Shown piece after piece: positions 1 through 64,000 of a stretch of DNA of 64,000 nt. Under the pieces are notes generated by a model. It was not told the origin of the DNA. It did not search any database and saw only the letters and a list, made by a program, of their open reading frames with translations. The stretch's first letter is position 1. Every line of letters begins with the position of its first letter. The stretch covers positions 124,001 to 188,000 of the forward strand of contig JALIHJ010000014.1 in the NCBI GenBank assembly GCA_022984795.1. Reading direction: 5' to 3'. Both the position numbers and the translations under genes were made by a program. Source of the stretch: Fabrea salina (lineage: Eukaryota; Ciliophora; Heterotrichea; Heterotrichida; Fabreidae).

Positions 1-144
1 TCTGTGAGTTGGAAGAACCCAGAACAACTTCCTAAAGACACTGGAATGTCTTCAAGACTCAAAATATCCAAACCCAACCCAGAAGTTCCCTGTACAAACG
101 TTTCAGCAACACTCCAAAAGTTCTTAACTGGAATAAGTTCTTAA
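1..144 (+). CDS. 3' end of an unidentified protein gene (partial)
   Basis: Frame 1 is open from the first base of the window to a TAA at 142-144, giving 47 residues of a C-terminus rich in Ser, Pro and Lys (it ends LQKFLTGISS). Codon choice (AAC, AAA, CCA, CTC) matches the neighbouring genes. The start lies outside the window. I recognise no domain. Only 30 bases separate its stop from the next ATG, which is typical spacing here. It could also be untranslated sequence that happens to be open, so confidence is moderate. Confidence 0.5.
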   Translation, partial: SVSWKNPEQLPKDTGMSSRLKISKPNPEVPCTNVSATLQKFLTGISS

Positions 145-174
145 TTTAATTAGCCATAATAAATTGTTAATATT

Positions 175-675
175 ATGATAAAAAGGAAAACCTACCCAGA
201 ACAGTACTTTTTTTTCCAAGAACAAACCCAAAGCAAAAAGGTTCCCTGCATAAAAAACCTGCCCAAACTAGGAACAAGTCCAAAAGTTATGCCTGAATCA
301 ACAGGATCTACAGCTTCACAAACTATTTCTCAAAGTTTAACTCCTCCGCTCCAACTAAGTAAAAAGCCATTTCGCTTGACAAAGCGCAAAAAACAAAACA
401 GCGACGACCTGCAAGTTGACTTAGACCACTTTGCCTACACCAAGTTCAAAAAAGAAGAAATAGTGCGTTCTCGTGCATTTGTAAATGCCCAACATCCCTA
501 CTGGTTTATAGACAGACTCAGCGAAGAGTTAAGTTACCTAAAAGAAGACAAAAAAGGACTCTTGGAGAGCTTGGGCTGCACTCCAAGGACCCTAAAAAGG
601 TCTTCCCTTCCAGTATGGCTTGATTCTATGAAGTCCAAAGTCAGTGAAACCAAAACCAAGACTTTTTTTAATTAA
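175..675 (+). CDS. Orphan basic protein, 166 aa
   Basis: No family is recognised. The protein is Lys/Ser/Thr-rich and likely disordered in its first half. A more ordered segment follows from about residue 84 (DLDHFAYTKF... to ...WFIDRLSEELSYLKEDKKGLLESLG), which looks helical. The ATG follows an AT-rich leader (AATATTATG), as for other genes here. The TAA at 673-675 lies inside a TTAATTAA palindrome whose other strand supplies the stop of the convergent deubiquitinase gene, so the two coding regions overlap by 8 bases. Confidence 0.7.
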   Translation: MIKRKTYPEQYFFFQEQTQSKKVPCIKNLPKLGTSPKVMPESTGSTASQTISQSLTPPLQLSKKPFRLTKRKKQNSDDLQVDLDHFAYTKFKKEEIVRSRAFVNAQHPYWFIDRLSEELSYLKEDKKGLLESLGCTPRTLKRSSLPVWLDSMKSKVSETKTKTFFN

Positions 676-3649
676 ACGTGTTATCACCTTTTTTAACAAT
701 GATTTTGATAGGTCGTTCTCTTCCAGTAAAGGAGTTGGCCCTGTCTCTGGCAACTCCAAACTTTTCTTTTTCTGTGTGAGTCATTTCTCTCATCTCTTCT
801 TGTGAACTCTTCACAATCATAAGGCTGCCTTCTTGTCTCAAGTAAAAAGGACAACTTTCTAGCAAACTTGAGTTGTTGTGCAAACAAACCCACTTTTCTT
901 TAAGCAGGTTTTTCCGACTAAAACTAGACGTAAAAGGAATAATGCAAGCTTCCATAAAAACAGCTGGAATGTCCAGAGTTTTTTCAAGCGCCACTGCTAG
1001 TTCTTTGAGCTTTGTGTGCTTGGGCAAAACAACTTCTACTGGTGTTTGGAGTTCCCAGGTTTTAGGCGACCACTTCCTAACTAGAATCACGTGACTGTCC
1101 AGCACAATGTTTTCAGGGTAGTCAATTTCTTGGATTGCAAGTTCAGTTTTTTCGTAGCAGCAAACAGTGCCAACGTTGTCTTCGTCTTTAAGGATCTTTC
1201 CTAGTTTGTCGTAGTTCTTTCGGCGGACTCTAAAGTACTTCAGAAGCATTGTAGGGTAGCACAGGTTTATTCTTTTGAGTATGTGTGTTTTGAGTTCTGA
1301 GACATACCAGTCAACTGGCACATTTAAGTCGAAGAGGTCAAAAAACCTAAAGTTCATTGTATCAGGATCAGAAGGCAAAACAGAAGAAGCTAGAAACACA
1401 GTGCACCTGGTTTCTTGGGGGTTGGAGGGTTCTCCTAGTTCAACGTGCAGTAATTGGTTTCTTTTAATTTCGCACTCTTCTAAACTCTGCAGTGTGTTCT
1501 TCAACTCGACTCCGTACTTGCTTCCCCGTCTAAGTAAAAAGGTTTCTGGGTTTCTGTTTAGTATTTGGGATATAGTTTGCTTCAGCTCTCCGAAAGAAAG
1601 CCACTTTTGGACTGTAAGTTTGTGGTTGTACTCAAGGACCTCTTGTAAGGGTTCGTTGAACTTGACTGAAACTCTTTGCAAGTCCCTTTGTATTTCTTGC
1701 TGCCACTTTATGCAGTTGTTTTCTGAGCTTTCTAGAAACAGAACGGAGTTTTCAAAGATCTTCAGTTCAGAAAGTGGAGTGTTGGCATAGGAAATGTTGT
1801 AGTAGTCAAACTTTAGAGAATTGGGAATTTGGCTTTTTTTAAGAATGATTTGTTTTTTAACTGGAATCCAAAACATGTGTTGTAGTTTCTCCATAAGGAC
1901 TTTCAAGTCCACTTCAGATGGAATCTGGACTCTTTTGGCAAGTTTAATTCTGTCCAGAAGCATTACTTCTTCGCTAAGGATGCTTTCACTCCAGTTAAGA
2001 ACTTTAAGGTCAATGCAAGAAGAGTCGTATTCCTCGAATTCTTCCCATTCTTCTTTGGTTTCCAGCACTAAGTTTCCTCTTTTTTCTATAGTTAAGTTCT
2101 GAATTTGTTTGTTTTCTTCCAAAGTAAAAGTGTCCAGGTACAAGTCTTGTTGGGGATAGTACCTTCTGAGACGCGAGTTCTTTTCAGAAAAACCCAGTTG
2201 GAAACTGCTGATTGCAAGTAGTTTTAAGTCTTCAAGTGTTTGGTCTTTGCGGACAGTAATGACCTTGCAGTTGCCTCCGTAGTAAACTTTGAAGTGCATT
2301 TGTTTTTGTTTTTCTTCTCTTTCCCTGAACTCTTTCATTATTTTTTCCTGTTCAATTTGGATGTCTTTTAAAAGGTACTCAGGCACTTGTATTTGAGACA
2401 AACTGTTGTTGTTTTCCTGAGTTACTTTTCTATACATAAGTAAGTAAGCGTTAGCTCCGTATCCTCCCCAAGAGGAACTACTGATACCTCCGTATACTTT
2501 TTCTATGTCCTTTTCACTTATTTCTTTAACTAGAGTGTCGTTGAAGTTGTACCAGATTCTTGTTTGGAAGTCCTTTATGTAAGCGTAGTAGTGCCCACCT
2601 AAAGCTGACCCTGAGTGAATCATTATAGAAAACAACTCATACACGTGTTCTCCTTGTTCTAGGTACCTCAGTATTTTTTGGGCTTTCCTTTTGTTGTTTA
2701 ACTCTGCCTCTAGTTTTTTTTCTTTTAACTTAATAAACAAGTCAGGTTTTTGGGGGAACTTATCTCTGTCGTCTTTAATGTGCTCAAAAGAACCTGAAGC
2801 AGAGATTTTAAGTTCTCTAGAGTCAATGTCTCTGGGCATAAAACTTACAGCTTGCATTAAAGAGTCAGAGTAATAAGACTCTGTTTCTGAAAGCCAAGGG
2901 TCTTCTTCTTCAGCGCCTAAGTCCCCACTTAGAATTGGGTTCATGTTCAGAATTTCAGGAAAACTCACTTTGTCGTTCAGTTTCTTGCGCTGCATAGTTT
3001 CGTAGTCCAAATCGAACCTTTTGAGCTGCAGCACTAGTATGTAAGGGAGTTTTTTGAACTTCAGCCCCTTTTCAGCATCAGTCTTAAATCCACAGTTATC
3101 GCAAAAGTACTTGTTGTCTCCGCTCAAAACGTCAGGTTTCAAAAAGTTCACTAGTGCTTTTTCGACACTGTCGTTGTAAATAAAGTCAAAGTCACTCCTT
3201 ACAGTCAAAGCTAAGTCCATAAACTTGTCCTGCCTCGAGCTTTCGCACCCACACTCCAAACACCTCACAAAGTCTAAGTAGTCTCCTTCGTAAAGTTCGG
3301 TAATCATCTTTTCCTGGTCTGTTCCCCTAACGCTTTCTTCTATGGCATCAAACAAAACCCTGCAGAACTCCTGCACGTCGTGTTGCTGGAAGCTGTCCCT
3401 AATGTCCCACTGGAAACTTTTGGTTAATCCGCTAGTGTCGCAGTAAGGACTCTCTCGTATCTGGAGTTTTGCAAAAAGCAGCTGGAGTTGGTAAGGAATG
3501 CTGTCTGTTTTTGACAAATGCTTTGAATTGTCGTACCTCCACTGATAAAGCCTTCCTCGGAATTCAGGAGTCATAAACAACGTTTGCAATAGCGAGTTCA
3601 TGTAGCAGGTGGCGCCTTGGTTGAAAAGCCCTACAAAATTCTGTGACAT
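668..3649 (-). CDS. USP47: Ubiquitin carboxyl-terminal hydrolase, USP47 type
   Basis: A 993-residue cysteine protease expected to remove ubiquitin from substrates. The USP fold covers about residues 5-410. The Cys box has catalytic C15 in NQGATCYMNS. A zinc finger of the fingers subdomain is formed by C130/C133 and C183/C186. The His box has H353 in GGHYYAYI, followed by the aspartate D371 (NFNDT). The segments FMTPEFR, SIPYQLQ.LF, QQHDVQE and LQLKRFD.DY resemble human USP47 closely. The C-terminal half probably holds ubiquitin-like domains, as in USP47. It is a single exon. The ATG at 3649 is the first in frame and sits 81 bases from the divergent SRPRA start. Assignment to USP47 rather than USP40 is by resemblance only. 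Confidence 0.93.
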   Translation of the reverse strand: MSQNFVGLFNQGATCYMNSLLQTLFMTPEFRGRLYQWRYDNSKHLSKTDSIPYQLQLLFAKLQIRESPYCDTSGLTKSFQWDIRDSFQQHDVQEFCRVLFDAIEESVRGTDQEKMITELYEGDYLDFVRCLECGCESSRQDKFMDLALTVRSDFDFIYNDSVEKALVNFLKPDVLSGDNKYFCDNCGFKTDAEKGLKFKKLPYILVLQLKRFDLDYETMQRKKLNDKVSFPEILNMNPILSGDLGAEEEDPWLSETESYYSDSLMQAVSFMPRDIDSRELKISASGSFEHIKDDRDKFPQKPDLFIKLKEKKLEAELNNKRKAQKILRYLEQGEHVYELFSIMIHSGSALGGHYYAYIKDFQTRIWYNFNDTLVKEISEKDIEKVYGGISSSSWGGYGANAYLLMYRKVTQENNNSLSQIQVPEYLLKDIQIEQEKIMKEFREREEKQKQMHFKVYYGGNCKVITVRKDQTLEDLKLLAISSFQLGFSEKNSRLRRYYPQQDLYLDTFTLEENKQIQNLTIEKRGNLVLETKEEWEEFEEYDSSCIDLKVLNWSESILSEEVMLLDRIKLAKRVQIPSEVDLKVLMEKLQHMFWIPVKKQIILKKSQIPNSLKFDYYNISYANTPLSELKIFENSVLFLESSENNCIKWQQEIQRDLQRVSVKFNEPLQEVLEYNHKLTVQKWLSFGELKQTISQILNRNPETFLLRRGSKYGVELKNTLQSLEECEIKRNQLLHVELGEPSNPQETRCTVFLASSVLPSDPDTMNFRFFDLFDLNVPVDWYVSELKTHILKRINLCYPTMLLKYFRVRRKNYDKLGKILKDEDNVGTVCCYEKTELAIQEIDYPENIVLDSHVILVRKWSPKTWELQTPVEVVLPKHTKLKELAVALEKTLDIPAVFMEACIIPFTSSFSRKNLLKEKWVCLHNNSSLLESCPFYLRQEGSLMIVKSSQEEMREMTHTEKEKFGVARDRANSFTGRERPIKIIVKKGDNTFN

Positions 3650-3730
3650 TTATTTCTCACATGATTGATTATTGATTTTAGAGTGCTACTGCCAAAAAAA
3701 TAACCCAAATACTTAGTAGTTGAAATAAAA

Positions 3731-5296
3731 ATGTTTGACTTGCTATGCATATTCACAAGCGGAGGACTTGTTCTGTGGTACCAGGGACAAGCATGGGCTC
3801 CACTCAATGTACTCATCACTCAAGTGCTCATGCAGGAACGCACATCCCTTTCCCACTATACCAAAGCACCCCACATTCTTAAGTGGACCAAAGCTCCTAA
3901 GTACGACTTGTTCTTTGTGGCAGTCTACCAGCAGATGTTTCCTTTAGTGATGGTGGAGGAACTGCTTGAGAAGATGAAAAAAACCTTCACCAAAGCCCTA
4001 GAAAAACACCAGTCCCCTGACCCCAGGGCAGTTCCTTTTGAGGAGTACTTCCAAGAAATCCATCAGAAGTGGCAAGAAGAGTGCCAAAAAACCAAACGCC
4101 CTTCAGAGGCTCCTGAAATCAACCCTGAGTACCTCCCTGCTCCCAGAGGAGACAACCAGTCAAGTCCTGAGTCCAAAAAAAAGGAAAAAGCTCCAAAATC
4201 CAAAAAAACCACTAAGCAAGCCCGAATTTGGGGAATCGACAACAAAGTTACCAAAAAGAAGATGCAAAGTCTAGACAAGTCTAAGGATAAAGACAACAGC
4301 TCCAAAAAAACCCAGTATCTAGGTGGGTCAAGTGAAGATGAGTCTGAAGAAGAAGTTCAAGAAAGTGGGTTGATTTCTAAGATTGCAAACCGCATGAAAA
4401 ACTTTACAGGCAACAAAGAACTTAAAGAATCTGACTTAGCTCCAGTGATGAAGGAGTTCAAAGACGCACTTATTTCCAAAAACGTAGCCGAAGAAATAGC
4501 AGACCAGCTCTGCAGTTCAGTTTCTTCAGGTTTAATTAACACCAAAACAGCTTCCTTCACTTCAGTCCACTCCACAGTGAAGTCAGCTCTCCAGTCTTCG
4601 CTTGAAAAGTTACTTACCCCTAAAAACTACGTTGACGTGCTTGGAGACGCACTTGCTGCCAAAAGAAGGGGAAGGCCTTACGTAATTGCTGTGTGTGGTG
4701 TAAACGGGGTAGGGAAAAGCACCTCTATAGCCAAGGTAGCTTACTTCCTTCAAAACCGAGGCAACCTTTCAATCATGATTGCAGCTTGCGACACCTTCCG
4801 AAGTGGAGCTGTTGAACAACTCAGAACTCACTGCAACACCCTTGAAATTCCTTTGTTCGAACAAGGCTACGGAAAAGACCCTGGAAACGTAGCTAAGGAA
4901 GCCATAAAGGTTGCGCAACAAAGGAACTACGATGTGGTGTTGGTGGACACTGCAGGCAGAATGCAGCACAATGAGTCCTTGATGGGGATTCTAGGGAACT
5001 TAGTGAACGTCAACAAGCCTGACTTAGTGTTGTTTGTAGGAGAAGCTCTTGTAGGAAACGACGGAGTTGACCAACTCGTTACCTTCAACAGAGCCCTGAC
5101 TGACAAAACTATTGACGGAAGAGGAGTGGACGGAGTCATTCTGACCAAGTTCGACACTGTAGACGACAAGGTAGGCGCAGCCCTTTCCATGGTTTATTCA
5201 ACTGGAAAGCCCATTGTGTTTGTGGGAGTGGGTGAAAGGTACGGGCATTTGAAACGCTTGGACGTAAGGATGGTTACTAGACTCCTTCTTAACTAA
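3731..5296 (+). CDS. SRPRA: Signal recognition particle receptor subunit alpha
   Basis: This 521-residue GTPase docks SRP-ribosome complexes at the ER membrane. The N-terminal SRX domain (about 1-130, beginning MFDLLCIFTSGGLVLW) binds the beta subunit. A charged Lys/Ser/Glu linker (about 130-215) follows, then the NG domain: P-loop GVNGVGKST near residues 322-330, DTFRSGAVEQL, DTAGRMQ near 406-412, and guanine-specificity motif TKFD near 471, followed by DKVGAALS. Length and domain order match eukaryotic SR-alpha. It is a single exon preceded by GAAATAAAAATG, and its stop lies 17 bases before the next ATG. Confidence 0.97.
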   Translation: MFDLLCIFTSGGLVLWYQGQAWAPLNVLITQVLMQERTSLSHYTKAPHILKWTKAPKYDLFFVAVYQQMFPLVMVEELLEKMKKTFTKALEKHQSPDPRAVPFEEYFQEIHQKWQEECQKTKRPSEAPEINPEYLPAPRGDNQSSPESKKKEKAPKSKKTTKQARIWGIDNKVTKKKMQSLDKSKDKDNSSKKTQYLGGSSEDESEEEVQESGLISKIANRMKNFTGNKELKESDLAPVMKEFKDALISKNVAEEIADQLCSSVSSGLINTKTASFTSVHSTVKSALQSSLEKLLTPKNYVDVLGDALAAKRRGRPYVIAVCGVNGVGKSTSIAKVAYFLQNRGNLSIMIAACDTFRSGAVEQLRTHCNTLEIPLFEQGYGKDPGNVAKEAIKVAQQRNYDVVLVDTAGRMQHNESLMGILGNLVNVNKPDLVLFVGEALVGNDGVDQLVTFNRALTDKTIDGRGVDGVILTKFDTVDDKVGAALSMVYSTGKPIVFVGVGERYGHLKRLDVRMVTRLLLN

Positions 5297-5313
5297 CTTT
5301 AAGTAATAAGAAT

Positions 5314-6678
5314 TTGAATATGAGTGAAAAGCCTCCACGCAAGAAGTCCTCCAAAAAGACCAAAGAAAAGTCAGAAACTTCAAGTCCCCGATCCCAAAAG
5401 TCTGCAGGGGCTCCTAAAGAAACTCAGGAGCAAACAGGGTGTACCCGCCATGGGAAGCCTTTGACTCTTTACTGCGATTCTAGAGAAGAGCCACTGTGCC
5501 AGGAGTGCTTGTCTTCCTATAACTCCTACACTATTTTGCCCATAGAAGAAGCCTATAGGTACCGACTAGCAGCTGTTTACAACTCACTCAACACTCATTT
5601 ATTTTCAAAACGGGACCACATGATGGCCCAAATGCAAAGACTTGAACTTAGAATTGAAGAAATGAAAAGAACCAAGTCTTCCATTGAACGGGACATGAAG
5701 AGTGAATTCAACGCTATGAACGAAAGACTGAACTCTGTGTACGGAGGCAAGGTAGCTGTGCTTTCCCACGACTTCAACGAACTCCAAGCAGACTTAGGAA
5801 GAATCAACCAAATTGTGGAGGTAGTAGAGAAGTCCAGTCACAATGCCTTGGAGTTCCTTCAAAAGTCCCCTGAAATAAAGGATGCTGTGGAAATTGCCCT
5901 TGCTAAGCCTTTCAAGGAAACAATTGAAATAAGTCCTGAAGAACTTCCTAGAGAACTAGACCAAGTCAGAAACATAACTCAGAAGTTCTCAGCTGTAGAA
6001 GAACTCATTAGGTTTAAAAACGAAGTAATTTGGAAACTCATGAATGACCGAGTCCAAGAAGACGCCACCCAAAGGGAACTTGCTGAATGGGTGCGTCTCA
6101 CAGAAAAGTTTGAAGAGGAACTCAGTAGGTTGCAGTTGGCCTGCGAAAACTGCGGAGTTGAGCTTGAAGAACAAACCGTTAACGCAAACTGCCCCAAAGG
6201 CACCCTTTACGGAGGAAGGCACTACTTCACTAAAAAGGGTTTTTTGAACAAGGACTCGAAAACTCCTCCTGAAAGAGAATCAGACCCTTCCTTGAAGCAA
6301 CTTATAGGAGTCAGGAAAGAACTAAACAAACAGTTTGCTTTGAAAGACACTAGAAACACAGGGTTTGTAAGCACTGAAGACTTCAGGTCTATTCTCAGTA
6401 ACAATTTTGGGTTTTCGGATGTTCAGGTTAACACTTTAGTCTCAAAGTACGACCCTTCAAGTTCAGGAGAGCTGCACTATTCTAGAGTTGAAAAAGATTT
6501 AAGTGAAATTAAGTCTAAAGAAAAACTACTTAAGTACTGCAAAAAAAAAGACGAGTCTAAAACAGGTTACGTAAGCCAAGAAGTTTTCAAAAAAGCACTT
6601 AAAAAAGCAGGACTCCCCCAAGAAAGCATTCCTACAGACGAAAGCGGAATGGTGAGGTACTCTGCCTACAGTCCATAA
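5314..6678 (+). CDS. B-box / coiled-coil / EF-hand protein
   Basis: A 454-residue protein of unknown role. A basic disordered start (1-40) leads to a B-box-like zinc motif with C43, H46, C54, C62 and C65; the His pair that normally completes a B-box is not apparent, so it may bind a single zinc or be degenerate. About residues 85-270 look like long coiled coil, as in TRIM proteins. The C-terminus (about 330-454) contains EF-hand-like loops (DTRNTGFVSTED, DPSSSGELHYSR, DESKTGYVSQEV), all departing from canonical Ca2+ ligands at the last position. There is no RING domain. The architecture suggests a cytoskeletal or regulatory scaffold, which is inference. The start could be M1 or M3. Confidence 0.85.
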   Translation: MNMSEKPPRKKSSKKTKEKSETSSPRSQKSAGAPKETQEQTGCTRHGKPLTLYCDSREEPLCQECLSSYNSYTILPIEEAYRYRLAAVYNSLNTHLFSKRDHMMAQMQRLELRIEEMKRTKSSIERDMKSEFNAMNERLNSVYGGKVAVLSHDFNELQADLGRINQIVEVVEKSSHNALEFLQKSPEIKDAVEIALAKPFKETIEISPEELPRELDQVRNITQKFSAVEELIRFKNEVIWKLMNDRVQEDATQRELAEWVRLTEKFEEELSRLQLACENCGVELEEQTVNANCPKGTLYGGRHYFTKKGFLNKDSKTPPERESDPSLKQLIGVRKELNKQFALKDTRNTGFVSTEDFRSILSNNFGFSDVQVNTLVSKYDPSSSGELHYSRVEKDLSEIKSKEKLLKYCKKKDESKTGYVSQEVFKKALKKAGLPQESIPTDESGMVRYSAYSP

Positions 6679-6692
6679 CTATATAATTTAAA

Positions 6693-9167
6693 ATGAACAT
6701 TTCGTCAGAAATACAAGATTACCTCTGCAGGTTTACTCAGTTGGTAGATTACTTCGTTGTTGTAGGTCCTAACGAAGAAACTACCCAAGCCCATATACTA
6801 AGTGGCGAAGAACTTTCTCCCAGTGTCTTGTCTAAATTTCCTCCAAAGTCGCCCAGTTTGTGTTTGCCAGACTCCTTTCCAATGGTAAACTCTACACAGT
6901 TTTGCTTTCCCTTTGGGTGTTCTTTAGAAACCTCAAGTGCTTCAAGTTCCTTGTACAACTTTATACTTACAGATGAGTACGGCCAGAAAATATACTGTGG
7001 CTGTTTTCGTATTTACGAAGTTTACAACTCATCTGCGTTTGTCCCTAAGTGCTTAGTTTTGGTTTCCAGGTATCCTTTTCTGGGAACCTTCAAAAAGTTA
7101 CTTAAGCATTTTTACTACTTAAGCAAGCAAAAGCTTGTCCTTCCACTTGAAGTTTACATAGCACACTTTGTTTTGCAGGTTCCTTTGCCTCCCAGGGGAA
7201 AGAAAGATGTTACTTACAGACTGCACAACCAGCTTTTTAAGTTTTCGCAAGCACCTTACAACTTTTTGCCCGAACTAGACATGAACCTGGGTTTACTTTT
7301 TCACTGTTTATCGCTGAACCACGTTATTTATGCTTACAAGTGTATACTACTGGAGAAATCCGTGATCTTTTTGTCAGAAAACGAAAACAAACTTACTGAG
7401 TGTTCGTTTGGACTGCAAAGTTTAACTTTTCCTTTGCAGTGGTGTTTAGTCTACGTTCCTCTTGTTCCTCAAGTCCTCCTTGAGTATGTACAGTCCCCTG
7501 TTTCCTTTATATTTGGCTTCCATGCACGCCTTAAGCAAGCTGTTTCCTATAAATCAGGCAAAGATGTCTGTATAGTTGACTTAGACAACAACTTAGTTAA
7601 CCACCAAAAACTAAGTTTCAACCACTGTTTTTCAGGAGAGCCTTTTCCCCGGCACTACGCAAAAAAACTTTATAAAAGAGCTTCAGCAGTTCTTTCTAGG
7701 TTTGGAGGCAACAAAGGAAACAACTATCAAACTCAAACTACAAAAGTAGACAACACACCCATAAAGCAAGTGTTTTTCCAGTTCATGGTTTCAGTACTAA
7801 AAGGCTACAAGGAATTTATCAACTTTAACTGGCACGAAACCAGTTGCGAAAAGATGTTTAGCAAAAAGGCTTTTTTGAAGAAAACCAAAAAAGACCTGAG
7901 GAAGTTTCTTAAGCCCTTACTTAAGACCCAAATGTTTGCCCAGTTTTGCCAAAAAAATATCAGACCTAAAAGCATTTGTGAGCACTCAGAGTGCTTGATG
8001 TTTAACGAACACATCCAAGCTAAAACTAACCGCTCTAAGTTTTCCAAAACCAAAGCTCCTACTCCTTTTATTTGTGACCAAACTCAAAAAATCTCAGAGA
8101 GTCACTTAGTGCCTTGTGTTTACGAAGTTTACAACTCAGAAAACACTTACAGTTACTCCAAGTTTCCGAAGTTCAGTTTAGAAATTTTAGAAACATTTGG
8201 ACTGCCTCCTGAAGTCCCTCCTAAGCTAGCAGAAAACGAAGAAGTTCCTTCTCCCCAACTGTACATTGCTATTCCTGACTGCAAAACTGACGAAGACTGC
8301 ATTTTGTGTTGCTGGGTAGAAATGTGGGCAGCTTGTTTATGCTACCAAGACCCCCAAGAACACTCTGAAATTCTAAACGACCTTTTAGAAGTTTTAAAAC
8401 GTGCAAACTCTAAAGCTAGTTTCAGACTGTCTCCTATTTACAAACTTGCACTTGAAGCTTGTGTAAGGACTAACCCCAACCTTTGCTTGGAAATCTTTTC
8501 GTTCATGAACAAATCCAAAGTTGAAGTAGACGCCCAAACAGTCCAGATACTCCACACCACCATAGCAAAGCTGTTTAAAAACAAACCTGACATTAGTGTC
8601 AGAAGCACTGGTAGTTCTTTACTTACGACTGAACTCCAAAACTTTAAGTCTCCAAAACGTTGTCCTAAAAAAAAAAGAACCTTTTTGAAAGGCAGAGTTT
8701 CGCAAAAGTCAAAAAACAAGGTGGGGTTTTTAGTTTACCAAGTTTGTGGGAACTGTAGTAGAAAAATGAAGTTTGAAGAAATCAACATCAGCTGGAGCAA
8801 AGTTCCTTATGAGTACGAAGCTGCTTGTATGCAGTGCCGAGAGCCAGAACTCCCTAAGATACAAGTAAAGATTGCCAAAAACATGGCTGAGACTCAGGGG
8901 TACTTGGAAGAAGAACTTTTTGTTTCTCCCCAAACTCTCAAAGCTTTAGTTAGGGATGTTATGAGTGACAAAGTTTACAGGTTCAACTTAGACATTGAAA
9001 ACTTTCGAGCTTACAACTCCATGATCTTTTGGAACTTAGTTTACTACTTCTTAATCTACGACTTGCCCTTTGACTTTATAATGCCTTACGAAGAAAACTA
9101 CCAAGAAAAACCATCAGTGAAGTTTTCTAACAAAATTAAGTTTACCCGTGCTAAAAGATGTAAATAG
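6693..9167 (+). CDS. DENN-domain Rab guanine-nucleotide exchange factor, DENND4-like
   Basis: An 824-residue protein with a tripartite DENN module (about 1-390). The u-DENN has the SFPMVN...FCFPFG type signature, the c-DENN includes VLVSRYPFLGTFKKLL and ILLEKSVIFLSEN, and the d-DENN includes VCIVDLDNNLV. Further on, a helical PPR-like stretch (near 580-640, YKLALEACVRTNPN...) and a CxxC...CxxC zinc-ribbon-like pair (near 684 and 711) recall DENND4/CRAG proteins, which activate Rab10 in animals. DENND4 assignment rests on this order and is moderately sure; GEF activity follows from the family. Single exon ending in TAG. Confidence 0.88.
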   Translation: MNISSEIQDYLCRFTQLVDYFVVVGPNEETTQAHILSGEELSPSVLSKFPPKSPSLCLPDSFPMVNSTQFCFPFGCSLETSSASSSLYNFILTDEYGQKIYCGCFRIYEVYNSSAFVPKCLVLVSRYPFLGTFKKLLKHFYYLSKQKLVLPLEVYIAHFVLQVPLPPRGKKDVTYRLHNQLFKFSQAPYNFLPELDMNLGLLFHCLSLNHVIYAYKCILLEKSVIFLSENENKLTECSFGLQSLTFPLQWCLVYVPLVPQVLLEYVQSPVSFIFGFHARLKQAVSYKSGKDVCIVDLDNNLVNHQKLSFNHCFSGEPFPRHYAKKLYKRASAVLSRFGGNKGNNYQTQTTKVDNTPIKQVFFQFMVSVLKGYKEFINFNWHETSCEKMFSKKAFLKKTKKDLRKFLKPLLKTQMFAQFCQKNIRPKSICEHSECLMFNEHIQAKTNRSKFSKTKAPTPFICDQTQKISESHLVPCVYEVYNSENTYSYSKFPKFSLEILETFGLPPEVPPKLAENEEVPSPQLYIAIPDCKTDEDCILCCWVEMWAACLCYQDPQEHSEILNDLLEVLKRANSKASFRLSPIYKLALEACVRTNPNLCLEIFSFMNKSKVEVDAQTVQILHTTIAKLFKNKPDISVRSTGSSLLTTELQNFKSPKRCPKKKRTFLKGRVSQKSKNKVGFLVYQVCGNCSRKMKFEEINISWSKVPYEYEAACMQCREPELPKIQVKIAKNMAETQGYLEEELFVSPQTLKALVRDVMSDKVYRFNLDIENFRAYNSMIFWNLVYYFLIYDLPFDFIMPYEENYQEKPSVKFSNKIKFTRAKRCK

Positions 9168-9180
9168 TTAAATAATTAAA

Positions 9181-10008
9181 ATGGAGTCCAGTTATAGTAA
9201 GTTCAGTGAAAACTATCAAGAAAAAATGGAAGAGCACAGAAACTACAGAAGCTTCAATGAGAACCAAGTTGACCAAAAAAAACTTAGGAAAGACAAGATA
9301 CTAAACAGAGTGCGCATGGGTGTGTTTGCAGTTGTTCTGGTAGGCCTGGTAGTGTTCGTAGCAGTAGAAAACAAAAAAGTAGGCAGATGGGTGGCTGACT
9401 TCCTTGAATGGGTAGAAGACAATACAGTGCTTGGAATGGTTGTGTTTGTGCTTGTGTACATAGTAGCTACTGTTTTGTTTGTGCCAGGACTCATACTGAC
9501 TCTAGGTGCAGGGTTTGTGTACAACATGGTTTATGGCTTAGGTCTAGGCTTGGTCATAGCAACTTCTGTTGTGTTTGTAGGTGCAAGTATAGGGTCTATT
9601 CTGGCAATGCTTATGGGGAGGTATGTGTTTAGAGAAAGCTTAAGGGCACGCATTCAGAAGTACCCTAAACTCATGGCAATCGAAGACGCTGTGCAAGAAG
9701 AAGGTTTTAAACTTGTAACTTTGCTAAGACTATCGCCAATCATTCCATTTAATGCCTTCAACTATTTTATGGGAATCACTTCAGTTAGGTTCAAAGACTA
9801 CTCCTTAGGTTCTTTTGGGTTACTTCCAGGAACACTGGCTTACGCTTACTTTGGAACAGCCCTTGGGTCAATATCCGAAGCAGCACAAGGCAAAACACAA
9901 GGAGGAGCCCTTGAACTAGGGTTCATCATTGGAGGCTCTGTTTTGGCACTTGGAGCTGTGGTTTACGTGTCTTACGTTGCCAAGAAGAAAATCAAACACT
10001 ATTGTTGA
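9181..10008 (+). CDS. VTT-domain (TVP38/TMEM64, DedA-like) membrane protein
   Basis: A 275-residue integral membrane protein. A charged cytosolic N-terminus (1-45) is followed by a hydrophobic segment (about 46-63) and the VTT/SNARE-associated core (about 80-225). The core contains FVPGLILTLGAGFVY, a Gly-rich re-entrant region, and the conserved LLRLSPIIPFNAFNYFMGIT. A last membrane span (about 245-267) precedes a basic tail. Family members are lipid scramblases or ion/lipid transporters of the Golgi and ER; the substrate here is unknown. It ends in TGA, one of the few genes in the window to do so, and no long open frame follows, consistent with a true stop. Confidence 0.92.
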   Translation: MESSYSKFSENYQEKMEEHRNYRSFNENQVDQKKLRKDKILNRVRMGVFAVVLVGLVVFVAVENKKVGRWVADFLEWVEDNTVLGMVVFVLVYIVATVLFVPGLILTLGAGFVYNMVYGLGLGLVIATSVVFVGASIGSILAMLMGRYVFRESLRARIQKYPKLMAIEDAVQEEGFKLVTLLRLSPIIPFNAFNYFMGITSVRFKDYSLGSFGLLPGTLAYAYFGTALGSISEAAQGKTQGGALELGFIIGGSVLALGAVVYVSYVAKKKIKHYC

Positions 10009-10097
10009 GCAGAGAGAAAACCAAAACTACCAAAGTCCTGACTATAACAACTAATGTAAAAACCGTTATTCATTTGAATTGTAATAATTCGTTAAAA

Positions 10098-11792
10098 ATG
10101 TACTTAAGGCTGCACTCATCCCCAGCATGGAGTATCAAAGGCAAAGCCAGTCAAAGCAAACTGGAAGACACTCCTGGAGCTGGAACTTACTCGCCAAATG
10201 AAGTTTACCGAGATTCTTCACCAAACTGGAAAATAGGAAAGGCACCACGCTTCAAGTACTCTGTGAATGATTCTCCAGGCCCTTGTGCATATTCATATAC
10301 CTCAAGGCCAGCCTCAGCAGGACCTAAGTTTTCCAAAGCTAAGAGCTCAACTGCACTTCGATCAGAAACTCCTGGCCCTGGAGCTTACTCTTCTCCTTCA
10401 AAGTTAAGGGAAGGTCCAAGTTACTCCATTTTAGGCAGGAAGTTCTACAGTCCAGAAAACACAACTCCAGTAATATTTACTTAGGGTCCAAACCACTATG
10501 AAACTACAATAAACCTAGACCACTCTCCTAGCTACTCTATTGGCAAAAGAAGAACTTACCCCAAAAACCCTGAAGTTACTCCAGGTCCAGGAAACTACAA
10601 TAGTAGAACACCTAGCAGTTCGCCCAACTGCAGATTTGGAAAAGAGTCTAGATTAAAGGACTTAGCTGAAAACTCAGTAGGACCTGGACAGTACGAACTC
10701 AAAAGCACTTTCAGCACTAGAGGCTGGACAATGACTGAAAAACGCCCGCTTAAGGAACTTTCGCACTCTCCTGGCCCTGCTGCCTACAATTCACGGTTTG
10801 AAAAAGCAGCACCTAGTTTCACCATGGCAAAGTCCGCGCGTCCTGATATGGTGAAGTCCCACAAAGAACTTCCTGGACCAGGGCAATACAACTACGAAAA
10901 AAGCTATAAACCCCAAGGCGGAACAATTTCAAAACAAAAAAGACTTTTAGAGTACTCGTTGTCCCCAAGTCCGGGCCCTGGAGCTTACAATTACTCAGCG
11001 AAAAAAGAAGCTCCTTCTTTCTCGATTGGAGGGAAGTTTAAACCACACGGAAAGTCAGACACTCCGGGTCCAGGAACTTACACTCCCAACAAACTTGAAA
11101 ACTCTCCTTCTTACTCCATTGGAGTAAACCGCTATAGACCTGAAAGCTCTTTAAACTGCAGTCCTTCTACAAAGCCCAGTCCTGCAAAGAGACCTAAGAC
11201 TAGTGTTAGATCTATGAAGCTGAGCGACTACACTCCTGGGTCAGTGCTTAAAACTTCCCCAAGTACTTTTCTGAGAACCAAGAATGACACCCCTGGACCT
11301 GGCTCATACAATGCCCAAGTTTACACCAAAGTGCCAATTTACAGAATAGGCAAGGCAAAAAGAAACTTGTACCCTAAGGTTGAGGACACGCCTGGACCAG
11401 GAGCATACACTACTAATTCTTACCTAAACAAGTCTGCTTCTTCATTTGGAAAAGCCACCAGAACTCAAAAACCAAAAGAAAATGGAAGCGTAGGTCCAGG
11501 CTCTTACTTTTACACTGAAAAAAGCAGGGGACCTTCTTACTCAATTTATAAGAGGTACAGGAACCAGCAAAGATCAGATACTCCAGGCCCAGGAGCTTAC
11601 TATTCTAAGTCTTGGGGAGGAGAACTAAAGTCCACTAGCATGATAAAACTCAGCCAAAAGATTTCGCCTCAGTGGAGCTTTGCAAAGGGAGGCAGAATCC
11701 AGCCAAAAGATGACCCTACACCTGGCCCTGGAAGTTATAACATTCCTAGCAGCATAGCCGACGTTCCAAGTTATGCCATTAAAACTACTTAA
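10098..11792 (+). CDS. Sperm-tail PG-rich (STPGR) repeat protein, two exons
   Basis: A 559-residue axonemal or microtubule-associated protein built of about 15 repeats with core (T/S)PGPGxY spaced roughly 35 residues apart, separated by basic linkers with SYSIG-type motifs. Family members such as STPG1 and ODF3 line ciliary microtubules. The frame is broken at 10482-10484 by TAG, but removing a 15-base intron at 10470-10484 joins ...NTTP to GPNHYE and restores a repeat exactly across the junction. I chose M at 10098 (MYLRLHSS) because sequence upstream of it in frame has no repeats and is AT-rich leader. Its stop is followed after 3 bases by the next gene's ATG. Confidence 0.92.
10470..10484 (+). 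other. 15-base intron in the STPGR gene
   Basis: Reads gtaatatttacttag and lies in phase 0. It carries an in-frame TAG if retained, and its removal rebuilds a TPGPNHY repeat core. It has T9 and A10 (the likely branch-point adenine) like the other introns in this window. Confidence 0.93.
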
Positions 11793-11795
11793 TAA

Positions 11796-14711
11796 ATGGA
11801 AAATCAAAATTTATATTGGGAGTGCTTCAAAAACGTTGAAAAAGGTGAAGCATTGCAAAAAGTTTATGACTCGGTTCCTAAACCCGTTACAGACGAAAAT
11901 GTGGCTGAATTTCTCACTAAAGCTTCGAGTAGTTTAGGCTATGATATTTCTGGTGCTAAAGAGTCCTTTTCGAAGTGGACGAACCTCAACGACCCACTTG
12001 ACGTTGTTTGTATCAAAGACATAAGTTTTGACGAATTGAAGAGGAGACTTGGCAACTGGGTGCTTGAAAGAGTCCACTCTGAGTCCAAAGAAAAGTTGCC
12101 GTTATCTAAGTTCATCAGTCAAGCTAGGGACGTTTACCAAAAGAATCCAGAAAGCACCTCAATTACTTCTGTTTTAAAACAAGAAGTTGAAAAACTTTCA
12201 AAAGCCAATAAGGAACCAGTTAAGCAGATTCCCAAAGAGCCAATTAAGCAGGCTTCCAAAAAGCCAGAAGAACAAAAGCCCAAGCCCAAACCCAAACAGA
12301 GAACTAAAGAGACTTTGGACTCCAATGTTGAAGTGACTATGGAAGAAGCAAAAGAAACTGCCTGTAGCTACAGCACCAACCCTGAACTTTCCTACAAGTT
12401 CTGGAATGCTTTTTTAAACATAAACACTGGAAACGTTGTAGAAGAACCTTTTATGATGAAAAAAAAGCCTATTGACGAGTCAAAGGCTGGCGAAGTAGTT
12501 AAAGAAATTGAAAAAGTCTTAGAGTTGGAGTTTGACTTCAAAGAAAACATCTTTTTAAAGTGGGTGAACCCCAACGACCCCAACGATGTTGTAAACGGAA
12601 GAGACATTAGCTTGCTTGAATTCAAAAAAAGACTTGGGAACTCCATTTTGAAAACCCTGTTTGACTTAAAGACTGTTTACTACGGAAGCACTTTCCAGTT
12701 CATCCAAGAAATCAGAGGAAAGGTAGGACAACCTGTAGTGGACAAAAAACTAGTGAAGTCCCTGATGAAAGAACTTCAGGAAAAAGAAATCAAGGACCTC
12801 ATGAAAAAAAAGCAAGCTAAAGGACTTGAGTACAAGGCCAAAGAAGTAAAAGACCTTGAGTACCAAGTAGAGTCTACTCCTGACCCCAAAGAAAAGTTAA
12901 AAGCTGTTAAAAACCTCAATGAAAAAAAGAAAGACTTTGAGGTCGACAAAAGAAAGATTTACTACGTAAGGAAATTCCGCAAGTCAAGTTCCCAAAGCGT
13001 TGAAGAGTCCTATGAAAAGTCACTTAAACAGATTTTAAACAACAACTTTGAAAAACCCCGCAGGTCAGTTGAAAAAAAACACCAAGAAGAACCCATCACT
13101 ATCAAAGCCTTTGAAAAAAGTCCTAGAAAAGAAAGATCGAAAGAAAAAATCACACCACCTAGAGCGCAGTCCAAAACTAAAATCCAACCCCAGGCAGAAA
13201 ACGTTCTTAGTAAGTTAAAACCCACTAAAACCAACCTTAAGACTCCAAAGGAAGGAGTTAGCTACTTATCTAAAAGTGAGCCAGTTAAAAATAGCAGCTG
13301 GATCAAGCCTTTGTTCAAGCACTATGAGTCTTATTTAGCTGAAGCTTTTTACGCCTTCGACTCAAACAAAAACAACAAAATTCAGGCTGAGAACTTACCA
13401 AGTGTTTTGCGGGATTTGTTTAAAAAAGCCCAGTTGCTAATAGACGAAAGGTCCTTGTCTAAATTTGACAGTTTAGTTAGTTCTATGTTCAGTCCAAGTG
13501 AAGAAGTTACTTTTGAACAATTTTGTCAAACGGCTGAAGACTGGGCTAAGAGTTACAACAAAGTTAAAAACAGAATCATCAACATCATTGAGAAAAGCAT
13601 CGAGGAGTTCAAAAGCATCCTGAGCTCCTACAACTACCACGACCAAAGCATCCAAGACACTGTTGACCAAATGCAGAACTACTTAGATGTAATAGCTGAG
13701 AAAAAAGCTAAGGAAATTGAAAAGAACATAGACATAGAAACTTTAAAAGCCATAAACGAGATCTTTATGTTCTACGCTAAGTCCAGCACTATGGTGGGCA
13801 AAAAGCCTACTTTCGAGGCTTTGAAAGACAACAACGAAACTTGGGGCATCAGCAAGTTTATGAAGTTTTGTTCAGATTTCAGCATTACTCGGAAAAACTG
13901 GGCCAAAGAGAGACTGCTTTCTAGCGAAGAACTTTCAGAAATATTCAAAAGAACTGCTACTTACTCCCGCTACATGAGCAAAAACGAGTTCATCAGTGCG
14001 CTAGACAAAATAGCTGACAACTTTTTTAATGAAACTTACGACCAACTCTACCAAACCAAGTACTCTTGTTTGCCTGTTGTTCACAAAAGAAGTTTGTTTT
14101 ACGCTTTTTTAGAAATAAACAGTAAAGAAGGCTACAAGAAGAAAATGAAAGGCTTCGGGATTCCTTTTGGGAACTTCAAAGACGATGAAAGGATTCCTAA
14201 AGACGAAAGCAGCCACAAGTACAGCTTCAGACTGTCTCCTCAAAAAAAGCGCCAACTAAATGAGTGGAGGGAAAAAAACTACTCAAACTCGCCTGTGAGA
14301 CCAAACCAAAAAGAACTCAACGAAGCCAATAGTTTCAAAAGAATCAGAACTCCTTCAGTTCCTAAGTCAGGCTACGCACGGAGACTCTTGGCTAAAAAAA
14401 CCGCTCAAAGTAACCACAATAACTCAGCAGCAGAGTCTTCTGTAAAAGAAACAGACTCCCACGAAGGAGGAACACCTTTATACTTCAAGAACCTTTCAGA
14501 ACTCCAAGTGAACAAAGAAGAAATGGATGACTTTCTGCACCAAGAAGAAGACGAACAAGTTCAAAAGTTCTACGGGTCACTTAGCACTCAACGTTATTCC
14601 CAAAACTCCAACACGAGACTAAAGGCTGTAATGCAAATGCACGATGAAAAGTACAACAAAGGACTCAAAGTCATCCAAAAAGCCAAAAACGGGTTTAACA
14701 AGTATCTATGA
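11796..14711 (+). CDS. Orphan 971-aa protein with duplicated N-terminal domain
   Basis: No known family is recognised. Two related domains occupy about residues 25-125 and 200-320; both contain an F.KW.N.NDP.DVV..(R/K)DIS..E.K(R/K)RLGN block. A Pro/Lys linker separates them and a long Lys/Glu-rich disordered region follows. An EF-hand-like segment near 511-540 (AFDSNKNNKIQAENL) and a helical region (about 550-800) come next, then a basic tail. The Ca2+-type loop and location beside the STPGR gene make a cytoskeletal role conceivable, but this is inference. The ATG comes only 3 bases after the preceding stop. The stop is TGA. Confidence 0.85.
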   Translation: MENQNLYWECFKNVEKGEALQKVYDSVPKPVTDENVAEFLTKASSSLGYDISGAKESFSKWTNLNDPLDVVCIKDISFDELKRRLGNWVLERVHSESKEKLPLSKFISQARDVYQKNPESTSITSVLKQEVEKLSKANKEPVKQIPKEPIKQASKKPEEQKPKPKPKQRTKETLDSNVEVTMEEAKETACSYSTNPELSYKFWNAFLNINTGNVVEEPFMMKKKPIDESKAGEVVKEIEKVLELEFDFKENIFLKWVNPNDPNDVVNGRDISLLEFKKRLGNSILKTLFDLKTVYYGSTFQFIQEIRGKVGQPVVDKKLVKSLMKELQEKEIKDLMKKKQAKGLEYKAKEVKDLEYQVESTPDPKEKLKAVKNLNEKKKDFEVDKRKIYYVRKFRKSSSQSVEESYEKSLKQILNNNFEKPRRSVEKKHQEEPITIKAFEKSPRKERSKEKITPPRAQSKTKIQPQAENVLSKLKPTKTNLKTPKEGVSYLSKSEPVKNSSWIKPLFKHYESYLAEAFYAFDSNKNNKIQAENLPSVLRDLFKKAQLLIDERSLSKFDSLVSSMFSPSEEVTFEQFCQTAEDWAKSYNKVKNRIINIIEKSIEEFKSILSSYNYHDQSIQDTVDQMQNYLDVIAEKKAKEIEKNIDIETLKAINEIFMFYAKSSTMVGKKPTFEALKDNNETWGISKFMKFCSDFSITRKNWAKERLLSSEELSEIFKRTATYSRYMSKNEFISALDKIADNFFNETYDQLYQTKYSCLPVVHKRSLFYAFLEINSKEGYKKKMKGFGIPFGNFKDDERIPKDESSHKYSFRLSPQKKRQLNEWREKNYSNSPVRPNQKELNEANSFKRIRTPSVPKSGYARRLLAKKTAQSNHNNSAAESSVKETDSHEGGTPLYFKNLSELQVNKEEMDDFLHQEEDEQVQKFYGSLSTQRYSQNSNTRLKAVMQMHDEKYNKGLKVIQKAKNGFNKYL

Positions 14712-14733
14712 GGAATTTTCCAGTAATTAAATA

Positions 14734-15138
14734 ATGATTTTTAGGTACTTAGACAAAGCAGTGGACAAAGGGGTAGCCAAAATGTTTTCAAAAGGCAGAA
14801 AAGTAGGAAGGAGACTTGAAAGAGCTTACTACTCCAGTTACAAGCACTGGCTAGTTTACATTTCAAGAAGGAGCAAAGACAAGTCTGTGAAAATGACTAT
14901 GTTTATTTTAGCTTACTGCACCTTTGCTGTTTTCAGAGCTGTAATTGACTTGATGCACATGTCACCCACTATGCAAAGGGATGCTCCTTACTCTGCCCAC
15001 TTAGAAATGCTGGACAACTTCAACGAAGGAAAACCCATAGAAGAAGACCACGAACAACAAAAGATCGGTAAGGTGGTTAAAATGGACCGTTCCCAACAAA
15101 GAACCATCACGGACTTTTTGAACCAAAGAGGAAAATAA
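14734..15138 (+). CDS. Orphan small membrane protein, 134 aa
   Basis: No family is recognised. The first 50 residues are strongly basic with amphipathic character (KAVDKGVAKMFSKGRKVGRRLERAYY). One likely membrane span follows (about 52-70, MTMFILAYCTFAVFRAVI), then a hydrophilic tail. A basic start and a single span would suit a mitochondrial inner-membrane component, but there is no direct evidence. The start is preceded by CAGTAATTAAATAATG, the usual AT-rich leader, and the stop lies 17 bases before the next gene. Confidence 0.72.
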   Translation: MIFRYLDKAVDKGVAKMFSKGRKVGRRLERAYYSSYKHWLVYISRRSKDKSVKMTMFILAYCTFAVFRAVIDLMHMSPTMQRDAPYSAHLEMLDNFNEGKPIEEDHEQQKIGKVVKMDRSQQRTITDFLNQRGK

Positions 15139-15155
15139 GTATTTATAAACTTAAT

Positions 15156-15437
15156 ATGGAACAAGAAGGCGACCAGGAAGACATAAGTTTAGTTATTTTG
15201 AAAACACTTTCTAAAAACTTTGCTAAGTACATTGAGGAACATACTCTTGACCCAGGAACAACTCAACACTTACAAACCCAACTAGACTTAATCAACCAAC
15301 AACTTCAACTAATGCAAGAAGGCAAGTATGAAGAAGCTGCGGAAGTAGAGCAAAGAGTTGATAAAGATTCTATTCCTGATGAAGTCAAGGAGTCACTTCA
15401 GTCAGAACTCGACTTTAACATGTGCTCAGTCTTTTAA
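15156..15437 (+). CDS. Orphan small acidic helical protein, 93 aa
   Basis: No family is recognised. It is acidic, without membrane spans, and probably two or three helices (LQTQLDLINQQLQLMQEGKYEEAAEV resembles a coiled coil). It ends in NMCSVF, loosely like a CaaX-type tail but with Cys at the fourth position from the end, so the prenylation motif would read CSVF; this is speculative. It is flanked by 17- and 14-base gaps in a run of same-strand genes. Confidence 0.68.
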   Translation: MEQEGDQEDISLVILKTLSKNFAKYIEEHTLDPGTTQHLQTQLDLINQQLQLMQEGKYEEAAEVEQRVDKDSIPDEVKESLQSELDFNMCSVF

Positions 15438-15451
15438 TTTATAAGTCATAA

Positions 15452-16156
15452 ATGCTAAGGAAGGGCATCAAAAGATTCACCTGCCAAGACATAAAAGCTA
15501 ACTATCATCCAATAAAATCTGAGTCTGAAAGGCTAAGTAAAGTTTTGGAGTCCTCAGTCAAAGCTCTTCTGTACCCAAAAGAAGCACAGCATCTTTCAAC
15601 TTTCGGGGAGCTTTCTTCTTACTACGTACTTAAAGCAATACGTCAGAAAATGACCCAAGACTCCGTTGGGCTGCAAATCTTAAAAGAAAAACCTAGAATC
15701 AGACCTCCTTACGTGGACATTGAAGAACTCAGAGCTTTGCCCGTAAACACTCTAGGCAGAAAGTACGCTTACTACATGGACAACAACGCTTTTGAAATCC
15801 AAGAAAGACCCCTTGTAAAGCATATAGGAGATATTGAACTTGCTTACATCTACCAAAGGTACAAAGAAATCCATGACCTGCTACACGTAACTTTTGAAAA
15901 AGATGTTTCTGTTTACGAAGAACTAGAAGTTAAATGGTTTGAGTTCCAGCAGTTAGAGTTAGCCTCTGCTGGAATGTCTGCTTTGGTAGGTTCTGCTTTG
16001 CTTCCTCCACAAGAAGCCTGGCAACTATTCACTCAGGATGGACCTAACATGATCAAAGAAGCCAAAAAAGCCAAGTTCTGCATGAACGTTTACTTCGAAA
16101 AGCACTTTGAACAAGACTTCCAAGAATTTAAGAATTACTTTCTAAATAACTATTAA
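15452..16156 (+). CDS. COQ4: Ubiquinone biosynthesis protein COQ4
   Basis: A 234-residue homologue of COQ4, the mitochondrial matrix protein needed for coenzyme Q synthesis. The family's HDxxH metal-binding signature appears as HDLLHVTFEKDVSVYEE near residue 140. The surrounding blocks (LPVNTLGRKYAYYMD, DIELAYIYQRYKEIHD and the ELASAGMSALVG helix) also fit. The N-terminus MLRKGIKRFTCQDIKANYH is basic and low in acidic residues, consistent with a mitochondrial presequence. Length is normal for the family. The stop lies one base from the end of the convergent RING gene. Confidence 0.93.
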   Translation: MLRKGIKRFTCQDIKANYHPIKSESERLSKVLESSVKALLYPKEAQHLSTFGELSSYYVLKAIRQKMTQDSVGLQILKEKPRIRPPYVDIEELRALPVNTLGRKYAYYMDNNAFEIQERPLVKHIGDIELAYIYQRYKEIHDLLHVTFEKDVSVYEELEVKWFEFQQLELASAGMSALVGSALLPPQEAWQLFTQDGPNMIKEAKKAKFCMNVYFEKHFEQDFQEFKNYFLNNY

Positions 16157-16157
16157 G

Positions 16158-16622
16158 TTACAGTTGACTTCTGCATACAGGACAGGTGCTTTTGCGAGTA
16201 AGCCAGTTTGTAATACAAACTTCATGGAAAAAATGCTCACAGGGAAGTTTTCTCGCATTTTCACCTTTGGAATAACCGCAGTAACAAATAGAGCACTCAA
16301 AGTCTTCTGAAATACTTTCCCCTTCAATCAGTGGAAGGGAAGATATAGCCTCTGGCCCTAGTGCTTGTGGTTGGAGTCTTGTGTTAAAGTGTCTCACTAC
16401 TTGTATTCTATGACGTAACATATTGGCAATAGAATCTGAAACTTGAGTGTGGTTACTTGGGTGAGCAATCCCTTCAGGTCTGAATTGACTAGGGTGGGCT
16501 GAGTTCAGCTCTACTTCTTCTATAAGTTCACTCCTGCACCTAGAACACATTACAGTTTCTGAAGGCACTGAAAACTGCACTCTGCAGTTGTGACACCAGT
16601 AAGTTTTTTGGTGGGTCTCCAT
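16158..16622 (-). CDS. Zinc-ribbon / RING-H2 E3 ubiquitin ligase (RNF126/RNF115 type)
   Basis: A 154-residue protein with an N-terminal zinc ribbon (C10, C13, C26, C29; YWCHNC...CSRCRSELIEEVE), as in RNF126 and RNF115, where it binds ubiquitin or substrates. A disordered middle is followed by a C-terminal RING-H2 (about 110-152: CSICYCGY...LPCEHFFHEVCITNWL...CPVC). It is about half the length of the animal proteins. The expected role is ubiquitin transfer in quality control or trafficking. Its ATG lies head-to-head with that of FAM221A, with only 11 bases between them. Confidence 0.9.
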   Translation of the reverse strand: METHQKTYWCHNCRVQFSVPSETVMCSRCRSELIEEVELNSAHPSQFRPEGIAHPSNHTQVSDSIANMLRHRIQVVRHFNTRLQPQALGPEAISSLPLIEGESISEDFECSICYCGYSKGENARKLPCEHFFHEVCITNWLTRKSTCPVCRSQL

Positions 16623-16633
16623 GATATTATTAA
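16623..16633. promoter_or_regulatory. 11-base divergent spacer between RING gene and FAM221A
   Basis: The whole sequence between the two opposite ATG codons is gatattattaa. Both flanking genes are well supported by homology from near their first residues, so any promoter must fit in 11 bases or extend into coding DNA. The sequence is purely AT-rich apart from one G and contains ATTATTAA, like the leaders of other genes here. Promoter function is inferred from position. Confidence 0.55.
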
Positions 16634-17362
16634 ATGGAAAGAATTCACTTAGACAATAAAGCTGCAGAAGCAGTTCAAGCCTACATTGAGTACGAGCACA
16701 TTGTAGGCGGTGCTGATGGAGGCAAGTTGTTATCTCCGCAAGAATACGAAGAATTCAAACAACAAATTGCCAAGCAAAGGGCAAACCGCTTGTTTGTGTA
16801 TTGGACGAACTCTTCAGGACTTGAATGCAAAACTATTGGTCCTTTTTCTAAGTGCTTTTGTAACCACCGCTACAAAGACCACTCAACTGACAACAAACAG
16901 AAGAAAGTTCCTTGTAAAGTTCCTAAATGCAAATGTCGGGAGTTCAACTACGTTCCAATATACGGGTCAAACGACTTAAAGTGCCTGTGCAAGCACTCTT
17001 TTAGAGAACACGACCCTCTCCAAAAAGCTTGCACTAGAAGAGCTTGCAGGTGTCAAGGGTTCAGTTCCACACACTCTTGTTCCTGCTCACGGCACTACAA
17101 CGACCATGAAACTAGGTTTTACACTAAAGACGAAAGGGTCGCTATGGGCAAGCCTGTGGACAACCTAGGTGGAGGCGGAGACATGTACGCTGCCATGGGA
17201 GGGATTACCGATTTCACTAGTTTAGTAGATGGAATTGAAAGAGAGCAAGCAGGACCTGCTGAACTCCTTGCGCCTAGTCGGAGGGCCATTCAAGCTCCTG
17301 CTTCGAGAGTTGAAACTGTTTCTGCTTTGCAGTTGTATAACACTCCGCATAGATTGGCATAA
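16634..17362 (+). CDS. FAM221A: FAM221A-family cysteine-rich protein
   Basis: A 242-residue protein matching FAM221 along most of its length. The N-terminus has YIEYEHIVGGADGGKLLSPQEYEEFK and NRLFVYW...GLECK.IGP. Repeated CxCxHRYxxH-type clusters then follow (CFCNHRYKDH, CLCKHSFREH, CSCSRHYNDH) with intervening CKCREF and CRCQGF, and the motif MYAAMGGITDFTSL closes the conserved part. The clusters probably bind zinc. The molecular function of the family is unknown. The C-terminal 40 residues are not conserved in my recollection of the family. Confidence 0.9.
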   Translation: MERIHLDNKAAEAVQAYIEYEHIVGGADGGKLLSPQEYEEFKQQIAKQRANRLFVYWTNSSGLECKTIGPFSKCFCNHRYKDHSTDNKQKKVPCKVPKCKCREFNYVPIYGSNDLKCLCKHSFREHDPLQKACTRRACRCQGFSSTHSCSCSRHYNDHETRFYTKDERVAMGKPVDNLGGGGDMYAAMGGITDFTSLVDGIEREQAGPAELLAPSRRAIQAPASRVETVSALQLYNTPHRLA

Positions 17363-17404
17363 CTAATAACTATTCTGGATCACATACCCACAATTACGAA
17401 AAAT

Positions 17405-18535
17405 ATGTCTTTGGTCTCAGAGTCAATATTAGTATCAATAGACGCAGTTTTGGTCGTACTGATAGTTGCTTCAAGTGCTTTGATGCTAGTAAAACTAGGG
17501 GTATGCTTTACGTAGGTTGTTGAAAAAAAAGCTGGAACTCCCCTTTCAAAGATGACCATAAATCTTTTTCTGCCATGCCTGATGCTAACTGAGCTTATAC
17601 AGAACCTTGATCCTAGTGATCTGATAGCTTTTTTAGTGATCACTCTGTTTACTATCGGTACTTTATAGGCAGCGCATATTCTTCTAGGAAGTTTTTTGGG
17701 ATGGGTCTCCTCAAAACTTCTAACAAGCAACTCAGGCATAGCTAAACTGATGATGACTTGTCCTTCCTTCCACAACTTGTCAATAGCTTTGATCTTTGCT
17801 CAAGTTCTGGGTTCCAGTAATATAATCCAGGAGCCTGATTTCGGAGAGAAGTCAGTCCAGTATGTTTTATCCTGCTTTGCAATAAACGGGTTTGCAATGT
17901 GGTCAGGGGCTTTTTCTGTGATGGAAAAAGACTCCAAAAAGTGCGATTCTGACCTTAGTTTATGCATGCTTCCAACTAAAGATCGCGACATAAAAGATAA
18001 CTACCAGAAAAGTAGTTTGATTTTAGGGATAAAGAAATCACTTAACCCACCTGTAGTGGCGACTTTAATTGGAATTCCTTTAGCACTTATTCCTTACTCA
18101 CGCGAATACGTTTTTGCAGGGGAAAATGCTTATTTGCGTGATAATTTGTTTGCCAGTTTGTCGATGATGGGCAAAGCAGCTCCTATGCTGATTACTTTCT
18201 TGATAGGGCTTAAACTCAGTGACGGGTACTCGCCCCTTGCAGACGTATCGTGGAAGTCGATAGGGGCTATTGTGTTTCTGAAGATGTTCATACTGCCCTG
18301 GATTGGAATAGGGCTGGTGTACCTTTTGTACACTGCTGAAGTAATCGGAAGGGTCTTGGCCATAACTATAGTTTTGCTGTGGAGTTCGCCAACTTCTTTA
18401 CAGCTGTTTATGGTGTGTTCAGCTCAAGAAAACCAGGAGGACAACATTGCAAAGGTGTTTACAATCATGTACCTGACTTGTCCTATTCCTTTGGCCATCA
18501 ACACCCTCATATCAATTTATCTATTATACATTTAA
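17405..18535 (+). CDS. PIN-like / auxin-efflux-carrier-family transporter, three exons
   Basis: A 366-residue multi-pass membrane protein of the auxin efflux carrier (AEC) superfamily, with five hydrophobic segments before and five after a short cytosolic loop. Two frame breaks are removed by 15-base introns at 17501-17515 and 17658-17672. The spliced protein then aligns from end to end with the next gene (TINLFLPCLMLTELIQNLDPSDL; AHILLGSFLGW; SPTSLQLFMVCSAQENQEDNIAKVF). The substrate is unknown; in non-plant eukaryotes these are generic permeases. The start at 17405 follows ACGAAAAATATG and corresponds to the paralogue's start region. Confidence 0.92.
17501..17515 (+). other. 15-base intron 1 of the first PIN-like gene
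   Basis: Reads gtatgctttacgtag, phase 0, with an in-frame TAG if retained. Removal joins LVKLG to VVEKKAG, matching the paralogue's LVQLGVIHKSAE. T9-A10 is present. Confidence 0.92.
17658..17672 (+). other. 15-base intron 2 of the first PIN-like gene
   Basis: Reads gtactttataggcag, phase 1, ending in CAG rather than TAG. Removal creates an Ala codon and the segment TIAHILLGSFLGW, matching IIHILLGTALGW in the paralogue. T9-A10 is present. Confidence 0.9.
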
Positions 18536-18547
18536 CTCAGTAATAAA

Positions 18548-19618
18548 ATGTCGCTCTTACTAAATTCAATTCTCACTTCCCTAAATGCAGTTTTTGCCAT
18601 TCTCATAGTTGGACTGAGTGCACTTGCACTAGTTCAACTAGGAGTAATTCACAAATCTGCAGAGCGTCCCATTTCGAGAATCACCATCAACCTCTTACTG
18701 CCGAGCCTTATTTTTTCAGAACTACTGGCAAACTTAGAGCCGACAGACCTCCTTATGTTTCTCTGCATAACTTTGATAAGCATCATACACATTCTTTTAG
18801 GCACAGCACTGGGTTGGGCAGTTGCGTCTTTGTTGAAAGAAGAAAACGGAGTGAAACGACTCATGAGTATTTGCTGTGGTTTTTTCAACCTTACAATTGC
18901 TCTTATGTTCACTGAGATGCTTGGCAAGAGCGAAGTCACTCTGAGTGACGGGCAGTTCCACCACAAAGTACTTCAGAACGTGCTTTCTTGTTATGCCATT
19001 AATGGTTTTTCTATATGGTTTGGTGCTTTTTCAGTTATGAAAAAAAAAACCAACAAAGGGTACTTTTTGGAAGAACCAAAAAGGTCACTTTTGGAAACTT
19101 TTCTGAAGAAGCTGCGGAGTGGAATAAACCCCCCAGTAATTGCCATTCTGTTAGCTTTGCCTGTAGTTTTCATTCCAAAAATACGAGACACTTTGTTTAT
19201 AGGCAAAACAGCTCTGTTCCACAACAACTTGTATGCAGCTCTTGACATGATGGGGAGTTCTGCTCCTATGCTGATTATATTTTTGATTGGCATTAAGTTG
19301 TCTGGAGGGTACTCCTCGTCTGCTACAATTAGTTGGTGGTCAATAGTGTTTGTGATTTCAATCAAGTTAGTGTTGATTCCCTGGGTAGGAATCACTGCTA
19401 TGTATTTACTTTACAAAGCCCAGGTAGTTTCTAGGATTTTAGCTATGAGTTTAGTTATTCTTTGGAGTTCTCCTTCAGCTTTGCAGCTGTTCATGGTTTG
19501 TTCAGCTCAAAAAAACCAAGAAGAAAACATTGCAAAGATTTACACAGTTATGTACATGGTTAGCCCGATTACTCTAGTAATCAATAACTTCATATCTTTA
19601 AATCTGTTTTACGAGTAA
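18548..19618 (+). CDS. PIN-like / auxin-efflux-carrier-family transporter, intronless paralogue
   Basis: A 356-residue paralogue of the preceding gene, starting 13 bases after its stop. It has about ten hydrophobic segments in two groups of five. Shared blocks include ISRITINLLLPSLIFSELLANLEPTDLL, the unwound-helix region NVLSCYAINGF.IWFGAFSVM, MMGSSAPMLIIFLIGIKLSGGYS and SPSALQLFMVCSAQKNQEENIAKI. Neither intron of its neighbour is present, so introns were gained or lost after duplication. The loop between the two bundles is short (about residues 165-185), unlike long-loop plant PINs. Confidence 0.92.
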   Translation: MSLLLNSILTSLNAVFAILIVGLSALALVQLGVIHKSAERPISRITINLLLPSLIFSELLANLEPTDLLMFLCITLISIIHILLGTALGWAVASLLKEENGVKRLMSICCGFFNLTIALMFTEMLGKSEVTLSDGQFHHKVLQNVLSCYAINGFSIWFGAFSVMKKKTNKGYFLEEPKRSLLETFLKKLRSGINPPVIAILLALPVVFIPKIRDTLFIGKTALFHNNLYAALDMMGSSAPMLIIFLIGIKLSGGYSSSATISWWSIVFVISIKLVLIPWVGITAMYLLYKAQVVSRILAMSLVILWSSPSALQLFMVCSAQKNQEENIAKIYTVMYMVSPITLVINNFISLNLFYE

Positions 19619-19624
19619 GCTTAG

Positions 19625-22522
19625 TTAAAAGGCTTTAGTTTTATGAGTCACCTCTGTAAACAGTTCTGACTCGGCTTTGCGAGTTATTGCAAGCCTTTTG
19701 GAGGTGTTTGAGAAATAGAACTTATCAAACGCCTTAGCTAAGTCAGTTCCGTTTTTGACTTCGTTGCTTATAACGCTGGGGAAGATTAGAACTATGCTTG
19801 ACTTAGCTACTTTTTCCTCTAAGCCTGGAATCAGTAAACTAGGGGCTTCTTTTCCACTTTCAAGTGCTCCTTCAAAGAGCAATCCTAGTTCGTTGGGGTT
19901 TACCTCTGTTCCTTCCTTGTAAATTCTAACTTGAGAGTGCTTAATTGCGTAGTACAGCAGGTCCTGCTTCACAGTTTCCATTCCTAACTTCTTTATGTTG
20001 TACTGGATGATTTCTTCAGCTGCTTCTAAGTAAATGTCTTTGACAAAAGACTCTTTTTCGGCAACCCACTTAGGAATTCTAGCTGCATACACCAAAGAAA
20101 TGGAAGTAGCTGTTGTTACGTTCTGTTTGAACTGAGGAAGTAAGTGCTGAACACCTACTATGTTTCCTACACCTAATTCTTGGTCAATCCAAGTACTTGA
20201 CTCCTTAACTCTGCCTCCCAGTATCAAATAAGCTCCTTCACTTTCTTGTCCTTCTTTGAAAAGAACCTGTTCAGGCTGCAAATGGATAGTTGTTATTTCT
20301 TCGTTCAAGTTTTCAATGTCTTCAGGAGTTGCTTCTCTAAACCTGTTTTCAAGTTGAGTTTTCAAAGGAGGCAAAGAACTAGTTGACCCACGGGTTAGCG
20401 TTTTTAGGTTTTCGTCAATGGCTTCTAAAAGGTGGTCGTGCTCAATTTCTTCAATAACGCCTTGTTCGTAGACTTCTTCAATCAGTTTTCTTTGCGTAAT
20501 CAGCAAAGAGTGGCAAGCCTTTTTGCTTTGGACGTCTGCAATTACTTCAGGGTAACCTTCAGTAATATGCACCATTATGAATTCTTTGCACTGCTCAACT
20601 TGCTCCTCTGCTTGCTTCATAACTGCTTCAAACAGCTCTTCATCAGTGTCAATTTCCATGTGGTCGATGAGTTCTTTAGCTTCTTCGTGGGCCTTTATGA
20701 ATGTACTGGCTGCGTCGTATACCATAATGATTCTTTCGTATAAAAGGTCTCTGAAGATCCTGCCTACTACAGGAACTTTAGACAAGGAAATGTAAAGTTT
20801 AAGCATTTTGGAGCTGTAGATTTCTTTTTTAAGGATTTCCCAGTCTTCCAAAGGGCACTCAGGTTTGTCAAGGCATCGGTTACAGGAGTCCATCAGCACT
20901 AAGGAAGTATAGCCTAAGCACTGTCCTGACTCAAATTCGTGCCAGTAAATCCCTTTTAAAGTAGTCATGAACCTTCTCCTCATTTCCAAGCTCAACTCCT
21001 CCTTGGTAAGTATAAATTCTGAACTATACTTTTCCAAGAGCTTTGCGTAGTTTTCGTTGGGGTACTTGCTAAGGATGTTCCTTCCTGTAGGAGTGTTTTC
21101 CATGACTTGCTTCAAAAGTCTTTTAGGACCAGCTAGAGCTTCGACTTTGTCCCACCTAACTAGTTTGAATTCTTTGTCTGCCCTCATAGTTTTGATTTCT
21201 TCAGCTGTTTTCTGAATGATTGCTGTAGTGACTCCAAGCATCATGTTTTCTTGCACACTCGAAAGGGTTTCCATCTTAAAGAAGTAGACTGCAAGTTTCA
21301 CAAACAGAGTATCGAAAATAATCGTCAAGGCAGAAATCCCTACTGTGAAAAACAGCATTAAGGACTTGAATCTAGCGTCCAAAGATTCGTTGTGGAAGGC
21401 AATCAAAGCTAAAGCTAAAGAAATTACTCCTTTGAATCCTGCAAGAATCACTACTATGAGTTCTGTAAACTTAATTCCATAGCCAAAACGTTTAAGTATA
21501 GGGTAGTGCAGAAACACCGCCACAGCCCTTACAAGATGCAAAAGCAAAAAGAGTGCCAGAAGCATCCAAACGTCCCTTAGGTAGAGGTGCTGGTGGTTAA
21601 TCACCACCATTCCTAGGATCATTCCACCAATGATAAATACAATCGACTCAGAAACAGTCCCTATTACATTCCAAAAGCCATGCAAGGAATGCTCTACCAC
21701 AGGACTCACCAAGGTAATTCCATAGGCTGACATGTAAAGCCCCAAAGTAACTGTAGCAAGTGCTCCAGAAACATGCAGGGGAGTCCCGTCACAAGTAAAG
21801 AACAACAAGTAAGCTGTCATCAAAGTTAGCACTATTTCTTGCACAGAGTCGTTGATGAGTCTGGCTAAAAGGAACCCCATTGCTAGTGCAAAAACCATTC
21901 CCATCACAAATCCCCCAAAAGAGAGCCTCAGAAAGAAAAGAATACTTTCGCCAACACTGCCCTCACCCCCTATGCTTTCCAGCATAACTGTAAATATCAC
22001 TATTACAGTGGCTTCGTTCAAAAGGGTTTCCCCCTCAATAAGGGTTTCAAAGCGGCGGTCTCCTTTTATGTCTTTGAGCTGGGCCACTACAGTAACGTGG
22101 TCTGTGGCACTCAGTATAACTCCAAGCAGAATGGCGTGACTCCAGTCAAATTCGTAGCCTAGAATTTTCGTGAAGCACACTGCTGTGAGCACTGCCGAAA
22201 TAACTACTACAGTCGTAGCAAGTGGAATGATCTGCGGAAGCTCTGACTTAAAAGTGTGCCAGTCAGTGGCTAGAGCAGCCTCAAATATGAGTGCAGGCAT
22301 CACTCCCAGGAGAATAAGGTGAGGATCAATGTGATCTATGAGAGTGAAAGAATGCCCAAGCATTCCCAAGTAGCCTGCTAGCACCCTGGCTATAACTCCT
22401 ACTATGAGCAGTAAAGGAGAAACAGGAACCTTTGTGAGCTTCCTTACTTCGTAGCACAAAAAGGTCAGAAGCACAGAGATGAAAACAAACAGAATGATAT
22501 AAGCAGAAATTCCGTGTTCCAT
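19625..22522 (-). CDS. Sodium(cation)/proton exchanger with long C-terminal regulatory domain
   Basis: A 965-residue CPA-type antiporter. About 12 membrane spans fill residues 5-415; the family motifs SATDHVTVVAQLKDI (near 140), EGETLLNEAT (near 165) and GFKGVISLALAL are clear. The long soluble tail includes helices and, near residues 745-830, a beta-rich segment (EQVLFKEGQESEGAYLILGGRVKES...GVGNIVG) resembling a cyclic-nucleotide-binding fold. The canonical phosphate-binding cassette is not visible there. The overall plan recalls plant SOS1 and sperm SLC9C exchangers. It lacks an obvious voltage-sensor domain. It probably controls pH or Na+ at the plasma membrane or a vacuole. Confidence 0.92.
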   Translation of the reverse strand: MEHGISAYIILFVFISVLLTFLCYEVRKLTKVPVSPLLLIVGVIARVLAGYLGMLGHSFTLIDHIDPHLILLGVMPALIFEAALATDWHTFKSELPQIIPLATTVVVISAVLTAVCFTKILGYEFDWSHAILLGVILSATDHVTVVAQLKDIKGDRRFETLIEGETLLNEATVIVIFTVMLESIGGEGSVGESILFFLRLSFGGFVMGMVFALAMGFLLARLINDSVQEIVLTLMTAYLLFFTCDGTPLHVSGALATVTLGLYMSAYGITLVSPVVEHSLHGFWNVIGTVSESIVFIIGGMILGMVVINHQHLYLRDVWMLLALFLLLHLVRAVAVFLHYPILKRFGYGIKFTELIVVILAGFKGVISLALALIAFHNESLDARFKSLMLFFTVGISALTIIFDTLFVKLAVYFFKMETLSSVQENMMLGVTTAIIQKTAEEIKTMRADKEFKLVRWDKVEALAGPKRLLKQVMENTPTGRNILSKYPNENYAKLLEKYSSEFILTKEELSLEMRRRFMTTLKGIYWHEFESGQCLGYTSLVLMDSCNRCLDKPECPLEDWEILKKEIYSSKMLKLYISLSKVPVVGRIFRDLLYERIIMVYDAASTFIKAHEEAKELIDHMEIDTDEELFEAVMKQAEEQVEQCKEFIMVHITEGYPEVIADVQSKKACHSLLITQRKLIEEVYEQGVIEEIEHDHLLEAIDENLKTLTRGSTSSLPPLKTQLENRFREATPEDIENLNEEITTIHLQPEQVLFKEGQESEGAYLILGGRVKESSTWIDQELGVGNIVGVQHLLPQFKQNVTTATSISLVYAARIPKWVAEKESFVKDIYLEAAEEIIQYNIKKLGMETVKQDLLYYAIKHSQVRIYKEGTEVNPNELGLLFEGALESGKEAPSLLIPGLEEKVAKSSIVLIFPSVISNEVKNGTDLAKAFDKFYFSNTSKRLAITRKAESELFTEVTHKTKAF

Positions 22523-22592
22523 ATTTATAAAACGGTTTTTATTCGTCTAGTTATTTTTAACTCAAATTCCAATTTCCTGCTTAGCTTATAAT

Positions 22593-23438
22593 ATGGTGGG
22601 CAGGCAAAATAGATCCGCAAGGAATCCTAGAAAGGAAAATGAAAGCTATCCCCTGGAACCAAAAGAAGGGTTCAAAAAGCTCTCAAGGTACGTGAAAAAA
22701 GAAAACATCCAAGACCTACAAAGCAGAATTTCCAGGGGCTTTCTTCTGAGTGAAGAATTCGTTCAAGAAGTCTGCTCAGAACTTGCCACTTACGAAGAAA
22801 TGAAATCAAAAATCGAAGAAGTTCTTAAACCCCACTATAAAGACTACTTGATTTCAAACGAATTCAGTCTAAAAGAAGATCCAATCGAAGATAAGCCTCA
22901 GGATCCAAAAGTCAAATTTGAAGAAGTTGAAGAAGCTACTGAAGTGACTGATCCTGCCACCTTTAAAACCGTAGCTTGCAAGAACTCTAAAACCCACGAC
23001 AAAACTAAGTGTCCTTACTACCATTCCTCCCAAGATAAGCGGAGGAACCCCCTAAATCTCTGGTATGAACCAGTGATCTGCCCCAAAAACTGTCAAAATG
23101 GTATGTGCAGGTACGCACACAACCAGTTTGAAGTAGAATACCACCCTGAGTTCTACAAGCTTCATCCTTGTCAAAAAGAAAATTGCGGGGATGAAGAATG
23201 CCCCTACGCACATAATATCTCCGAAGGTCCAGTTGACCAAGTCAAAATCCAGCATAGAAAATTCACTATCCAGGAACTTCAAACCAAACTCAGGGCTATG
23301 CAGAAAATTACCTGCAAATTCTGCGGGAAAAAGCCCGACAGGATTTTCAGGTGCGGCCACTTGTGCTGCAAGAAATGCGCCAGCCTCTGTTGCGCAGTTG
23401 AAGGGTGTGGTGCAAAGCCAGGTGCTTTTTTAAAGTAG
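22593..23438 (+). CDS. Unkempt-like CCCH zinc-finger / RING-like protein
   Basis: A 281-residue putative RNA-binding protein. An N-terminal helical region (1-110) is followed by tandem CCCH-type fingers (about 128-215: VACKNSKTHDKTKCPYYH, ICPKNCQNGMCRYAHN, HPCQKENCGDEECPYAHN). The C-terminus (about 235-275) has a short RING-like module (CKFCGKKPDRIFRCGHLCCKKCASLC). The finger-then-RING order recalls animal Unkempt and plant TZF proteins, which bind mRNA and influence translation or decay. It has fewer fingers than Unkempt. It lies 70 bases from the divergent exchanger gene. Confidence 0.85.
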   Translation: MVGRQNRSARNPRKENESYPLEPKEGFKKLSRYVKKENIQDLQSRISRGFLLSEEFVQEVCSELATYEEMKSKIEEVLKPHYKDYLISNEFSLKEDPIEDKPQDPKVKFEEVEEATEVTDPATFKTVACKNSKTHDKTKCPYYHSSQDKRRNPLNLWYEPVICPKNCQNGMCRYAHNQFEVEYHPEFYKLHPCQKENCGDEECPYAHNISEGPVDQVKIQHRKFTIQELQTKLRAMQKITCKFCGKKPDRIFRCGHLCCKKCASLCCAVEGCGAKPGAFLK

Positions 23439-23443
23439 GCCTA

Positions 23444-24094
23444 TTAACTAAAAGTTTCGTTAAAAAAAGTAAGGTTTCTTCTTTTGAAGTCTTCAATTTT
23501 GGCAGAGGTTGCTTGGAAGTCTTTCATGGCGTTTTGTTTCCTGACTTTCCAGTTTTTCTTCCATTTTTCAATCCCTTGGGTTTCCCACTGCTGCATAAAT
23601 ATTTTGTTTTGTTTTATTTTGTCTATTTCTTCTCTGCGTTTTGCTTGTTGCTTGTTTTGGATTTCTGCCGTTTGTTGTTTGTGCTCTTCAAAGGCTTTTA
23701 AGGCTTGTCTTTTCCTTTCTTCTTCGAACTTTGAAAGGCGTCTTTGTATGAGTTGTTCTTTGGAAGAAACTACAGTTCCTCCTTTGGTTTTGGGAGCTGC
23801 TGCTTGTTTTAATGCTACTAAGTGAAGTGCTCTGAAGAGCTTGTTTAAAAGGTTCTTTGCGTAGTTAGGCTCTTTTTGCACCAGTCTTTGGGATTCTAGT
23901 TTAATCTTGAGTCTGTCTAGTGAGTGTTGCAGTTTAGCTAAGTTGTGCGAAGAGTACTTGTCAGAGTTAATAAACTGTCCAAAATCGTCTTGGAAGTTGT
24001 ACCTGTATAGTATGGACCCTAACAAGTACCCATTTGAAAAGCTTTCTTCAAAACTGCTGTACTCAACTCCTATGTCAGCTAGCCAGCTTTCCAT
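23444..24094 (-). CDS. SPEF2/CPC1-type calponin-homology-like protein, short
   Basis: A 216-residue protein whose first 110 residues (WLADIGVEYSSFEESFSNGYLLGSILYRYNFQDDFGQF...KLFRALH) match the CH-like domain at the N-terminus of SPEF2, a central-pair apparatus protein of cilia. The rest is a basic coiled coil rich in Lys, Gln and Arg. It is far shorter than SPEF2, so it is either a dedicated small CH protein or a relative such as SPATA4/SPEF1-like proteins. Role in the axoneme is inferred. Convergent with the CCCH gene, 5 bases apart. Confidence 0.8.
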   Translation of the reverse strand: MESWLADIGVEYSSFEESFSNGYLLGSILYRYNFQDDFGQFINSDKYSSHNLAKLQHSLDRLKIKLESQRLVQKEPNYAKNLLNKLFRALHLVALKQAAAPKTKGGTVVSSKEQLIQRRLSKFEEERKRQALKAFEEHKQQTAEIQNKQQAKRREEIDKIKQNKIFMQQWETQGIEKWKKNWKVRKQNAMKDFQATSAKIEDFKRRNLTFFNETFS

Positions 24095-24109
24095 TTAACT
24101 GTTTTTAAA

Positions 24110-26281
24110 TTACTCTTCAGGGTATTCAGGGCCTTCAGGGTCTTGGGGTTTTTCGGAGTCTTCAGGGTCTTGAGGATCCTTAGAGTCTTTGCTTTCTTCA
24201 GAGTTAACTTTATTGACTTCTTTCATAAGTGTTGTTAAAAACCCAGGTTTTCCGATTAAGCTATTTTCTCTTGAAACTCCAGTACTTGAAGACACCCTTA
24301 CAGGGCCGATTTCAGGTAAGTTCATGATTTGGCTTACTTTCAACAGCATATTTTTTACTTCTTCGACTGAAGACTCTAGCTTTTTTATTTTCTTTTTTGT
24401 CCAAGCAAGTTCAGTTTCTTCAGTTCCTCCCAACTTAGAGTTTACAATTGAGTTGAAAAGTGAAGAGTTCTTAGCGTTTCTAAGTTGGTCAAACCAAGGA
24501 ATAGAAGATTCTTTCTTAGGAGTGGCATCCTGGTGGTCTATTGAAGTATTAGCTGAGCCCTCTTCTGCTCGAGGTGAAAGCAGTTGTCTGTCTGACTCTG
24601 GAACTTCTTCTTCTTCAAAGGAGTCTTGGTTTCTTTGGAGTTGGTCAAAAAGTTCTTCTTTGGTGAAGTCGACCACAGGGAAGCTTCTGAAGCGCTTAAC
24701 TTGTTTTTTTTCTAAATACTGACGTTCAGCCTCCTGTCTTTTTTCTTCCAGTCTTGCGTTTCTTTGCTGGGCAAGGCCTAGTATTTCTAGACTTTCTTCT
24801 TCAAAGGTCTTCAGTAAGTTTTCTAAGTCGTTTCTATGAAAAGCAAGCAACTCAGAGTTTTGTTGGGCTTTTACACTACAACTGTGTTCTTTGTTATCTG
24901 AAAAAAGAATGTCGGTTTCTCCGAAGTAGTAACCTGAAGTTATGATGTTAAAAGCTATTTCAGTTCCTTCATTTGTTATCATAACCATAGCTATTTCTCC
25001 TTTGACCACAAAGTACATTTCACTTGCGTGTTCTCCAATTTTGTAAACGTAGTCGTCTTTTTCTACCTTAATAGGTTTAAGCAAAGGGGCAATGTAAGCT
25101 ACGAAGTAAGTAGGCTTCTTTTCGAAAAAAGCATTGTTTTCCAAAGTCTTCTGGTAAATAACTATCAAAAGCTGGGATTTAAGACTCGTAGGCAAGTCCT
25201 CAATTAGTTCCTCCAGTTCTCTTTTGTTGTTGTGGCTGTTTTCGTACTCAAGTGCGTTGCTTATTTTCTGGTGCAGCATTTTGTTTAGTTGGTACTCCCT
25301 TGATATGTTGTTCAGAATGTCCAGCTTCCTGTTGAGCTTAGCTTTTCGTGAGTCAAGGTTCTGCAGCAAGTTAGTCAAGGAACCAATTATGTAGGAGTAG
25401 ATAAAAATCCCTATAACCATAACTATACAACAACTTATGATTTCTGATTGGTTGTGTGCAGAAATGTCTCCATAGCCCACAGTTGTCAGCGTAGTAACTG
25501 CCCAGTACACAGCACACGCGTACAAGTCGAACTCAGCAAAGTCCTGGAAGTTCCCCTTCATGATCCAGTTTTCGTCAGTATTCATCATATTGAACCTGCC
25601 CATAAAAATCCACATGCAAGCTAGCAAGTGAATCATTATCAAGAAAGTCACCAAAAACCAAATTAAGCGTTCAATTCCAATGTTTACTCTCATAAGGTTG
25701 TTCATGTAGCGCATCACGCGGTTTCTAGTTTTGATTACTTTAAGCATCCGAATAAGCTTTCCCATTTTAATCAGTCTGTACAAACGAGGCAGTCTTCCGA
25801 TTCTGATAAGAGAACTGTAGTCTTTGGAAGAAGGCATGAGTAACTGAAAGGGAAAGCACGCAAACAAGTCCAGCAGTAACCATCCCTTAGCATAGTTTAT
25901 GAAAATCTTCTTTTTGGAAACTATTACGTTCATTTCGTCGTCGTAGTAAGCAAGCAAACAATTAACTACTACATCCAGGAAAAACAAACCATCAATGCAC
26001 TGGTCAGCAATGTACCACACAAGTTCATCCTCGTCTACCAAAGCCACTCGGTAAGGTGTCACTGTGGCAGTGTAAACCAAAAGCATTGTTACAACTACAC
26101 TCCAGTAGTCATAAAGTTTGTCGTCTGGAAATATTATAAACCACAGTCCTTTGAACTCTGGACTTTCTCTAAGCTTAGGCTCTTCTTTTTGGAGTTCACT
26201 GGCTCTGATTTTCCACAAACTTTCTTCTTGGTGCCCTGATATGTACTTTTCGCCTTTGTAATCGGGACTCACTTTCACCAT
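24110..26281 (-). CDS. Cyclic-nucleotide-binding voltage-gated K+/cation channel (HCN/EAG-like)
   Basis: A 723-residue six-span channel. S1-S6 lie in about residues 55-320, with an S4 rich in Arg and Lys at every third position (RIGRLPRLYRLIKMGKLIRMLKVI, about 155-180). The selectivity filter TTVGYGD lies near 270. A C-linker and cyclic-nucleotide-binding domain follow (about 400-490; YKIGEHASEMYFVVKGEIAMVM, YYFGETDILF). In the cassette the FGE motif is kept, but the usual Arg that contacts cAMP is not obvious (KEHSCSV), so nucleotide sensitivity is uncertain. The tail ends in an acidic run of DPEDSE-like repeats. Likely ciliary or plasma-membrane excitability. Confidence 0.94.
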   Translation of the reverse strand: MVKVSPDYKGEKYISGHQEESLWKIRASELQKEEPKLRESPEFKGLWFIIFPDDKLYDYWSVVVTMLLVYTATVTPYRVALVDEDELVWYIADQCIDGLFFLDVVVNCLLAYYDDEMNVIVSKKKIFINYAKGWLLLDLFACFPFQLLMPSSKDYSSLIRIGRLPRLYRLIKMGKLIRMLKVIKTRNRVMRYMNNLMRVNIGIERLIWFLVTFLIMIHLLACMWIFMGRFNMMNTDENWIMKGNFQDFAEFDLYACAVYWAVTTLTTVGYGDISAHNQSEIISCCIVMVIGIFIYSYIIGSLTNLLQNLDSRKAKLNRKLDILNNISREYQLNKMLHQKISNALEYENSHNNKRELEELIEDLPTSLKSQLLIVIYQKTLENNAFFEKKPTYFVAYIAPLLKPIKVEKDDYVYKIGEHASEMYFVVKGEIAMVMITNEGTEIAFNIITSGYYFGETDILFSDNKEHSCSVKAQQNSELLAFHRNDLENLLKTFEEESLEILGLAQQRNARLEEKRQEAERQYLEKKQVKRFRSFPVVDFTKEELFDQLQRNQDSFEEEEVPESDRQLLSPRAEEGSANTSIDHQDATPKKESSIPWFDQLRNAKNSSLFNSIVNSKLGGTEETELAWTKKKIKKLESSVEEVKNMLLKVSQIMNLPEIGPVRVSSSTGVSRENSLIGKPGFLTTLMKEVNKVNSEESKDSKDPQDPEDSEKPQDPEGPEYPEE

Positions 26282-26302
26282 TTAACTGTAATTAAGGAAT
26301 AG

Positions 26303-29300
26303 TTACTCTATGCTAGGTTTAGTTTTCACATAAGTTTTTCCAAAACTAAGTAAGTCGTTTTCTCCAGAAGTTGCTTCAGACACAATGTTGAAGATTGTGG
26401 ATTCAAGAATTAGTTCTGCAAGTTCTTGGAACTCTTCTTTCAAAAACAAGCGGTCTTGTGAGTACTCAGGTTCTAGTTCCCAGTCTTCTTCTTCTTTTAC
26501 GTCTTCTAAAGACTCCAAGTTGTGCATGTTGTTAGGGTTTGAGTTGCTTAGTTGTTGCACAAGTGGACTTGGCTCGTTGTATACCTCCTCAATGAGTCCT
26601 TTGATGCTTTTCTCGCTTAAAATGTTTTTAATAGCGCTGTTGAGTACGTTTTTGATCAGTTCAGGCTCGTCATTGTCGTTCTGAATGCTAAAAGGAGCTT
26701 TTAGCCCTGAAGTTTTGGACACTCGCAGAAAGATGCTTTCAACCAAGTTACTTGTGTTTTCAAAGCTTTTTTTGGAACTTGCAATTTTCCCAGAGGACCT
26801 CATAACTCCTTCCCACTCAATTACACACTCAAGTTCGCCTTCATAGATAGTAGGAATCCTGTCAGCCCTTAAGCAGAACTTTATAGGGGCTTGGCTTCCA
26901 GGCCTAACTATGTCTGTGAAGGGGTCTATGATAAGTTCGTCTCCACAAACAAGTTCAGTTTCTTTGAAAGTAAACTTAAATTCCTTTTTGGGACTTTTGT
27001 TGTAAATAAAGACAGTTCTGAACTTGGGAGACTCAGGATAGCACTTTCCAAAGTCAATATACTCAGTTGAAAAGCCCACTTCACTGGACTCTGGCAAAAA
27101 CGACTGGCGGCACAAAGGCAAACTTGGAAATATAGTAGGAGACTTAGGCATCATTTCCTGGCTTAGTATGTAGCCTCTTCCTTTTAGGGTGATTTGGAGG
27201 TGCTGCACCACAGTGTTTCTTTCCTTTACAATAATGGGAAGAGTTAACTCGTAGTCAGTGCTTTCAAGGGGCTTAAACATAAAGTACAAGCACTTAAGTT
27301 CTAAAGCATCAACTACCCCTTCTTTGTTTTGGATTTCAAAAACAGGGAAGTCGAAGTTCTGCTTGTTGAACTCTTCTAAGGCAGAAGTGTCTACCTCGTA
27401 GTTCACCTTAACGTCGCCTAAGTTTTTGAGTTCAACAGGTTGTGCAACGCCCCTAGTTAGCCCTGTGGGCAGAGGTTCGAACTCAAAAAAGTCATTCCGC
27501 AACTCTAGGTACCCCTTTTTAGGAGGAAGAGTCTCTCCTTTTAGTTTCAGAAGTATAGGCTTTCCATGGATGATTTGGAACAAAATAGTTAAGTTGTGCT
27601 TTCCGACTTCTACAGGGTTGTACCTAAGTTCTACGTCAAACACTTCGTTTCTGTCAAGGTTCCCTTCTTTAGGCTTGACTTCAAATATTCTTTGCGCAAG
27701 AATGTACTCTTCGAAAGCAGCTTCGGGTGTGGGCTCCCCACTGTCAGCCCATATTTCTTTTTCCAGTTTGTTGTCGTCGGGAAACACAAACTTGTAAGAA
27801 GCAGGGACTCCTCCTATGTTTTTAAGAGTTAGTCTGATCTTGCGGGACTCAAGCATTCTGGGTATGGTTACGGTTCCAAAGTCCCACTCAAACACATTGA
27901 ACTTTTCGTAGGCTTCTTCTTGCGGAAGTCGTGCTTCGTTAAAAAGCTCTTCTTCGTGAGTTAGCGGACTTAAAATAGCTTCTATTGTTTCTGTGAGGCT
28001 GAACTGTTTCCAGAGTTTAGAAGGACTGATGTCTTTGGCACGAAGGTCAAGAATGCTAATCACAGGAAAGTCTCCGTGGGCCTTAACCTCTATCATTGAG
28101 TCTTCGTTAAGAGGAGTTTCTTTAGTAGAACTGTTGGGAAACGACTGTTTGGCCATGCATTTCACATAGTAGTGGTTAAGAGATCTGCAGTTAGGAACGA
28201 ACCTAAGGTTTACCTTTTGGTTGGAGTTAGCTGCTAAGATTCCTTCTTTGAAGTCAAAAACAAAAGAAGAGTCAATTACTTCGTTGGCGAACTGTTCATT
28301 TTTAGTGTCTTTGCTTTTTGGCGCTATTGCAAGTTTTACGTAAATGGCACAGTTCGAAACGTTACTCAGGGTGAAAGACTTAACTGCTGAGAAGCCTACT
28401 GAGACTGTTTCGAAGTCAATGAACTTAGGATTCATCTGCACCATTCCAGTGCCACCTGAACCAATCACAGTGACGTGATAGTGCTTTTCCAAGGAGTCTT
28501 GTCTAAGGTTATGCATGTACTTTCCAGACCCAGGGTTAAAATACCCTATGAAGTTGGCTTCTTGGGCCATGTCCATAACTCTCTTGATGACTATAGGAAC
28601 ATTGAATTTGTACTGTTTTTCGTAGATAGCCGTGAAAGCAAACTCCACATTGACCCTTTCATGAGGGTACATAGTACCACAAAAAGGTTCAATAGTTAGT
28701 TCGTCTCTGTACTTTTCAGGAATGGTCATTTGGTACTCAATAGGTATGTGGGAACTGTTCGAAATGCCGATTCTTTGCTTGCTAGATACTCCTGTGAACA
28801 AGGGCGGGTAGTATATTTTAGCTTCGTTTTCAATGTAAATTTTAGGGTCTGAACATACTCCAAGCAACTTTACTTTTAAGTTTTGGGAACTGCCGTGGTT
28901 CAGAGCGAACTTCAAGGAAAACTCATAGTTTTTGGGGTGTTCAGGTTTAAACTCAACAGCTACTAAGGCAAAGTTCTTGGGGTAAATAAACCCAAAAGAA
29001 GGGTAAACTTTAAAGGTTCCAGTTTCGTCTGGAAGGATTCTGTAGTAACAAGGAGTGTCTGCTTGGTTGTAGACTTGTAAGCTTTGGTAAACTGAGTCAC
29101 CTGGGGCTACTGGTGGAAACATCAACGTTCTTTTCGGGTAAACTTTTAAGTTGGGTATGAAGGTTTGGAAGTTCTTAGGAAAAGAGTGACCTATCAAAGG
29201 AATGTTTAGACTCAAGGGGGGAATTGACATCAGTCCTACTCTAGAAAGGTGAGATTTTGTTTGGAGTGTTTGGGAAGTACTCATTCGGCCTAGTTCATCG

Positions 29301-30766
29301 GTTTGCTGGTTTTTAGGGCGCTTGATGTAGACTTGGCAAGTGATGGACTGGTAGAAGTAACTGGCAGGTTGGTAAGGTTTAAACTGGAACTTAAAGTTCA
29401 TTCCTTCCTGAGGGCCAACTGTAGCTGAACTAGGTTTAATGAAAAAGCACTGAGGCGTTTCAAACTTTGGTTGTGTTTCACCTGGAATAATCCACAGTAC
29501 GTAAACAGTAAAGGGCAAGTTGTTTTTAAGGTAAACATTTCTTTCTTCACTAAGTCTGTTTTCGAGACAGAACCCAAAGTCTATGTTTTCTTCACTAAGC
29601 GAAACTACTCTGTCTTTCAAAGGCAAAAACAGTTCTTTGTGCAGAGCAATTTGGTTAGGTTCGTCCATAGGAATCTCAGCAGAGCCTCCGTACAACTCCT
29701 GCGTAGTAGCCATAGCTGCTGGACTACTTTCCAAAAGTTTGTCGTAGGAACCCATGAGTACGTTTGTTCTAAAAACTTCTATGTCCTTCTGCGACAAAGG
29801 AATGGGTCTTTGCAAAATGTCGTAGCAGGTCCCCAGTAAGTCTAGGTAAAGCACTATGTGGTTCCTAACTAAGCAAAACACCCTTTCGTAGTAAGCCATG
29901 GTTTCTTGAGGAGAAAAGTATATAACTAGTCTTGCGTTGGACCTGGGAGCTATATTGCCTTCTGTCTGCTTAAACTGGAAAATGTGCCTTTTGTCTACAA
30001 AGAACTTGTAAGAGCAAGGCATGGAACTGTGGTTTTGAATAGTAATCAAGCGTGAAGTTTTGTTTCCAGACCTGACTTCTCCGAAGTTGCACACTCTCGA
30101 ACTCAAAGACACGTCCAGTCCCATTCCACTGCCCAAACAAGTCATTCTTTGAGAGTTTCCACTGTCAGTGCGCACGATGTAGTTTTTGGAACTTAGCATA
30201 TACACAACCGAAGGAGTGTACTTAACTTTCACCAGAAAAGAAGAACCAGCAGGGACAACTCCTGTAGTAACGTCAAACGAAAAAGAGTTGTCCGGACACA
30301 AAGGGTCCATGGGGGACTTCATTTCTTGGTCTTCTTCTATGTGGAAAGTAGCAGGGACTTGGGACTTGTTTTTAATAACCAAGTTTTGGGTTTCAGTTTG
30401 CTCAACAAGTAAGTCTCCGAAGTGGAACAAGCTTTTGTTAAGGGTCACGTAGGCATACTTGCCGATTGCACTAAGTTTCAGCACCTTGTCTGGTTCTTCT
30501 TGGATTTGGAAAAGAACTGTAGCTACTACTACACTGCATTCTTTGGGCACCACTGAAAAGGACACTTTGACTTTCCCCCGGGGCTGGATTGTGGCGGACA
30601 AGGGGCTTATTTTGAAAGGAGTTGAGTTGATGATACTAAAACGTGTAGGTTTTTTCCTGCTGGGGTTCTGGATGAGTATAGTCCGGGTTGTAGTTTCGTT
30701 TATAGGACAGAATCCAAACTCAAGTGACTCAGGAATACATTCAGTTACGCTAGATGGTCCTTCCAT
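26303..30766 (-). CDS. Giant ASH-domain ciliary protein, CFAP65-like
   Basis: A 1487-residue single-exon protein made of repeated immunoglobulin-like ASH/MSP domains. The recurring pattern is FGxxxxxxxxxxxxxxxNxSxxPxxxxI, each followed by a PxxxxxxxVxFxP strand pair, seen at least eight times (for example near residues 15, 115, 225, 395, 560, 775 and 1245). The segment YLDLLGTCYDILQRPIPLSQKDIEVFRTNVLMG resembles CFAP65/CCDC108, a central-apparatus protein. HYDIN- and CFAP47-type proteins share the repeats, so CFAP65 is the best guess only. The acidic C-terminus is unique. The upstream BolA gene ends 6 bases from its start. Confidence 0.85.
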   Translation of the reverse strand: MEGPSSVTECIPESLEFGFCPINETTTRTILIQNPSRKKPTRFSIINSTPFKISPLSATIQPRGKVKVSFSVVPKECSVVVATVLFQIQEEPDKVLKLSAIGKYAYVTLNKSLFHFGDLLVEQTETQNLVIKNKSQVPATFHIEEDQEMKSPMDPLCPDNSFSFDVTTGVVPAGSSFLVKVKYTPSVVYMLSSKNYIVRTDSGNSQRMTCLGSGMGLDVSLSSRVCNFGEVRSGNKTSRLITIQNHSSMPCSYKFFVDKRHIFQFKQTEGNIAPRSNARLVIYFSPQETMAYYERVFCLVRNHIVLYLDLLGTCYDILQRPIPLSQKDIEVFRTNVLMGSYDKLLESSPAAMATTQELYGGSAEIPMDEPNQIALHKELFLPLKDRVVSLSEENIDFGFCLENRLSEERNVYLKNNLPFTVYVLWIIPGETQPKFETPQCFFIKPSSATVGPQEGMNFKFQFKPYQPASYFYQSITCQVYIKRPKNQQTDELGRMSTSQTLQTKSHLSRVGLMSIPPLSLNIPLIGHSFPKNFQTFIPNLKVYPKRTLMFPPVAPGDSVYQSLQVYNQADTPCYYRILPDETGTFKVYPSFGFIYPKNFALVAVEFKPEHPKNYEFSLKFALNHGSSQNLKVKLLGVCSDPKIYIENEAKIYYPPLFTGVSSKQRIGISNSSHIPIEYQMTIPEKYRDELTIEPFCGTMYPHERVNVEFAFTAIYEKQYKFNVPIVIKRVMDMAQEANFIGYFNPGSGKYMHNLRQDSLEKHYHVTVIGSGGTGMVQMNPKFIDFETVSVGFSAVKSFTLSNVSNCAIYVKLAIAPKSKDTKNEQFANEVIDSSFVFDFKEGILAANSNQKVNLRFVPNCRSLNHYYVKCMAKQSFPNSSTKETPLNEDSMIEVKAHGDFPVISILDLRAKDISPSKLWKQFSLTETIEAILSPLTHEEELFNEARLPQEEAYEKFNVFEWDFGTVTIPRMLESRKIRLTLKNIGGVPASYKFVFPDDNKLEKEIWADSGEPTPEAAFEEYILAQRIFEVKPKEGNLDRNEVFDVELRYNPVEVGKHNLTILFQIIHGKPILLKLKGETLPPKKGYLELRNDFFEFEPLPTGLTRGVAQPVELKNLGDVKVNYEVDTSALEEFNKQNFDFPVFEIQNKEGVVDALELKCLYFMFKPLESTDYELTLPIIVKERNTVVQHLQITLKGRGYILSQEMMPKSPTIFPSLPLCRQSFLPESSEVGFSTEYIDFGKCYPESPKFRTVFIYNKSPKKEFKFTFKETELVCGDELIIDPFTDIVRPGSQAPIKFCLRADRIPTIYEGELECVIEWEGVMRSSGKIASSKKSFENTSNLVESIFLRVSKTSGLKAPFSIQNDNDEPELIKNVLNSAIKNILSEKSIKGLIEEVYNEPSPLVQQLSNSNPNNMHNLESLEDVKEEEDWELEPEYSQDRLFLKEEFQELAELILESTIFNIVSEATSGENDLLSFGKTYVKTKPSIE

Positions 30767-30772
30767 GTTTTA

Positions 30773-31027
30773 TTACTTAGGTGAGTTAGCAGCTTGCGTA
30801 GGAGTTAAAGTTGTTAGGTTGAAAGCGTGTATTTGGCTTTTCAGTTCTTCTTTGAACAGGTCCATGATTTTTCTGTGTCTTTGGATCAAAGGCAGTCCTT
30901 CGAAGTCGGGCGAAACAATTCGGCAGTTGAAGCTAGTTCCACACCCACAGCTTGTGTCTTCAACTTCACAGCTGTCACAAGCAATGGCACTTTGGATTCT
31001 GGCTTTGACTTCTTCTATTGAAACCAT
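30773..31027 (-). CDS. BOLA2: BolA-family protein (BOLA2-like)
   Basis: An 84-residue protein matching the whole BolA fold: VSIEEVKARIQSA, then SCGCGTSFNCRIVSPDFEGLPLIQRHRKIMDLFKEEL, ending with IHAFNLTTLTPTQ. The Cys in SCGCG and the invariant His (RHR and IHAF) are the residues that bind a [2Fe-2S] cluster together with a monothiol glutaredoxin. The absence of a presequence and the short length point to a cytosolic BOLA2-type protein acting in iron sensing or Fe-S delivery. It sits 6 bases from the CFAP65-like start and 5 bases after the preceding stop. Confidence 0.93.
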   Translation of the reverse strand: MVSIEEVKARIQSAIACDSCEVEDTSCGCGTSFNCRIVSPDFEGLPLIQRHRKIMDLFKEELKSQIHAFNLTTLTPTQAANSPK

Positions 31028-31032
31028 TTAAG

Positions 31033-31527
31033 TTAATTAGGCTTTAAGACTTGGTTTTTAATGCTGTTTTGGATGCGTTTTTGACTCAACTCGTAAAAAT
31101 TCTGAGTGGAACTAAGGTCTGAACTAAGCTTTCTTTTCATTCCAAGTGAAAACTGACATGGAATGAGACGAATCTCGAAAGAATTAGATCTTCTTTTTCC
31201 AGAAGAACTAATAGGATGGGTACTATAAAACTTTCCAGAGTCCAGAAATTCATTTTCTGAGATCTGGTTCCATTCTGCTGCTTGGTTCCAGGAACTAATG
31301 CCTTCTTCAGTTGAAAGATGGGTTTCGGTTTCTTGGCTGTGCTTTAAAGCAGCGTTCTCCTTAGAGAGTTTTCTGTTTTTCTCAGTAAGTCTATTTAAAT
31401 CTTACTTTTGAATGACTTTCAGGTACTTACTACACTTGCGTTTGCTCACTGCAAGCTCCTGAGTTAAATTAACTACTGTCTTTCTTAATTCGAGAAATTC
31501 ATTCGAAAAGTCTGTTTCGGGTTTCAT
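31033..31527 (-). CDS. Orphan coiled-coil protein, 159 aa, two exons
   Basis: No family is recognised. A frame starts at 31527 (MKPETDFSNEFLELRKTVV) and meets TAA, but removing a 15-base intron at 31391-31405 lets it run to TAA at 31033-31035. The first 65 residues form a leucine-rich coiled coil (FLELRKTVVNLTQELA...YLKVIQK | LTEKNRKLSKENAALK), and its heptads continue across the splice junction. The remainder is Ser/Lys/Asn-rich and basic. Each exon alone looks too short to be noticed. The start is 161 bases from the divergent beta-tubulin gene. Confidence 0.8.
31391..31405 (-). other. 15-base intron in the coiled-coil orphan gene
   Basis: On the minus strand it reads gtaagatttaaatag, phase 2, with an in-frame TAA if retained. 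Removal rebuilds a Lys codon and continues the coiled-coil heptads. T9-A10 is present. Confidence 0.85.
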
Positions 31528-33023
<1,496 letters not shown>

Positions 33024-33340
33024 GTAATTTTCAAAGTCAATTAATTATAGTTTTGGCAAAATAAACTAAAATCTGCAATAAAATATGTATGTTACGTCAT
33101 CAATTTCTAATAACTCCAACCACTAAACTTCTATACTCTAATTAAACCTATAAAATTAGCAGTTACAATAAAACGTAGTCTGAATTTTCTAATATTCAAA
33201 TAAAAACTTAAGTTTCATCAAGCTAGAACTTGTGGATAGAAATTCAGACAATCCAAAAACACATCCACATTGCTGCAACCTAAAACAAGGGTTTTTTTCA
33301 AATTCCAAAGGTTTTAGGGAAATGGAAATGCCATTTATAA
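33024..33340 (+). other. 317-base non-coding stretch between beta-tubulin and methyltransferase
   Basis: The longest gene-free stretch in the window. It is AT-rich with many AATAAA-like strings (CAATAAAAT, CAATAAAAC, CAAATAAAA), suitable for the beta-tubulin 3' UTR and polyadenylation. I found no tRNA, no complete C/D snoRNA box set and no open frame with local codon style. The last 100 bases, less AT-biased, lead into the methyltransferase. Confidence 0.5.
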
Positions 33341-34249
33341 ATGTTTTCCAGCAAGTTAAAAACTGGACGGAATCTATATGTTTTGAGAAAGTTAAGCACA
33401 GCACATGCTATTTTGCGCGAAGAGTTGAATAGCAAAGTCACAAACCCCTCCACATCGAATTTCAAAACTTACGCCAATCCCGAGCAGTATTGGGATGATG
33501 CTGCTGATTGGTACCAAACCTTCTTTTCAAAGATTTCCGGAAAAATCTACGAAACCATGGTTCCTTTTCTCAATTTGGAGGATGCAAAAAGCATCCTTGA
33601 AACAGGTTCAGGAATTGGACTTGGCGCCGAAATCTTCTTAGAGCACGCGAGTCCCGAGGCCAAACTGCACTTAACTGATTACTCTAAAAAGTTTATTGAG
33701 AAGTGCGAAGAGAGAGATTTCCCCAGGACAGAAATCCTCAAAGCCAGTCCCGAAACTCTTCCTTTTTCCGGAGAATCATTTGACAGGTACGTTTCTTTAG
33801 CTACTGTAGAAGAATTCGAAAACCCTAAACTCATACTCACCGAAGCCTTCAGAGTGCTGAAGCCTAACAGTATTCTAGGGCTTTCCATCCAGGGCAAAAG
33901 AGCGAGCAATAGAATTGCAAACGTATTCGATTCTATTCGCTCTAGTTTAAATATAGAAAAGCCTCTGAAACTCAAGAAGGACTTCAGGAATCCTTCTAAA
34001 ATTGGGCAAGTCCTCAAAGATTGTGGGTTCCACAGAACAGTGTTCTTTTACGAGCAGTGCCACTACCCTTCCAGGGACATTCAAGAGTTGAAGAACTTCT
34101 TTTTGGAAGAACCAACTGTAAAGCAAGCCCTTGAAGCTGGCAACGCTGAGCAAATTCACCAAATTATTGAAGAGCATTTGGATTATGCATTGAACCAAGA
34201 AGAAACCCCAATGTCCTACGAGGCTTTAATCATCATGGGCTATAAGTAG
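33341..34249 (+). CDS. Class I SAM-dependent methyltransferase
   Basis: A 302-residue protein with a Rossmann-type methyltransferase domain (about residues 45-250). Motif I is SILETGSGIGLGAEIF at about 85-100. An acidic loop (LHLTDYSKKF) follows, then a motif II-like region FDRYVSLATVEEFENPKLILTEAFRVLKPNSILGLSIQGK. The first 25 residues (MFSSKLKTGRNLYVLRKLSTAHA) are basic, without acids, and could be a mitochondrial presequence. The substrate cannot be told; the arrangement resembles small-molecule or ubiquinone-type methyltransferases. Confidence 0.88.
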   Translation: MFSSKLKTGRNLYVLRKLSTAHAILREELNSKVTNPSTSNFKTYANPEQYWDDAADWYQTFFSKISGKIYETMVPFLNLEDAKSILETGSGIGLGAEIFLEHASPEAKLHLTDYSKKFIEKCEERDFPRTEILKASPETLPFSGESFDRYVSLATVEEFENPKLILTEAFRVLKPNSILGLSIQGKRASNRIANVFDSIRSSLNIEKPLKLKKDFRNPSKIGQVLKDCGFHRTVFFYEQCHYPSRDIQELKNFFLEEPTVKQALEAGNAEQIHQIIEEHLDYALNQEETPMSYEALIIMGYK

Positions 34250-34301
34250 TTTATATCCTTAATGGTCATTTTCCAATTTGGCGCCAAAACGTATTAGGTT
34301 A

Positions 34302-36290
34302 TTAGTTAACTAACTGCTTCAAAGCGTCAGTTCTGTTTTGATTGTCTTCGAAGATTGCCTTGACTAGTTGTCTAATTTCGTAAAGAGTGAACTTCCCCTT
34401 GTACAGTCCTTGGTTGTGCATTTCCACAATTCCCATTAAGTCCGAGTCCAAAATCTTAACTAGCAAGTTGAGTCTTTCCCAGTGCTCGAAGTACTGTGAA
34501 GGAGAGTCAAGCATCTGGCCTATCCCAAACAACTTACTTATAAGTTGGGTCAGAGGAGGTGTGTCGTCTGTGCTGATGAAATTAAGTTTCAGCACCAAAC
34601 TAATCATATGAGCAATAAGCGAGTCCCCAAGTTTCCCAACAGCTTTGCAGTAGTCTTGGGCAGAAAGCACTTCTTTCCAGGTCCTCGCAGTGCCACTCAA
34701 CACTCCTAGTGCTCTGTCGAGCATCTTTTCCATTTCAGAGTACCTGAGTTCTATGTCTTGCAGCTTAATTCCTTTAAGACAGTTCAGAATGTTGTCCTTC
34801 TGCCCGTTAAACATCTCAGAAAAAATGCTGTCTGCTTCAGTTTTGATCAAAGGAATCAGGTCTGCCATGTAAACAGAGTACTTAAGGTGGAGAGGAACTC
34901 TAGGCATGTAAGAAGCGGGCATCAGCACAAGATGGTGGGTTACGTAAACGCAGTTGTTGTAAAAAAGTGCTGCAGCAAGTGGTTGGGACTTTTTGTGGCC
35001 TAAAGAGTGGGCTTTTAAGGCTTTGAACAAAGTAATTATGCTGCGGGATAGCTTGAGAAGCTTTAACAAAGAAGACTCCTTGGACTGAGTAAGGGCTTCT
35101 TCAAGTACTTCGTAAAACTTCTCAACAAGTTTGTGGGTGTTTTCTGATATACTCATTAAGGGGAGTTTGAAGTTCCCTGAGTTAGAAGCCTTTTTTTTGT
35201 TGTTTTCAACTAGCAAAGAAGACACAGAGTTCCTTTCAGTAAAGTCAGAAACTTCTACAGTTTTAACGTCCTCACTCAAAACTAACTCTCTTACATAGTT
35301 CAGCACTGAAGTTTCTCTGTTTTTAAGCAGGTTTTCGTGGGAGTTCTTGATTTGGTTAGAAAGTTTTTGGTAGTTCTCTTCCACTACCTTTGTTTCTGCT
35401 AAGTGGTTTTCGAATTCTTTTATAACTGAACAAACGTAAGTTTGGTACTCCTCAGAAGAAACTGCTTTTTCCGAAATCGACAAAAACAAAGCAGATAGTA
35501 GGTGTGGAACTGCAATGTCTTCCAGAATAGTTTTTCCCAGAGAAAGCACATTGAATTCAGAGACTACAAAGTCAATGAAGATTTCTAGTCTGTTAAGTAC
35601 TTCAGAGATTTCACTAGTTTCGTTTTCTTTAAAAAAGTCTAAACGGGATTCGTTCTTTTGTTCCACAAGTTTAACCCTGCAACTACCTAGGGCTAGTACG
35701 TTCTGTGTTAGTTTTTCAAGTAATTGGGTTTTCTTGTTTTGTTTCAAGTCTAGTTTCTCCAGTAACTCTAGCAACTCAGTTAAACTTAAAAACACACTTC
35801 CTTTTCTAATGCATTTTTGCACCCTAACTACGTCAGTGTCTACATAGACAGCCTCACTCCAAGCTGACTCTAGCTGCGCCCTTAAAGTTCCGCCTTGTTC
35901 ACTGAGTTTTTCTAAAATAGTTTTCATTAAAGGACTATCTTCGTTTCCTAAAGATTCCACTTTTTCTTTATTGGCAACATACAAACTAACAGCTTCTTCT
36001 AAGCTGTAGTTTAGAACTGAGTTAAAACGCTCTAGTTCTGAATGCAGCTTAGCTAGGACCTGACACACTGAGTGCACCTGACGCATTTCATGGACTTTAG
36101 AGCTGATTTCTTCAAGGTTAGAAATAGAAATTCCTAGTTTGTCAAGGCGGTTCAAGAGTTCATTAATTTTGCTGGAAGTTTGCAAAAACTCTTCAGACTG
36201 GGGATTTGTGATGTTTGTTAGGAAGTTGCGTTCTTGCTGAAGACTCAAGCATATCTCATTAATTTTATCGTCTAAGCAGGCGGGTTCCAT
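34302..36290 (-). CDS. ZW10: ZW10 kinetochore/Golgi-ER tethering protein
   Basis: A 662-residue mostly helical protein. The C-terminal half matches ZW10: PLAAALFYNNCVYVTHHLVLMP corresponds to the human QLAAIHHNNCMYIAHHLL block, WKEVLSAQDYCKAVGKLGDSLI to WQDVLPVNIYCKAMGTLLN, and the C-terminal LYEIRQLVKAIFEDNQNRTDALKQL to VKALIRALFQNTERR. The N-terminal half is coiled coil (about 1-110). ZW10 works in the RZZ kinetochore complex and in the NRZ/Dsl1 tether for Golgi-to-ER vesicles; here the tethering role seems likelier given the trafficking genes nearby, but this is inference. Confidence 0.88.
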   Translation of the reverse strand: MEPACLDDKINEICLSLQQERNFLTNITNPQSEEFLQTSSKINELLNRLDKLGISISNLEEISSKVHEMRQVHSVCQVLAKLHSELERFNSVLNYSLEEAVSLYVANKEKVESLGNEDSPLMKTILEKLSEQGGTLRAQLESAWSEAVYVDTDVVRVQKCIRKGSVFLSLTELLELLEKLDLKQNKKTQLLEKLTQNVLALGSCRVKLVEQKNESRLDFFKENETSEISEVLNRLEIFIDFVVSEFNVLSLGKTILEDIAVPHLLSALFLSISEKAVSSEEYQTYVCSVIKEFENHLAETKVVEENYQKLSNQIKNSHENLLKNRETSVLNYVRELVLSEDVKTVEVSDFTERNSVSSLLVENNKKKASNSGNFKLPLMSISENTHKLVEKFYEVLEEALTQSKESSLLKLLKLSRSIITLFKALKAHSLGHKKSQPLAAALFYNNCVYVTHHLVLMPASYMPRVPLHLKYSVYMADLIPLIKTEADSIFSEMFNGQKDNILNCLKGIKLQDIELRYSEMEKMLDRALGVLSGTARTWKEVLSAQDYCKAVGKLGDSLIAHMISLVLKLNFISTDDTPPLTQLISKLFGIGQMLDSPSQYFEHWERLNLLVKILDSDLMGIVEMHNQGLYKGKFTLYEIRQLVKAIFEDNQNRTDALKQLVN

Positions 36291-36294
36291 TTAA

Positions 36295-37182
36295 CTATTT
36301 TAAAGTAGGACTTCTCAAGGACAACTTTAAAAACAACAAGTTCCTTCTCCTCAGCCAAAAGCAGTCACCTTCGCACACCCACCTTTCACAAAGCTTGCAA
36401 AACACAGAGTTGTCTTTTACTTCCCAATTACTTCCAAACCTGTAAACTCCTTTGAGCCCCACTGCCCAAAAGGTATCTTGGAACTTCACAGCGTTTGCCC
36501 TAAAAGCGTCGGGGGACCTAATCCTCCCTGCAAACTCAAAGCAGTTATCTTGTGTGCTGAACAAATGCACTGAATTACTCATTCCTGTTAACTTAGATCC
36601 TCCTCCCACTATCAGCACTCTGTCTCCCGAAACAGGCACTATGCACAGGTTCATGTTGGCTCCTGGTAGTTTAACAGTGAGTTTTTCCCACTCTTTCTCC
36701 CTGTAAACTTCTACTGTGTTTTCTATAGTATCTCCAAAAACAAAAATGCACGATTTTACTGAAACTGCTGAACAACTTGCTCGAGGTGAGTTCATGGGAG
36801 CAATTGCTTCCCAAGATTTTCCGTCAAACACTTCGCATGACTTTTGCTTGTTAACTCCAGCTATTCCTCCAATTGCGTAAATGCTTGCTCCGTGCTTCAC
36901 CAGTGAGTGATACTTTCTTTCAGTAAGCATGTCAGGGGTCCTCCAGATTTTCTGGGTTTCTGTATTAAATAAGTACACTCTGAAGCTTGGAGCATCAAAC
37001 CCAGACAAGAAAAGCCAGTTGTCTGCTAAAGCAATGTAAACTAAGTTGTTAAGAAATAACCTGTGACTAATTTTTTTATAGTTATAGTTTACCAAGCTGA
37101 AAATCTCTAGTGACCCCGTAAACAGCCTAAAGATTTCTTTGGGCTTATGCTTTTTGCATACCAAGTCATTTAAGCTCTCCAT
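36295..37182 (-). CDS. Kelch-repeat protein
   Basis: A 295-residue protein with about five kelch-like blades, for example LVKHGASIYAIGGIAGVNKQKSCEVFDGKSWEAIAPMNSPRASCSAVSVKSCIFVFG, then NTVEVYREKEWEKL and VLIVGGGSKLTGMSNSVHLF. The GG pair followed by W at the usual spacing identifies the repeats. There is no BTB or F-box domain. It begins MESLNDLVCKKHKPKEIFRLF and lies 4 bases upstream of the ZW10 coding region. The partner is unknown. Confidence 0.85.
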   Translation of the reverse strand: MESLNDLVCKKHKPKEIFRLFTGSLEIFSLVNYNYKKISHRLFLNNLVYIALADNWLFLSGFDAPSFRVYLFNTETQKIWRTPDMLTERKYHSLVKHGASIYAIGGIAGVNKQKSCEVFDGKSWEAIAPMNSPRASCSAVSVKSCIFVFGDTIENTVEVYREKEWEKLTVKLPGANMNLCIVPVSGDRVLIVGGGSKLTGMSNSVHLFSTQDNCFEFAGRIRSPDAFRANAVKFQDTFWAVGLKGVYRFGSNWEVKDNSVFCKLCERWVCEGDCFWLRRRNLLFLKLSLRSPTLK

Positions 37183-37192
37183 TTTAATTAAC

Positions 37193-38383
37193 TTATAGTT
37201 TTTTTAAACCTTCTTCAATTAAGAGTTGGTTGAGTTCTGCGTCTTCAAGTTTTTTAAGTATAGTTTTGTAAACCTTACAGTTGTTTTTAAGTTGTTCCAT
37301 TCCAACTGATACCTTTTCGTTTAACTTAGCCAGAATGTATTCAACAGGGGCATCCTGCTCCCCTGCAATGAGTTTTCTTTTGTGGTTTCTGTAGTCAATT
37401 AAGTAGTTTTTGAACTTTTTCACGTCTTTGGCTTTTTGAGAGTTCTTTTTCAAAAGCACTCTAAGTTTAACAGCCCACTTAATAGTATTTGCAGCTTTGG
37501 TTCTTAACTGAGCGTGGTCATGGTCTTTTTTGACCTTATCGTAAGCATTTCTTTCTTTTGAAGTGAATTCAGAACTTATAGTAAGTGACAAAACCATTAA
37601 AGAAACTAAAAAAGTTCCCCAAAAAGAAGCTAAAACTCCGATGAACCTTCCTAAGTGCGTGGAGGGATAAAAATCTCCAAAGCCCACTGTAGTCATCGTA
37701 ATCAAAATGCACCACACTCCGTTCCACAAGTAGTCCCATTGCATTCCTGAAGTTTCCATGTAGGGTCTTTCAGAGACCCTTAAAGCCACTCCCAGTATCA
37801 AAGTAGACACAACCAAAGCAACCCCAACCACAAAGTAAGGCCTTTCTTTAAGTTCAGCTTTTAAAGCAAAGTTGTCACCTCCTCTGCACAAGTAGTTGTT
37901 GCAGAAACGCTCTGAGTCAAGGTCTTTCCAAGAGCTAAAGTTAAGCAAGACTCTCCAGATCCAGTAGACTTTTCCCAGCATCGCCAAAAAGACCAGTGCA
38001 TCCAAAGAGTACTCTACCTTTTCTGAGTGCTGAGGAAACTCAAAAACCCAGTTGCACCCTGGAGCTGTGTGTATTGAACAATAAATTAATTCCAGTGCCC
38101 AACCACTCTTTGGACTCTGGATTCCTTGATTGGCCCACTGTAGTCTGGAGTTTAGTTTATGTCTGTAAAGTACTATAATGCACAACCCCACTGAAATAGT
38201 TCCTATAAATACTCTCAGAAAAGTGTTAACAGGTTTTTCTTGGTGTTTCTCATCTCCATAAAAAAGTTCATTTTCCCAGTAAGCTAAAATCAGACTTAGA
38301 ACAGCCAGAACCATTCCGAAAAAGTCAACTCTTTTTACAGACTGCAGAGTGTTGCAGAGTTCAGAGTAGCTATTCAGTTCCAT
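37193..38383 (-). CDS. SK-type (small-conductance Ca2+-activated) K+ channel
   Basis: A 396-residue six-span K+ channel. Membrane segments lie in about residues 15-290, with the selectivity filter TTVGFGDFYP near 231. A weakly charged S4 region separates it from voltage-gated channels. After S6 (VSLMVLSLTISSEF) a basic helix AANTIKWAVKLRVLLKKN sits where SK channels bind calmodulin, followed by a predicted coiled coil at the C-terminus (MEQLKNNCKVYKTILKKLEDAELNQLLIEEGL). It probably couples Ca2+ entry to membrane hyperpolarisation and so to ciliary beat. The ATG is 30 bases from the divergent orphan. Confidence 0.9.
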   Translation of the reverse strand: MELNSYSELCNTLQSVKRVDFFGMVLAVLSLILAYWENELFYGDEKHQEKPVNTFLRVFIGTISVGLCIIVLYRHKLNSRLQWANQGIQSPKSGWALELIYCSIHTAPGCNWVFEFPQHSEKVEYSLDALVFLAMLGKVYWIWRVLLNFSSWKDLDSERFCNNYLCRGGDNFALKAELKERPYFVVGVALVVSTLILGVALRVSERPYMETSGMQWDYLWNGVWCILITMTTVGFGDFYPSTHLGRFIGVLASFWGTFLVSLMVLSLTISSEFTSKERNAYDKVKKDHDHAQLRTKAANTIKWAVKLRVLLKKNSQKAKDVKKFKNYLIDYRNHKRKLIAGEQDAPVEYILAKLNEKVSVGMEQLKNNCKVYKTILKKLEDAELNQLLIEEGLKKL

Positions 38384-38413
38384 AAGATATATGATACAAG
38401 TTGTTAAAATTAA

Positions 38414-38809
38414 ATGGAAAGAATTAAAAAGGCACTAGAAAAGAAAACCAGCTCAGTAGTTACACTCACTAACAAACAAAGGTCCTTTTCGAACCTTCAA
38501 AAGTTAAAAAGCCCCTTCAGAGAAAGCTCTGTTCTTAACTTATTCCCTGAAATAACATCTGAAAAAATCAGAGCAGCTGCAGTCTCTATAGGAAGCTCTA
38601 TTTATAGGCAACCAAGCAAAAAAACCCTGCAAATAGAAACCAACAACTTAGGCAGTAAAGAACCTTCTTTAGTGGCTCCTTCCAAAAAAATCAACCTGCT
38701 CAAGATGGATTCAAACTTTCCAAACAGTTTACTTCCTGAAATTTATAGTAGAGCTAGTAAACCTACTTTAAGAAAAAACCTAAGAAAAGAACCAAACCTA
38801 ACTATTTAA
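38414..38809 (+). CDS. Orphan basic protein, 131 aa, possibly with a displaced C-terminus
   Basis: No family is recognised. It is Lys/Ser/Asn-rich and probably disordered, resembling other small basic orphans here. The start follows TTGTTAAAATTAAATG. It ends ...LRKNLRKEPNLTI at TAA 38807-38809. A different frame stays open through 38928 with codons like those of real genes; a single extra base in the AAAAAA run at 38773-38778 would connect the two. Either the C-terminus is truncated by an error or mutation, or the short form is right. Confidence 0.62.
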   Translation: MERIKKALEKKTSSVVTLTNKQRSFSNLQKLKSPFRESSVLNLFPEITSEKIRAAAVSIGSSIYRQPSKKTLQIETNNLGSKEPSLVAPSKKINLLKMDSNFPNSLLPEIYSRASKPTLRKNLRKEPNLTI

Positions 38810-38928
38810 TAGAAGGACAGAAAAAAAGCATTAACAGCCGACTTGACAAATACGCAAGATTCAGCAAAAGGAAGAAGCAAACTAAGTTTGAAATTGCACT
38901 TGGCACTTCTTACTGCTCAGAAGACTAA
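38759..38928 (+). other. Open segment in shifted frame after the basic orphan
   Basis: Frame 1 from 38761 reads TYFKKKPKKRTKPNYLIEG, then continues with KKSINSRLDKYARFSKRK and on to TAA at 38926-38928. Codon choice (AAC, GAC, TAC, TTC, AGC) matches true genes and the composition suits a basic C-terminus. No ATG opens this frame and no 15-base intron joins it to the upstream frame. The following 76 bases to the GrpE start are AT-rich with nothing else visible. Confidence 0.35.
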
Positions 38929-39004
38929 ACCAATAAGTCTAAGTTTGCTACAAAGACTTTGACTATAAGTCAGTTTTAAAGGTTCGACATTTAATAAATC
39001 ATAT

Positions 39005-39679
39005 ATGGCACAAACTTCACTGGCAAACTTCTTCATAAGGAACTTCAGCACACTTAGGAGAGCTTCAGGACTGAGGAACTCCCTTAGAAGGTCCTTTAGT
39101 GAGTCAGAAAAAAAACCTCAAGAAGAAGAAAAGGAACCTCAAGAAAAACCTCAAGAGTCTTCCTCTGATTCTGAAGACGAAGCCAAACTCAAAGAACTCC
39201 AAGACAAACTTAAAGCTACCGAAGAAGAAGCCCTTAAGTACAAAGACCACTACTTAAGGGCCCTTGCAGAGCAAGAAAACACAAGAAGACGCCTGAACAA
39301 AGAAATCGAAAACGAAAAAACCTATGCCATCACTCGCTTTGCCAAAGAAATCATAGAAGTCTCAGATAACCTCCAAAGAGCCCTAGATAACATTCCTTCT
39401 GAAGAAAAAATCCAAGAAGAGCCACTTAAAGTCCTGGAGGATATGAAAGAAGGCGTGAAAATGACTCGCGAAGTTCTCATGGGCACCTTGATGAAGTTCG
39501 AAATAACTGAGTACAACCCTGTTAACGAGAAGTTTGACCCCAACCTGCATGAAGCACTTTTCACATACCAAGATGAGTCCAAAGAACCCGGGACTGTAGG
39601 GCAAGTAATTTCCACAGGCTACAACATCAAGGACAGAATTCTCAGGTCTGCTAAGGTAGGCGTTATTAAAAAGGCTTAA
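39005..39679 (+). CDS. GRPEL1: Mitochondrial GrpE nucleotide-exchange factor
   Basis: A 224-residue GrpE/Mge1 protein that releases ADP from mitochondrial Hsp70. The start is a typical presequence (MAQTSLANFFIRNFSTLRRASGLRNSLRRSF). A Glu/Gln/Lys-rich stretch, the long GrpE coiled coil (about 75-130, KLKATEEEALKYKDHYLRALAEQENTRRR) and the beta-wing domain with PVNEKFDPNLHEALF and TGYNIKDRILRSAKVGVIK follow. It pairs functionally with the DnaJ gene at 44.2 kb. Its stop overlaps that of the convergent asparaginyl-tRNA synthetase through a shared TTAA. Confidence 0.96.
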   Translation: MAQTSLANFFIRNFSTLRRASGLRNSLRRSFSESEKKPQEEEKEPQEKPQESSSDSEDEAKLKELQDKLKATEEEALKYKDHYLRALAEQENTRRRLNKEIENEKTYAITRFAKEIIEVSDNLQRALDNIPSEEKIQEEPLKVLEDMKEGVKMTREVLMGTLMKFEITEYNPVNEKFDPNLHEALFTYQDESKEPGTVGQVISTGYNIKDRILRSAKVGVIKKA

Positions 39680-41535
39680 AATTCAGCGTGTCCCGGCCAC
39701 CTTGGGTAAGGAATCACATCTCTGATGTTTTCTACTCCAGTCACCATCATGATGAGTCTTTCAAAGCCTAGTCCAAAACCAGCGTGGGGTACTGACCCGT
39801 ACTTCCTGAGGTCCCTGTACCACCAGTAAGACTCTTTTTCGAGTTCTTTAGTTTCAATCATCTCGTCAAGTTTCTCTAACCTGTCTTCTCTCACACTGCC
39901 TCCAATTACTTCGCCTATTTTCGGAACCAAAATGTCCATGGCTTGCACTGTTTCTTCAGTGTCGTTTTGCTTCATGTAAAAGGCTTTAAGAACCTTAGGG
40001 TAATTATATACAATTACAGGTCCTTTAATTACCTCTTCACAAATGTACCTCTCGTGCTCAGATTGCAAGTCACTTCCCCAAGTAACCTTGCTTTCAAACT
40101 TCTTTTTTGCTTTAGTAACTATTTCAACGGCTTCGGTGTAAGTGATGCGTTTGAAAGGGCTTTCCAAAACATTCCTTAGTCTAGAAACGAGTCCTTTTTC
40201 CACAAACTTTTCTAGGAACTCTAAGTCGTCGTAGCAGTTGTCCAAAGCGTACTTAATGCAGTACTTAAGGTAACTTTCAGCACACTCCATGTTTTCTTCA
40301 AGACCAGCCCAGGCCATTTCAGGCTCTATCATCCAAAACTCTGCCAAGTGCCTTGATGTGTGGGAGTTCTCTGCCCTAAAAGTAGGTCCAAAGGTATAAA
40401 CGTCTGACAGAGCACAGCAGTAGTTCTCTACTGCCAACTGTCCTGAAACAGTCAGAAAAGCTGGCTTGTTGAAAAAGTCTTTGGGAGGACCTTCTTTTTG
40501 GGGAATTTTGCTCGTAACTGTAAACATCTCTCCTGCTCCTTCACAGTCAGACGCTGTCAAAATAGGAGTATGCACATACAAGAAACCGCGTGAGTTAAAG
40601 AAGTTGTGTGTGGCAAAACTCATAGCATTTCTAACCCTGGAAACACACCCTATTATGTTAGTCCTAGGTCTAAGGTGTGCAATGGACCTTAAGAACTCCA
40701 AACTCAAACCCTTTTTTTGAATGGGAAAAGAAGCCTGGTCGCACAGCCCTGCTACCACTAGCTCGTGCTCACTCGGGTCTTTTACCTGCATTTCTACAGA
40801 CTGAGATCCTGGACTGTCAACTAGCTTTCCTTTGCACGACAAACTTATGCCTGTACCTTGAAGTAACTCGAAGTTAGGCATTTTCCCGTCAATCACTATC
40901 TGTAAGTTCTTTATGTTGGATCCGTCGTTGAGTTCGACAAAGGCAAAAGCACCTCCTCCTTGCTTCCTGACAGTTTTGGCCCAACCCTTAACAGTGATCA
41001 CTTGTCCAATAAGTTCAGGACTAGACAAAACATAGTCTACTCTGTATCTGGCTCCTGTTCCAAAGGGAATAGTGAAGTGTTTGTTGTCTGAAGATTCTTC
41101 TTCCTGGTGCTCGAGTTCGTCGCTCAGGAACTGGGCTTGCTTCATCCCTCTTAAGTACTTTGCAAGTTTCTTGTGTGAAGCAGGAAGCTTCTTGAAAAGC
41201 CCTCCAAGCAAAGCCACAGCCACTATAAGCAAGTCTAGGATGGTAAGTCTTTCTTCAAAGGCCCAAGAACCTTGAGACAAAAGTTTGTCACAGGTACTGC
41301 AGAAGTGCTCTAGGCCCTCTGGAGAGGATATGAAGGGCATGCACCCACATAAACTGTGTAGGAACTGAATTACTTGGGCTTGTTGTAAAGAAGAGTCTGG
41401 CATTAATGAAGCCTCCCGAGCCATGTACTTAGCGTTTGCAGCTACTAACTGTGAGTTGCTCAAAGAAGAACACTCTACTCCTGTAGCCTTTTGCACAAGA
41501 TTCCTGAGTTTTTGGGTCACCTTAGCAGCGTCCAT
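39676..41535 (-). CDS. NARS1: Asparaginyl-tRNA synthetase, cytosolic type
   Basis: A 619-residue class IIb synthetase charging tRNA-Asn. An N-terminal appended helical region (about 1-145) precedes the OB-fold anticodon-binding domain (about 165-270, VITVKGWAKTVRKQGGGAFAFVELNDGS). The catalytic core has a motif 2 of FRAENSHTSRHLAEFWMIEPE type and a motif 3 of GFGLGFERLIM near 590-600. GEVIGGSVRE and the C-terminal NIRDVIPYPRWPGHAEF separate AsnRS from AspRS. The ATG at 41535 directly abuts the stop codon of the upstream gene, with no spacer. Confidence 0.97.
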   Translation of the reverse strand: MDAAKVTQKLRNLVQKATGVECSSLSNSQLVAANAKYMAREASLMPDSSLQQAQVIQFLHSLCGCMPFISSPEGLEHFCSTCDKLLSQGSWAFEERLTILDLLIVAVALLGGLFKKLPASHKKLAKYLRGMKQAQFLSDELEHQEEESSDNKHFTIPFGTGARYRVDYVLSSPELIGQVITVKGWAKTVRKQGGGAFAFVELNDGSNIKNLQIVIDGKMPNFELLQGTGISLSCKGKLVDSPGSQSVEMQVKDPSEHELVVAGLCDQASFPIQKKGLSLEFLRSIAHLRPRTNIIGCVSRVRNAMSFATHNFFNSRGFLYVHTPILTASDCEGAGEMFTVTSKIPQKEGPPKDFFNKPAFLTVSGQLAVENYCCALSDVYTFGPTFRAENSHTSRHLAEFWMIEPEMAWAGLEENMECAESYLKYCIKYALDNCYDDLEFLEKFVEKGLVSRLRNVLESPFKRITYTEAVEIVTKAKKKFESKVTWGSDLQSEHERYICEEVIKGPVIVYNYPKVLKAFYMKQNDTEETVQAMDILVPKIGEVIGGSVREDRLEKLDEMIETKELEKESYWWYRDLRKYGSVPHAGFGLGFERLIMMVTGVENIRDVIPYPRWPGHAEF

Positions 41536-42205
41536 TTATAAATTATTGATTAAATCAGCTACTTGGGAAGTGAGGTGTGACTCAGAAACAGAGTGACCTC
41601 TTCTGAGTTCGTTGAGTTGGTTGACTACTAGTATGTATTTTCTATGCAGGTTGTCAAAAAGTTCTTCTTTGCTGGTAGCAACTAAAGGCTTTCTTTCAAA
41701 AACCTCTAAAGGAAACCAGTCTATCATATTGTTGGACTTTTTCGTGCTTTGTTTCTATGTAGTCTGTGATCGAATTGGCTTTTTCGTTGGCTAAACTAAT
41801 CAAAAACTTAAACTGTGGGTCTTCTTCTAGTTGGGGTTCTCTGGTTTGTTGCAACTCAAATATTTCTTGGGCAGAAAAGTTTTGGATCTTCAACAGGCAC
41901 TTTTTAATCGCTTTAGCTAGTTGATGCTCAACTAGTTTGACTTGCAAAAGGTTGCATACAGCTTGGGCGTCTAATTCGTTGACTTGAGAAGCCAATAAGT
42001 CCCTTTTAAGGTTTTCAGGAGTGCTGGCATTTAGTTCTAGCTCAACAAACTTAGACCCCCCCGAAGGCAGTTCATAGGTTATTTTAACGTGTTTGCTTCT
42101 TGAAAAGTCTAACTTAGCATCTGAAATTGATACACTGTTTGACTTAGTTCCTGTTATCAAGTTCCTTAAATTCAGTCCACCTGCGCTTTCCTCGATTCCT
42201 TCCAT
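41536..42205 (-). CDS. Orphan protein gene with a probable frame break
   Basis: Two overlapping minus-strand frames: 42205 to 41696 (169 residues, MEGIEESAGGLNLRNLITGTK..., ending DYIETKHEKVQQYDRLVSFRGF, TGA) and 41727 to 41536 (63 residues, from MIDWFPLEVFERKP to TAA). Both have local codon style and helical character. Skipping one base in the AAAAA run just before GTCCAACAA would fuse them into about 220 residues; no GT-AG piece of 15 or 16 bases does so. One gene with an assembly error or a recent mutation is likelier than two genes overlapping by 32 bases. No family is recognised. Confidence 0.6.
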
Positions 42206-42240
42206 AATTTACAGACTATTGCGTTCAAATAAGAATTTAA

Positions 42241-43538
42241 ATGGAACTTACTCCCCAAATCGTACAAGAAGCCTCCCAAGAAAAAACACCTAACAAAGTG
42301 TTTGTTGTTGATTTCAGTAAACAAGAAATCTCCAAAGTGTGTTTGCTCAATTCTTTTCCTAAACTCAAAACTATAAACTTGAGTTTCAACATCATCCAGC
42401 AAGTTCCAGAGGGTGCCTTTGACAACCTTAAAGAGCTCAAAGAACTCAACCTTTCGTGCAACTATCTTTCGAAGTTCAAGTGCAGGTCTACTTCTTTGAA
42501 AGTGCTAGAACTAAGTTTTAACAGAATTAGTTCCTTAGAAGGAATTCACAGTATGATTGTAAAGCCTAATTAGAACCTTGAAGTGCTAAAAGCAGATAAC
42601 AACGCCCTGGAGTCTATGGCAGGCTTGAAGAAACTAAGGAAGCTAAAGTCTTTGGACCTGTCCATTAACTCTATTGAAACTGTCCAAGAAGTAGACAAGC
42701 TACAAGTAACTTTTACTTAGTTAGAAACTTTCAGAGTGAACTACAACAGAATCCAAAACATAGTCCCTGGACAGTTGCCAAGTTCCTTAACTACTCTAAA
42801 TGCATGGGGAAACCAACTGGCAAACGCTTCGTTTTTAAAAACTCTGCTTAACTTGGAGTCCTTGTACTTAGACCAAAACAAACTTTATTCTCTAGAAGAC
42901 TTTCCTGTTTTGCCTAGACTGACTGACCTTTCTTTGTCTGAAAACCAGATTTTTATGATTGGCAACTCCTTGTTGGTTCACGAGTTGTTTCCTAAACTTG
43001 TGTTTTTGAACTTAAGCAAAAACTCCCTTTATGACCGAGTAGAGTTACTAACGCTATCCGAAGTGCCTAGTCTTTTGGAGCTTGACTTGTCTGGAAACCC
43101 CTGTGCTGAGTCTCCTGAGTTCGAAGCTAGAGTTTTAGAAGACTACCCCCAAGTAATTGCAATTAACCAAAAGTACGTTGAAAAAGACGCTCAGTAAGTT
43201 TTATATAGAGAACTACTAAAAATTCGCTGAACTTAAGTGAAAACTCAAGTTTCATCCAAGACTTAGAAAAAACTCAAAGAGAAATAACTCAAAGACGGTC
43301 ACAGGCCTTACTTATTCTCAAAAACATAGAAGTGTCTATGGAAAGGACGTTCTACGACGAATTTGACAGAGTGAAAGAAACTCCGGAAGAGTTCAAGCCT
43401 TTGCAACAAGAAAAGTTAGACACTACCTTAAGAGCTGCCTTTCATGAAACTCAAACTCCTAAGACTTCACGACCTGTGAGCAAGAAAAGACAAAGACTCC
43501 AAGAAGCTTTAGACTTTAAACAAATCTTTGACAGTTAA
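42241..43538 (+). CDS. Leucine-rich-repeat protein, three to four exons
   Basis: An SDS22-like leucine-rich-repeat protein of about 416 residues. About ten LxxLxLSxNxI repeats run from residue 35 to 290 (for example LKVLELSFNRISSLEGI, LKSLDLSINSIETVQEV, LELDLSGNPCAESPEF), followed by a helical tail. Fifteen-base introns at 42559-42573 and 42706-42720 restore whole repeats. A third junction at 43194 is less clear: the canonical 15-base intron leaves the frame closed after seven codons, while a 17-base intron (43194-43210) or one missing A in the AAAAA run near 43220 opens the tail to TAA 43536-43538. Such proteins often act in cilia (LRRC/DNAAF types). Confidence 0.85.
42559..42573 (+). other. 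15-base intron 1 of the LRR gene
   Basis: Reads gtaaagcctaattag, phase 0, with an in-frame TAG if retained. Removal joins HSMI to NLEVLKADNNAL, completing a leucine-rich repeat. T9-A10 is present. Confidence 0.92.
42706..42720 (+). other. 15-base intron 2 of the LRR gene
   Basis: Reads gtaacttttacttag, phase 0, with an in-frame TAG if retained. Removal joins EVDKLQ to LETFRVNYNRIQ, completing a repeat. T9-A10 is present. Confidence 0.92.
43194..43208 (+). other. Probable third LRR-gene intron (15 bases, or 17 to 43210)
   Basis: Reads gtaagttttatatag with T9-A10, like the other introns. If 15 bases are removed, the frame ends at TGA seven codons on (QELLKIR). If 17 bases are removed (ending gag), the frame continues 109 codons to 43538. 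The downstream segment has clear coding character, so something joins it. Confidence 0.6.
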
Positions 43539-44173
43539 TACTCAAGATCATCTAGGTTTTCTGGGATTCCAAAGTGCTTGTTGATGTCTGACTCCTTTAA
43601 ACTTGGGTTTCTTTTAATCATCCAGTCCTTGATGTTCCAAATGTTTTCAGTCCAAACGTTGGCGTTACTCACACTAGTTTTGGCTTTTTGGGTTATTTCG
43701 TCAAAAAAGTCTTTGGAGCACCCTTTTAAACTTTGTTCTTCTTGCTTTAAAACCTGGTTTTGGAGAACAAGGTCTTCAAGTTGTTGTATCAAAGCAAGCC
43801 TTGTTTCTGTTTCAGGTTTCTGGATTAGTTCTTCTTGTATTTGTTGGTTCAGCAGTTTCCGGTTGGTTTTTAATTCTTGGATTTCGTAGTCAAGTTCTTC
43901 TAACTTAACAACTCTGATGTGTCTGTTTTTAGAAGGAAGTGACCACAAAAAGTTGCCTGCACCTATTTTATCAGTTTCAACTAAAGCGTCGTCAACTAGA
44001 CTCTGGACAACTTCTTTGACAGTGTTGTGAACTACGCCTGCTTTGTTGCCTAAGTTTTCGAGTTCTTTCAAGTTAAAGACTTCTTTCTAGTTAGTTTTTA
44101 CTTTTGTTTGCAAGATACTCAGCATCTTTTGTCTTTTTTCTTCAAAGCTCAGTCCTTTCTTTTTCCCGCCCAT
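43535..44173 (-). CDS. MND1: Meiotic nuclear division protein MND1, two exons
   Basis: A 207-residue partner of HOP2 that stimulates Dmc1/Rad51 strand exchange in meiosis. With the 15-base intron at 44087-44101 removed, the protein opens MGGKKKGLSFEEKRQKMLSI, then LQTK | KEVFNLKELENL, matching the N-terminus of MND1 (xKKKGLSxEEKRxxM...VFxLKxLE) with its winged-helix region VVHNTVKEVVQSLVDDALVETDKIGAGNFLWSLPSK. A long coiled coil (about 85-150) and NVWTENIWNIKDWMIKR follow. Only the splice restores the conserved start. The coding end shares TTAA with the LRR gene. Confidence 0.95.
44087..44101 (-). other. 15-base intron in MND1
   Basis: On the minus strand it reads gtaaaaactaactag, phase 0, with an in-frame TAG if retained. 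Removal reconstructs the conserved MND1 N-terminus. T9-A10 is present. Confidence 0.94.
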
Positions 44174-44224
44174 TTTGAGAATTAGTTTGGGTTATGATAA
44201 AGTGCACTTCTAGAAGACATTTTT

Positions 44225-45421
44225 ATGATAACTAAGTTCAACAGAGCTTTTCGCAACTCAGGAAGACTCTTGGCTAAAAAAGACTACTATAAAATACTGG
44301 GACTTACACAAACTGCTTCTGACTCTGATATCAAAAAAGCTTATTTCAACCTGGCTAAAAAGTACCATCCAGATGTCAACAAGTCTTCAGACGCCAAAGA
44401 AAAGTTTGCAGAGATTAACTCAGCCTACGAAACTCTAGGAGACCCCCAAAAAAGAAAAAGTTACGATACAACAGGCATGACTGGAGAAGAACAAGAACAG
44501 TACCGTTCTCAAGGCTTTGGTCCTTTTGACTTTGGATTTAACCCATTTGGAGGTTTTTCAAGTGGAGGCTTTTCAAGCGGAGGCTCTTCAAGCGGAGGCT
44601 TTTCAAGCGGAGGTTTTCCAAACTTCCAAGACATCTTCAGTGAGTTTGAGGACTTATTTGGAATGGGCCGCAAAGAGCAAAAGTCCTTTAAAGGCGAAGA
44701 CATTTCACTTTCAGTAGAGATCCCTTTTACAGATGCAGTCCATGGAGCTTCTAAAGAAGTTCTAGTACAAAAGAAAACCAAGTGCAGTACCTGCAACGGA
44801 AACAGAGTTAGGCCTGGAACTTCGCCTGTTAAATGCACTGACTGCGGAGGCAGGGGAATGATTTTCTTTGAAAAAGGACCTATGTCTATCCAAGCCCAAT
44901 GCCAACGGTGCGAAGGCACTGGAACTATAATTAAGGAGTACTGCTCTAAGTGCAGAGGAAGTGGCTTTGAGTCTTCTAAAGTTAAAGAAAACGTAAAGAT
45001 CCCTGCAGGGGTTGATACAGGACAAACCCTAAGAATGGCCAACAAAGGGCATGTGTCTGAGGGAAGGGGACCTCCAGGAGACTTGCTTCTAAAAATTAAA
45101 GTTAAAGAAGACCCTTTGTTCAAAAGAGAAGGGTACGACATAGTTTCAGAAGTGAGTCTCTCAATTTCACAAGCTGCACTTGGAGGAACAGTTAGTGTAG
45201 AGACTTTGTACGGATGTGTAAAGTTGCTTGTGGAACCAGGAACTAACTCAGGAGACTCCAAGAAACTAGAAAAGTATGGAATTACACACTTGCCTCCTAA
45301 CCAAAACTTAAGAGGAAACCACATAGTTAACTTCAAGGTTGTGATACCGAAGCACCTTTCACCTAGACAACTTGAAATATTCAAAATACTTCAAGAAGAA
45401 GAAAAAAAAGGCATGGCCTAG
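44225..45421 (+). CDS. Mitochondrial type I DnaJ/Hsp40 (DNAJA3/Mdj1-like)
   Basis: A 398-residue co-chaperone for mitochondrial Hsp70. A basic presequence ([19 protein letters not shown]) precedes the J domain (about 20-85, YHPDVN with the HPD). A Gly/Phe-rich linker follows with tandem SSGGF units encoded by a near-perfect 15-base DNA repeat (about 44550-44610). Four zinc-binding CxxCxGx(G/R) motifs come next ([32 protein letters not shown]), then the C-terminal substrate-binding domains. Works with GrpE at 39 kb. It ends in TAG; the following 108 bases carry the snoRNA candidate. Confidence 0.96.
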
Positions 45422-45430
45422 CTTTATAAT

Positions 45431-45500
45431 TAATATGGCGTGATGATAAGTTTGCGCTGGGGCACTTACCCCTGATGATGTCTGCAAAACCTGAAATTAC
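45431..45500 (+). ncRNA. Candidate box C/D snoRNA
   Basis: In the gap between the DnaJ and GRASP genes lies a short element unlike the AT-rich spacers around it. It has a box C GUGAUGA at 45440-45446, a box D' CUGA at 45472-45475, a C'-like UGAUGU at 45476-45481 and a box D CUGA at 45491-45494. The ends (TAAT before box C, ATTA after box D) can form a weak terminal stem. About 70 bases is a normal size. The guide before D' would be about 45451-45471, and before box D about 45482-45490, which is short. The target rRNA site could not be determined. A chance match to four short boxes cannot be excluded. Confidence 0.55.
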
Positions 45501-45529
45501 ATAGTTAAATACTAAAATGAAATTATTAC

Positions 45530-46096
45530 ATGGGTTCACAGGAAAGCAAAGGAGGCTACAGAGTTTTAGAAGTTCTAGAAGGCTCCCCTGCACACGAAGC
45601 TGCACTCCAACTTTTCACTGACTTCATCATTTCAGTCAACGGAACAGTTCTGCAGCACTCAGAAATGCCTTTCCAAGAAATTATCCGGCGTAACTCAAAC
45701 TGCAAAATCACTCTTGAAGTGTTTAACATTATTTCAAAAGAAACTAGAGAAGTCAAAGTAACTCCTAAAGAATGGGGAGGAGAAGGAGTCTTAGGTGTGA
45801 GTCTGAGGTTCGAAGAACTCCAAGAAGCCTTGGACCAAATCATCCACGTAACCCACGTTCAGCCTGGAAGTCCAGCAGAACTCTCAGGCATAATGCCGCA
45901 AGAAGACTACATTTTAGGAAGCTTCGACTTCTTTATGAAGGATGTAGACGAGTTGCTTATTTTTGCAAGCTGTCACGAGCAAGTTAAATTGTGCCTTTAT
46001 AGCCAAAAAAGCAAACAAGCCAGACAAGTCATTGTCAAAGGAGGAGGGAACTCTTTAGGGATTGAAGTAGGAACTGGAGCCTTGCACACTTTATAA
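45530..46096 (+). CDS. Golgi reassembly-stacking protein (GRASP), PDZ tandem
   Basis: A 188-residue protein consisting only of the two PDZ-like GRASP domains. The first (about 6-95) has GYRVLEVLEGSPAHEAALQLFTDFIISVNG; the second (about 100-185) has GVLGVSLRFEE, IHVTHVQPGSPAELSGIMPQEDYILG and the closing LGIEVGTGALHTL. The start MGSQES fits an N-myristoylation signal, as in GRASP55/65. The Ser/Pro regulatory tail of animal GRASPs is missing. It acts in Golgi structure or unconventional secretion. It probably lacks the Gly-Tyr-Leu-His ending seen in animals, reading GALHTL. Confidence 0.93.
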   Translation: MGSQESKGGYRVLEVLEGSPAHEAALQLFTDFIISVNGTVLQHSEMPFQEIIRRNSNCKITLEVFNIISKETREVKVTPKEWGGEGVLGVSLRFEELQEALDQIIHVTHVQPGSPAELSGIMPQEDYILGSFDFFMKDVDELLIFASCHEQVKLCLYSQKSKQARQVIVKGGGNSLGIEVGTGALHTL

Positions 46097-46148
46097 TGGT
46101 AACCATTTTTGGCTTCAATAAAAGCCCAGAACCCGGTAGTAAACTTAA

Positions 46149-47135
46149 ATGTCTATCAAAGAAACAGTGGAACTCTGCGATTTCAGTCAGGAGTCTGATG
46201 GCCTTGAAAGACTTCCAAACTATAACATCCAGTCTGTTTTCCAACTCAGTCACTTTCCACAGTGCTCTTGCAGCTGGACCAAACAATCCAACAAAAGGCT
46301 GTGTTCAAAAGCCCTGACATCGTGCCCGAATGCCCAAAGCTGGTTGAGTTACGCCAAAATTCCCCACCAAACAGCAACTTCTTACCTAAACTTTTTGAAC
46401 ACTCCTGCAGAGTCCACTTTTTTAAAGCACACTAGTCACCAAATATCAATAGACTTGCCTAGAACTTTTCCAAAGAATGCTTACTTTTCTAAAGGAAAAG
46501 GTAAAGAAGCTTTAGGGCGTGTGCTTTACGCCTTTGCGAACTTCAATCCTCAAGTAGGGTACGTGCAGGGCATCAACTTTATAGCAGCTGCTCTTCTTTG
46601 GCATTCAACTGAAGTTGATGCTTTTTGGCTGTTAGTGAGTCTCATGGAAGATTATGGGTTAAAAGAAAACTACCTCCCCTCTATGCCGGGTTTAGGGAAG
46701 CACGTCCACGTAGTTGAGTACTTAGTGCTCCATCACATGCCTGATCTTTATAAACACCTTTTAAATTATAACATCAGTGTGCAGATGTTTGCTAACGACT
46801 GGTGCTTGACCTTGTTTGCTTGTATAGTGCCTTACCGCAGCATGAAGTGCATTTTTGACTGTTTTTTCAAGTACAGTTGGAGTTTCTTTTACAAGTTAGT
46901 GCTTACAATACTCAATAAGTTCAAAAAACAAATATTGAGGGCCCAAGACATTGTAGATATCATCAGTTCCCTTAAGCCTTACAAACTGTCTCGTTCATAC
47001 TGGAGGACTTTATTAACTTTGATAGAAAAACACAAAGTCCCTGTTAACTGGAAAAAACTTTGCAAAAAAGCCCTTAACCAAACCATTGACGAGCAGTTTA
47101 TAATCTGTTTATTTTATAATTATTCCTGTGAATAA
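46149..47135 (+). CDS. TBC-domain Rab GTPase-activating protein
   Basis: A 328-residue protein almost entirely TBC domain (about 75-300). The catalytic Arg finger is in ISIDLPRTFP near residue 103 and the Gln finger in GYVQGINFIAA near 141. The ANDWCLTLFACIVPY box (C-terminal lobe) is also present. The N-terminus has a Cys/Ser-rich stretch without known domain. It would stimulate GTP hydrolysis by a Rab; which one cannot be told. Its last 16 coding bases overlap the end of the convergent C2H2 gene. Confidence 0.92.
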   Translation: MSIKETVELCDFSQESDGLERLPNYNIQSVFQLSHFPQCSCSWTKQSNKRLCSKALTSCPNAQSWLSYAKIPHQTATSYLNFLNTPAESTFLKHTSHQISIDLPRTFPKNAYFSKGKGKEALGRVLYAFANFNPQVGYVQGINFIAAALLWHSTEVDAFWLLVSLMEDYGLKENYLPSMPGLGKHVHVVEYLVLHHMPDLYKHLLNYNISVQMFANDWCLTLFACIVPYRSMKCIFDCFFKYSWSFFYKLVLTILNKFKKQILRAQDIVDIISSLKPYKLSRSYWRTLLTLIEKHKVPVNWKKLCKKALNQTIDEQFIICLFYNYSCE

Positions 47136-47353
47136 GGATGCTTAATTTGTAAATGGTTTTTTAAGTGGTCCTGGTTTGCAAAGACTTTTTTGCAAGCTTT
47201 GCAAAACTTAATGTCTTTCAGACTAGCCTCAACTATTTTAGGCTTAGAAACTGCTTCGGGTTGGACTACTTGTGGGGAGTTTTCAGCCTTTTCAAAAGCA
47301 CTTAAGTTTCTTCTCTTAGGGGGTGGTTTGTTGGTTTTCAGTGAGAACTCCAT
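47120..47353 (-). CDS. Small C2H2 zinc-finger protein, 77 aa
   Basis: A Lys/Pro-rich N-terminus leads to one canonical C2H2 finger at the C-terminus (FCKACKKVFANQDHLKNHLQIKHP: C-x2-C-x12-H-x4-H). The finger resembles those of ribosome-biogenesis or RNA-binding proteins such as Bud20/ZNF593 or the DnaJ-type JJJ1 finger, but the protein is too short to assign. The ATG is followed directly by EFSLKTNKPPPKRR, which could be a nuclear signal. Convergent overlap with the TBC gene is 16 bases. Confidence 0.75.
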   Translation of the reverse strand: MEFSLKTNKPPPKRRNLSAFEKAENSPQVVQPEAVSKPKIVEASLKDIKFCKACKKVFANQDHLKNHLQIKHPYSQE

Positions 47354-47402
47354 TATAACTATGCCCGAAAAGTCTAGATAACTGTACTAATTAAGTTTAA
47401 TC

Positions 47403-47888
47403 TTAAAAGTCTTCAGGGTCCATGAATGGTTTGAAGGCTTGTCTGGGGTTTTCAGAGGCCACTTGGAATCTTTCAGAGAGATGGGAGTCAGGAATACTGT
47501 CGTCAGACATTTCCTCAGAGTTCTCAGCTAAGTTAGAACTTGCTACTTCCATGTGGCACCTAACTAACTTGAAATAAGCATTGTTCAGCTTATCCAGGGC
47601 TTTGTAAAACTCGTCTTCGGCTTCTTTGAGTTTAATGTCGGGGTTTTTGAGTTCATCTATGTCTTTAGGGTTGCTCATGAAGTCTGTTTTATTAAGTTTC
47701 TGGAAGTATTTTTGGGCGTGAGACCGAACCTGGATTGCAGACCTGGTGCCGACTTCTTCTTTGATCTTTTTCCAGTCCTTGCCGTACTTCTTGATAGCTT
47801 GTATGAACTTTTGGTGTTCTTGTTCTGTCCATCTTCCTGAGTGTTTTACTTTGGTTTTGTCTTTCATTTCTTTCACTTTATCTTTCAA
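47403..47888 (-). CDS. SHAQKYF-class single-Myb transcription factor
   Basis: A 161-residue protein with one Myb/SANT repeat (about 12-65): SGRWTEQEHQKFIQAIKKYGKDWKKIKEEVGTRSAIQVRSHAQKYFQKL. The third helix carries the SHAQKYF motif typical of plant CCA1/LHY-type and protist single-Myb factors that bind DNA. An acidic Ser-rich tail follows and may activate transcription. Targets are unknown. Confidence 0.93.
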   Translation of the reverse strand: MKDKVKEMKDKTKVKHSGRWTEQEHQKFIQAIKKYGKDWKKIKEEVGTRSAIQVRSHAQKYFQKLNKTDFMSNPKDIDELKNPDIKLKEAEDEFYKALDKLNNAYFKLVRCHMEVASSNLAENSEEMSDDSIPDSHLSERFQVASENPRQAFKPFMDPEDF

Positions 47889-47936
47889 TATCCTAAATAT
47901 GGATATCCATCAATCTTTTATTAACTATTAGTTAAC

Positions 47937-48893
47937 TTAATACACAGAGTTATTCAAAGTAGCCTCAATCTGCTTTGAAATATTGTCGAGTTGGTTAGTA
48001 AGTTTAGAGTACCTCTCTTCCAAGTTTTCAGAACTAAAAGGGCTTTCTGAGTTCTCGTTTTTGATTTTGATAGCTAGCTTTTTAGGAGGGCCTCTGATTT
48101 CGTGTAGGTTTTCAACTTCCATCTTTTTCATTTTTTCGTCAACCATTTGCTTCCAATGAATTCCTCTGGAGTACATCCCTGCAGGGTTAATCGGCAGCTC
48201 AGGCTTGTTAGAAGTGTTGGGTTCAAATGTGCACTCTTCGAGTTCTCGGAGTTGATTCCTTAAATTTGTTTCTTCGTGTTGGTGAGAAATGACCTTTTTC
48301 CACTTTACTTGGCGTTTGTAAATGTCTGCGTAGTTGACTTTTCTTTCAGAACTTGCGTTTCTGATGTTGGGTTTAAATGTGCACTGGTTAAGGGCTTCTT
48401 TTTCTTGTTCTTCTTTCTGCTTAGAAGCTCTTTCTTGGGTTTCTTTTTTCCACCTAACAGCTCTTTCAAACAGAGGTTGGCGGGTGTCGTAACTGTGTGG
48501 AGTGTACGTCATGGACTTTCCAACGCTTGTCTTTTTCTTGAGTTGCTCTTGCATCCTCCTGGGCAAGTTCACTTCTCCCGAGGACACCTTTGATAAGTCA
48601 AAATTAAGCATCCTCGAAGAAGAGCACTGGGACATCCTACGGGAGTTGCATTCGGAGTTTCTGCTGTTTAAAGGCGTTGACTGGTTGCTTCTGCCTGCTG
48701 GGTTTCTTTGAACTGAAGACTGGTTTGACTTGGGGGTTAGTGAAGACCTTCGGCTTTGCAGCATTTGCTTGATGATTTGTTTTCTGTTTGCGTAGGCTTT
48801 TTCAGCTTCCTCCATAGACATTCTGCTGTAACTAAGCTTGTCACTGTTGTCTTCACTTGACAAAGGAGACATCTCGTAGTCTATTTCGTCCAT
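47937..48893 (-). CDS. Protein with CTFxPN repeats, 318 aa
   Basis: No named family is recognised. Three periodic units of the form (L/I/M)(F/Y)xRxxxWK occur near residues 135 (LFERAVRWKKE), 190 (IYKRQVKWKKV) and 230 (MYSRGIHWKQM). Between them lie two copies of CTF(K/E)PN (NQCTFKPNIRN, EECTFEPNTSN). Such CTFxPx units are common in ciliate and trypanosomatid cytoskeletal proteins, where they may contact microtubules; this is from general acquaintance with protist proteins, not a named domain. The N-terminal 120 residues are Ser/Arg-rich and disordered. Confidence 0.82.
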   Translation of the reverse strand: MDEIDYEMSPLSSEDNSDKLSYSRMSMEEAEKAYANRKQIIKQMLQSRRSSLTPKSNQSSVQRNPAGRSNQSTPLNSRNSECNSRRMSQCSSSRMLNFDLSKVSSGEVNLPRRMQEQLKKKTSVGKSMTYTPHSYDTRQPLFERAVRWKKETQERASKQKEEQEKEALNQCTFKPNIRNASSERKVNYADIYKRQVKWKKVISHQHEETNLRNQLRELEECTFEPNTSNKPELPINPAGMYSRGIHWKQMVDEKMKKMEVENLHEIRGPPKKLAIKIKNENSESPFSSENLEERYSKLTNQLDNISKQIEATLNNSVY

Positions 48894-48939
48894 TTAACGA
48901 TTTAATATTCTTAAACATTTATTCAAAAAGTAACTTAGC

Positions 48940-51609
48940 TTAAGCGCAAAGCTTCCTCAAAACATACTGAAGGATTCCTCCGTGCTTGTAGTACTCTATT
49001 TCTACGTCAGTGTCTATTCTGGAGACCACCTCGAATTCTTTTCCAGATTCAGTTCTGACTTTAAAGGTTTGTTTGGGCTTTAAGTCAGAGATCTGGATAT
49101 CGAACTGTTCAGTGCCTGTGAGGCCTAGTGACTCAGAGTTTTCTCCTTCTTTGAATTGGAGTGGCAAAACCCCCATTCCTGCCAAGTTAGCTCTGTGGAT
49201 TCTTTCGTAGCTTTCAGCAATTACAGCTCTTACTCCCATCAGCATAGTTCCTTTGGCAGCCCAGTCTCTGGAACTTCCTGAGCCATACTCCTTTCCAGCT
49301 AAAATAATTAAGTCTTTGTTGGCTTTTTGGTACTCAACTGCTGCGTCATAAACTGACATTTCTTGGCCACTAGGCACGTGCACTGCCCAAGGCCCTGCTT
49401 TAGAAGCCATTTGGTTGATGATTCTAATGTTGGCAAAGGTTCCTCGCACCATTACTTCGTGGTTACCTCTTCTGGAGCCATAAGAGTTGAAGTCAGCGTA
49501 CTTAACGTTTTTTTCTTGGAGGTACCTAGAAGCAGGTGAGTCCTTAGCAATCTTTCCTGCAGGAGAAATGTGGTCTGTAGTTATTGAGTCTCCTAGTTTC
49601 AGCAAGCAATGTGCTCCTTTTATGTCAGTTACTGGAGGTAACTCAAAACTGAAGTCTTTGAAGTAAGGAGGTCTGTGGATGTATGTAGACTCTGGCCACT
49701 CGTATATGTCTCCTTGGGATGTGGGTAGTGAGTTCCACGCTTCAGTTCCTTGGGAGATTTGGTTGTAAACTTCTTTGAACATTTCAGGCCTTACAGACAT
49801 TTCTGCAACCCTTTTTATTTGGTCTTTGGTGGGCCAAATGTCTTTGAGGAACACGTCAGTCCCGTCCACGTTCCCAATAGGCTCAGTTTCAAAGTCAATG
49901 TCAACTCTGCCAGCTATTGCGTACGCTACCACAAGAGGAGGTGAAGCCAAGTAGTTAGCTCTTGTTGAAGGGTTGATTCTTCCTTCAAAGTTTCTGTTTC
50001 CACTAAGCACAGCGCCAGTCACTAGGTCCCCTTTGTTTATGGCTTCGTTAACAGATTCATCCAAGTCCCCGCTGTTTCCAATGCAGGTCATGCACCCAAA
50101 CCCTGCTAAGTAAAACCCAAGTTCTTCTAAGTAATTCATAACTCCTGCGTACTCAAGGTACTTACTTACAGCCCTTGAGCCAGGAGACAGCGAAGTCTTA
50201 ATATAAGGCTTCACCTTCAGTCCCCTTTCCACAGCGTTTTTGGCCAAAAGACCAGCACCAAGCATAACGTCAGGGTTGGAAGTGTTGGTGCAGGATGTTA
50301 TGGATGCCAGAACTACCGACCCGTGGTCAAGAGTGTATTCTTGGTTTTCGAAACTAAACTTTTGAGGGTTTGAAAGTTCCTTAAGTCCGTAGCCCTTGAA
50401 GCCCACAGGGTTGGTCAATGAGTTTGTAAAGTCTTTTTTCACTTCTGAAATTCTTACTCGGTCGTGAGGTCTTTTAGGTCCAGAAATGCAAGGCTCAACT
50501 TTGCTTAGATCTAGTTCCAAAACGTCTGTGTAAATAGGGTCCTTTCCTCCATAGTCCCTGAACAAACCGTTGGCTTTGAGGTAGCCTTCAATGTACTCTA
50601 AGCTTTCACTTGGTCTTCCAGTCTGATGCATGTAGTGGATAGTTTGCTCGTCCATAGGGAAGTACCCCATTGTGGCTCCGTACTCAGGGGCCATGTTTCC
50701 AACAGTTGCTCTGTCAGAAACAGTAAGCTTCTTGCAGCCTTCTCCAAAGAACTCCACAAACTTGCCAACCACCCCTTTTTTCCTCAGCATTTCAGTGACT
50801 GTAAGCACCAAGTCAGTAGCTGTGGCTTCTTTAGGAAGTTCTCCTGTAAGTTTGAACCCAATTACTTCTGGCAAAAGCATAGAAACAGCTTGTCCAAGCA
50901 TAACAGCTTCTCCTTCAATTCCACCCACTCCCCAACCAACTACTCCGAGTCCGTTAATCATAGTAGTGTGTGAGTCAGTTCCTACTAAGGAGTCTGGGTA
51001 CAGCAGTCCATTGTCGTTAAATACTCCCCTGGCAAGGTACTCCAAGTTTACTTGGTGAACTATTCCCGAACTGGGAGGCACTATCAGAAGTCCTTCAAAA
51101 GCCTGTTGTCCCCACTTCAAAAACTGGAACCTTTCCTTGTTGCGTTTGAGTTCAATGTCTTCATTCGCAGATAAAGAGCTACTTGAACGACTGGCGTCTA
51201 CACTCACAGAGTGGTCAATCACTAAGTCTACAGGACAAGCAGGGTTGATAGTTTTAGGGGGCTTTCCAAGTTGGCTGCAGGCATCTCTCATAGCTGCAAG
51301 GTCAGCTACACAAGGAACTCCAGTAAAGTCTTGAAGAACTACACGTGAGGGCTTAAAAGGAATTTCCACTCCTTCCTTGGACTTTCTATGCCAGTCCAGG
51401 ATGTTTTCTACATCTGAGCCTTTCACAGCGAACTCATCGCAGTTCCTAACAGCAGATTCTAGCAGCACTCTGATGGAGTAAGGCAGTTGATCCATTCTGG
51501 AGTCTTGCAGTGCAGGAAGACTGAAGTACTCAAAGGATTTTGAAAGCTTGAGGTCCTTCAAGACGTGCTTGAAGGGGTTTTTGCTAAGAGAAGCTGCTCT
51601 GTTTAGCAT
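48940..51609 (-). CDS. ACO1: Aconitate hydratase, IRP1/AcnA type
   Basis: An 889-residue enzyme converting citrate to isocitrate with a [4Fe-4S] cluster. The ligands are C440 (SCTNTSNP), C506 and C509 (GCMTCIGN). The body ([60 protein letters not shown]) is of the cytosolic IRP1/bacterial AcnA type rather than the mitochondrial ACO2 type. The start [20 protein letters not shown] is basic and could be a mitochondrial presequence, so this may serve the TCA cycle. A 6-base inverted repeat lies 16 bases upstream of the ATG. Confidence 0.96.
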
Positions 51610-51624
51610 TTTAATGGTATAAAT

Positions 51625-51644
51625 GCCACAAATCTATATGTGGC
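51625..51644. repeat. Short inverted repeat upstream of aconitase
   Basis: GCCACA at 51625-51630 and TGTGGC at 51639-51644 form a perfect 6-base palindrome with an 8-base AT-rich loop, in the 81-base gap upstream of the aconitase ATG. It is GC-richer than typical spacers here. It could be a dimer-binding site or an RNA hairpin in the leader. Chance is not excluded. Confidence 0.35.
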
Positions 51645-51690
51645 GGAAGATTTAAGTAACTTTAAGTAATTACAACTCACTAAAGTCAAT

Positions 51691-52344
51691 TTACTTGAAG
51701 TACTTATGCTGGTCCATCTCTTTGAATGGACTTTCTTCAAGTTCTTCGGAAGCCTCCTTAGTTTGATCAGCCAGTAAGTTTATGTTGGGTTCTACTTCGT
51801 TGATGACCTTTTGCTTCCACTCAGGGAACTCTTCTAGCTCCTCAAGCAACTTTTTGTACCTGTTGACAATTGATTCTTCGAACAGAGGGTAGCCCATTTT
51901 AATGCTTTGTTCAGTGCTGTGCACTGCTCTTCTAATCCCGATGACTTGTTTAATCTCTTTGACAAAGTGCTTGAGTTCAGTCATTAAGTTGTTGAGTTTT
52001 TCCCACTCCTGCAACTTTTCGACTGCCCTGTTGTAGTCTTCTTGCTCGAACTTTGAAAGCTTGGAGGTGTCGAACTTCCACCTCTTTATGATGTGATTTA
52101 GAAAAAGGGCTTCTTCGTAAAACAGTGCGTGTGGGTGGGCCATTTCATCTCCTCGTGCTTTCTCCATGTAAAAGGTTTCTCCTCGGTTTATGCGGGGCAA
52201 GACAGTAGATTTTGAGTACCTTTCCAGAGCTTCGTCTATTGAGTTCAGTGCACCTATGACTCTGGTTTTTTGGAAGTTGAATTTCCAGTTCTTGAAATAA
52301 GCTACTTGCTCTGATAAGAGTTTCTTCCAACTTGCAAGGGCCAT
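51691..52344 (-). CDS. Orphan helical protein, 217 aa
   Basis: No family is recognised. It is mostly helical and strongly charged, with no membrane span. The N-terminus MALASWKKLLSEQVAYFKNWKFNFQKTRVI could be a mitochondrial presequence or amphipathic helix, and Trp is frequent (WKKLL, WKFNF, RWKFD, EWEKL, EWKQK). The size and composition would suit a divergent subunit of a mitochondrial complex, but nothing proves it. Its ATG lies 24 bases from the divergent phosphoesterase. Confidence 0.72.
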   Translation of the reverse strand: MALASWKKLLSEQVAYFKNWKFNFQKTRVIGALNSIDEALERYSKSTVLPRINRGETFYMEKARGDEMAHPHALFYEEALFLNHIIKRWKFDTSKLSKFEQEDYNRAVEKLQEWEKLNNLMTELKHFVKEIKQVIGIRRAVHSTEQSIKMGYPLFEESIVNRYKKLLEELEEFPEWKQKVINEVEPNINLLADQTKEASEELEESPFKEMDQHKYFK

Positions 52345-52368
52345 TTATATCTTCAAGTCCATAAGTAA

Positions 52369-53106
52369 ATGGAGTGTGCAACTTTAGTCCACGATGGAAG
52401 GGTAACTAAGAGCCCAAACCACGTTAGGTTTGTTTGCATCTCAGATACTCATTCTCAAACGGAGTCTTTAGATGTTCCAGACGGCGATGTATTGATTCAC
52501 TCTGGAGACTTTTGCAAGTCCGGGGACTCTTACGAAGTAGCCCAGTTCAACCGCTTTTTAAGGAACTTGCCCCACCCCTACAAAGTAGTTGTTGCAGGTA
52601 ATCACGACTACCCATTTGATGTAAAAAACTACTCAAAGATACTGAGCTTTAAAAGAAAAGTAGTTTCTAGCGACCCCTTTCAAGTTAAAGCTCAGTTACG
52701 GAACTGTATTTATTTAGAAGACTCAGGAGTTAAAATCCACGGCTATAAAATATGGGGGTCTCCCTGGACTATCCAGCATTACCTAGGAGCATTTACAATA
52801 AAAAGTCCTGACTTACTTGCTGAGAAATGGGCTGGCTTGCCAGATGGTATAGATATTTTAATAACACACAGCCCACCTTTGGGACACTGCGACCTAACAG
52901 GGGGAAGAGTTCACGTAGGTTCTGAAAGCCTCAAAGAAAGAGTCGTGCAAATCAACCCCGTTTTGCACGCATTCGGACACATACATGAAGGGCATGGTTA
53001 CGAAAGGTCTGGAAGTACCCTTTTTGTAAACAGTGCTATATGCAACAATAAGTACAAGCCTGTGTTTAAACCTATTGTAGTGGACCTGCCTAGAAAAGCT
53101 GAGTAA
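52369..53106 (+). CDS. Calcineurin-like metallophosphoesterase, MPPED family
   Basis: A 245-residue phosphoesterase with the five metal-binding blocks of the fold: SDTH (D26, H28), GD (D47 in HSGD), GNHD (N78, H79), H in DILITHSPPLGHCD and GHxH in AFGHIHEGHG. The short compact form and the segment VRFVCISDTHSQ match MPPED1/2, which hydrolyse cyclic nucleotides or phosphodiesters in vitro. The physiological substrate is unknown. The start at 52369 follows AGTAAATG; the fold begins at about residue 18. Confidence 0.93.
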   Translation: MECATLVHDGRVTKSPNHVRFVCISDTHSQTESLDVPDGDVLIHSGDFCKSGDSYEVAQFNRFLRNLPHPYKVVVAGNHDYPFDVKNYSKILSFKRKVVSSDPFQVKAQLRNCIYLEDSGVKIHGYKIWGSPWTIQHYLGAFTIKSPDLLAEKWAGLPDGIDILITHSPPLGHCDLTGGRVHVGSESLKERVVQINPVLHAFGHIHEGHGYERSGSTLFVNSAICNNKYKPVFKPIVVDLPRKAE

Positions 53107-53120
53107 CTTTGTAATAAATT

Positions 53121-54005
53121 ATGAATTCAGAAAACAGCTCTGAAGGACTTTTACAAAAAAGCCTTTCACAACTCACTAGTCAAAAAAAGAAGTTACATAA
53201 TTCATTTGCGTGCCCTTTGGATGACCCCAAAATAGGAGTAATCACTGAAAGTGACCATCGGAATGGACTGTGTCTTTGTCCTTTGTGTAACTGCGGAAAG
53301 CACACTTGCCCCAACCAAGCAGGTATTGAGCCCTACCCTAAGTCCACTTTTACTACCCAGTACCAGTCAAACTTTAAAGGGAACCAGTGCACTCCTCCAC
53401 TTAAACTAGTCCCTCAAAACAGACACGCTCCTTCGCATTTTTTGGACCTCCAAACCACCAACTCGTCTACTTACAAGCCTTCAACTGTAAAGCCCAGCAC
53501 AAGTGTTCCTTCTATTAGGCCTGGAAAACCGCCTTCTGCTTCCTTTAACGGCCGCACTTCTTATGGAAGCAATTTCCCCAACTGGGGCTCGAATGGGTGC
53601 TACATTGTAAAGCATAAGTACTCTAAGCACACCAATAGCCTTATGCCTATGGAAACCAGAACTTCCTACTCAGAAAACTTCCAAAAAATGAGCCAAGAAG
53701 ACCTGCATGCACCCAAAGTCTTTAGTGACCAGCTGAAAAGATTCAGAGCAACTGTTGGACTGAAGACTCCAAATGTTCCTTTATCAGGAGACACCACTGT
53801 GAAAAAGGAATTCAGGGACTACACCAAACAGAACCTAACCAAAAGAGCCAGCATACCTAGTGGCAGTATTTTGCAAGCCCAAGTCACTAGGCACCACTAC
53901 AAATCTACTTATGGAAAAGACTTCGTGCCTTCTGGAATGGAACTTAACCACAGGTCTCTAAGAAAAACTCTTAACAGAATAGGGGTCTCCGGGCACGTTA
54001 AGTAA
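53121..54005 (+). CDS. SAXO (stabiliser of axonemal microtubules) protein
   Basis: A 294-residue microtubule-inner or axonemal protein. The N-terminal Cys motif CLCPLCNCGKHTCP (about 51-64) is the SAXO/FAM154 signature. Mn-type repeats of T(S/T)YxSxF form follow (TTQYQSNFKGNQ, TSYGSNFPNWG, TSYSENFQKM, HHYKSTYGKDFV). SAXO proteins bind and stabilise doublet microtubules, so it fits the ciliary theme here. The N-terminal extension of 50 residues before the Cys motif is longer than in animals. Confidence 0.88.
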   Translation: MNSENSSEGLLQKSLSQLTSQKKKLHNSFACPLDDPKIGVITESDHRNGLCLCPLCNCGKHTCPNQAGIEPYPKSTFTTQYQSNFKGNQCTPPLKLVPQNRHAPSHFLDLQTTNSSTYKPSTVKPSTSVPSIRPGKPPSASFNGRTSYGSNFPNWGSNGCYIVKHKYSKHTNSLMPMETRTSYSENFQKMSQEDLHAPKVFSDQLKRFRATVGLKTPNVPLSGDTTVKKEFRDYTKQNLTKRASIPSGSILQAQVTRHHYKSTYGKDFVPSGMELNHRSLRKTLNRIGVSGHVK

Positions 54006-54019
54006 TACATACTGCTTAG

Positions 54020-55279
54020 TTAAAAGGTGTACTTGTGAATCAAAGAAGGCTTTACTATACCTTCAGTTTCCCAGGTGGACTTTTCTATGACCATGTAGTC
54101 ACAGTAAGTGCTAAAACTAGAAAGCATACTGCCTCCTATCCAAGCTGCGTGCCTTCTGAAGCTGTCTGAGTGAACTGTTATTTCTCCAGAGTAGTCTCTC
54201 ATCTTGGATTTAAGTTCTAGCTCAAGTCTCTCTTGGAGTCCTGGAATCATGCTAGTTCCTCCACTGAGCACTATGTTGCTTGCCATGTCTTCTCTTAAGT
54301 CGTCGTCGCACTTAAGAAGAGACTCCTTTACTAGATCTGAAATAGAGGGCTCTTCCGACCCTACTATTTTAGGGTCAAACAAAGCCTCTGCTGCTTTTAA
54401 CCTAGTTTCTTTGTCTACCGAAATTATTTTTCCACCGGGCAACTCATAAAGGGTTTGGTTTTCTTTTATTAAGTCAGGTCCTTCAAGTACTTGGTTCATG
54501 TTGCTTGGAACCACAAGCATGTTTTCTTTGATTTTCCGGGCAACTTCTAACTGGTTAGGACTTATTTCGCTTTCAAGCCTAGTTTGAATGAACTTAGTTA
54601 AGTCTGAGCCTGCTAAGTCTAGTTTTTTTAAAGCGTGAGTTAAAGCAAAGCCTTCAAAAACAGGCACAACTGAAGTAATTCCGTCTCCAGAGTCCACTAC
54701 AATCCCACGTGTTCTTCCAGTTGAAAAAAGCGAAAGCACCTCTGCAGGCATGATTCCTAAACTCCTAACTCCAATTCGGTCAAAAAAGATTTGGGCTATC
54801 CTCAACTTGTTGTCCCGCGTGTTAAAAATAGAGTCAGTCACCAAAACGTTTGCGTTCGAAGGATCAGTCTGTAGGTCTTCAGTTATTATATGTTCCCAAA
54901 TGTACCTCATGCTTTCCCAAGAAGCTTCTGTGTCTTGGATGGTTCCTCTTTGGATAGGGAACTCTAAGTCCTCAGGAGGGTCGTTTAGGTCTAGTTCGTT
55001 ACTTAGCCTAGTGATGGTAGGGCGCCCAGGTTCTGAGGGCGGAGTTTTATGAACTAAAGAAGGCAGAACTACTCTGGGCGCGTCTTCCCCAGAAAACCCT
55101 GCTTTGACGTAGCCTGAGCCATTGTCTATGACTATAAAGTCATAGTGCCTTTCTTTCTTCCTATCAACTTTCTTGTCAACTTCTGCCTCCATTTTAAGTT
55201 TGCTAATGGAAACTCTTGTTCGGGCGTATAACTTATGGCCAGGAAAAGGTGACTTTTTTTGTAAAGGCAAGTTCATCAA
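54020..55279 (-). CDS. Divergent actin-related protein
   Basis: A 419-residue actin-fold ATPase. Phosphate loop 1 is IDNGSGYVKAGFSGEDAPR (actin DNGSGMCKAGFAGDDAPR). Other blocks include FPIQRGTIQDTEASWESMRYIWEHI, GIMPAEVLSLFSTGRTRGIVVDSGDG and the adenine-site SGGTSMIPGLQERLELEL. It differs strongly from conventional actin in subdomain 4 and the C-terminus (VKPSLIHKYTF for ...IVHRKCF), and it has a 37-residue N-terminal extension of basic residues. It does not match one ARP class by eye. Ciliates carry many such divergent actins, but filament-forming ability is unclear. Confidence 0.9.
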   Translation of the reverse strand: MMNLPLQKKSPFPGHKLYARTRVSISKLKMEAEVDKKVDRKKERHYDFIVIDNGSGYVKAGFSGEDAPRVVLPSLVHKTPPSEPGRPTITRLSNELDLNDPPEDLEFPIQRGTIQDTEASWESMRYIWEHIITEDLQTDPSNANVLVTDSIFNTRDNKLRIAQIFFDRIGVRSLGIMPAEVLSLFSTGRTRGIVVDSGDGITSVVPVFEGFALTHALKKLDLAGSDLTKFIQTRLESEISPNQLEVARKIKENMLVVPSNMNQVLEGPDLIKENQTLYELPGGKIISVDKETRLKAAEALFDPKIVGSEEPSISDLVKESLLKCDDDLREDMASNIVLSGGTSMIPGLQERLELELKSKMRDYSGEITVHSDSFRRHAAWIGGSMLSSFSTYCDYMVIEKSTWETEGIVKPSLIHKYTF

Positions 55280-55331
55280 GGGGTAATACTTACGCAGACC
55301 TGATTATGTCCGAGCAATCGTTACTTTTTTT

Positions 55332-56285
55332 ATGATATTCCTTCCTTCAATAGTATTTTCTTTCACCACGGCAATTGAATTCGGAGCTTTGGTTTGCTTG
55401 ATCGACAGTATGCTTACAGTGGCTTCTTTGGGTTTGCTTTGTGTGTGTTCCACACTAGACCCAGGATTCATACCTAGGCAAGACGCTGCTTTTGCAAAGG
55501 GGCCTTTGGGCTCTTCTACGCTTCTTACTCTTATGAATAAGTTACAAAAATCCTCTGCTTTGGACAAAACTTTCTTTTGCCAGCCTTTCAATGGCAAACT
55601 GCTTAGGCTTAAGTACTGCAAGACTTGTCTTATACTTAGACCTCCCAGAGCTTCCCACTGTTCCGACTGCAATGTTTGTGTCTCAAAATTCGACCACCAC
55701 TGTCCCTGGGTAGGCAACTGCATTGGGAGAAGGAACTACAAATTCTTTTTGGGGTTTTTGTACACCACTACTTTCAAGGTGTTCTTCTGTCTAGGTTTAG
55801 CTATAAAGCATATTGTGGATGTAAGTAACGAAGTTTCGGGGGAAGACTCTGCCTTTTGGACAGCACTGCAAAAAACAGGTGGAACAATCTTTTTTTTGAT
55901 CTACAGTATTTTGATAGTGTGGTTTGTAATAGGTCTCACTTTTTTCCACACTTATCTTGCACTCAAAAATACCACCACAAATGAGTTTATTAAAAAAACC
56001 TGGAAAAGTCCTAGTTTTAACCCTTATTCTTACAACTTTTTAGTGAACCTTTTTAAAGTTTTCTGCGAAAAACAACTTCCAAAAAGCTTCTTACCAACTG
56101 CTAAAATACCACTAGGTGTAAACCACCTTTATAAGTCTCCAGCAGAAGAAGCTGTTTATGAATCAACTACTCCTAGACTCAGAATAATCAAGTCCAAGAA
56201 AATCTACACCGAAGAACTCAACATCCATGGAAACTTAACAGACTTTGGAAACGAAAGTCCAGAAATCTTTTTAAATAGAACTTAA
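55332..56285 (+). CDS. DHHC palmitoyltransferase
   Basis: A 317-residue membrane S-acyltransferase. Two spans (about 2-45) precede the Cys-rich DHHC domain (about 90-140): [45 protein letters not shown], with the catalytic DHHC near 121-124. Two further spans follow (about 143-220), then a cytosolic tail with NPYSYNF, like the PaCCT motif. An upstream ATG at 55306 is in a different frame; one extra T in the T run before 55332 would extend the N-terminus by 9 residues, so the start is slightly uncertain. The stop codon directly abuts the next gene's ATG. Confidence 0.94.
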
Positions 56286-56876
56286 ATGTTTAAGTTGACT
56301 CGTTCTTTTAGTTGGAAACCCAAAATTCTAGGAGTTGAAAGGGTTTACGAAGGAAACTGGCTGAACTTTGAAAAAGTTCGCTACTTAACTCAAGAAGGCA
56401 AAGAAAGTGAGTGGGAGTTTTGTTCCAGACCTTTCAAGTACCTGGACTTCGACAACGTAAAGGTCTTGGCCACTACTAAAGAACCAACTAAGTTACTTGT
56501 AATTGCAATTTACAGGTGGCACTTGGAAAACTACATACTTGAGTTCCCAGCAGGCCTAATTGAACAAAACCAAACTGCTCAAACTAACACAGTCAAAGAG
56601 CTCCAAGAAGAAACTGGATACCAAGTCAAGCCCGAAAACGTGCAACTGGGAGAAATCTCATGCAACGACCCCTGGAAAAGCAACGAAAAGAACCAACTAA
56701 CTTTAGTTGAAATCAACTACAAAACCCAACAGTGCCTAGAACCTGACGAAGAAATCCAGGTGTTCTTGCTGCCTACTGAAGACCTTTTAAGCCAACTAAC
56801 TAAGTTAGCAGACTCCAACAACTGGGGAATTGACTCCAGACTCTACTACTTTGCTAAAGGGCTCTCTCTTAGTTAA
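56286..56876 (+). CDS. Nudix hydrolase-like protein (ADP-sugar pyrophosphatase type)
   Basis: A 196-residue Nudix-fold protein resembling NUDT5-type ADP-ribose pyrophosphatases (AIYRWHLENYILEFPAGLIEQ). The Nudix box reads G-x5-Q-x7-KELQEETGY: the first conserved Glu is Gln and the Arg is Lys, while the metal-binding REUxEE core is largely kept. Activity is therefore likely but not assured. The ATG immediately follows the TAA of the DHHC gene, so any leader must lie within that coding region. Confidence 0.88.
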   Translation: MFKLTRSFSWKPKILGVERVYEGNWLNFEKVRYLTQEGKESEWEFCSRPFKYLDFDNVKVLATTKEPTKLLVIAIYRWHLENYILEFPAGLIEQNQTAQTNTVKELQEETGYQVKPENVQLGEISCNDPWKSNEKNQLTLVEINYKTQQCLEPDEEIQVFLLPTEDLLSQLTKLADSNNWGIDSRLYYFAKGLSLS

Positions 56877-56880
56877 GAGA

Positions 56881-57756
56881 TTAATGCTGGGACATGCCCC
56901 TTAAGTATTCCACTAAGTAAGTGATCATCATCATTGAAAAGCTGTTTCTAGCCCACATGCTCCAGTTTCCGACATAAAGTCCAAAGAAGCCCTCTTTTCC
57001 AGAAGCTTTTGAGAAAGTATCAATGATTCCTTTGTAGTAGTAAGTGTTTCCTTTGCCGGGAAGTTCAGTCTGCATTTTGGTTTTGATGTTGTCAAAAGGC
57101 ATTGAAAAGAACCCTCCTACCATTGCGGCTGTCATTATAGAAGCTTCTCTGATAAAGACTATGTCTCCAAGTATCCTAGCATAGAATTCTTTGACTTGAT
57201 CGAAAGTTGACATCACAGTGAAGGCAAAGAAAAAGTTCTTAAGTGCGTTGGCGTAAGCTCCTCTGAAAAGCCTACCGAAGCCCTCTTCTTTGGCAATGTG
57301 GCCTGCAGTGCCCAGTATGTTTGAATAAGATGGCATTGACTCGGGAGGAAGGTAGTTTTTGCTCTGCAGCCGAATCAAAGCTAAGTCAAGAGGATTGCAC
57401 GCAATTGCAACGGATGCCGCAGTGATTCCTGAGTAAAAACTCTTTTTTGCCATCGGCACAGAGTGGTACCTGTCTTTTTCACTCAAACCAATGATCACTG
57501 AACAGTAAATGTTTCCCCTCATTGCCTGGTTAACTACTGCGCGTGCAGCTACTGCTTCTATGCCTTTGAACACCCCTGAGAACCCTGCTTTGGAAATGGC
57601 TTCTCTTAAAATCGGGTGGCCTCGGACAACCTCTACTTGTTGGCCAGTGGCAATCTTCTGCTGTTGGACCTTGACAAAGTCTAAGGGCAAAGTTAGGCAC
57701 TGCGCTATGATGCCTGCAATAATTCCATTGCCATAGTCTATCTTGTCCTTGGACAT
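56881..57756 (-). CDS. Mitochondrial carrier family (SLC25) protein, oxoglutarate-carrier-like
   Basis: A 291-residue carrier with three repeats of about 100 residues. The signature PxD/ExxK/R appears as PLDFVKVQQQ, PLDLALIRLQ and PFDNIKTKMQ, each followed by a GxxxL(Y/F)xG block (FSGVFKG, FGRLFRGAY, FFGLYVGN). PFDNIKT is typical of the oxoglutarate/malate carrier SLC25A11. It sits in the inner membrane; the exact substrate is inferred. Codons are GC-richer than average, as in beta-tubulin, which suggests high expression. Confidence 0.94.
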   Translation of the reverse strand: MSKDKIDYGNGIIAGIIAQCLTLPLDFVKVQQQKIATGQQVEVVRGHPILREAISKAGFSGVFKGIEAVAARAVVNQAMRGNIYCSVIIGLSEKDRYHSVPMAKKSFYSGITAASVAIACNPLDLALIRLQSKNYLPPESMPSYSNILGTAGHIAKEEGFGRLFRGAYANALKNFFFAFTVMSTFDQVKEFYARILGDIVFIREASIMTAAMVGGFFSMPFDNIKTKMQTELPGKGNTYYYKGIIDTFSKASGKEGFFGLYVGNWSMWARNSFSMMMITYLVEYLRGMSQH

Positions 57757-58022
57757 AATTTATGGCTGCAGCAAACTATGGAGTGCAATAGCAGGATTTT
57801 AATCCTAACCTAGAGAATTCACTTTCTAAAGCTTAGTTTGATTAAATCTAGCAATTTAGTCCAAAGGCCAGTCTTAGAGCAATGCAGAGTCACTCAACGT
57901 CTTTAAATGGCTTACTAAACCTGCACTAAGTTTAAGTACTTGTTAAGCATTTTTAAGCATAAACAGGAACTCAGCAGGCCAGCAATGCAGAAGAAACAAC
58001 ACTTGAATTTAAACAAATAAAA
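57757..58022. promoter_or_regulatory. 266-base divergent region between carrier and acidic-tailed orphan
   Basis: This long gap (for this genome) lies between two divergently transcribed genes with codon use of highly expressed genes. It contains several TTTAA and TTAAG strings and ends AATTTAAACAAATAAAA before the plus-strand ATG, similar to the beta-tubulin leader (GAAATAAAA). No RNA gene or open frame was found. A shared strong promoter is inference. Confidence 0.4.
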
Positions 58023-58481
58023 ATGTCAGCCGACCAATTCCAGGGTTTATGGCAGGGTTATTCAGACAACCAATCCGCACCCAGAGCTAAAAACCAACCT
58101 TGGTATCTTTACAGGAACTTTAGAGGACCTGTATCTACTGTGATTCCCAAGCCCGAAAGGAAGCCCCAAGTTTACAACAGGTGGACTGCAGACCCCTACA
58201 CGAAAGCTTTCTTTAGAGGGTGCAACAAATGGTTGTTCTGCAACAAGAAAATGCGTATTTTCCTCATGATCCTGACTTCTTTCTTAACTGAAAAGTTTTG
58301 GAATAAGACACTGTACGGACTGGTCAGGTACAACAACATGGAGTGCAGTATGGAGTACGCTTACAAGAAAGAAAGAGAGTGGGCAGAGCACTTAGAAGCC
58401 GAAAGAGCTAGAAGAAGGGCCCTTGGTCTTCCTGAAGACCCCGACGACGAAGAAGACGAAGACGATGAAGATGAAGACTAA
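58023..58481 (+). CDS. Orphan 152-aa protein with acidic tail
   Basis: No family is recognised. The N-terminus is aromatic-rich (FQGLWQGYSD, QPWYLYRNFRGP), a weak membrane span lies at about 75-95 (MRIFLMILTSFLTEKFW), and a basic helix (KKEREWAEHLEAERARRRALGLPED) ends in an uninterrupted run of Asp/Glu. Codon choice is strongly biased towards C-ending codons as in beta-tubulin, suggesting abundance. The arrangement beside a mitochondrial carrier and the single span would suit a lineage-specific respiratory-complex subunit, but there is no proof. Confidence 0.78.
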   Translation: MSADQFQGLWQGYSDNQSAPRAKNQPWYLYRNFRGPVSTVIPKPERKPQVYNRWTADPYTKAFFRGCNKWLFCNKKMRIFLMILTSFLTEKFWNKTLYGLVRYNNMECSMEYAYKKEREWAEHLEAERARRRALGLPEDPDDEEDEDDEDED

Positions 58482-58530
58482 CCTAATATTAGCCAGGTTT
58501 AAATGTGAGTTTCCCAGTCAGACATAATAA

Positions 58531-61500
58531 ATGTTTCCAATTTATCTACCTCGCCAAGGATGCATGAGTTGGGACTCAGACGGAGTGCTGGCTACAGCTG
58601 CTGACGAACTCAGTCTAAGTTACTTCCAAGGAGACTCTTTGCGCACAATCCATACACTCCCCCTCAAGTCACCTATCACTTGTCTTGGATGGTCTAAAAT
58701 TTCAGATGGAATATTAGCTGGAGGGTCAAGGGGGTCTATTTGCTTTTGGAAGAAATCAGGGCTTTTGTCTTCAGACCCTTCGCGCAGTTTCATCAAGGAA
58801 GACAAGGTTCTAGACAGTTCTACTGTGACTGCAATGCAGTTTTGCCCAAGCAAGCAAAACCTCCTGGCCGTGGCTGCAAGTGAAGTTTTCATCATGAACT
58901 TAGACACAGGCCTTGTTAACTCAGACCCCAACAAGTACGTTTTCAAACTTAGCCAAAACACTGAGAAAAGAGAGTTGTCTTCTGTTTCTTGGAACCCACA
59001 AGTCCAGCACATTCTAGCTTCTGCTTCAAAGTCAGGAGTAGTAACTGTGTGGGACTTGCGGAACAACAGAACTCTTTTTAACGTGCACGATCCTTCTTAC
59101 TTCGACAAGTCACAGTGCTCTAGCCTCAACTGGAACCCTGAAATACCCACTCAGTTCGTAGTGAGTTACAACGATCCTAAGTCGCCTTGCCTGCAAATTT
59201 GGGATTTAAGGAAGCACGAGTACCCAGTTAAAGAGTTTAGGTCCTACCATCACTCTGGAATAACCAGTACTGAGTGGTGTCCTCACGATTCAGGAATTTT
59301 TGCTTCGTGCGATTCCTCTGGACTCAACGTGGTGTGGAACTTTAAGTACGGAGAGTCAATTACGAGCTTCCAAACCCTTGAGAACCCTAAAAGCGTGAAG
59401 TGGGTGCCAAACAGCTACGGAGTAATTTCCTTTGAAAGTGAAGCAGGTGACATAGAAATCAGGAACATGTACGAAACTGGAGTAAACGAAAAAGGCAGTG
59501 TGGTTAAAACTACAAGTGATTCTGTTACAGAACAAAAACAAAGCTCAGAACACGTGCCCAAGTGGCTTCCTAGGAAGGCAGGAGTTGCTTTTGGGTTTGG
59601 AAACAAACTAGTGTCCTTCACCCAAAAGTCAGGAGTGGTGTGTGTGAACACAGTAAGGATGCCTGATCCCCACCTAGAAGAAAAAACCAACGAACTCCAC
59701 AAACTGTACTTTTCGAAAAACTGGGACCAAGTCTGCAGGTACTTCTCTGGGAAAGCAAGCGAAGCCGAAAAACTGCAGTGGGACATAATGCAAGCTAAGA
59801 AGTCAGGAGACCCTTTGGAAATACTTAAAGCCTTAGGAATAGACAAAAAGTCAATCATTTCCGAAACTGAAAAGTACACTGGAAAGAAAAGAGTCAAAGA
59901 AGAAAAGCAAACCCCAGCTAAGAGGTCAGAAGACAGTTTTAGTTTTGTTGAGTTAAGTGCTGTGGACGCAGAAAACTTCTTTAACATAGCTGCAAACACT
60001 GAAGAAAAAGTAAGGTCTCCAGAATACCAAATGCCCACAGTAGAACACCACAACACCCTTACGGAAACTGTTTCTAAAAACATAAACTGGGACGAAGGCC
60101 CTGAAAAACTCATTAAACAAAACTTGATCCTGAAGAACCTAGAGTGCGCTATAGACTGTGCTTTAATGTGTGGAAGAGTTGGTGAAGCTTTGATTATAGC
60201 ACACCATGGAGGAGAAGACTTGTTCAAAAAAACCAAAAACACAATTTTGAGCAACTCCAAAGATTCCTACTTGAAGTCTACTTTCTTCTCACTGCTGAGT
60301 GGCGATATCACAGAGATGATTCAGTCAGCCGACCCCAGAAGGTGGCGCGAAAGCTTAGGAATCATCATTATGCACGGAGAGTACCAACTCAGGTACTTAG
60401 CTACTGAATTGTCGGAGAAACTCGCTCAAGAAAACATGATAAAAGAAGCACAAGTGTGTTTGATGGTTGCAGACGACTTCGAAGCACTCTACAAAAAGTG
60501 GATTCAAGAAGCCAAAGAAGCAATTGGGCGAACAGAAAAACACCGGTTTGCCCAGATACAGTACTTGTTTTTCAAAGCATCCACTTACTCGTTCCTGTCA
60601 ACTCCTAGTTTCGAAAGTGAAGAGTTAGAAAATATATACCTAGAGTACTTCCAGGCCTTGCTAGAAAACGACTTATACAACGAAGCAGTAAGCATGCTGA
60701 TGGAAATGAAACCTCCTAGGTTCAATTCAGAGCTCATGGTCATTTCTGAAAGAATACTTAGGGCTGAAACTGGACACGCTCCAAGAGCTCCTTGGGTCCC
60801 AGTTCAGGTCAAGCCTGTCAAAAAAGCCCAAAAACCCCAAAAGCCCAGTTTGCCTACTAGAACCCAACCTACTAAAGCTGCTTTTCCTAGTTCTCCAGCT
60901 CCTAGGGCTCCTTTCCAGTCTGAGCCTAGTGCTGGGGCTCCTCCTTCACAGCCGTTTTCTCAAGCTGGAATTCCCCCACCTCCTTCTTCAGTTGCTCCTC
61001 CACCTAAAACCCAATCCGTGCCTGGGCCTCCTAAAACTGCTCCTAAGCCATTTCCAGAACCCTACAAAACACCCAGCCAACCCTTTCCTCCAAGTCAAGA
61101 CTTGCCAACTCAACAACCTCAAAAGCCTCCACAGCAACCTCCAAAGCAATTCTTGCCTCCACAGCAGCCTCCAAAACAACTTCCACAGCAGTCTTTGCCT
61201 CCTCAACAACCCCCACAACAGTCTTTCCCTTCTCAACAGCCTCCACAACAACCCCCACAACAGTCTTTCCCGCCTCAACAGTCTCCAAGACAACCTTTTA
61301 GTCACCCTGAGCCCAAACCCCAGCAAGTCCCTAGTCAAGTAGTTAAACCAGCTCCACCCAAACCAGCTCCTCCAAAGCCAGCTTTTAAGCCTGAGCGAAG
61401 AGGACCAAGAACTGCAACTCCCCAAACTCCAGAAGTTGACATTTCTTCAGTTCCCCAAGACCTAGCAGATATCGCTAATACCTGGAAACAAGGCACTGAA

Positions 61501-61758
61501 CTTCCTGAAATAGTAAAGAACCCCCGAATCAAAAAAGACGTGGACACCAAAATACAAGACTTATTTAATAAACTTTCGAGTAGGGCACTTAGCGATGACA
61601 TTATGAAACTAGTGACAGAGATGACCCAAGCTTTCAAAAGCAACGACTCCAACACAGCCCTTAACTTACATATGCAGTTGACTCACTTGAGTTGGAGTGA
61701 AAACGGAACTTGGCTGACTGCAGCAAAAAGATTAATTCAGGCAAAAAGCAAGTCCTAA
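58531..61758 (+). CDS. SEC31: COPII coat protein SEC31
   Basis: A 1075-residue outer-coat subunit of COPII vesicles leaving the ER. Seven WD40 blades fill about residues 1-330 (SSVSWNPQVQHILASASKSGVVTVWDLRN; SSLNWNPEIPTQFVVSYNDPKSPCLQIWDLRKHEYPVKEF is diagnostic of SEC31). An alpha-solenoid follows (about 380-740, ECAIDCALMCGRVGEALIIAHHGG). The active Pro/Gln-rich region (about 750-960), encoded by repetitive CCTCCACAACAA-like DNA, is where SEC23 is stimulated. The C-terminal helical SRA1-like domain ends the protein. Length is typical. Confidence 0.97.
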   Translation: MFPIYLPRQGCMSWDSDGVLATAADELSLSYFQGDSLRTIHTLPLKSPITCLGWSKISDGILAGGSRGSICFWKKSGLLSSDPSRSFIKEDKVLDSSTVTAMQFCPSKQNLLAVAASEVFIMNLDTGLVNSDPNKYVFKLSQNTEKRELSSVSWNPQVQHILASASKSGVVTVWDLRNNRTLFNVHDPSYFDKSQCSSLNWNPEIPTQFVVSYNDPKSPCLQIWDLRKHEYPVKEFRSYHHSGITSTEWCPHDSGIFASCDSSGLNVVWNFKYGESITSFQTLENPKSVKWVPNSYGVISFESEAGDIEIRNMYETGVNEKGSVVKTTSDSVTEQKQSSEHVPKWLPRKAGVAFGFGNKLVSFTQKSGVVCVNTVRMPDPHLEEKTNELHKLYFSKNWDQVCRYFSGKASEAEKLQWDIMQAKKSGDPLEILKALGIDKKSIISETEKYTGKKRVKEEKQTPAKRSEDSFSFVELSAVDAENFFNIAANTEEKVRSPEYQMPTVEHHNTLTETVSKNINWDEGPEKLIKQNLILKNLECAIDCALMCGRVGEALIIAHHGGEDLFKKTKNTILSNSKDSYLKSTFFSLLSGDITEMIQSADPRRWRESLGIIIMHGEYQLRYLATELSEKLAQENMIKEAQVCLMVADDFEALYKKWIQEAKEAIGRTEKHRFAQIQYLFFKASTYSFLSTPSFESEELENIYLEYFQALLENDLYNEAVSMLMEMKPPRFNSELMVISERILRAETGHAPRAPWVPVQVKPVKKAQKPQKPSLPTRTQPTKAAFPSSPAPRAPFQSEPSAGAPPSQPFSQAGIPPPPSSVAPPPKTQSVPGPPKTAPKPFPEPYKTPSQPFPPSQDLPTQQPQKPPQQPPKQFLPPQQPPKQLPQQSLPPQQPPQQSFPSQQPPQQPPQQSFPPQQSPRQPFSHPEPKPQQVPSQVVKPAPPKPAPPKPAFKPERRGPRTATPQTPEVDISSVPQDLADIANTWKQGTELPEIVKNPRIKKDVDTKIQDLFNKLSSRALSDDIMKLVTEMTQAFKSNDSNTALNLHMQLTHLSWSENGTWLTAAKRLIQAKSKS

Positions 61759-61769
61759 ATAATACAAAC

Positions 61770-62477
61770 TTAAAGTTTAATGTCCTTATTTACAGAGTCG
61801 GAAAGGTTTATAGACCAGTTTTTGAGACTCCTAGAAATAAAGTTAGGGTACACTTTCACTAACTTAGTCTTAGGGTCCACTTGGTTGTAAAAAACTAAGT
61901 AAGTCTTTTGCTCTGTGCAGTACACTTTAGTAACTGCAAAGTGTATGTTACCTCTAGTGCAGTTCTTGTTCAGAGGGAACCTTGGGTCTTCAATTGAGTA
62001 CTCTACAATTGTGACTGAGTCTTTGTAGTAACCTATGTTTTTTTTAGTTAAGTACTCTCCTTTGTAGCCCAAACTGTTTACCACTGAACGAAGTATTGAC
62101 TCCTGCATAGGGTTTCCTTCAAGTACTTCTATTTGGCTGAACATTCTGTCCCATTTAAGTCTTTTCTGAGGGTCATTGATCTTTTCGACTAACTTTTTAA
62201 CAGGAATAATTCCTTCAAAGACCACTTGAGTTCTGGCCACTGGGAACTCCGAGCTGTATTTGCTGCTGGGAATCTGGTAAACTTCTATGTTCTTTTGCTT
62301 GAACATCAATTTCCACAGAGAACTAGTTTCTAGTTCTTCAATGTGCCGCAGCTTGTCTTGCAAAGTCTCGTTGTTTACAAACTCTAGGTTTTTTAAGCCC
62401 TCCCTGAAAGTTTGGTTTTTATCCTGGGAGTTTTCTGGCTTCTGAGGTGTTTTTTCTCTACTTTCGCAACAACCCAT
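61770..62477 (-). CDS. START-domain lipid-binding protein with myristoylation/palmitoylation start
   Basis: A 235-residue protein. The N-terminus MGCCESREKTP fits dual acylation (myristate on G2 once Met is removed, palmitate on C3/C4), so membrane attachment is likely. About residues 45-225 form a START/Bet v1-like fold (WKLMFKQKNIEVYQIPSSKYSSEFPVARTQVVFEGIIPVKKLVEKINDPQKRLKWDRMFSQIEVLE and DSVTIVEYSIEDPRFPLNKNCTRG). The ligand, probably a sterol or phospholipid, is unknown. Its start is 40 bases from the divergent basic orphan. Confidence 0.88.
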   Translation of the reverse strand: MGCCESREKTPQKPENSQDKNQTFREGLKNLEFVNNETLQDKLRHIEELETSSLWKLMFKQKNIEVYQIPSSKYSSEFPVARTQVVFEGIIPVKKLVEKINDPQKRLKWDRMFSQIEVLEGNPMQESILRSVVNSLGYKGEYLTKKNIGYYKDSVTIVEYSIEDPRFPLNKNCTRGNIHFAVTKVYCTEQKTYLVFYNQVDPKTKLVKVYPNFISRSLKNWSINLSDSVNKDIKL

Positions 62478-62517
62478 TTTGTCAATTATAAACTTAGTTG
62501 TGTAATATTAAATCAAT

Positions 62518-62997
62518 ATGAGATCAACTAGCTTCAGTCCAGATGTCAGAATACTAAGGGAACTTATGCCTCTAGGAAGAGCTAAAAAGGCAGTGCTTCA
62601 CACAAGAAACTCGTATAAAAAAGTCCCAGTAATTAAAAAGCCCGATATTAAGTTACCAAAGTTAAAAGAAACCTCTGTACAAGTAAAGATCCCTATAGAA
62701 GGCTTAGAAACTAACTATAACGAAAAAAGCCTTAGACCCTACAAAACTGTCAGTCCTATTGACACCCCAAGACACTCCAGCTCCATGTCAAAATTTAAAA
62801 AAAACTTGAAAAACACCAATAGCTCTGTTCCCAAATCAATTGATATCAGGTCTAAACTGCTTCCTTCTTTAAACCCTGTAAAAAACATCAAAGTCATCAA
62901 ACAGTACAAGAAGTTTGCAACTTTCAACACAAAGCGGAAAACAGTCTTAGTTAACTTTTCGAAAAAGTCTTCAACTAAAAACGATTGCAACAATTAA
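62518..62997 (+). CDS. Orphan basic protein, 159 aa
   Basis: No family is recognised. It is Lys/Ser/Thr/Pro-rich, strongly basic and probably disordered. It belongs to a class of small basic orphans in this window (also at 175 and 38414) with Ser/Lys composition, which may be cytoskeletal or nuclear. The start follows TAATATTAAATCAATATG; its stop lies 16 bases before the VPS45 ATG. Confidence 0.68.
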   Translation: MRSTSFSPDVRILRELMPLGRAKKAVLHTRNSYKKVPVIKKPDIKLPKLKETSVQVKIPIEGLETNYNEKSLRPYKTVSPIDTPRHSSSMSKFKKNLKNTNSSVPKSIDIRSKLLPSLNPVKNIKVIKQYKKFATFNTKRKTVLVNFSKKSSTKNDCNN

Positions 62998-63013
62998 ATA
63001 ACTAGTAATTATA

Positions 63014-64000
63014 ATGGAAACGAAATTCAGCTGCATTAATATTTTACGCGACTATTTTGACAGAATCTTTTCTGACGTCAAAACTATGAAAGCTTTGTTG
63101 CTGGACGAAGAAACTACTTACATAGTTTCCCTTGTAATCAGCCAATCTGAAATCATGCAAAAGGATGTTTTTTTAGTAGAGCCTATTGAAAAAGCGATTG
63201 TTTCTTCTGCCGAAGAAGAAAAACTTTCCCACCTTTCAGCAGTTTGCATACTGCGGCCTTCCGAAGAAAACTTACTCAAACTCACTAAAGCAGTATCCAA
63301 CCCTAAGTTCGGCTCATACTACCTGTACTTCACCAACAAGGTTCCTCCTAACTACCTCCAGCGCTTGGCAATAGTGGACAAACTCGAAGTTATCAGGCAA
63401 GTGTTTGAAATCTTCTCAGACATTTACTCCATAAACCACGACCTATTTAGTTTAAACATTCCCAGCACTATAGGCCTCACCAAGCCTTTAAACAGGTGGA
63501 AAAATATTGACCACGCAACAATGGACAGAATAGTTTCAGGGCTTTTTGGCATGCTTTTATGCACGCGCAAGTTGCCTATAATTAGGTACCAGCGCTTGTC
63601 AGAGTTGTGTTTGGGGATTGCAGACAGACTCCACCAAGTACTGAGAGAAGACCGCGACTTAATGAACTCATACACAGGGCGTTCTAGTGGCAGGCACAAA
63701 ACCACTATAGACGGAGTGGACCAAACCTCCACTTTGCTAATTATAGACAGAAGAGAAGACCCTGTGACTCCTCTGCTGCACCAGTGGACTTACCAAGGAA
63801 TGCTGCACGAGTTGCTCCACATCGACCAGAACCGCATTCACTTAAAACAACAAACAAAAGAAGAACTAAAAACAATAGCACTCTCCTGCACACAAGACTC
63901 TTTTTACGAAGACAACATGTTCAACAACTTTGGCGATCTTGCCATGAACATCTCGGCTTACGTGCAGGAGTACCAACAGGCCCGCCAAAGGACTTCTAAA
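63014..64000 (+). CDS. VPS45: VPS45, SM protein (5' part; runs off the window)
   Basis: The frame from ATG 63014 is open to the last base, 329 codons. It matches Sec1/Munc18 proteins of the VPS45 type: an N-terminal domain 1 (MKALLLDEETTYIVSLVISQSEIMQKDVFLVE), then LLIIDRREDPVTPLLHQWTYQGMLHELLHIDQNRI and DSFYEDNMFNNFGDLAMNI, where the LLI(I/L)DR.(D/E)DPVTPLL.QWTYQ block separates VPS45 from Sly1 and Sec1. VPS45 binds a Tlg2/syntaxin-16-type SNARE and controls fusion at the TGN and endosomes. About 230 residues would be missing downstream, judging by family length. Confidence 0.95.
   Translation, partial: METKFSCINILRDYFDRIFSDVKTMKALLLDEETTYIVSLVISQSEIMQKDVFLVEPIEKAIVSSAEEEKLSHLSAVCILRPSEENLLKLTKAVSNPKFGSYYLYFTNKVPPNYLQRLAIVDKLEVIRQVFEIFSDIYSINHDLFSLNIPSTIGLTKPLNRWKNIDHATMDRIVSGLFGMLLCTRKLPIIRYQRLSELCLGIADRLHQVLREDRDLMNSYTGRSSGRHKTTIDGVDQTSTLLIIDRREDPVTPLLHQWTYQGMLHELLHIDQNRIHLKQQTKEELKTIALSCTQDSFYEDNMFNNFGDLAMNISAYVQEYQQARQRTSK

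What the first reader, a model, noticed from the sequence alone, without database searches (positions are those of the whole stretch)
10470..44101. Eight 15-base introns with invariant T9-A10, in a standard-code compact genome
Seven GT...AG pieces of exactly 15 bases restore frames and conserved sequence in STPGR, PIN-like (two), a coiled-coil orphan, LRR (two) and MND1; an eighth is probable at 43194. All eight have T at position 9 and A at position 10, five bases before the 3' end, as expected for a branch-point adenine. Tiny introns of this size are known from heterotrich ciliates; here the spliced proteins prove them. Stop usage shows the standard code, which narrows the organism to Stentor/Fabrea-like lineages. 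Introns without in-frame stops would be hidden inside longer frames, so the true number is higher.
Basis: partly seen in the sequence, partly recalled or inferred. Interest (0 to 1): 0.8.

Follow-up and report, generated by a model that had tools for sequence, protein, structure and literature searches.

The report
Fifteen-base introns of a heterotrich ciliate
Short 15-base pieces that interrupt genes in this ciliate genome are almost certainly real introns cut out of the messenger RNA, of a kind already described in related giant ciliates.

Summary
The introns are real and the phenomenon is already known. Seven of the eight pieces are GT-AG 15-mers whose removal restores the frame. The eighth (43194) fails as a 15-mer: a stop follows six codons later; removing 17 bases restores the frame. 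Two were missed: 55283-55297 in a DHHC gene and a stopless one at 6885-6899 in a DENN gene (uDENN 41.2 to 49.4 bits on removal). In one strict sequence context across the 18.3 Mb genome A10 is fixed (116 of 117 hits) but T9 is not: 100 T, 12 C, 3 A, 1 G. Length 15 dominates (100 of 120 hits). U1, U2, U6 and UPF1 are present. Stentor has the same 15-nt, A10 architecture (PMC9505925); this genome is probably Fabrea salina (inference). Side observation: in the ten window cases the in-frame stop lies in the 3' site, branch region or 5' site according to phase (one has none), and T13 is enriched in phase-0 introns (16/18 versus 5/11, p=0.018). No RNA evidence was available.

The parts
10470..10484 (+). 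15-nt intron, phase 0, in STPGR/SHIPPO-repeat gene; in-frame stop TAG at intron position 13
   Evidence: SHIPPO-rpt 94.7 bits with it, 99.1 without
17501..17515 (+). 15-nt intron 1, phase 0, in Mem_trans (PIN-like carrier) gene; TAG at 13
   Evidence: Mem_trans 84.7 bits with both introns, 103 without
17658..17672 (+). 15-nt intron 2, phase 1, in the same Mem_trans gene; TAG at 9, overlapping the branch region
   Evidence: lowest motif score of the 22-member training set (9.4)
31391..31405 (-). 15-nt intron, phase 2, in a coiled-coil-like orphan gene; TAA at 2
   Evidence: no Pfam family found for the protein, so support is frame and codon usage only
42559..42573 (+). 15-nt intron 1, phase 0, in LRR gene; TAG at 13
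   Evidence: repeat spacing (22 residues when spliced, read by eye); summed Pfam LRR_4 score is lower when spliced (86.7 against 93.6)
42706..42720 (+). 15-nt intron 2, phase 0, in LRR gene; TAG at 13
   Evidence: alternative is a 2-base difference in the AGAG run of the assembly
44087..44101 (-). 15-nt intron, phase 0, in MND1 gene; TAG at 13
   Evidence: Mnd1 HTH 71.9 bits with it, 79.9 without
55283..55297 (+).
   Evidence: DHHC domain found (137.4 bits) but it lies downstream, so the score does not change
6885..6899 (+). probable hidden 15-nt intron, phase 0, no in-frame stop (reads VNSTQ if kept), in DENN-domain gene
   Evidence: uDENN 41.2 bits with it, 49.4 without; motif score 15.8

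Best explanation
These are ordinary U2-type spliceosomal introns of the ultra-short heterotrich kind in a macronuclear genome, probably that of Fabrea salina. U1 would pair with GTAAG at the 5' end, U2 would select the adenosine at position 10, and the AG five bases after it is the 3' splice site, giving a lariat loop of about ten bases. Shown: position, length, ends, A10, frame restoration, better domain matches, snRNA genes. Inferred: that splicing takes place, that A10 is the branch point, and the species. Because 15 is a multiple of three, a kept intron does not shift the frame; most carry an in-frame stop, and UPF1 is present, so nonsense-mediated decay of unspliced messages is plausible but inferred.
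For: Frames restored at seven of the eight claimed sites and at 55283. Frame-only finder: 15 of 22 length-15 hits have T9A10 against 3 of 30 at lengths 14, 16, 17; 19 of 19 length-15 hits of form GTA..YAG have A10. Genome-wide 100 hits against 0 reversed; with a free gap of 0-30 bases 120 hits against 4 reversed, 100 of them 15 nt. A10 replaced: 1 hit (control 1) against 116 kept. Domain scores rise on removal: Mnd1 71.9 to 79.9, Mem_trans 84.7 to 103, uDENN 41.2 to 49.4, SHIPPO 94.7 to 99.1. U2 with GUAGUA and U6 with ACAGAGA, U1 with ACUUACCUG, each one match over its cut-off. UPF1_Zn_bind three matches over cut-off. Same architecture in Stentor, and 15/16-bp introns in Blepharisma.
Against: No RNA reads. 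The LRR gene scores lower spliced for LRR_4 (86.7 against 93.6), LRR_8 (70 against 74.1) and LRR_1 (35.9 against 42.7), about equal for LRR_9 (59.9 against 59.2); the two proteins compared also differ in length. DHHC score unchanged (137.4 both). The orphan gene has no family match. The raw count excess of GT..AG at length 15 over GA..AG and CT..AG is only about twofold. The eighth site fails at 15 nt. The 20 non-15 hits exceed the 4 of its reversed control; two listed ones are 14 nt and two 38-nt ones are identical, and I did not explain them.
Confidence: 0.95

Rival explanations
1. Unexcised internal eliminated sequences or other DNA-level inserts in a macronuclear assembly, removed from DNA in other copies.
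For: Ciliates remove short coding-interrupting inserts from DNA (passage of PMC9942806).
Against: Uniform 15-nt length, GT..AG ends and A10 on the coding strand are splicing signals; the known inserts described in that passage are bounded by TA repeats and peak at 26-28 bp or are longer.
Confidence: 0.02
2. The stops inside the pieces are read through or recoded, so the five extra residues stay in the protein.
For: 15 is a multiple of three, so reading on keeps the frame; 6885-6899 has no stop at all.
Against: TAA and TAG end 147 of 153 long coding ORFs; readthrough would not demand GT, A10 and AG; domain scores rise when the pieces are taken out.
Confidence: 0.01
3. Pseudogenes or assembly errors that happen to fit the motif.
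For: Might explain the eighth site (AGAG run).
Against: Motif peak at length 15 and 100 against 0 genome-wide.
Confidence: 0.02
4. For 43194 only: a true 15-nt intron followed by a 2-base assembly or allelic difference, rather than a 17-nt intron.
For: The 15-mer ends in TAG, the preferred YAG, while the 17-mer ends in GAG; no 17-nt hit is among the 100 listed of 120, and 2 of 15 frame-only 17-nt hits have TA seven bases before the end, none of the GTA..YAG form.
Against: The assembly as given joins frames only at 17.
Confidence: 0.4

Closest known systems
Introns of Stentor coeruleus (PMC9505925, section 2.1 read; original report Slabodnick et al. 2017, not held, seen only in reference lists)
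   Same: 15 nt, GT..AG, adenosine at position 10, standard code, U1/U2/U6 present
   Different: Stentor has 7.19% 16-nt introns; here 16-nt ones are rare (2 GTA..YAG candidates in 324 kb against 19 of 15 nt; none among the 100 listed of 120). The Stentor paper speaks of no strong branch consensus beyond the A; here T9 is 86% in one context (100 of 116).
Introns of Blepharisma stoltei (PMC9942806, passages) and the statement for heterotrichs in PMC11441545 (passages)
   Same: predominantly 15 and 16 bp; about 95% 15 bp
   Different: Blepharisma reads UGA as Trp; here TGA ends 6 of 153 ORFs
Fabrea salina macronuclear genome (Zhang et al. 2022, doi 10.1093/molbev/msac062; not held, title seen in reference lists; size 18.35 Mb and 'tiny introns' recalled)
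   Same: genome here 18,328,466 bp in 103 contigs; canonical code stated for Fabrea in a passage of PMC10553269
   Different: species not proved: two searches for the 18S gene gave no answer
3n introns of Paramecium and other ciliates (passages of PMC5014332, and PMC11334263)
   Same: in-frame stops in introns that are multiples of three, as a means for decay of unspliced RNA
   Different: there 3n lengths are avoided; here nearly all introns are 3n

Membership tests
Heterotrich ultra-short (15/16-nt) spliceosomal introns | GT..AG ends and length 15 or 16 | tested here: met
   8 window cases of 15 nt with frames or stops removed, plus 6885 by domain score; 43194 not met at 15 nt
Heterotrich ultra-short (15/16-nt) spliceosomal introns | Adenosine at position 10 of 15-nt introns | tested here: met
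   116 of 117 genome hits in one context; 19 of 19 GTA..YAG hits in 324 kb
Heterotrich ultra-short (15/16-nt) spliceosomal introns | Minor class of 16-nt introns with A at 11 | tested here: inconclusive
   two 16-nt GTA..YAG candidates, both with A at 11, one with TA there
Heterotrich ultra-short (15/16-nt) spliceosomal introns | U2-type spliceosome: U1, U2, U6 with intact recognition sequences | tested here: met
   U4, U5 not searched
Heterotrich ultra-short (15/16-nt) spliceosomal introns | Removed from mature RNA, lariat branched at A10 | not testable with these tools
   no RNA data held
Heterotrich ultra-short (15/16-nt) spliceosomal introns | Organism is a heterotrich | tested here: inconclusive
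   CCCTAACA repeats at contig starts, genome size, code; no rRNA tree (searches gave no answer)
Internal eliminated sequence | Bounded by direct or TA repeats and excised from DNA | tested here: not met
   ends are GT and AG; excision from DNA not testable here

The most novel reading that the evidence does not exclude
The 15-nt design is tuned for quality control. In a 15-nt intron with the branch A at 10, the 5' site (TAA at 2-4), the branch region (TAA/TAG at 9-11) and the 3' site (TAG at 13-15) lie in three different reading frames, so one of the splice signals can act as an in-frame stop in each phase, and intron bases are selected by phase so that a kept intron is seen by nonsense-mediated decay although all introns are multiples of three. 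This would be the reverse of the Paramecium solution, which avoids 3n lengths. Support: 9 of the 10 window cases carry a stop, placed by phase; T13 in 16 of 18 phase-0 introns against 5 of 11 others, p=0.018; 4 of 29 introns picked without using positions 11 and 13 lack a stop; UPF1 present. Against: the parallel prediction for position 11 in phase 1 is not borne out (2 of 5 purine against 7 of 24, p=0.50), the sample is small, the window cases were mostly found through their stops, and the motif weights were trained on mostly stop-bearing introns.
Probability: 0.25. Interest if true: 0.5.

Novelty: already known. Interest (0 to 1): 0.3.

Why it matters
Introns of 15 bases are near the physical limit for a spliceosome, so each lineage that has them helps to tell which parts of the signal are fixed (A10, GT, AG) and which bend (T9, position 13). 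If the phase-dependent stop rule holds, a length that is always a multiple of three would be reconciled with mRNA surveillance, which other ciliates achieve by avoiding such lengths. The finding itself confirms what is published for heterotrichs. For annotation, introns without a stop, such as 6885-6899, would be missed by any frame-based gene finder.

Tried and rejected
Rejected: 43194-43208 as a 15-nt intron. Rejected: 12-nt introns; the motif has 30 hits at length 12 in 324 kb, 26 of them inside coding ORFs, but only 1 of 8 frame-only hits at length 12 has the GTA..YAG form. Rejected as intron: the open motif hit in C2 3645-3659(-), whose kept form reads as a WD40-like stretch (by eye). Rejected: TGA as a sense codon; six coding ORFs end in TGA and the frame after it has coding scores between -3.6 and 1.3. 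Led nowhere: looking for the STPGR intron in its paralogues; none of the seven other loci L002-L008 has a motif hit of score 9 or more inside the matching gene (one at position 90 of L002, far from the match). Led nowhere: position-11 test for phase 1. Not explained: the 20 non-15-nt hits.

Not tested: U4, U5, minor spliceosome, RNA reads, other heterotrich genomes. Coverage of the local statistics: 324 kb of 18.33 Mb (C1:1-100000, C2:1-100000, C9:64001-188000); searches used the first 264 kb of that.

Literature: searches. The papers of Slabodnick 2017 and Zhang 2022 are not held, so whether they discuss in-frame stops by phase is unknown. No paper was read whole: PMC9505925 section 2.1 and passages; passages only of PMC10946202, PMC9942806, PMC10980511, PMC11308186, PMC11077807, PMC10553269, PMC5014332, PMC11334263, PMC11441545, PMC10245619.
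Full report
The window lies at C9:124001-188000 of an assembly of 18,328,466 bp in 103 contigs. Contigs C1 and C2 begin with CCCTAACA repeats, long coding ORFs end in TAA 128, TAG 19 and TGA 6 times of 153, and about nine tenths of the sample is covered by coding-like ORFs (0.905 to 0.935 per contig stretch). With the recalled size of 18.35 Mb for Fabrea salina and its canonical code (passage of PMC10553269), Fabrea is the likely source. This is an inference; two searches for the 18S gene gave no answer.

The eight sites. All eight 15-mers exist with T9 and A10. Seven join open frames on removal: STPGR 10470, a Mem_trans carrier 17501 and 17658, a coiled-coil-like orphan 31391(-), an LRR gene 42559 and 42706, MND1 44087(-). 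Domain scores rise when the pieces are taken out: Mnd1 71.9 to 79.9 bits, Mem_trans 84.7 to 103, SHIPPO 94.7 to 99.1. Against this, the LRR gene scores lower when spliced for LRR_4, LRR_8 and LRR_1 (86.7, 70, 35.9 against 93.6, 74.1, 42.7; LRR_9 59.9 against 59.2; the proteins compared differ in length as well), though by eye the spliced form gives regular 21-22 residue spacing. The orphan has no family match.

The eighth site, 43194, fails as a 15-mer: after six codons there is a stop. The downstream frame, with a coding score of 38.8 over 107 codons, is reached by removing 17 bases, GTAAGTTTTATATAGAG. Whether this is a 17-nt intron or a 15-nt intron next to a 2-base difference in an AGAG run cannot be told without reads.

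55283-55297 in a DHHC gene removes a TAA and joins the first exon to the rest; its domain score does not change because the domain is downstream. 6885-6899 in a DENN gene has no in-frame stop; removing it raises uDENN from 41.2 to 49.4 bits. Over 214 ORFs of the 324-kb sample, 7 stopless motif hits of score 14 or more were found on the sense strand, against a mean of 0.72 and a maximum of 4 in 100 codon shuffles and 3 on the antisense strand.

Chance. A frame-and-codon finder blind to the branch site gave 22 length-15 hits in 324 kb, 15 with T9A10; lengths 14, 16 and 17 gave 30 with 3. Of the 22, 19 have the form GTA..YAG and all 19 have A10. The raw excess over other end-pairs is small in this relaxed run (11 and 13 for GA..AG and CT..AG), and clear in the strict run on 264 kb (7 against 0 to 2). 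The motif GTA-N-TANNYAG peaks at length 15 (48 against a mean of 17.4).

Whole genome. GTAAGNTTTACTTAG: 100 hits, reversed 0. With 0 to 30 free bases in place of one: 120 hits, reversed 4; of the first 100 listed, 85 are 15 nt, two are 14 nt, none is 16 or 17, and 13 are 21 to 44 nt. Position 9 not T with A10 kept: 16 hits, C 12, A 3, G 1. Position 10 not A: 1 hit, reversed 1. So A10 is fixed and T9 is a strong preference of 86% in this context. C at position 13 in a related pattern: 33 hits, reversed 1.

Machinery. U2 has GUAGUA, U6 has ACAGAGA, and U1 has ACUUACCUG, all as in the Rfam consensus. UPF1_Zn_bind has three matches over cut-off.

Comparison. In Stentor, 8806 introns are annotated, 92.81% of 15 nt and 7.19% of 16 nt, with A at position 10 in 8005 (PMC9505925 section 2.1). 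Blepharisma has 15- and 16-bp introns, and heterotrichs in general are said to have about 95% of 15 bp (passage of PMC11441545). The finding is therefore a further case of a published phenomenon.

Side observation. In a 15-nt intron with A10 the 5' site (TAA at 2), the branch region (TAA/TAG at 9) and the 3' site (TAG at 13) fall in three different frames. Most of these were found through their stops, so I picked introns anew with a score that leaves out positions 11 and 13: 29 with coding support and a pyrimidine at 13 (of 51 hits), 18 in phase 0, 5 in phase 1, 6 in phase 2. T13 occurs in 16 of 18 in phase 0 and in 5 of 11 in the others (p=0.018). Purine 11 occurs in 2 of 5 in phase 1 and in 7 of 24 in the others (p=0.50). 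Four of the 29 lack an in-frame stop. The other position weights were trained on mostly stop-bearing introns. Selection for stops is thus suggested for the 3' site and not shown for the branch. In the held library the searches listed no paper on this for heterotrichs; the two genome papers most likely to discuss it are not held.

Verdict: real, correct in kind, overcounted by one at 15 nt, undercounted by two, 'invariant' true for A10 and not for T9; already known as a phenomenon.

Noticed in passing
C1:1-100000, C2:1-100000, C9:64001-188000 (L011-L036 and the window): TGA is used rarely as a stop: 6 of 153 coding ORFs of 200 codons or more (TAA 128, TAG 19).
   Followed up: partly
L011 and L021, starts of contigs C1 and C2: Contigs start with CCCTAACA telomere-like repeats.
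   Followed up: no
324-kb sample, both strands: The motif GTANNTANNYAG of total length 12 is also over-represented (30 hits, mean 17.4 at other lengths), 26 of 30 inside coding ORFs; not introns by frame, cause unknown.
   Followed up: partly
C15:5383-5420 and C38:5535-5572: The same 38-base sequence of the form GTAAG...TTTACTTAG occurs on two contigs about 5.4 kb from their starts, perhaps a shared subtelomeric repeat.
   Followed up: no
window 10095-11792; C10, C12, C13, C18, C28, C49, C56, C84: The STPGR/SHIPPO-repeat gene has relatives on eight other contigs (20 matches in all); none of the seven other loci fetched shows the intron.
   Followed up: partly
window 17384-18535 and 18536-19618: Two Mem_trans-like carrier genes of similar sequence stand in tandem; only the first needs introns to be read.
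   Followed up: no
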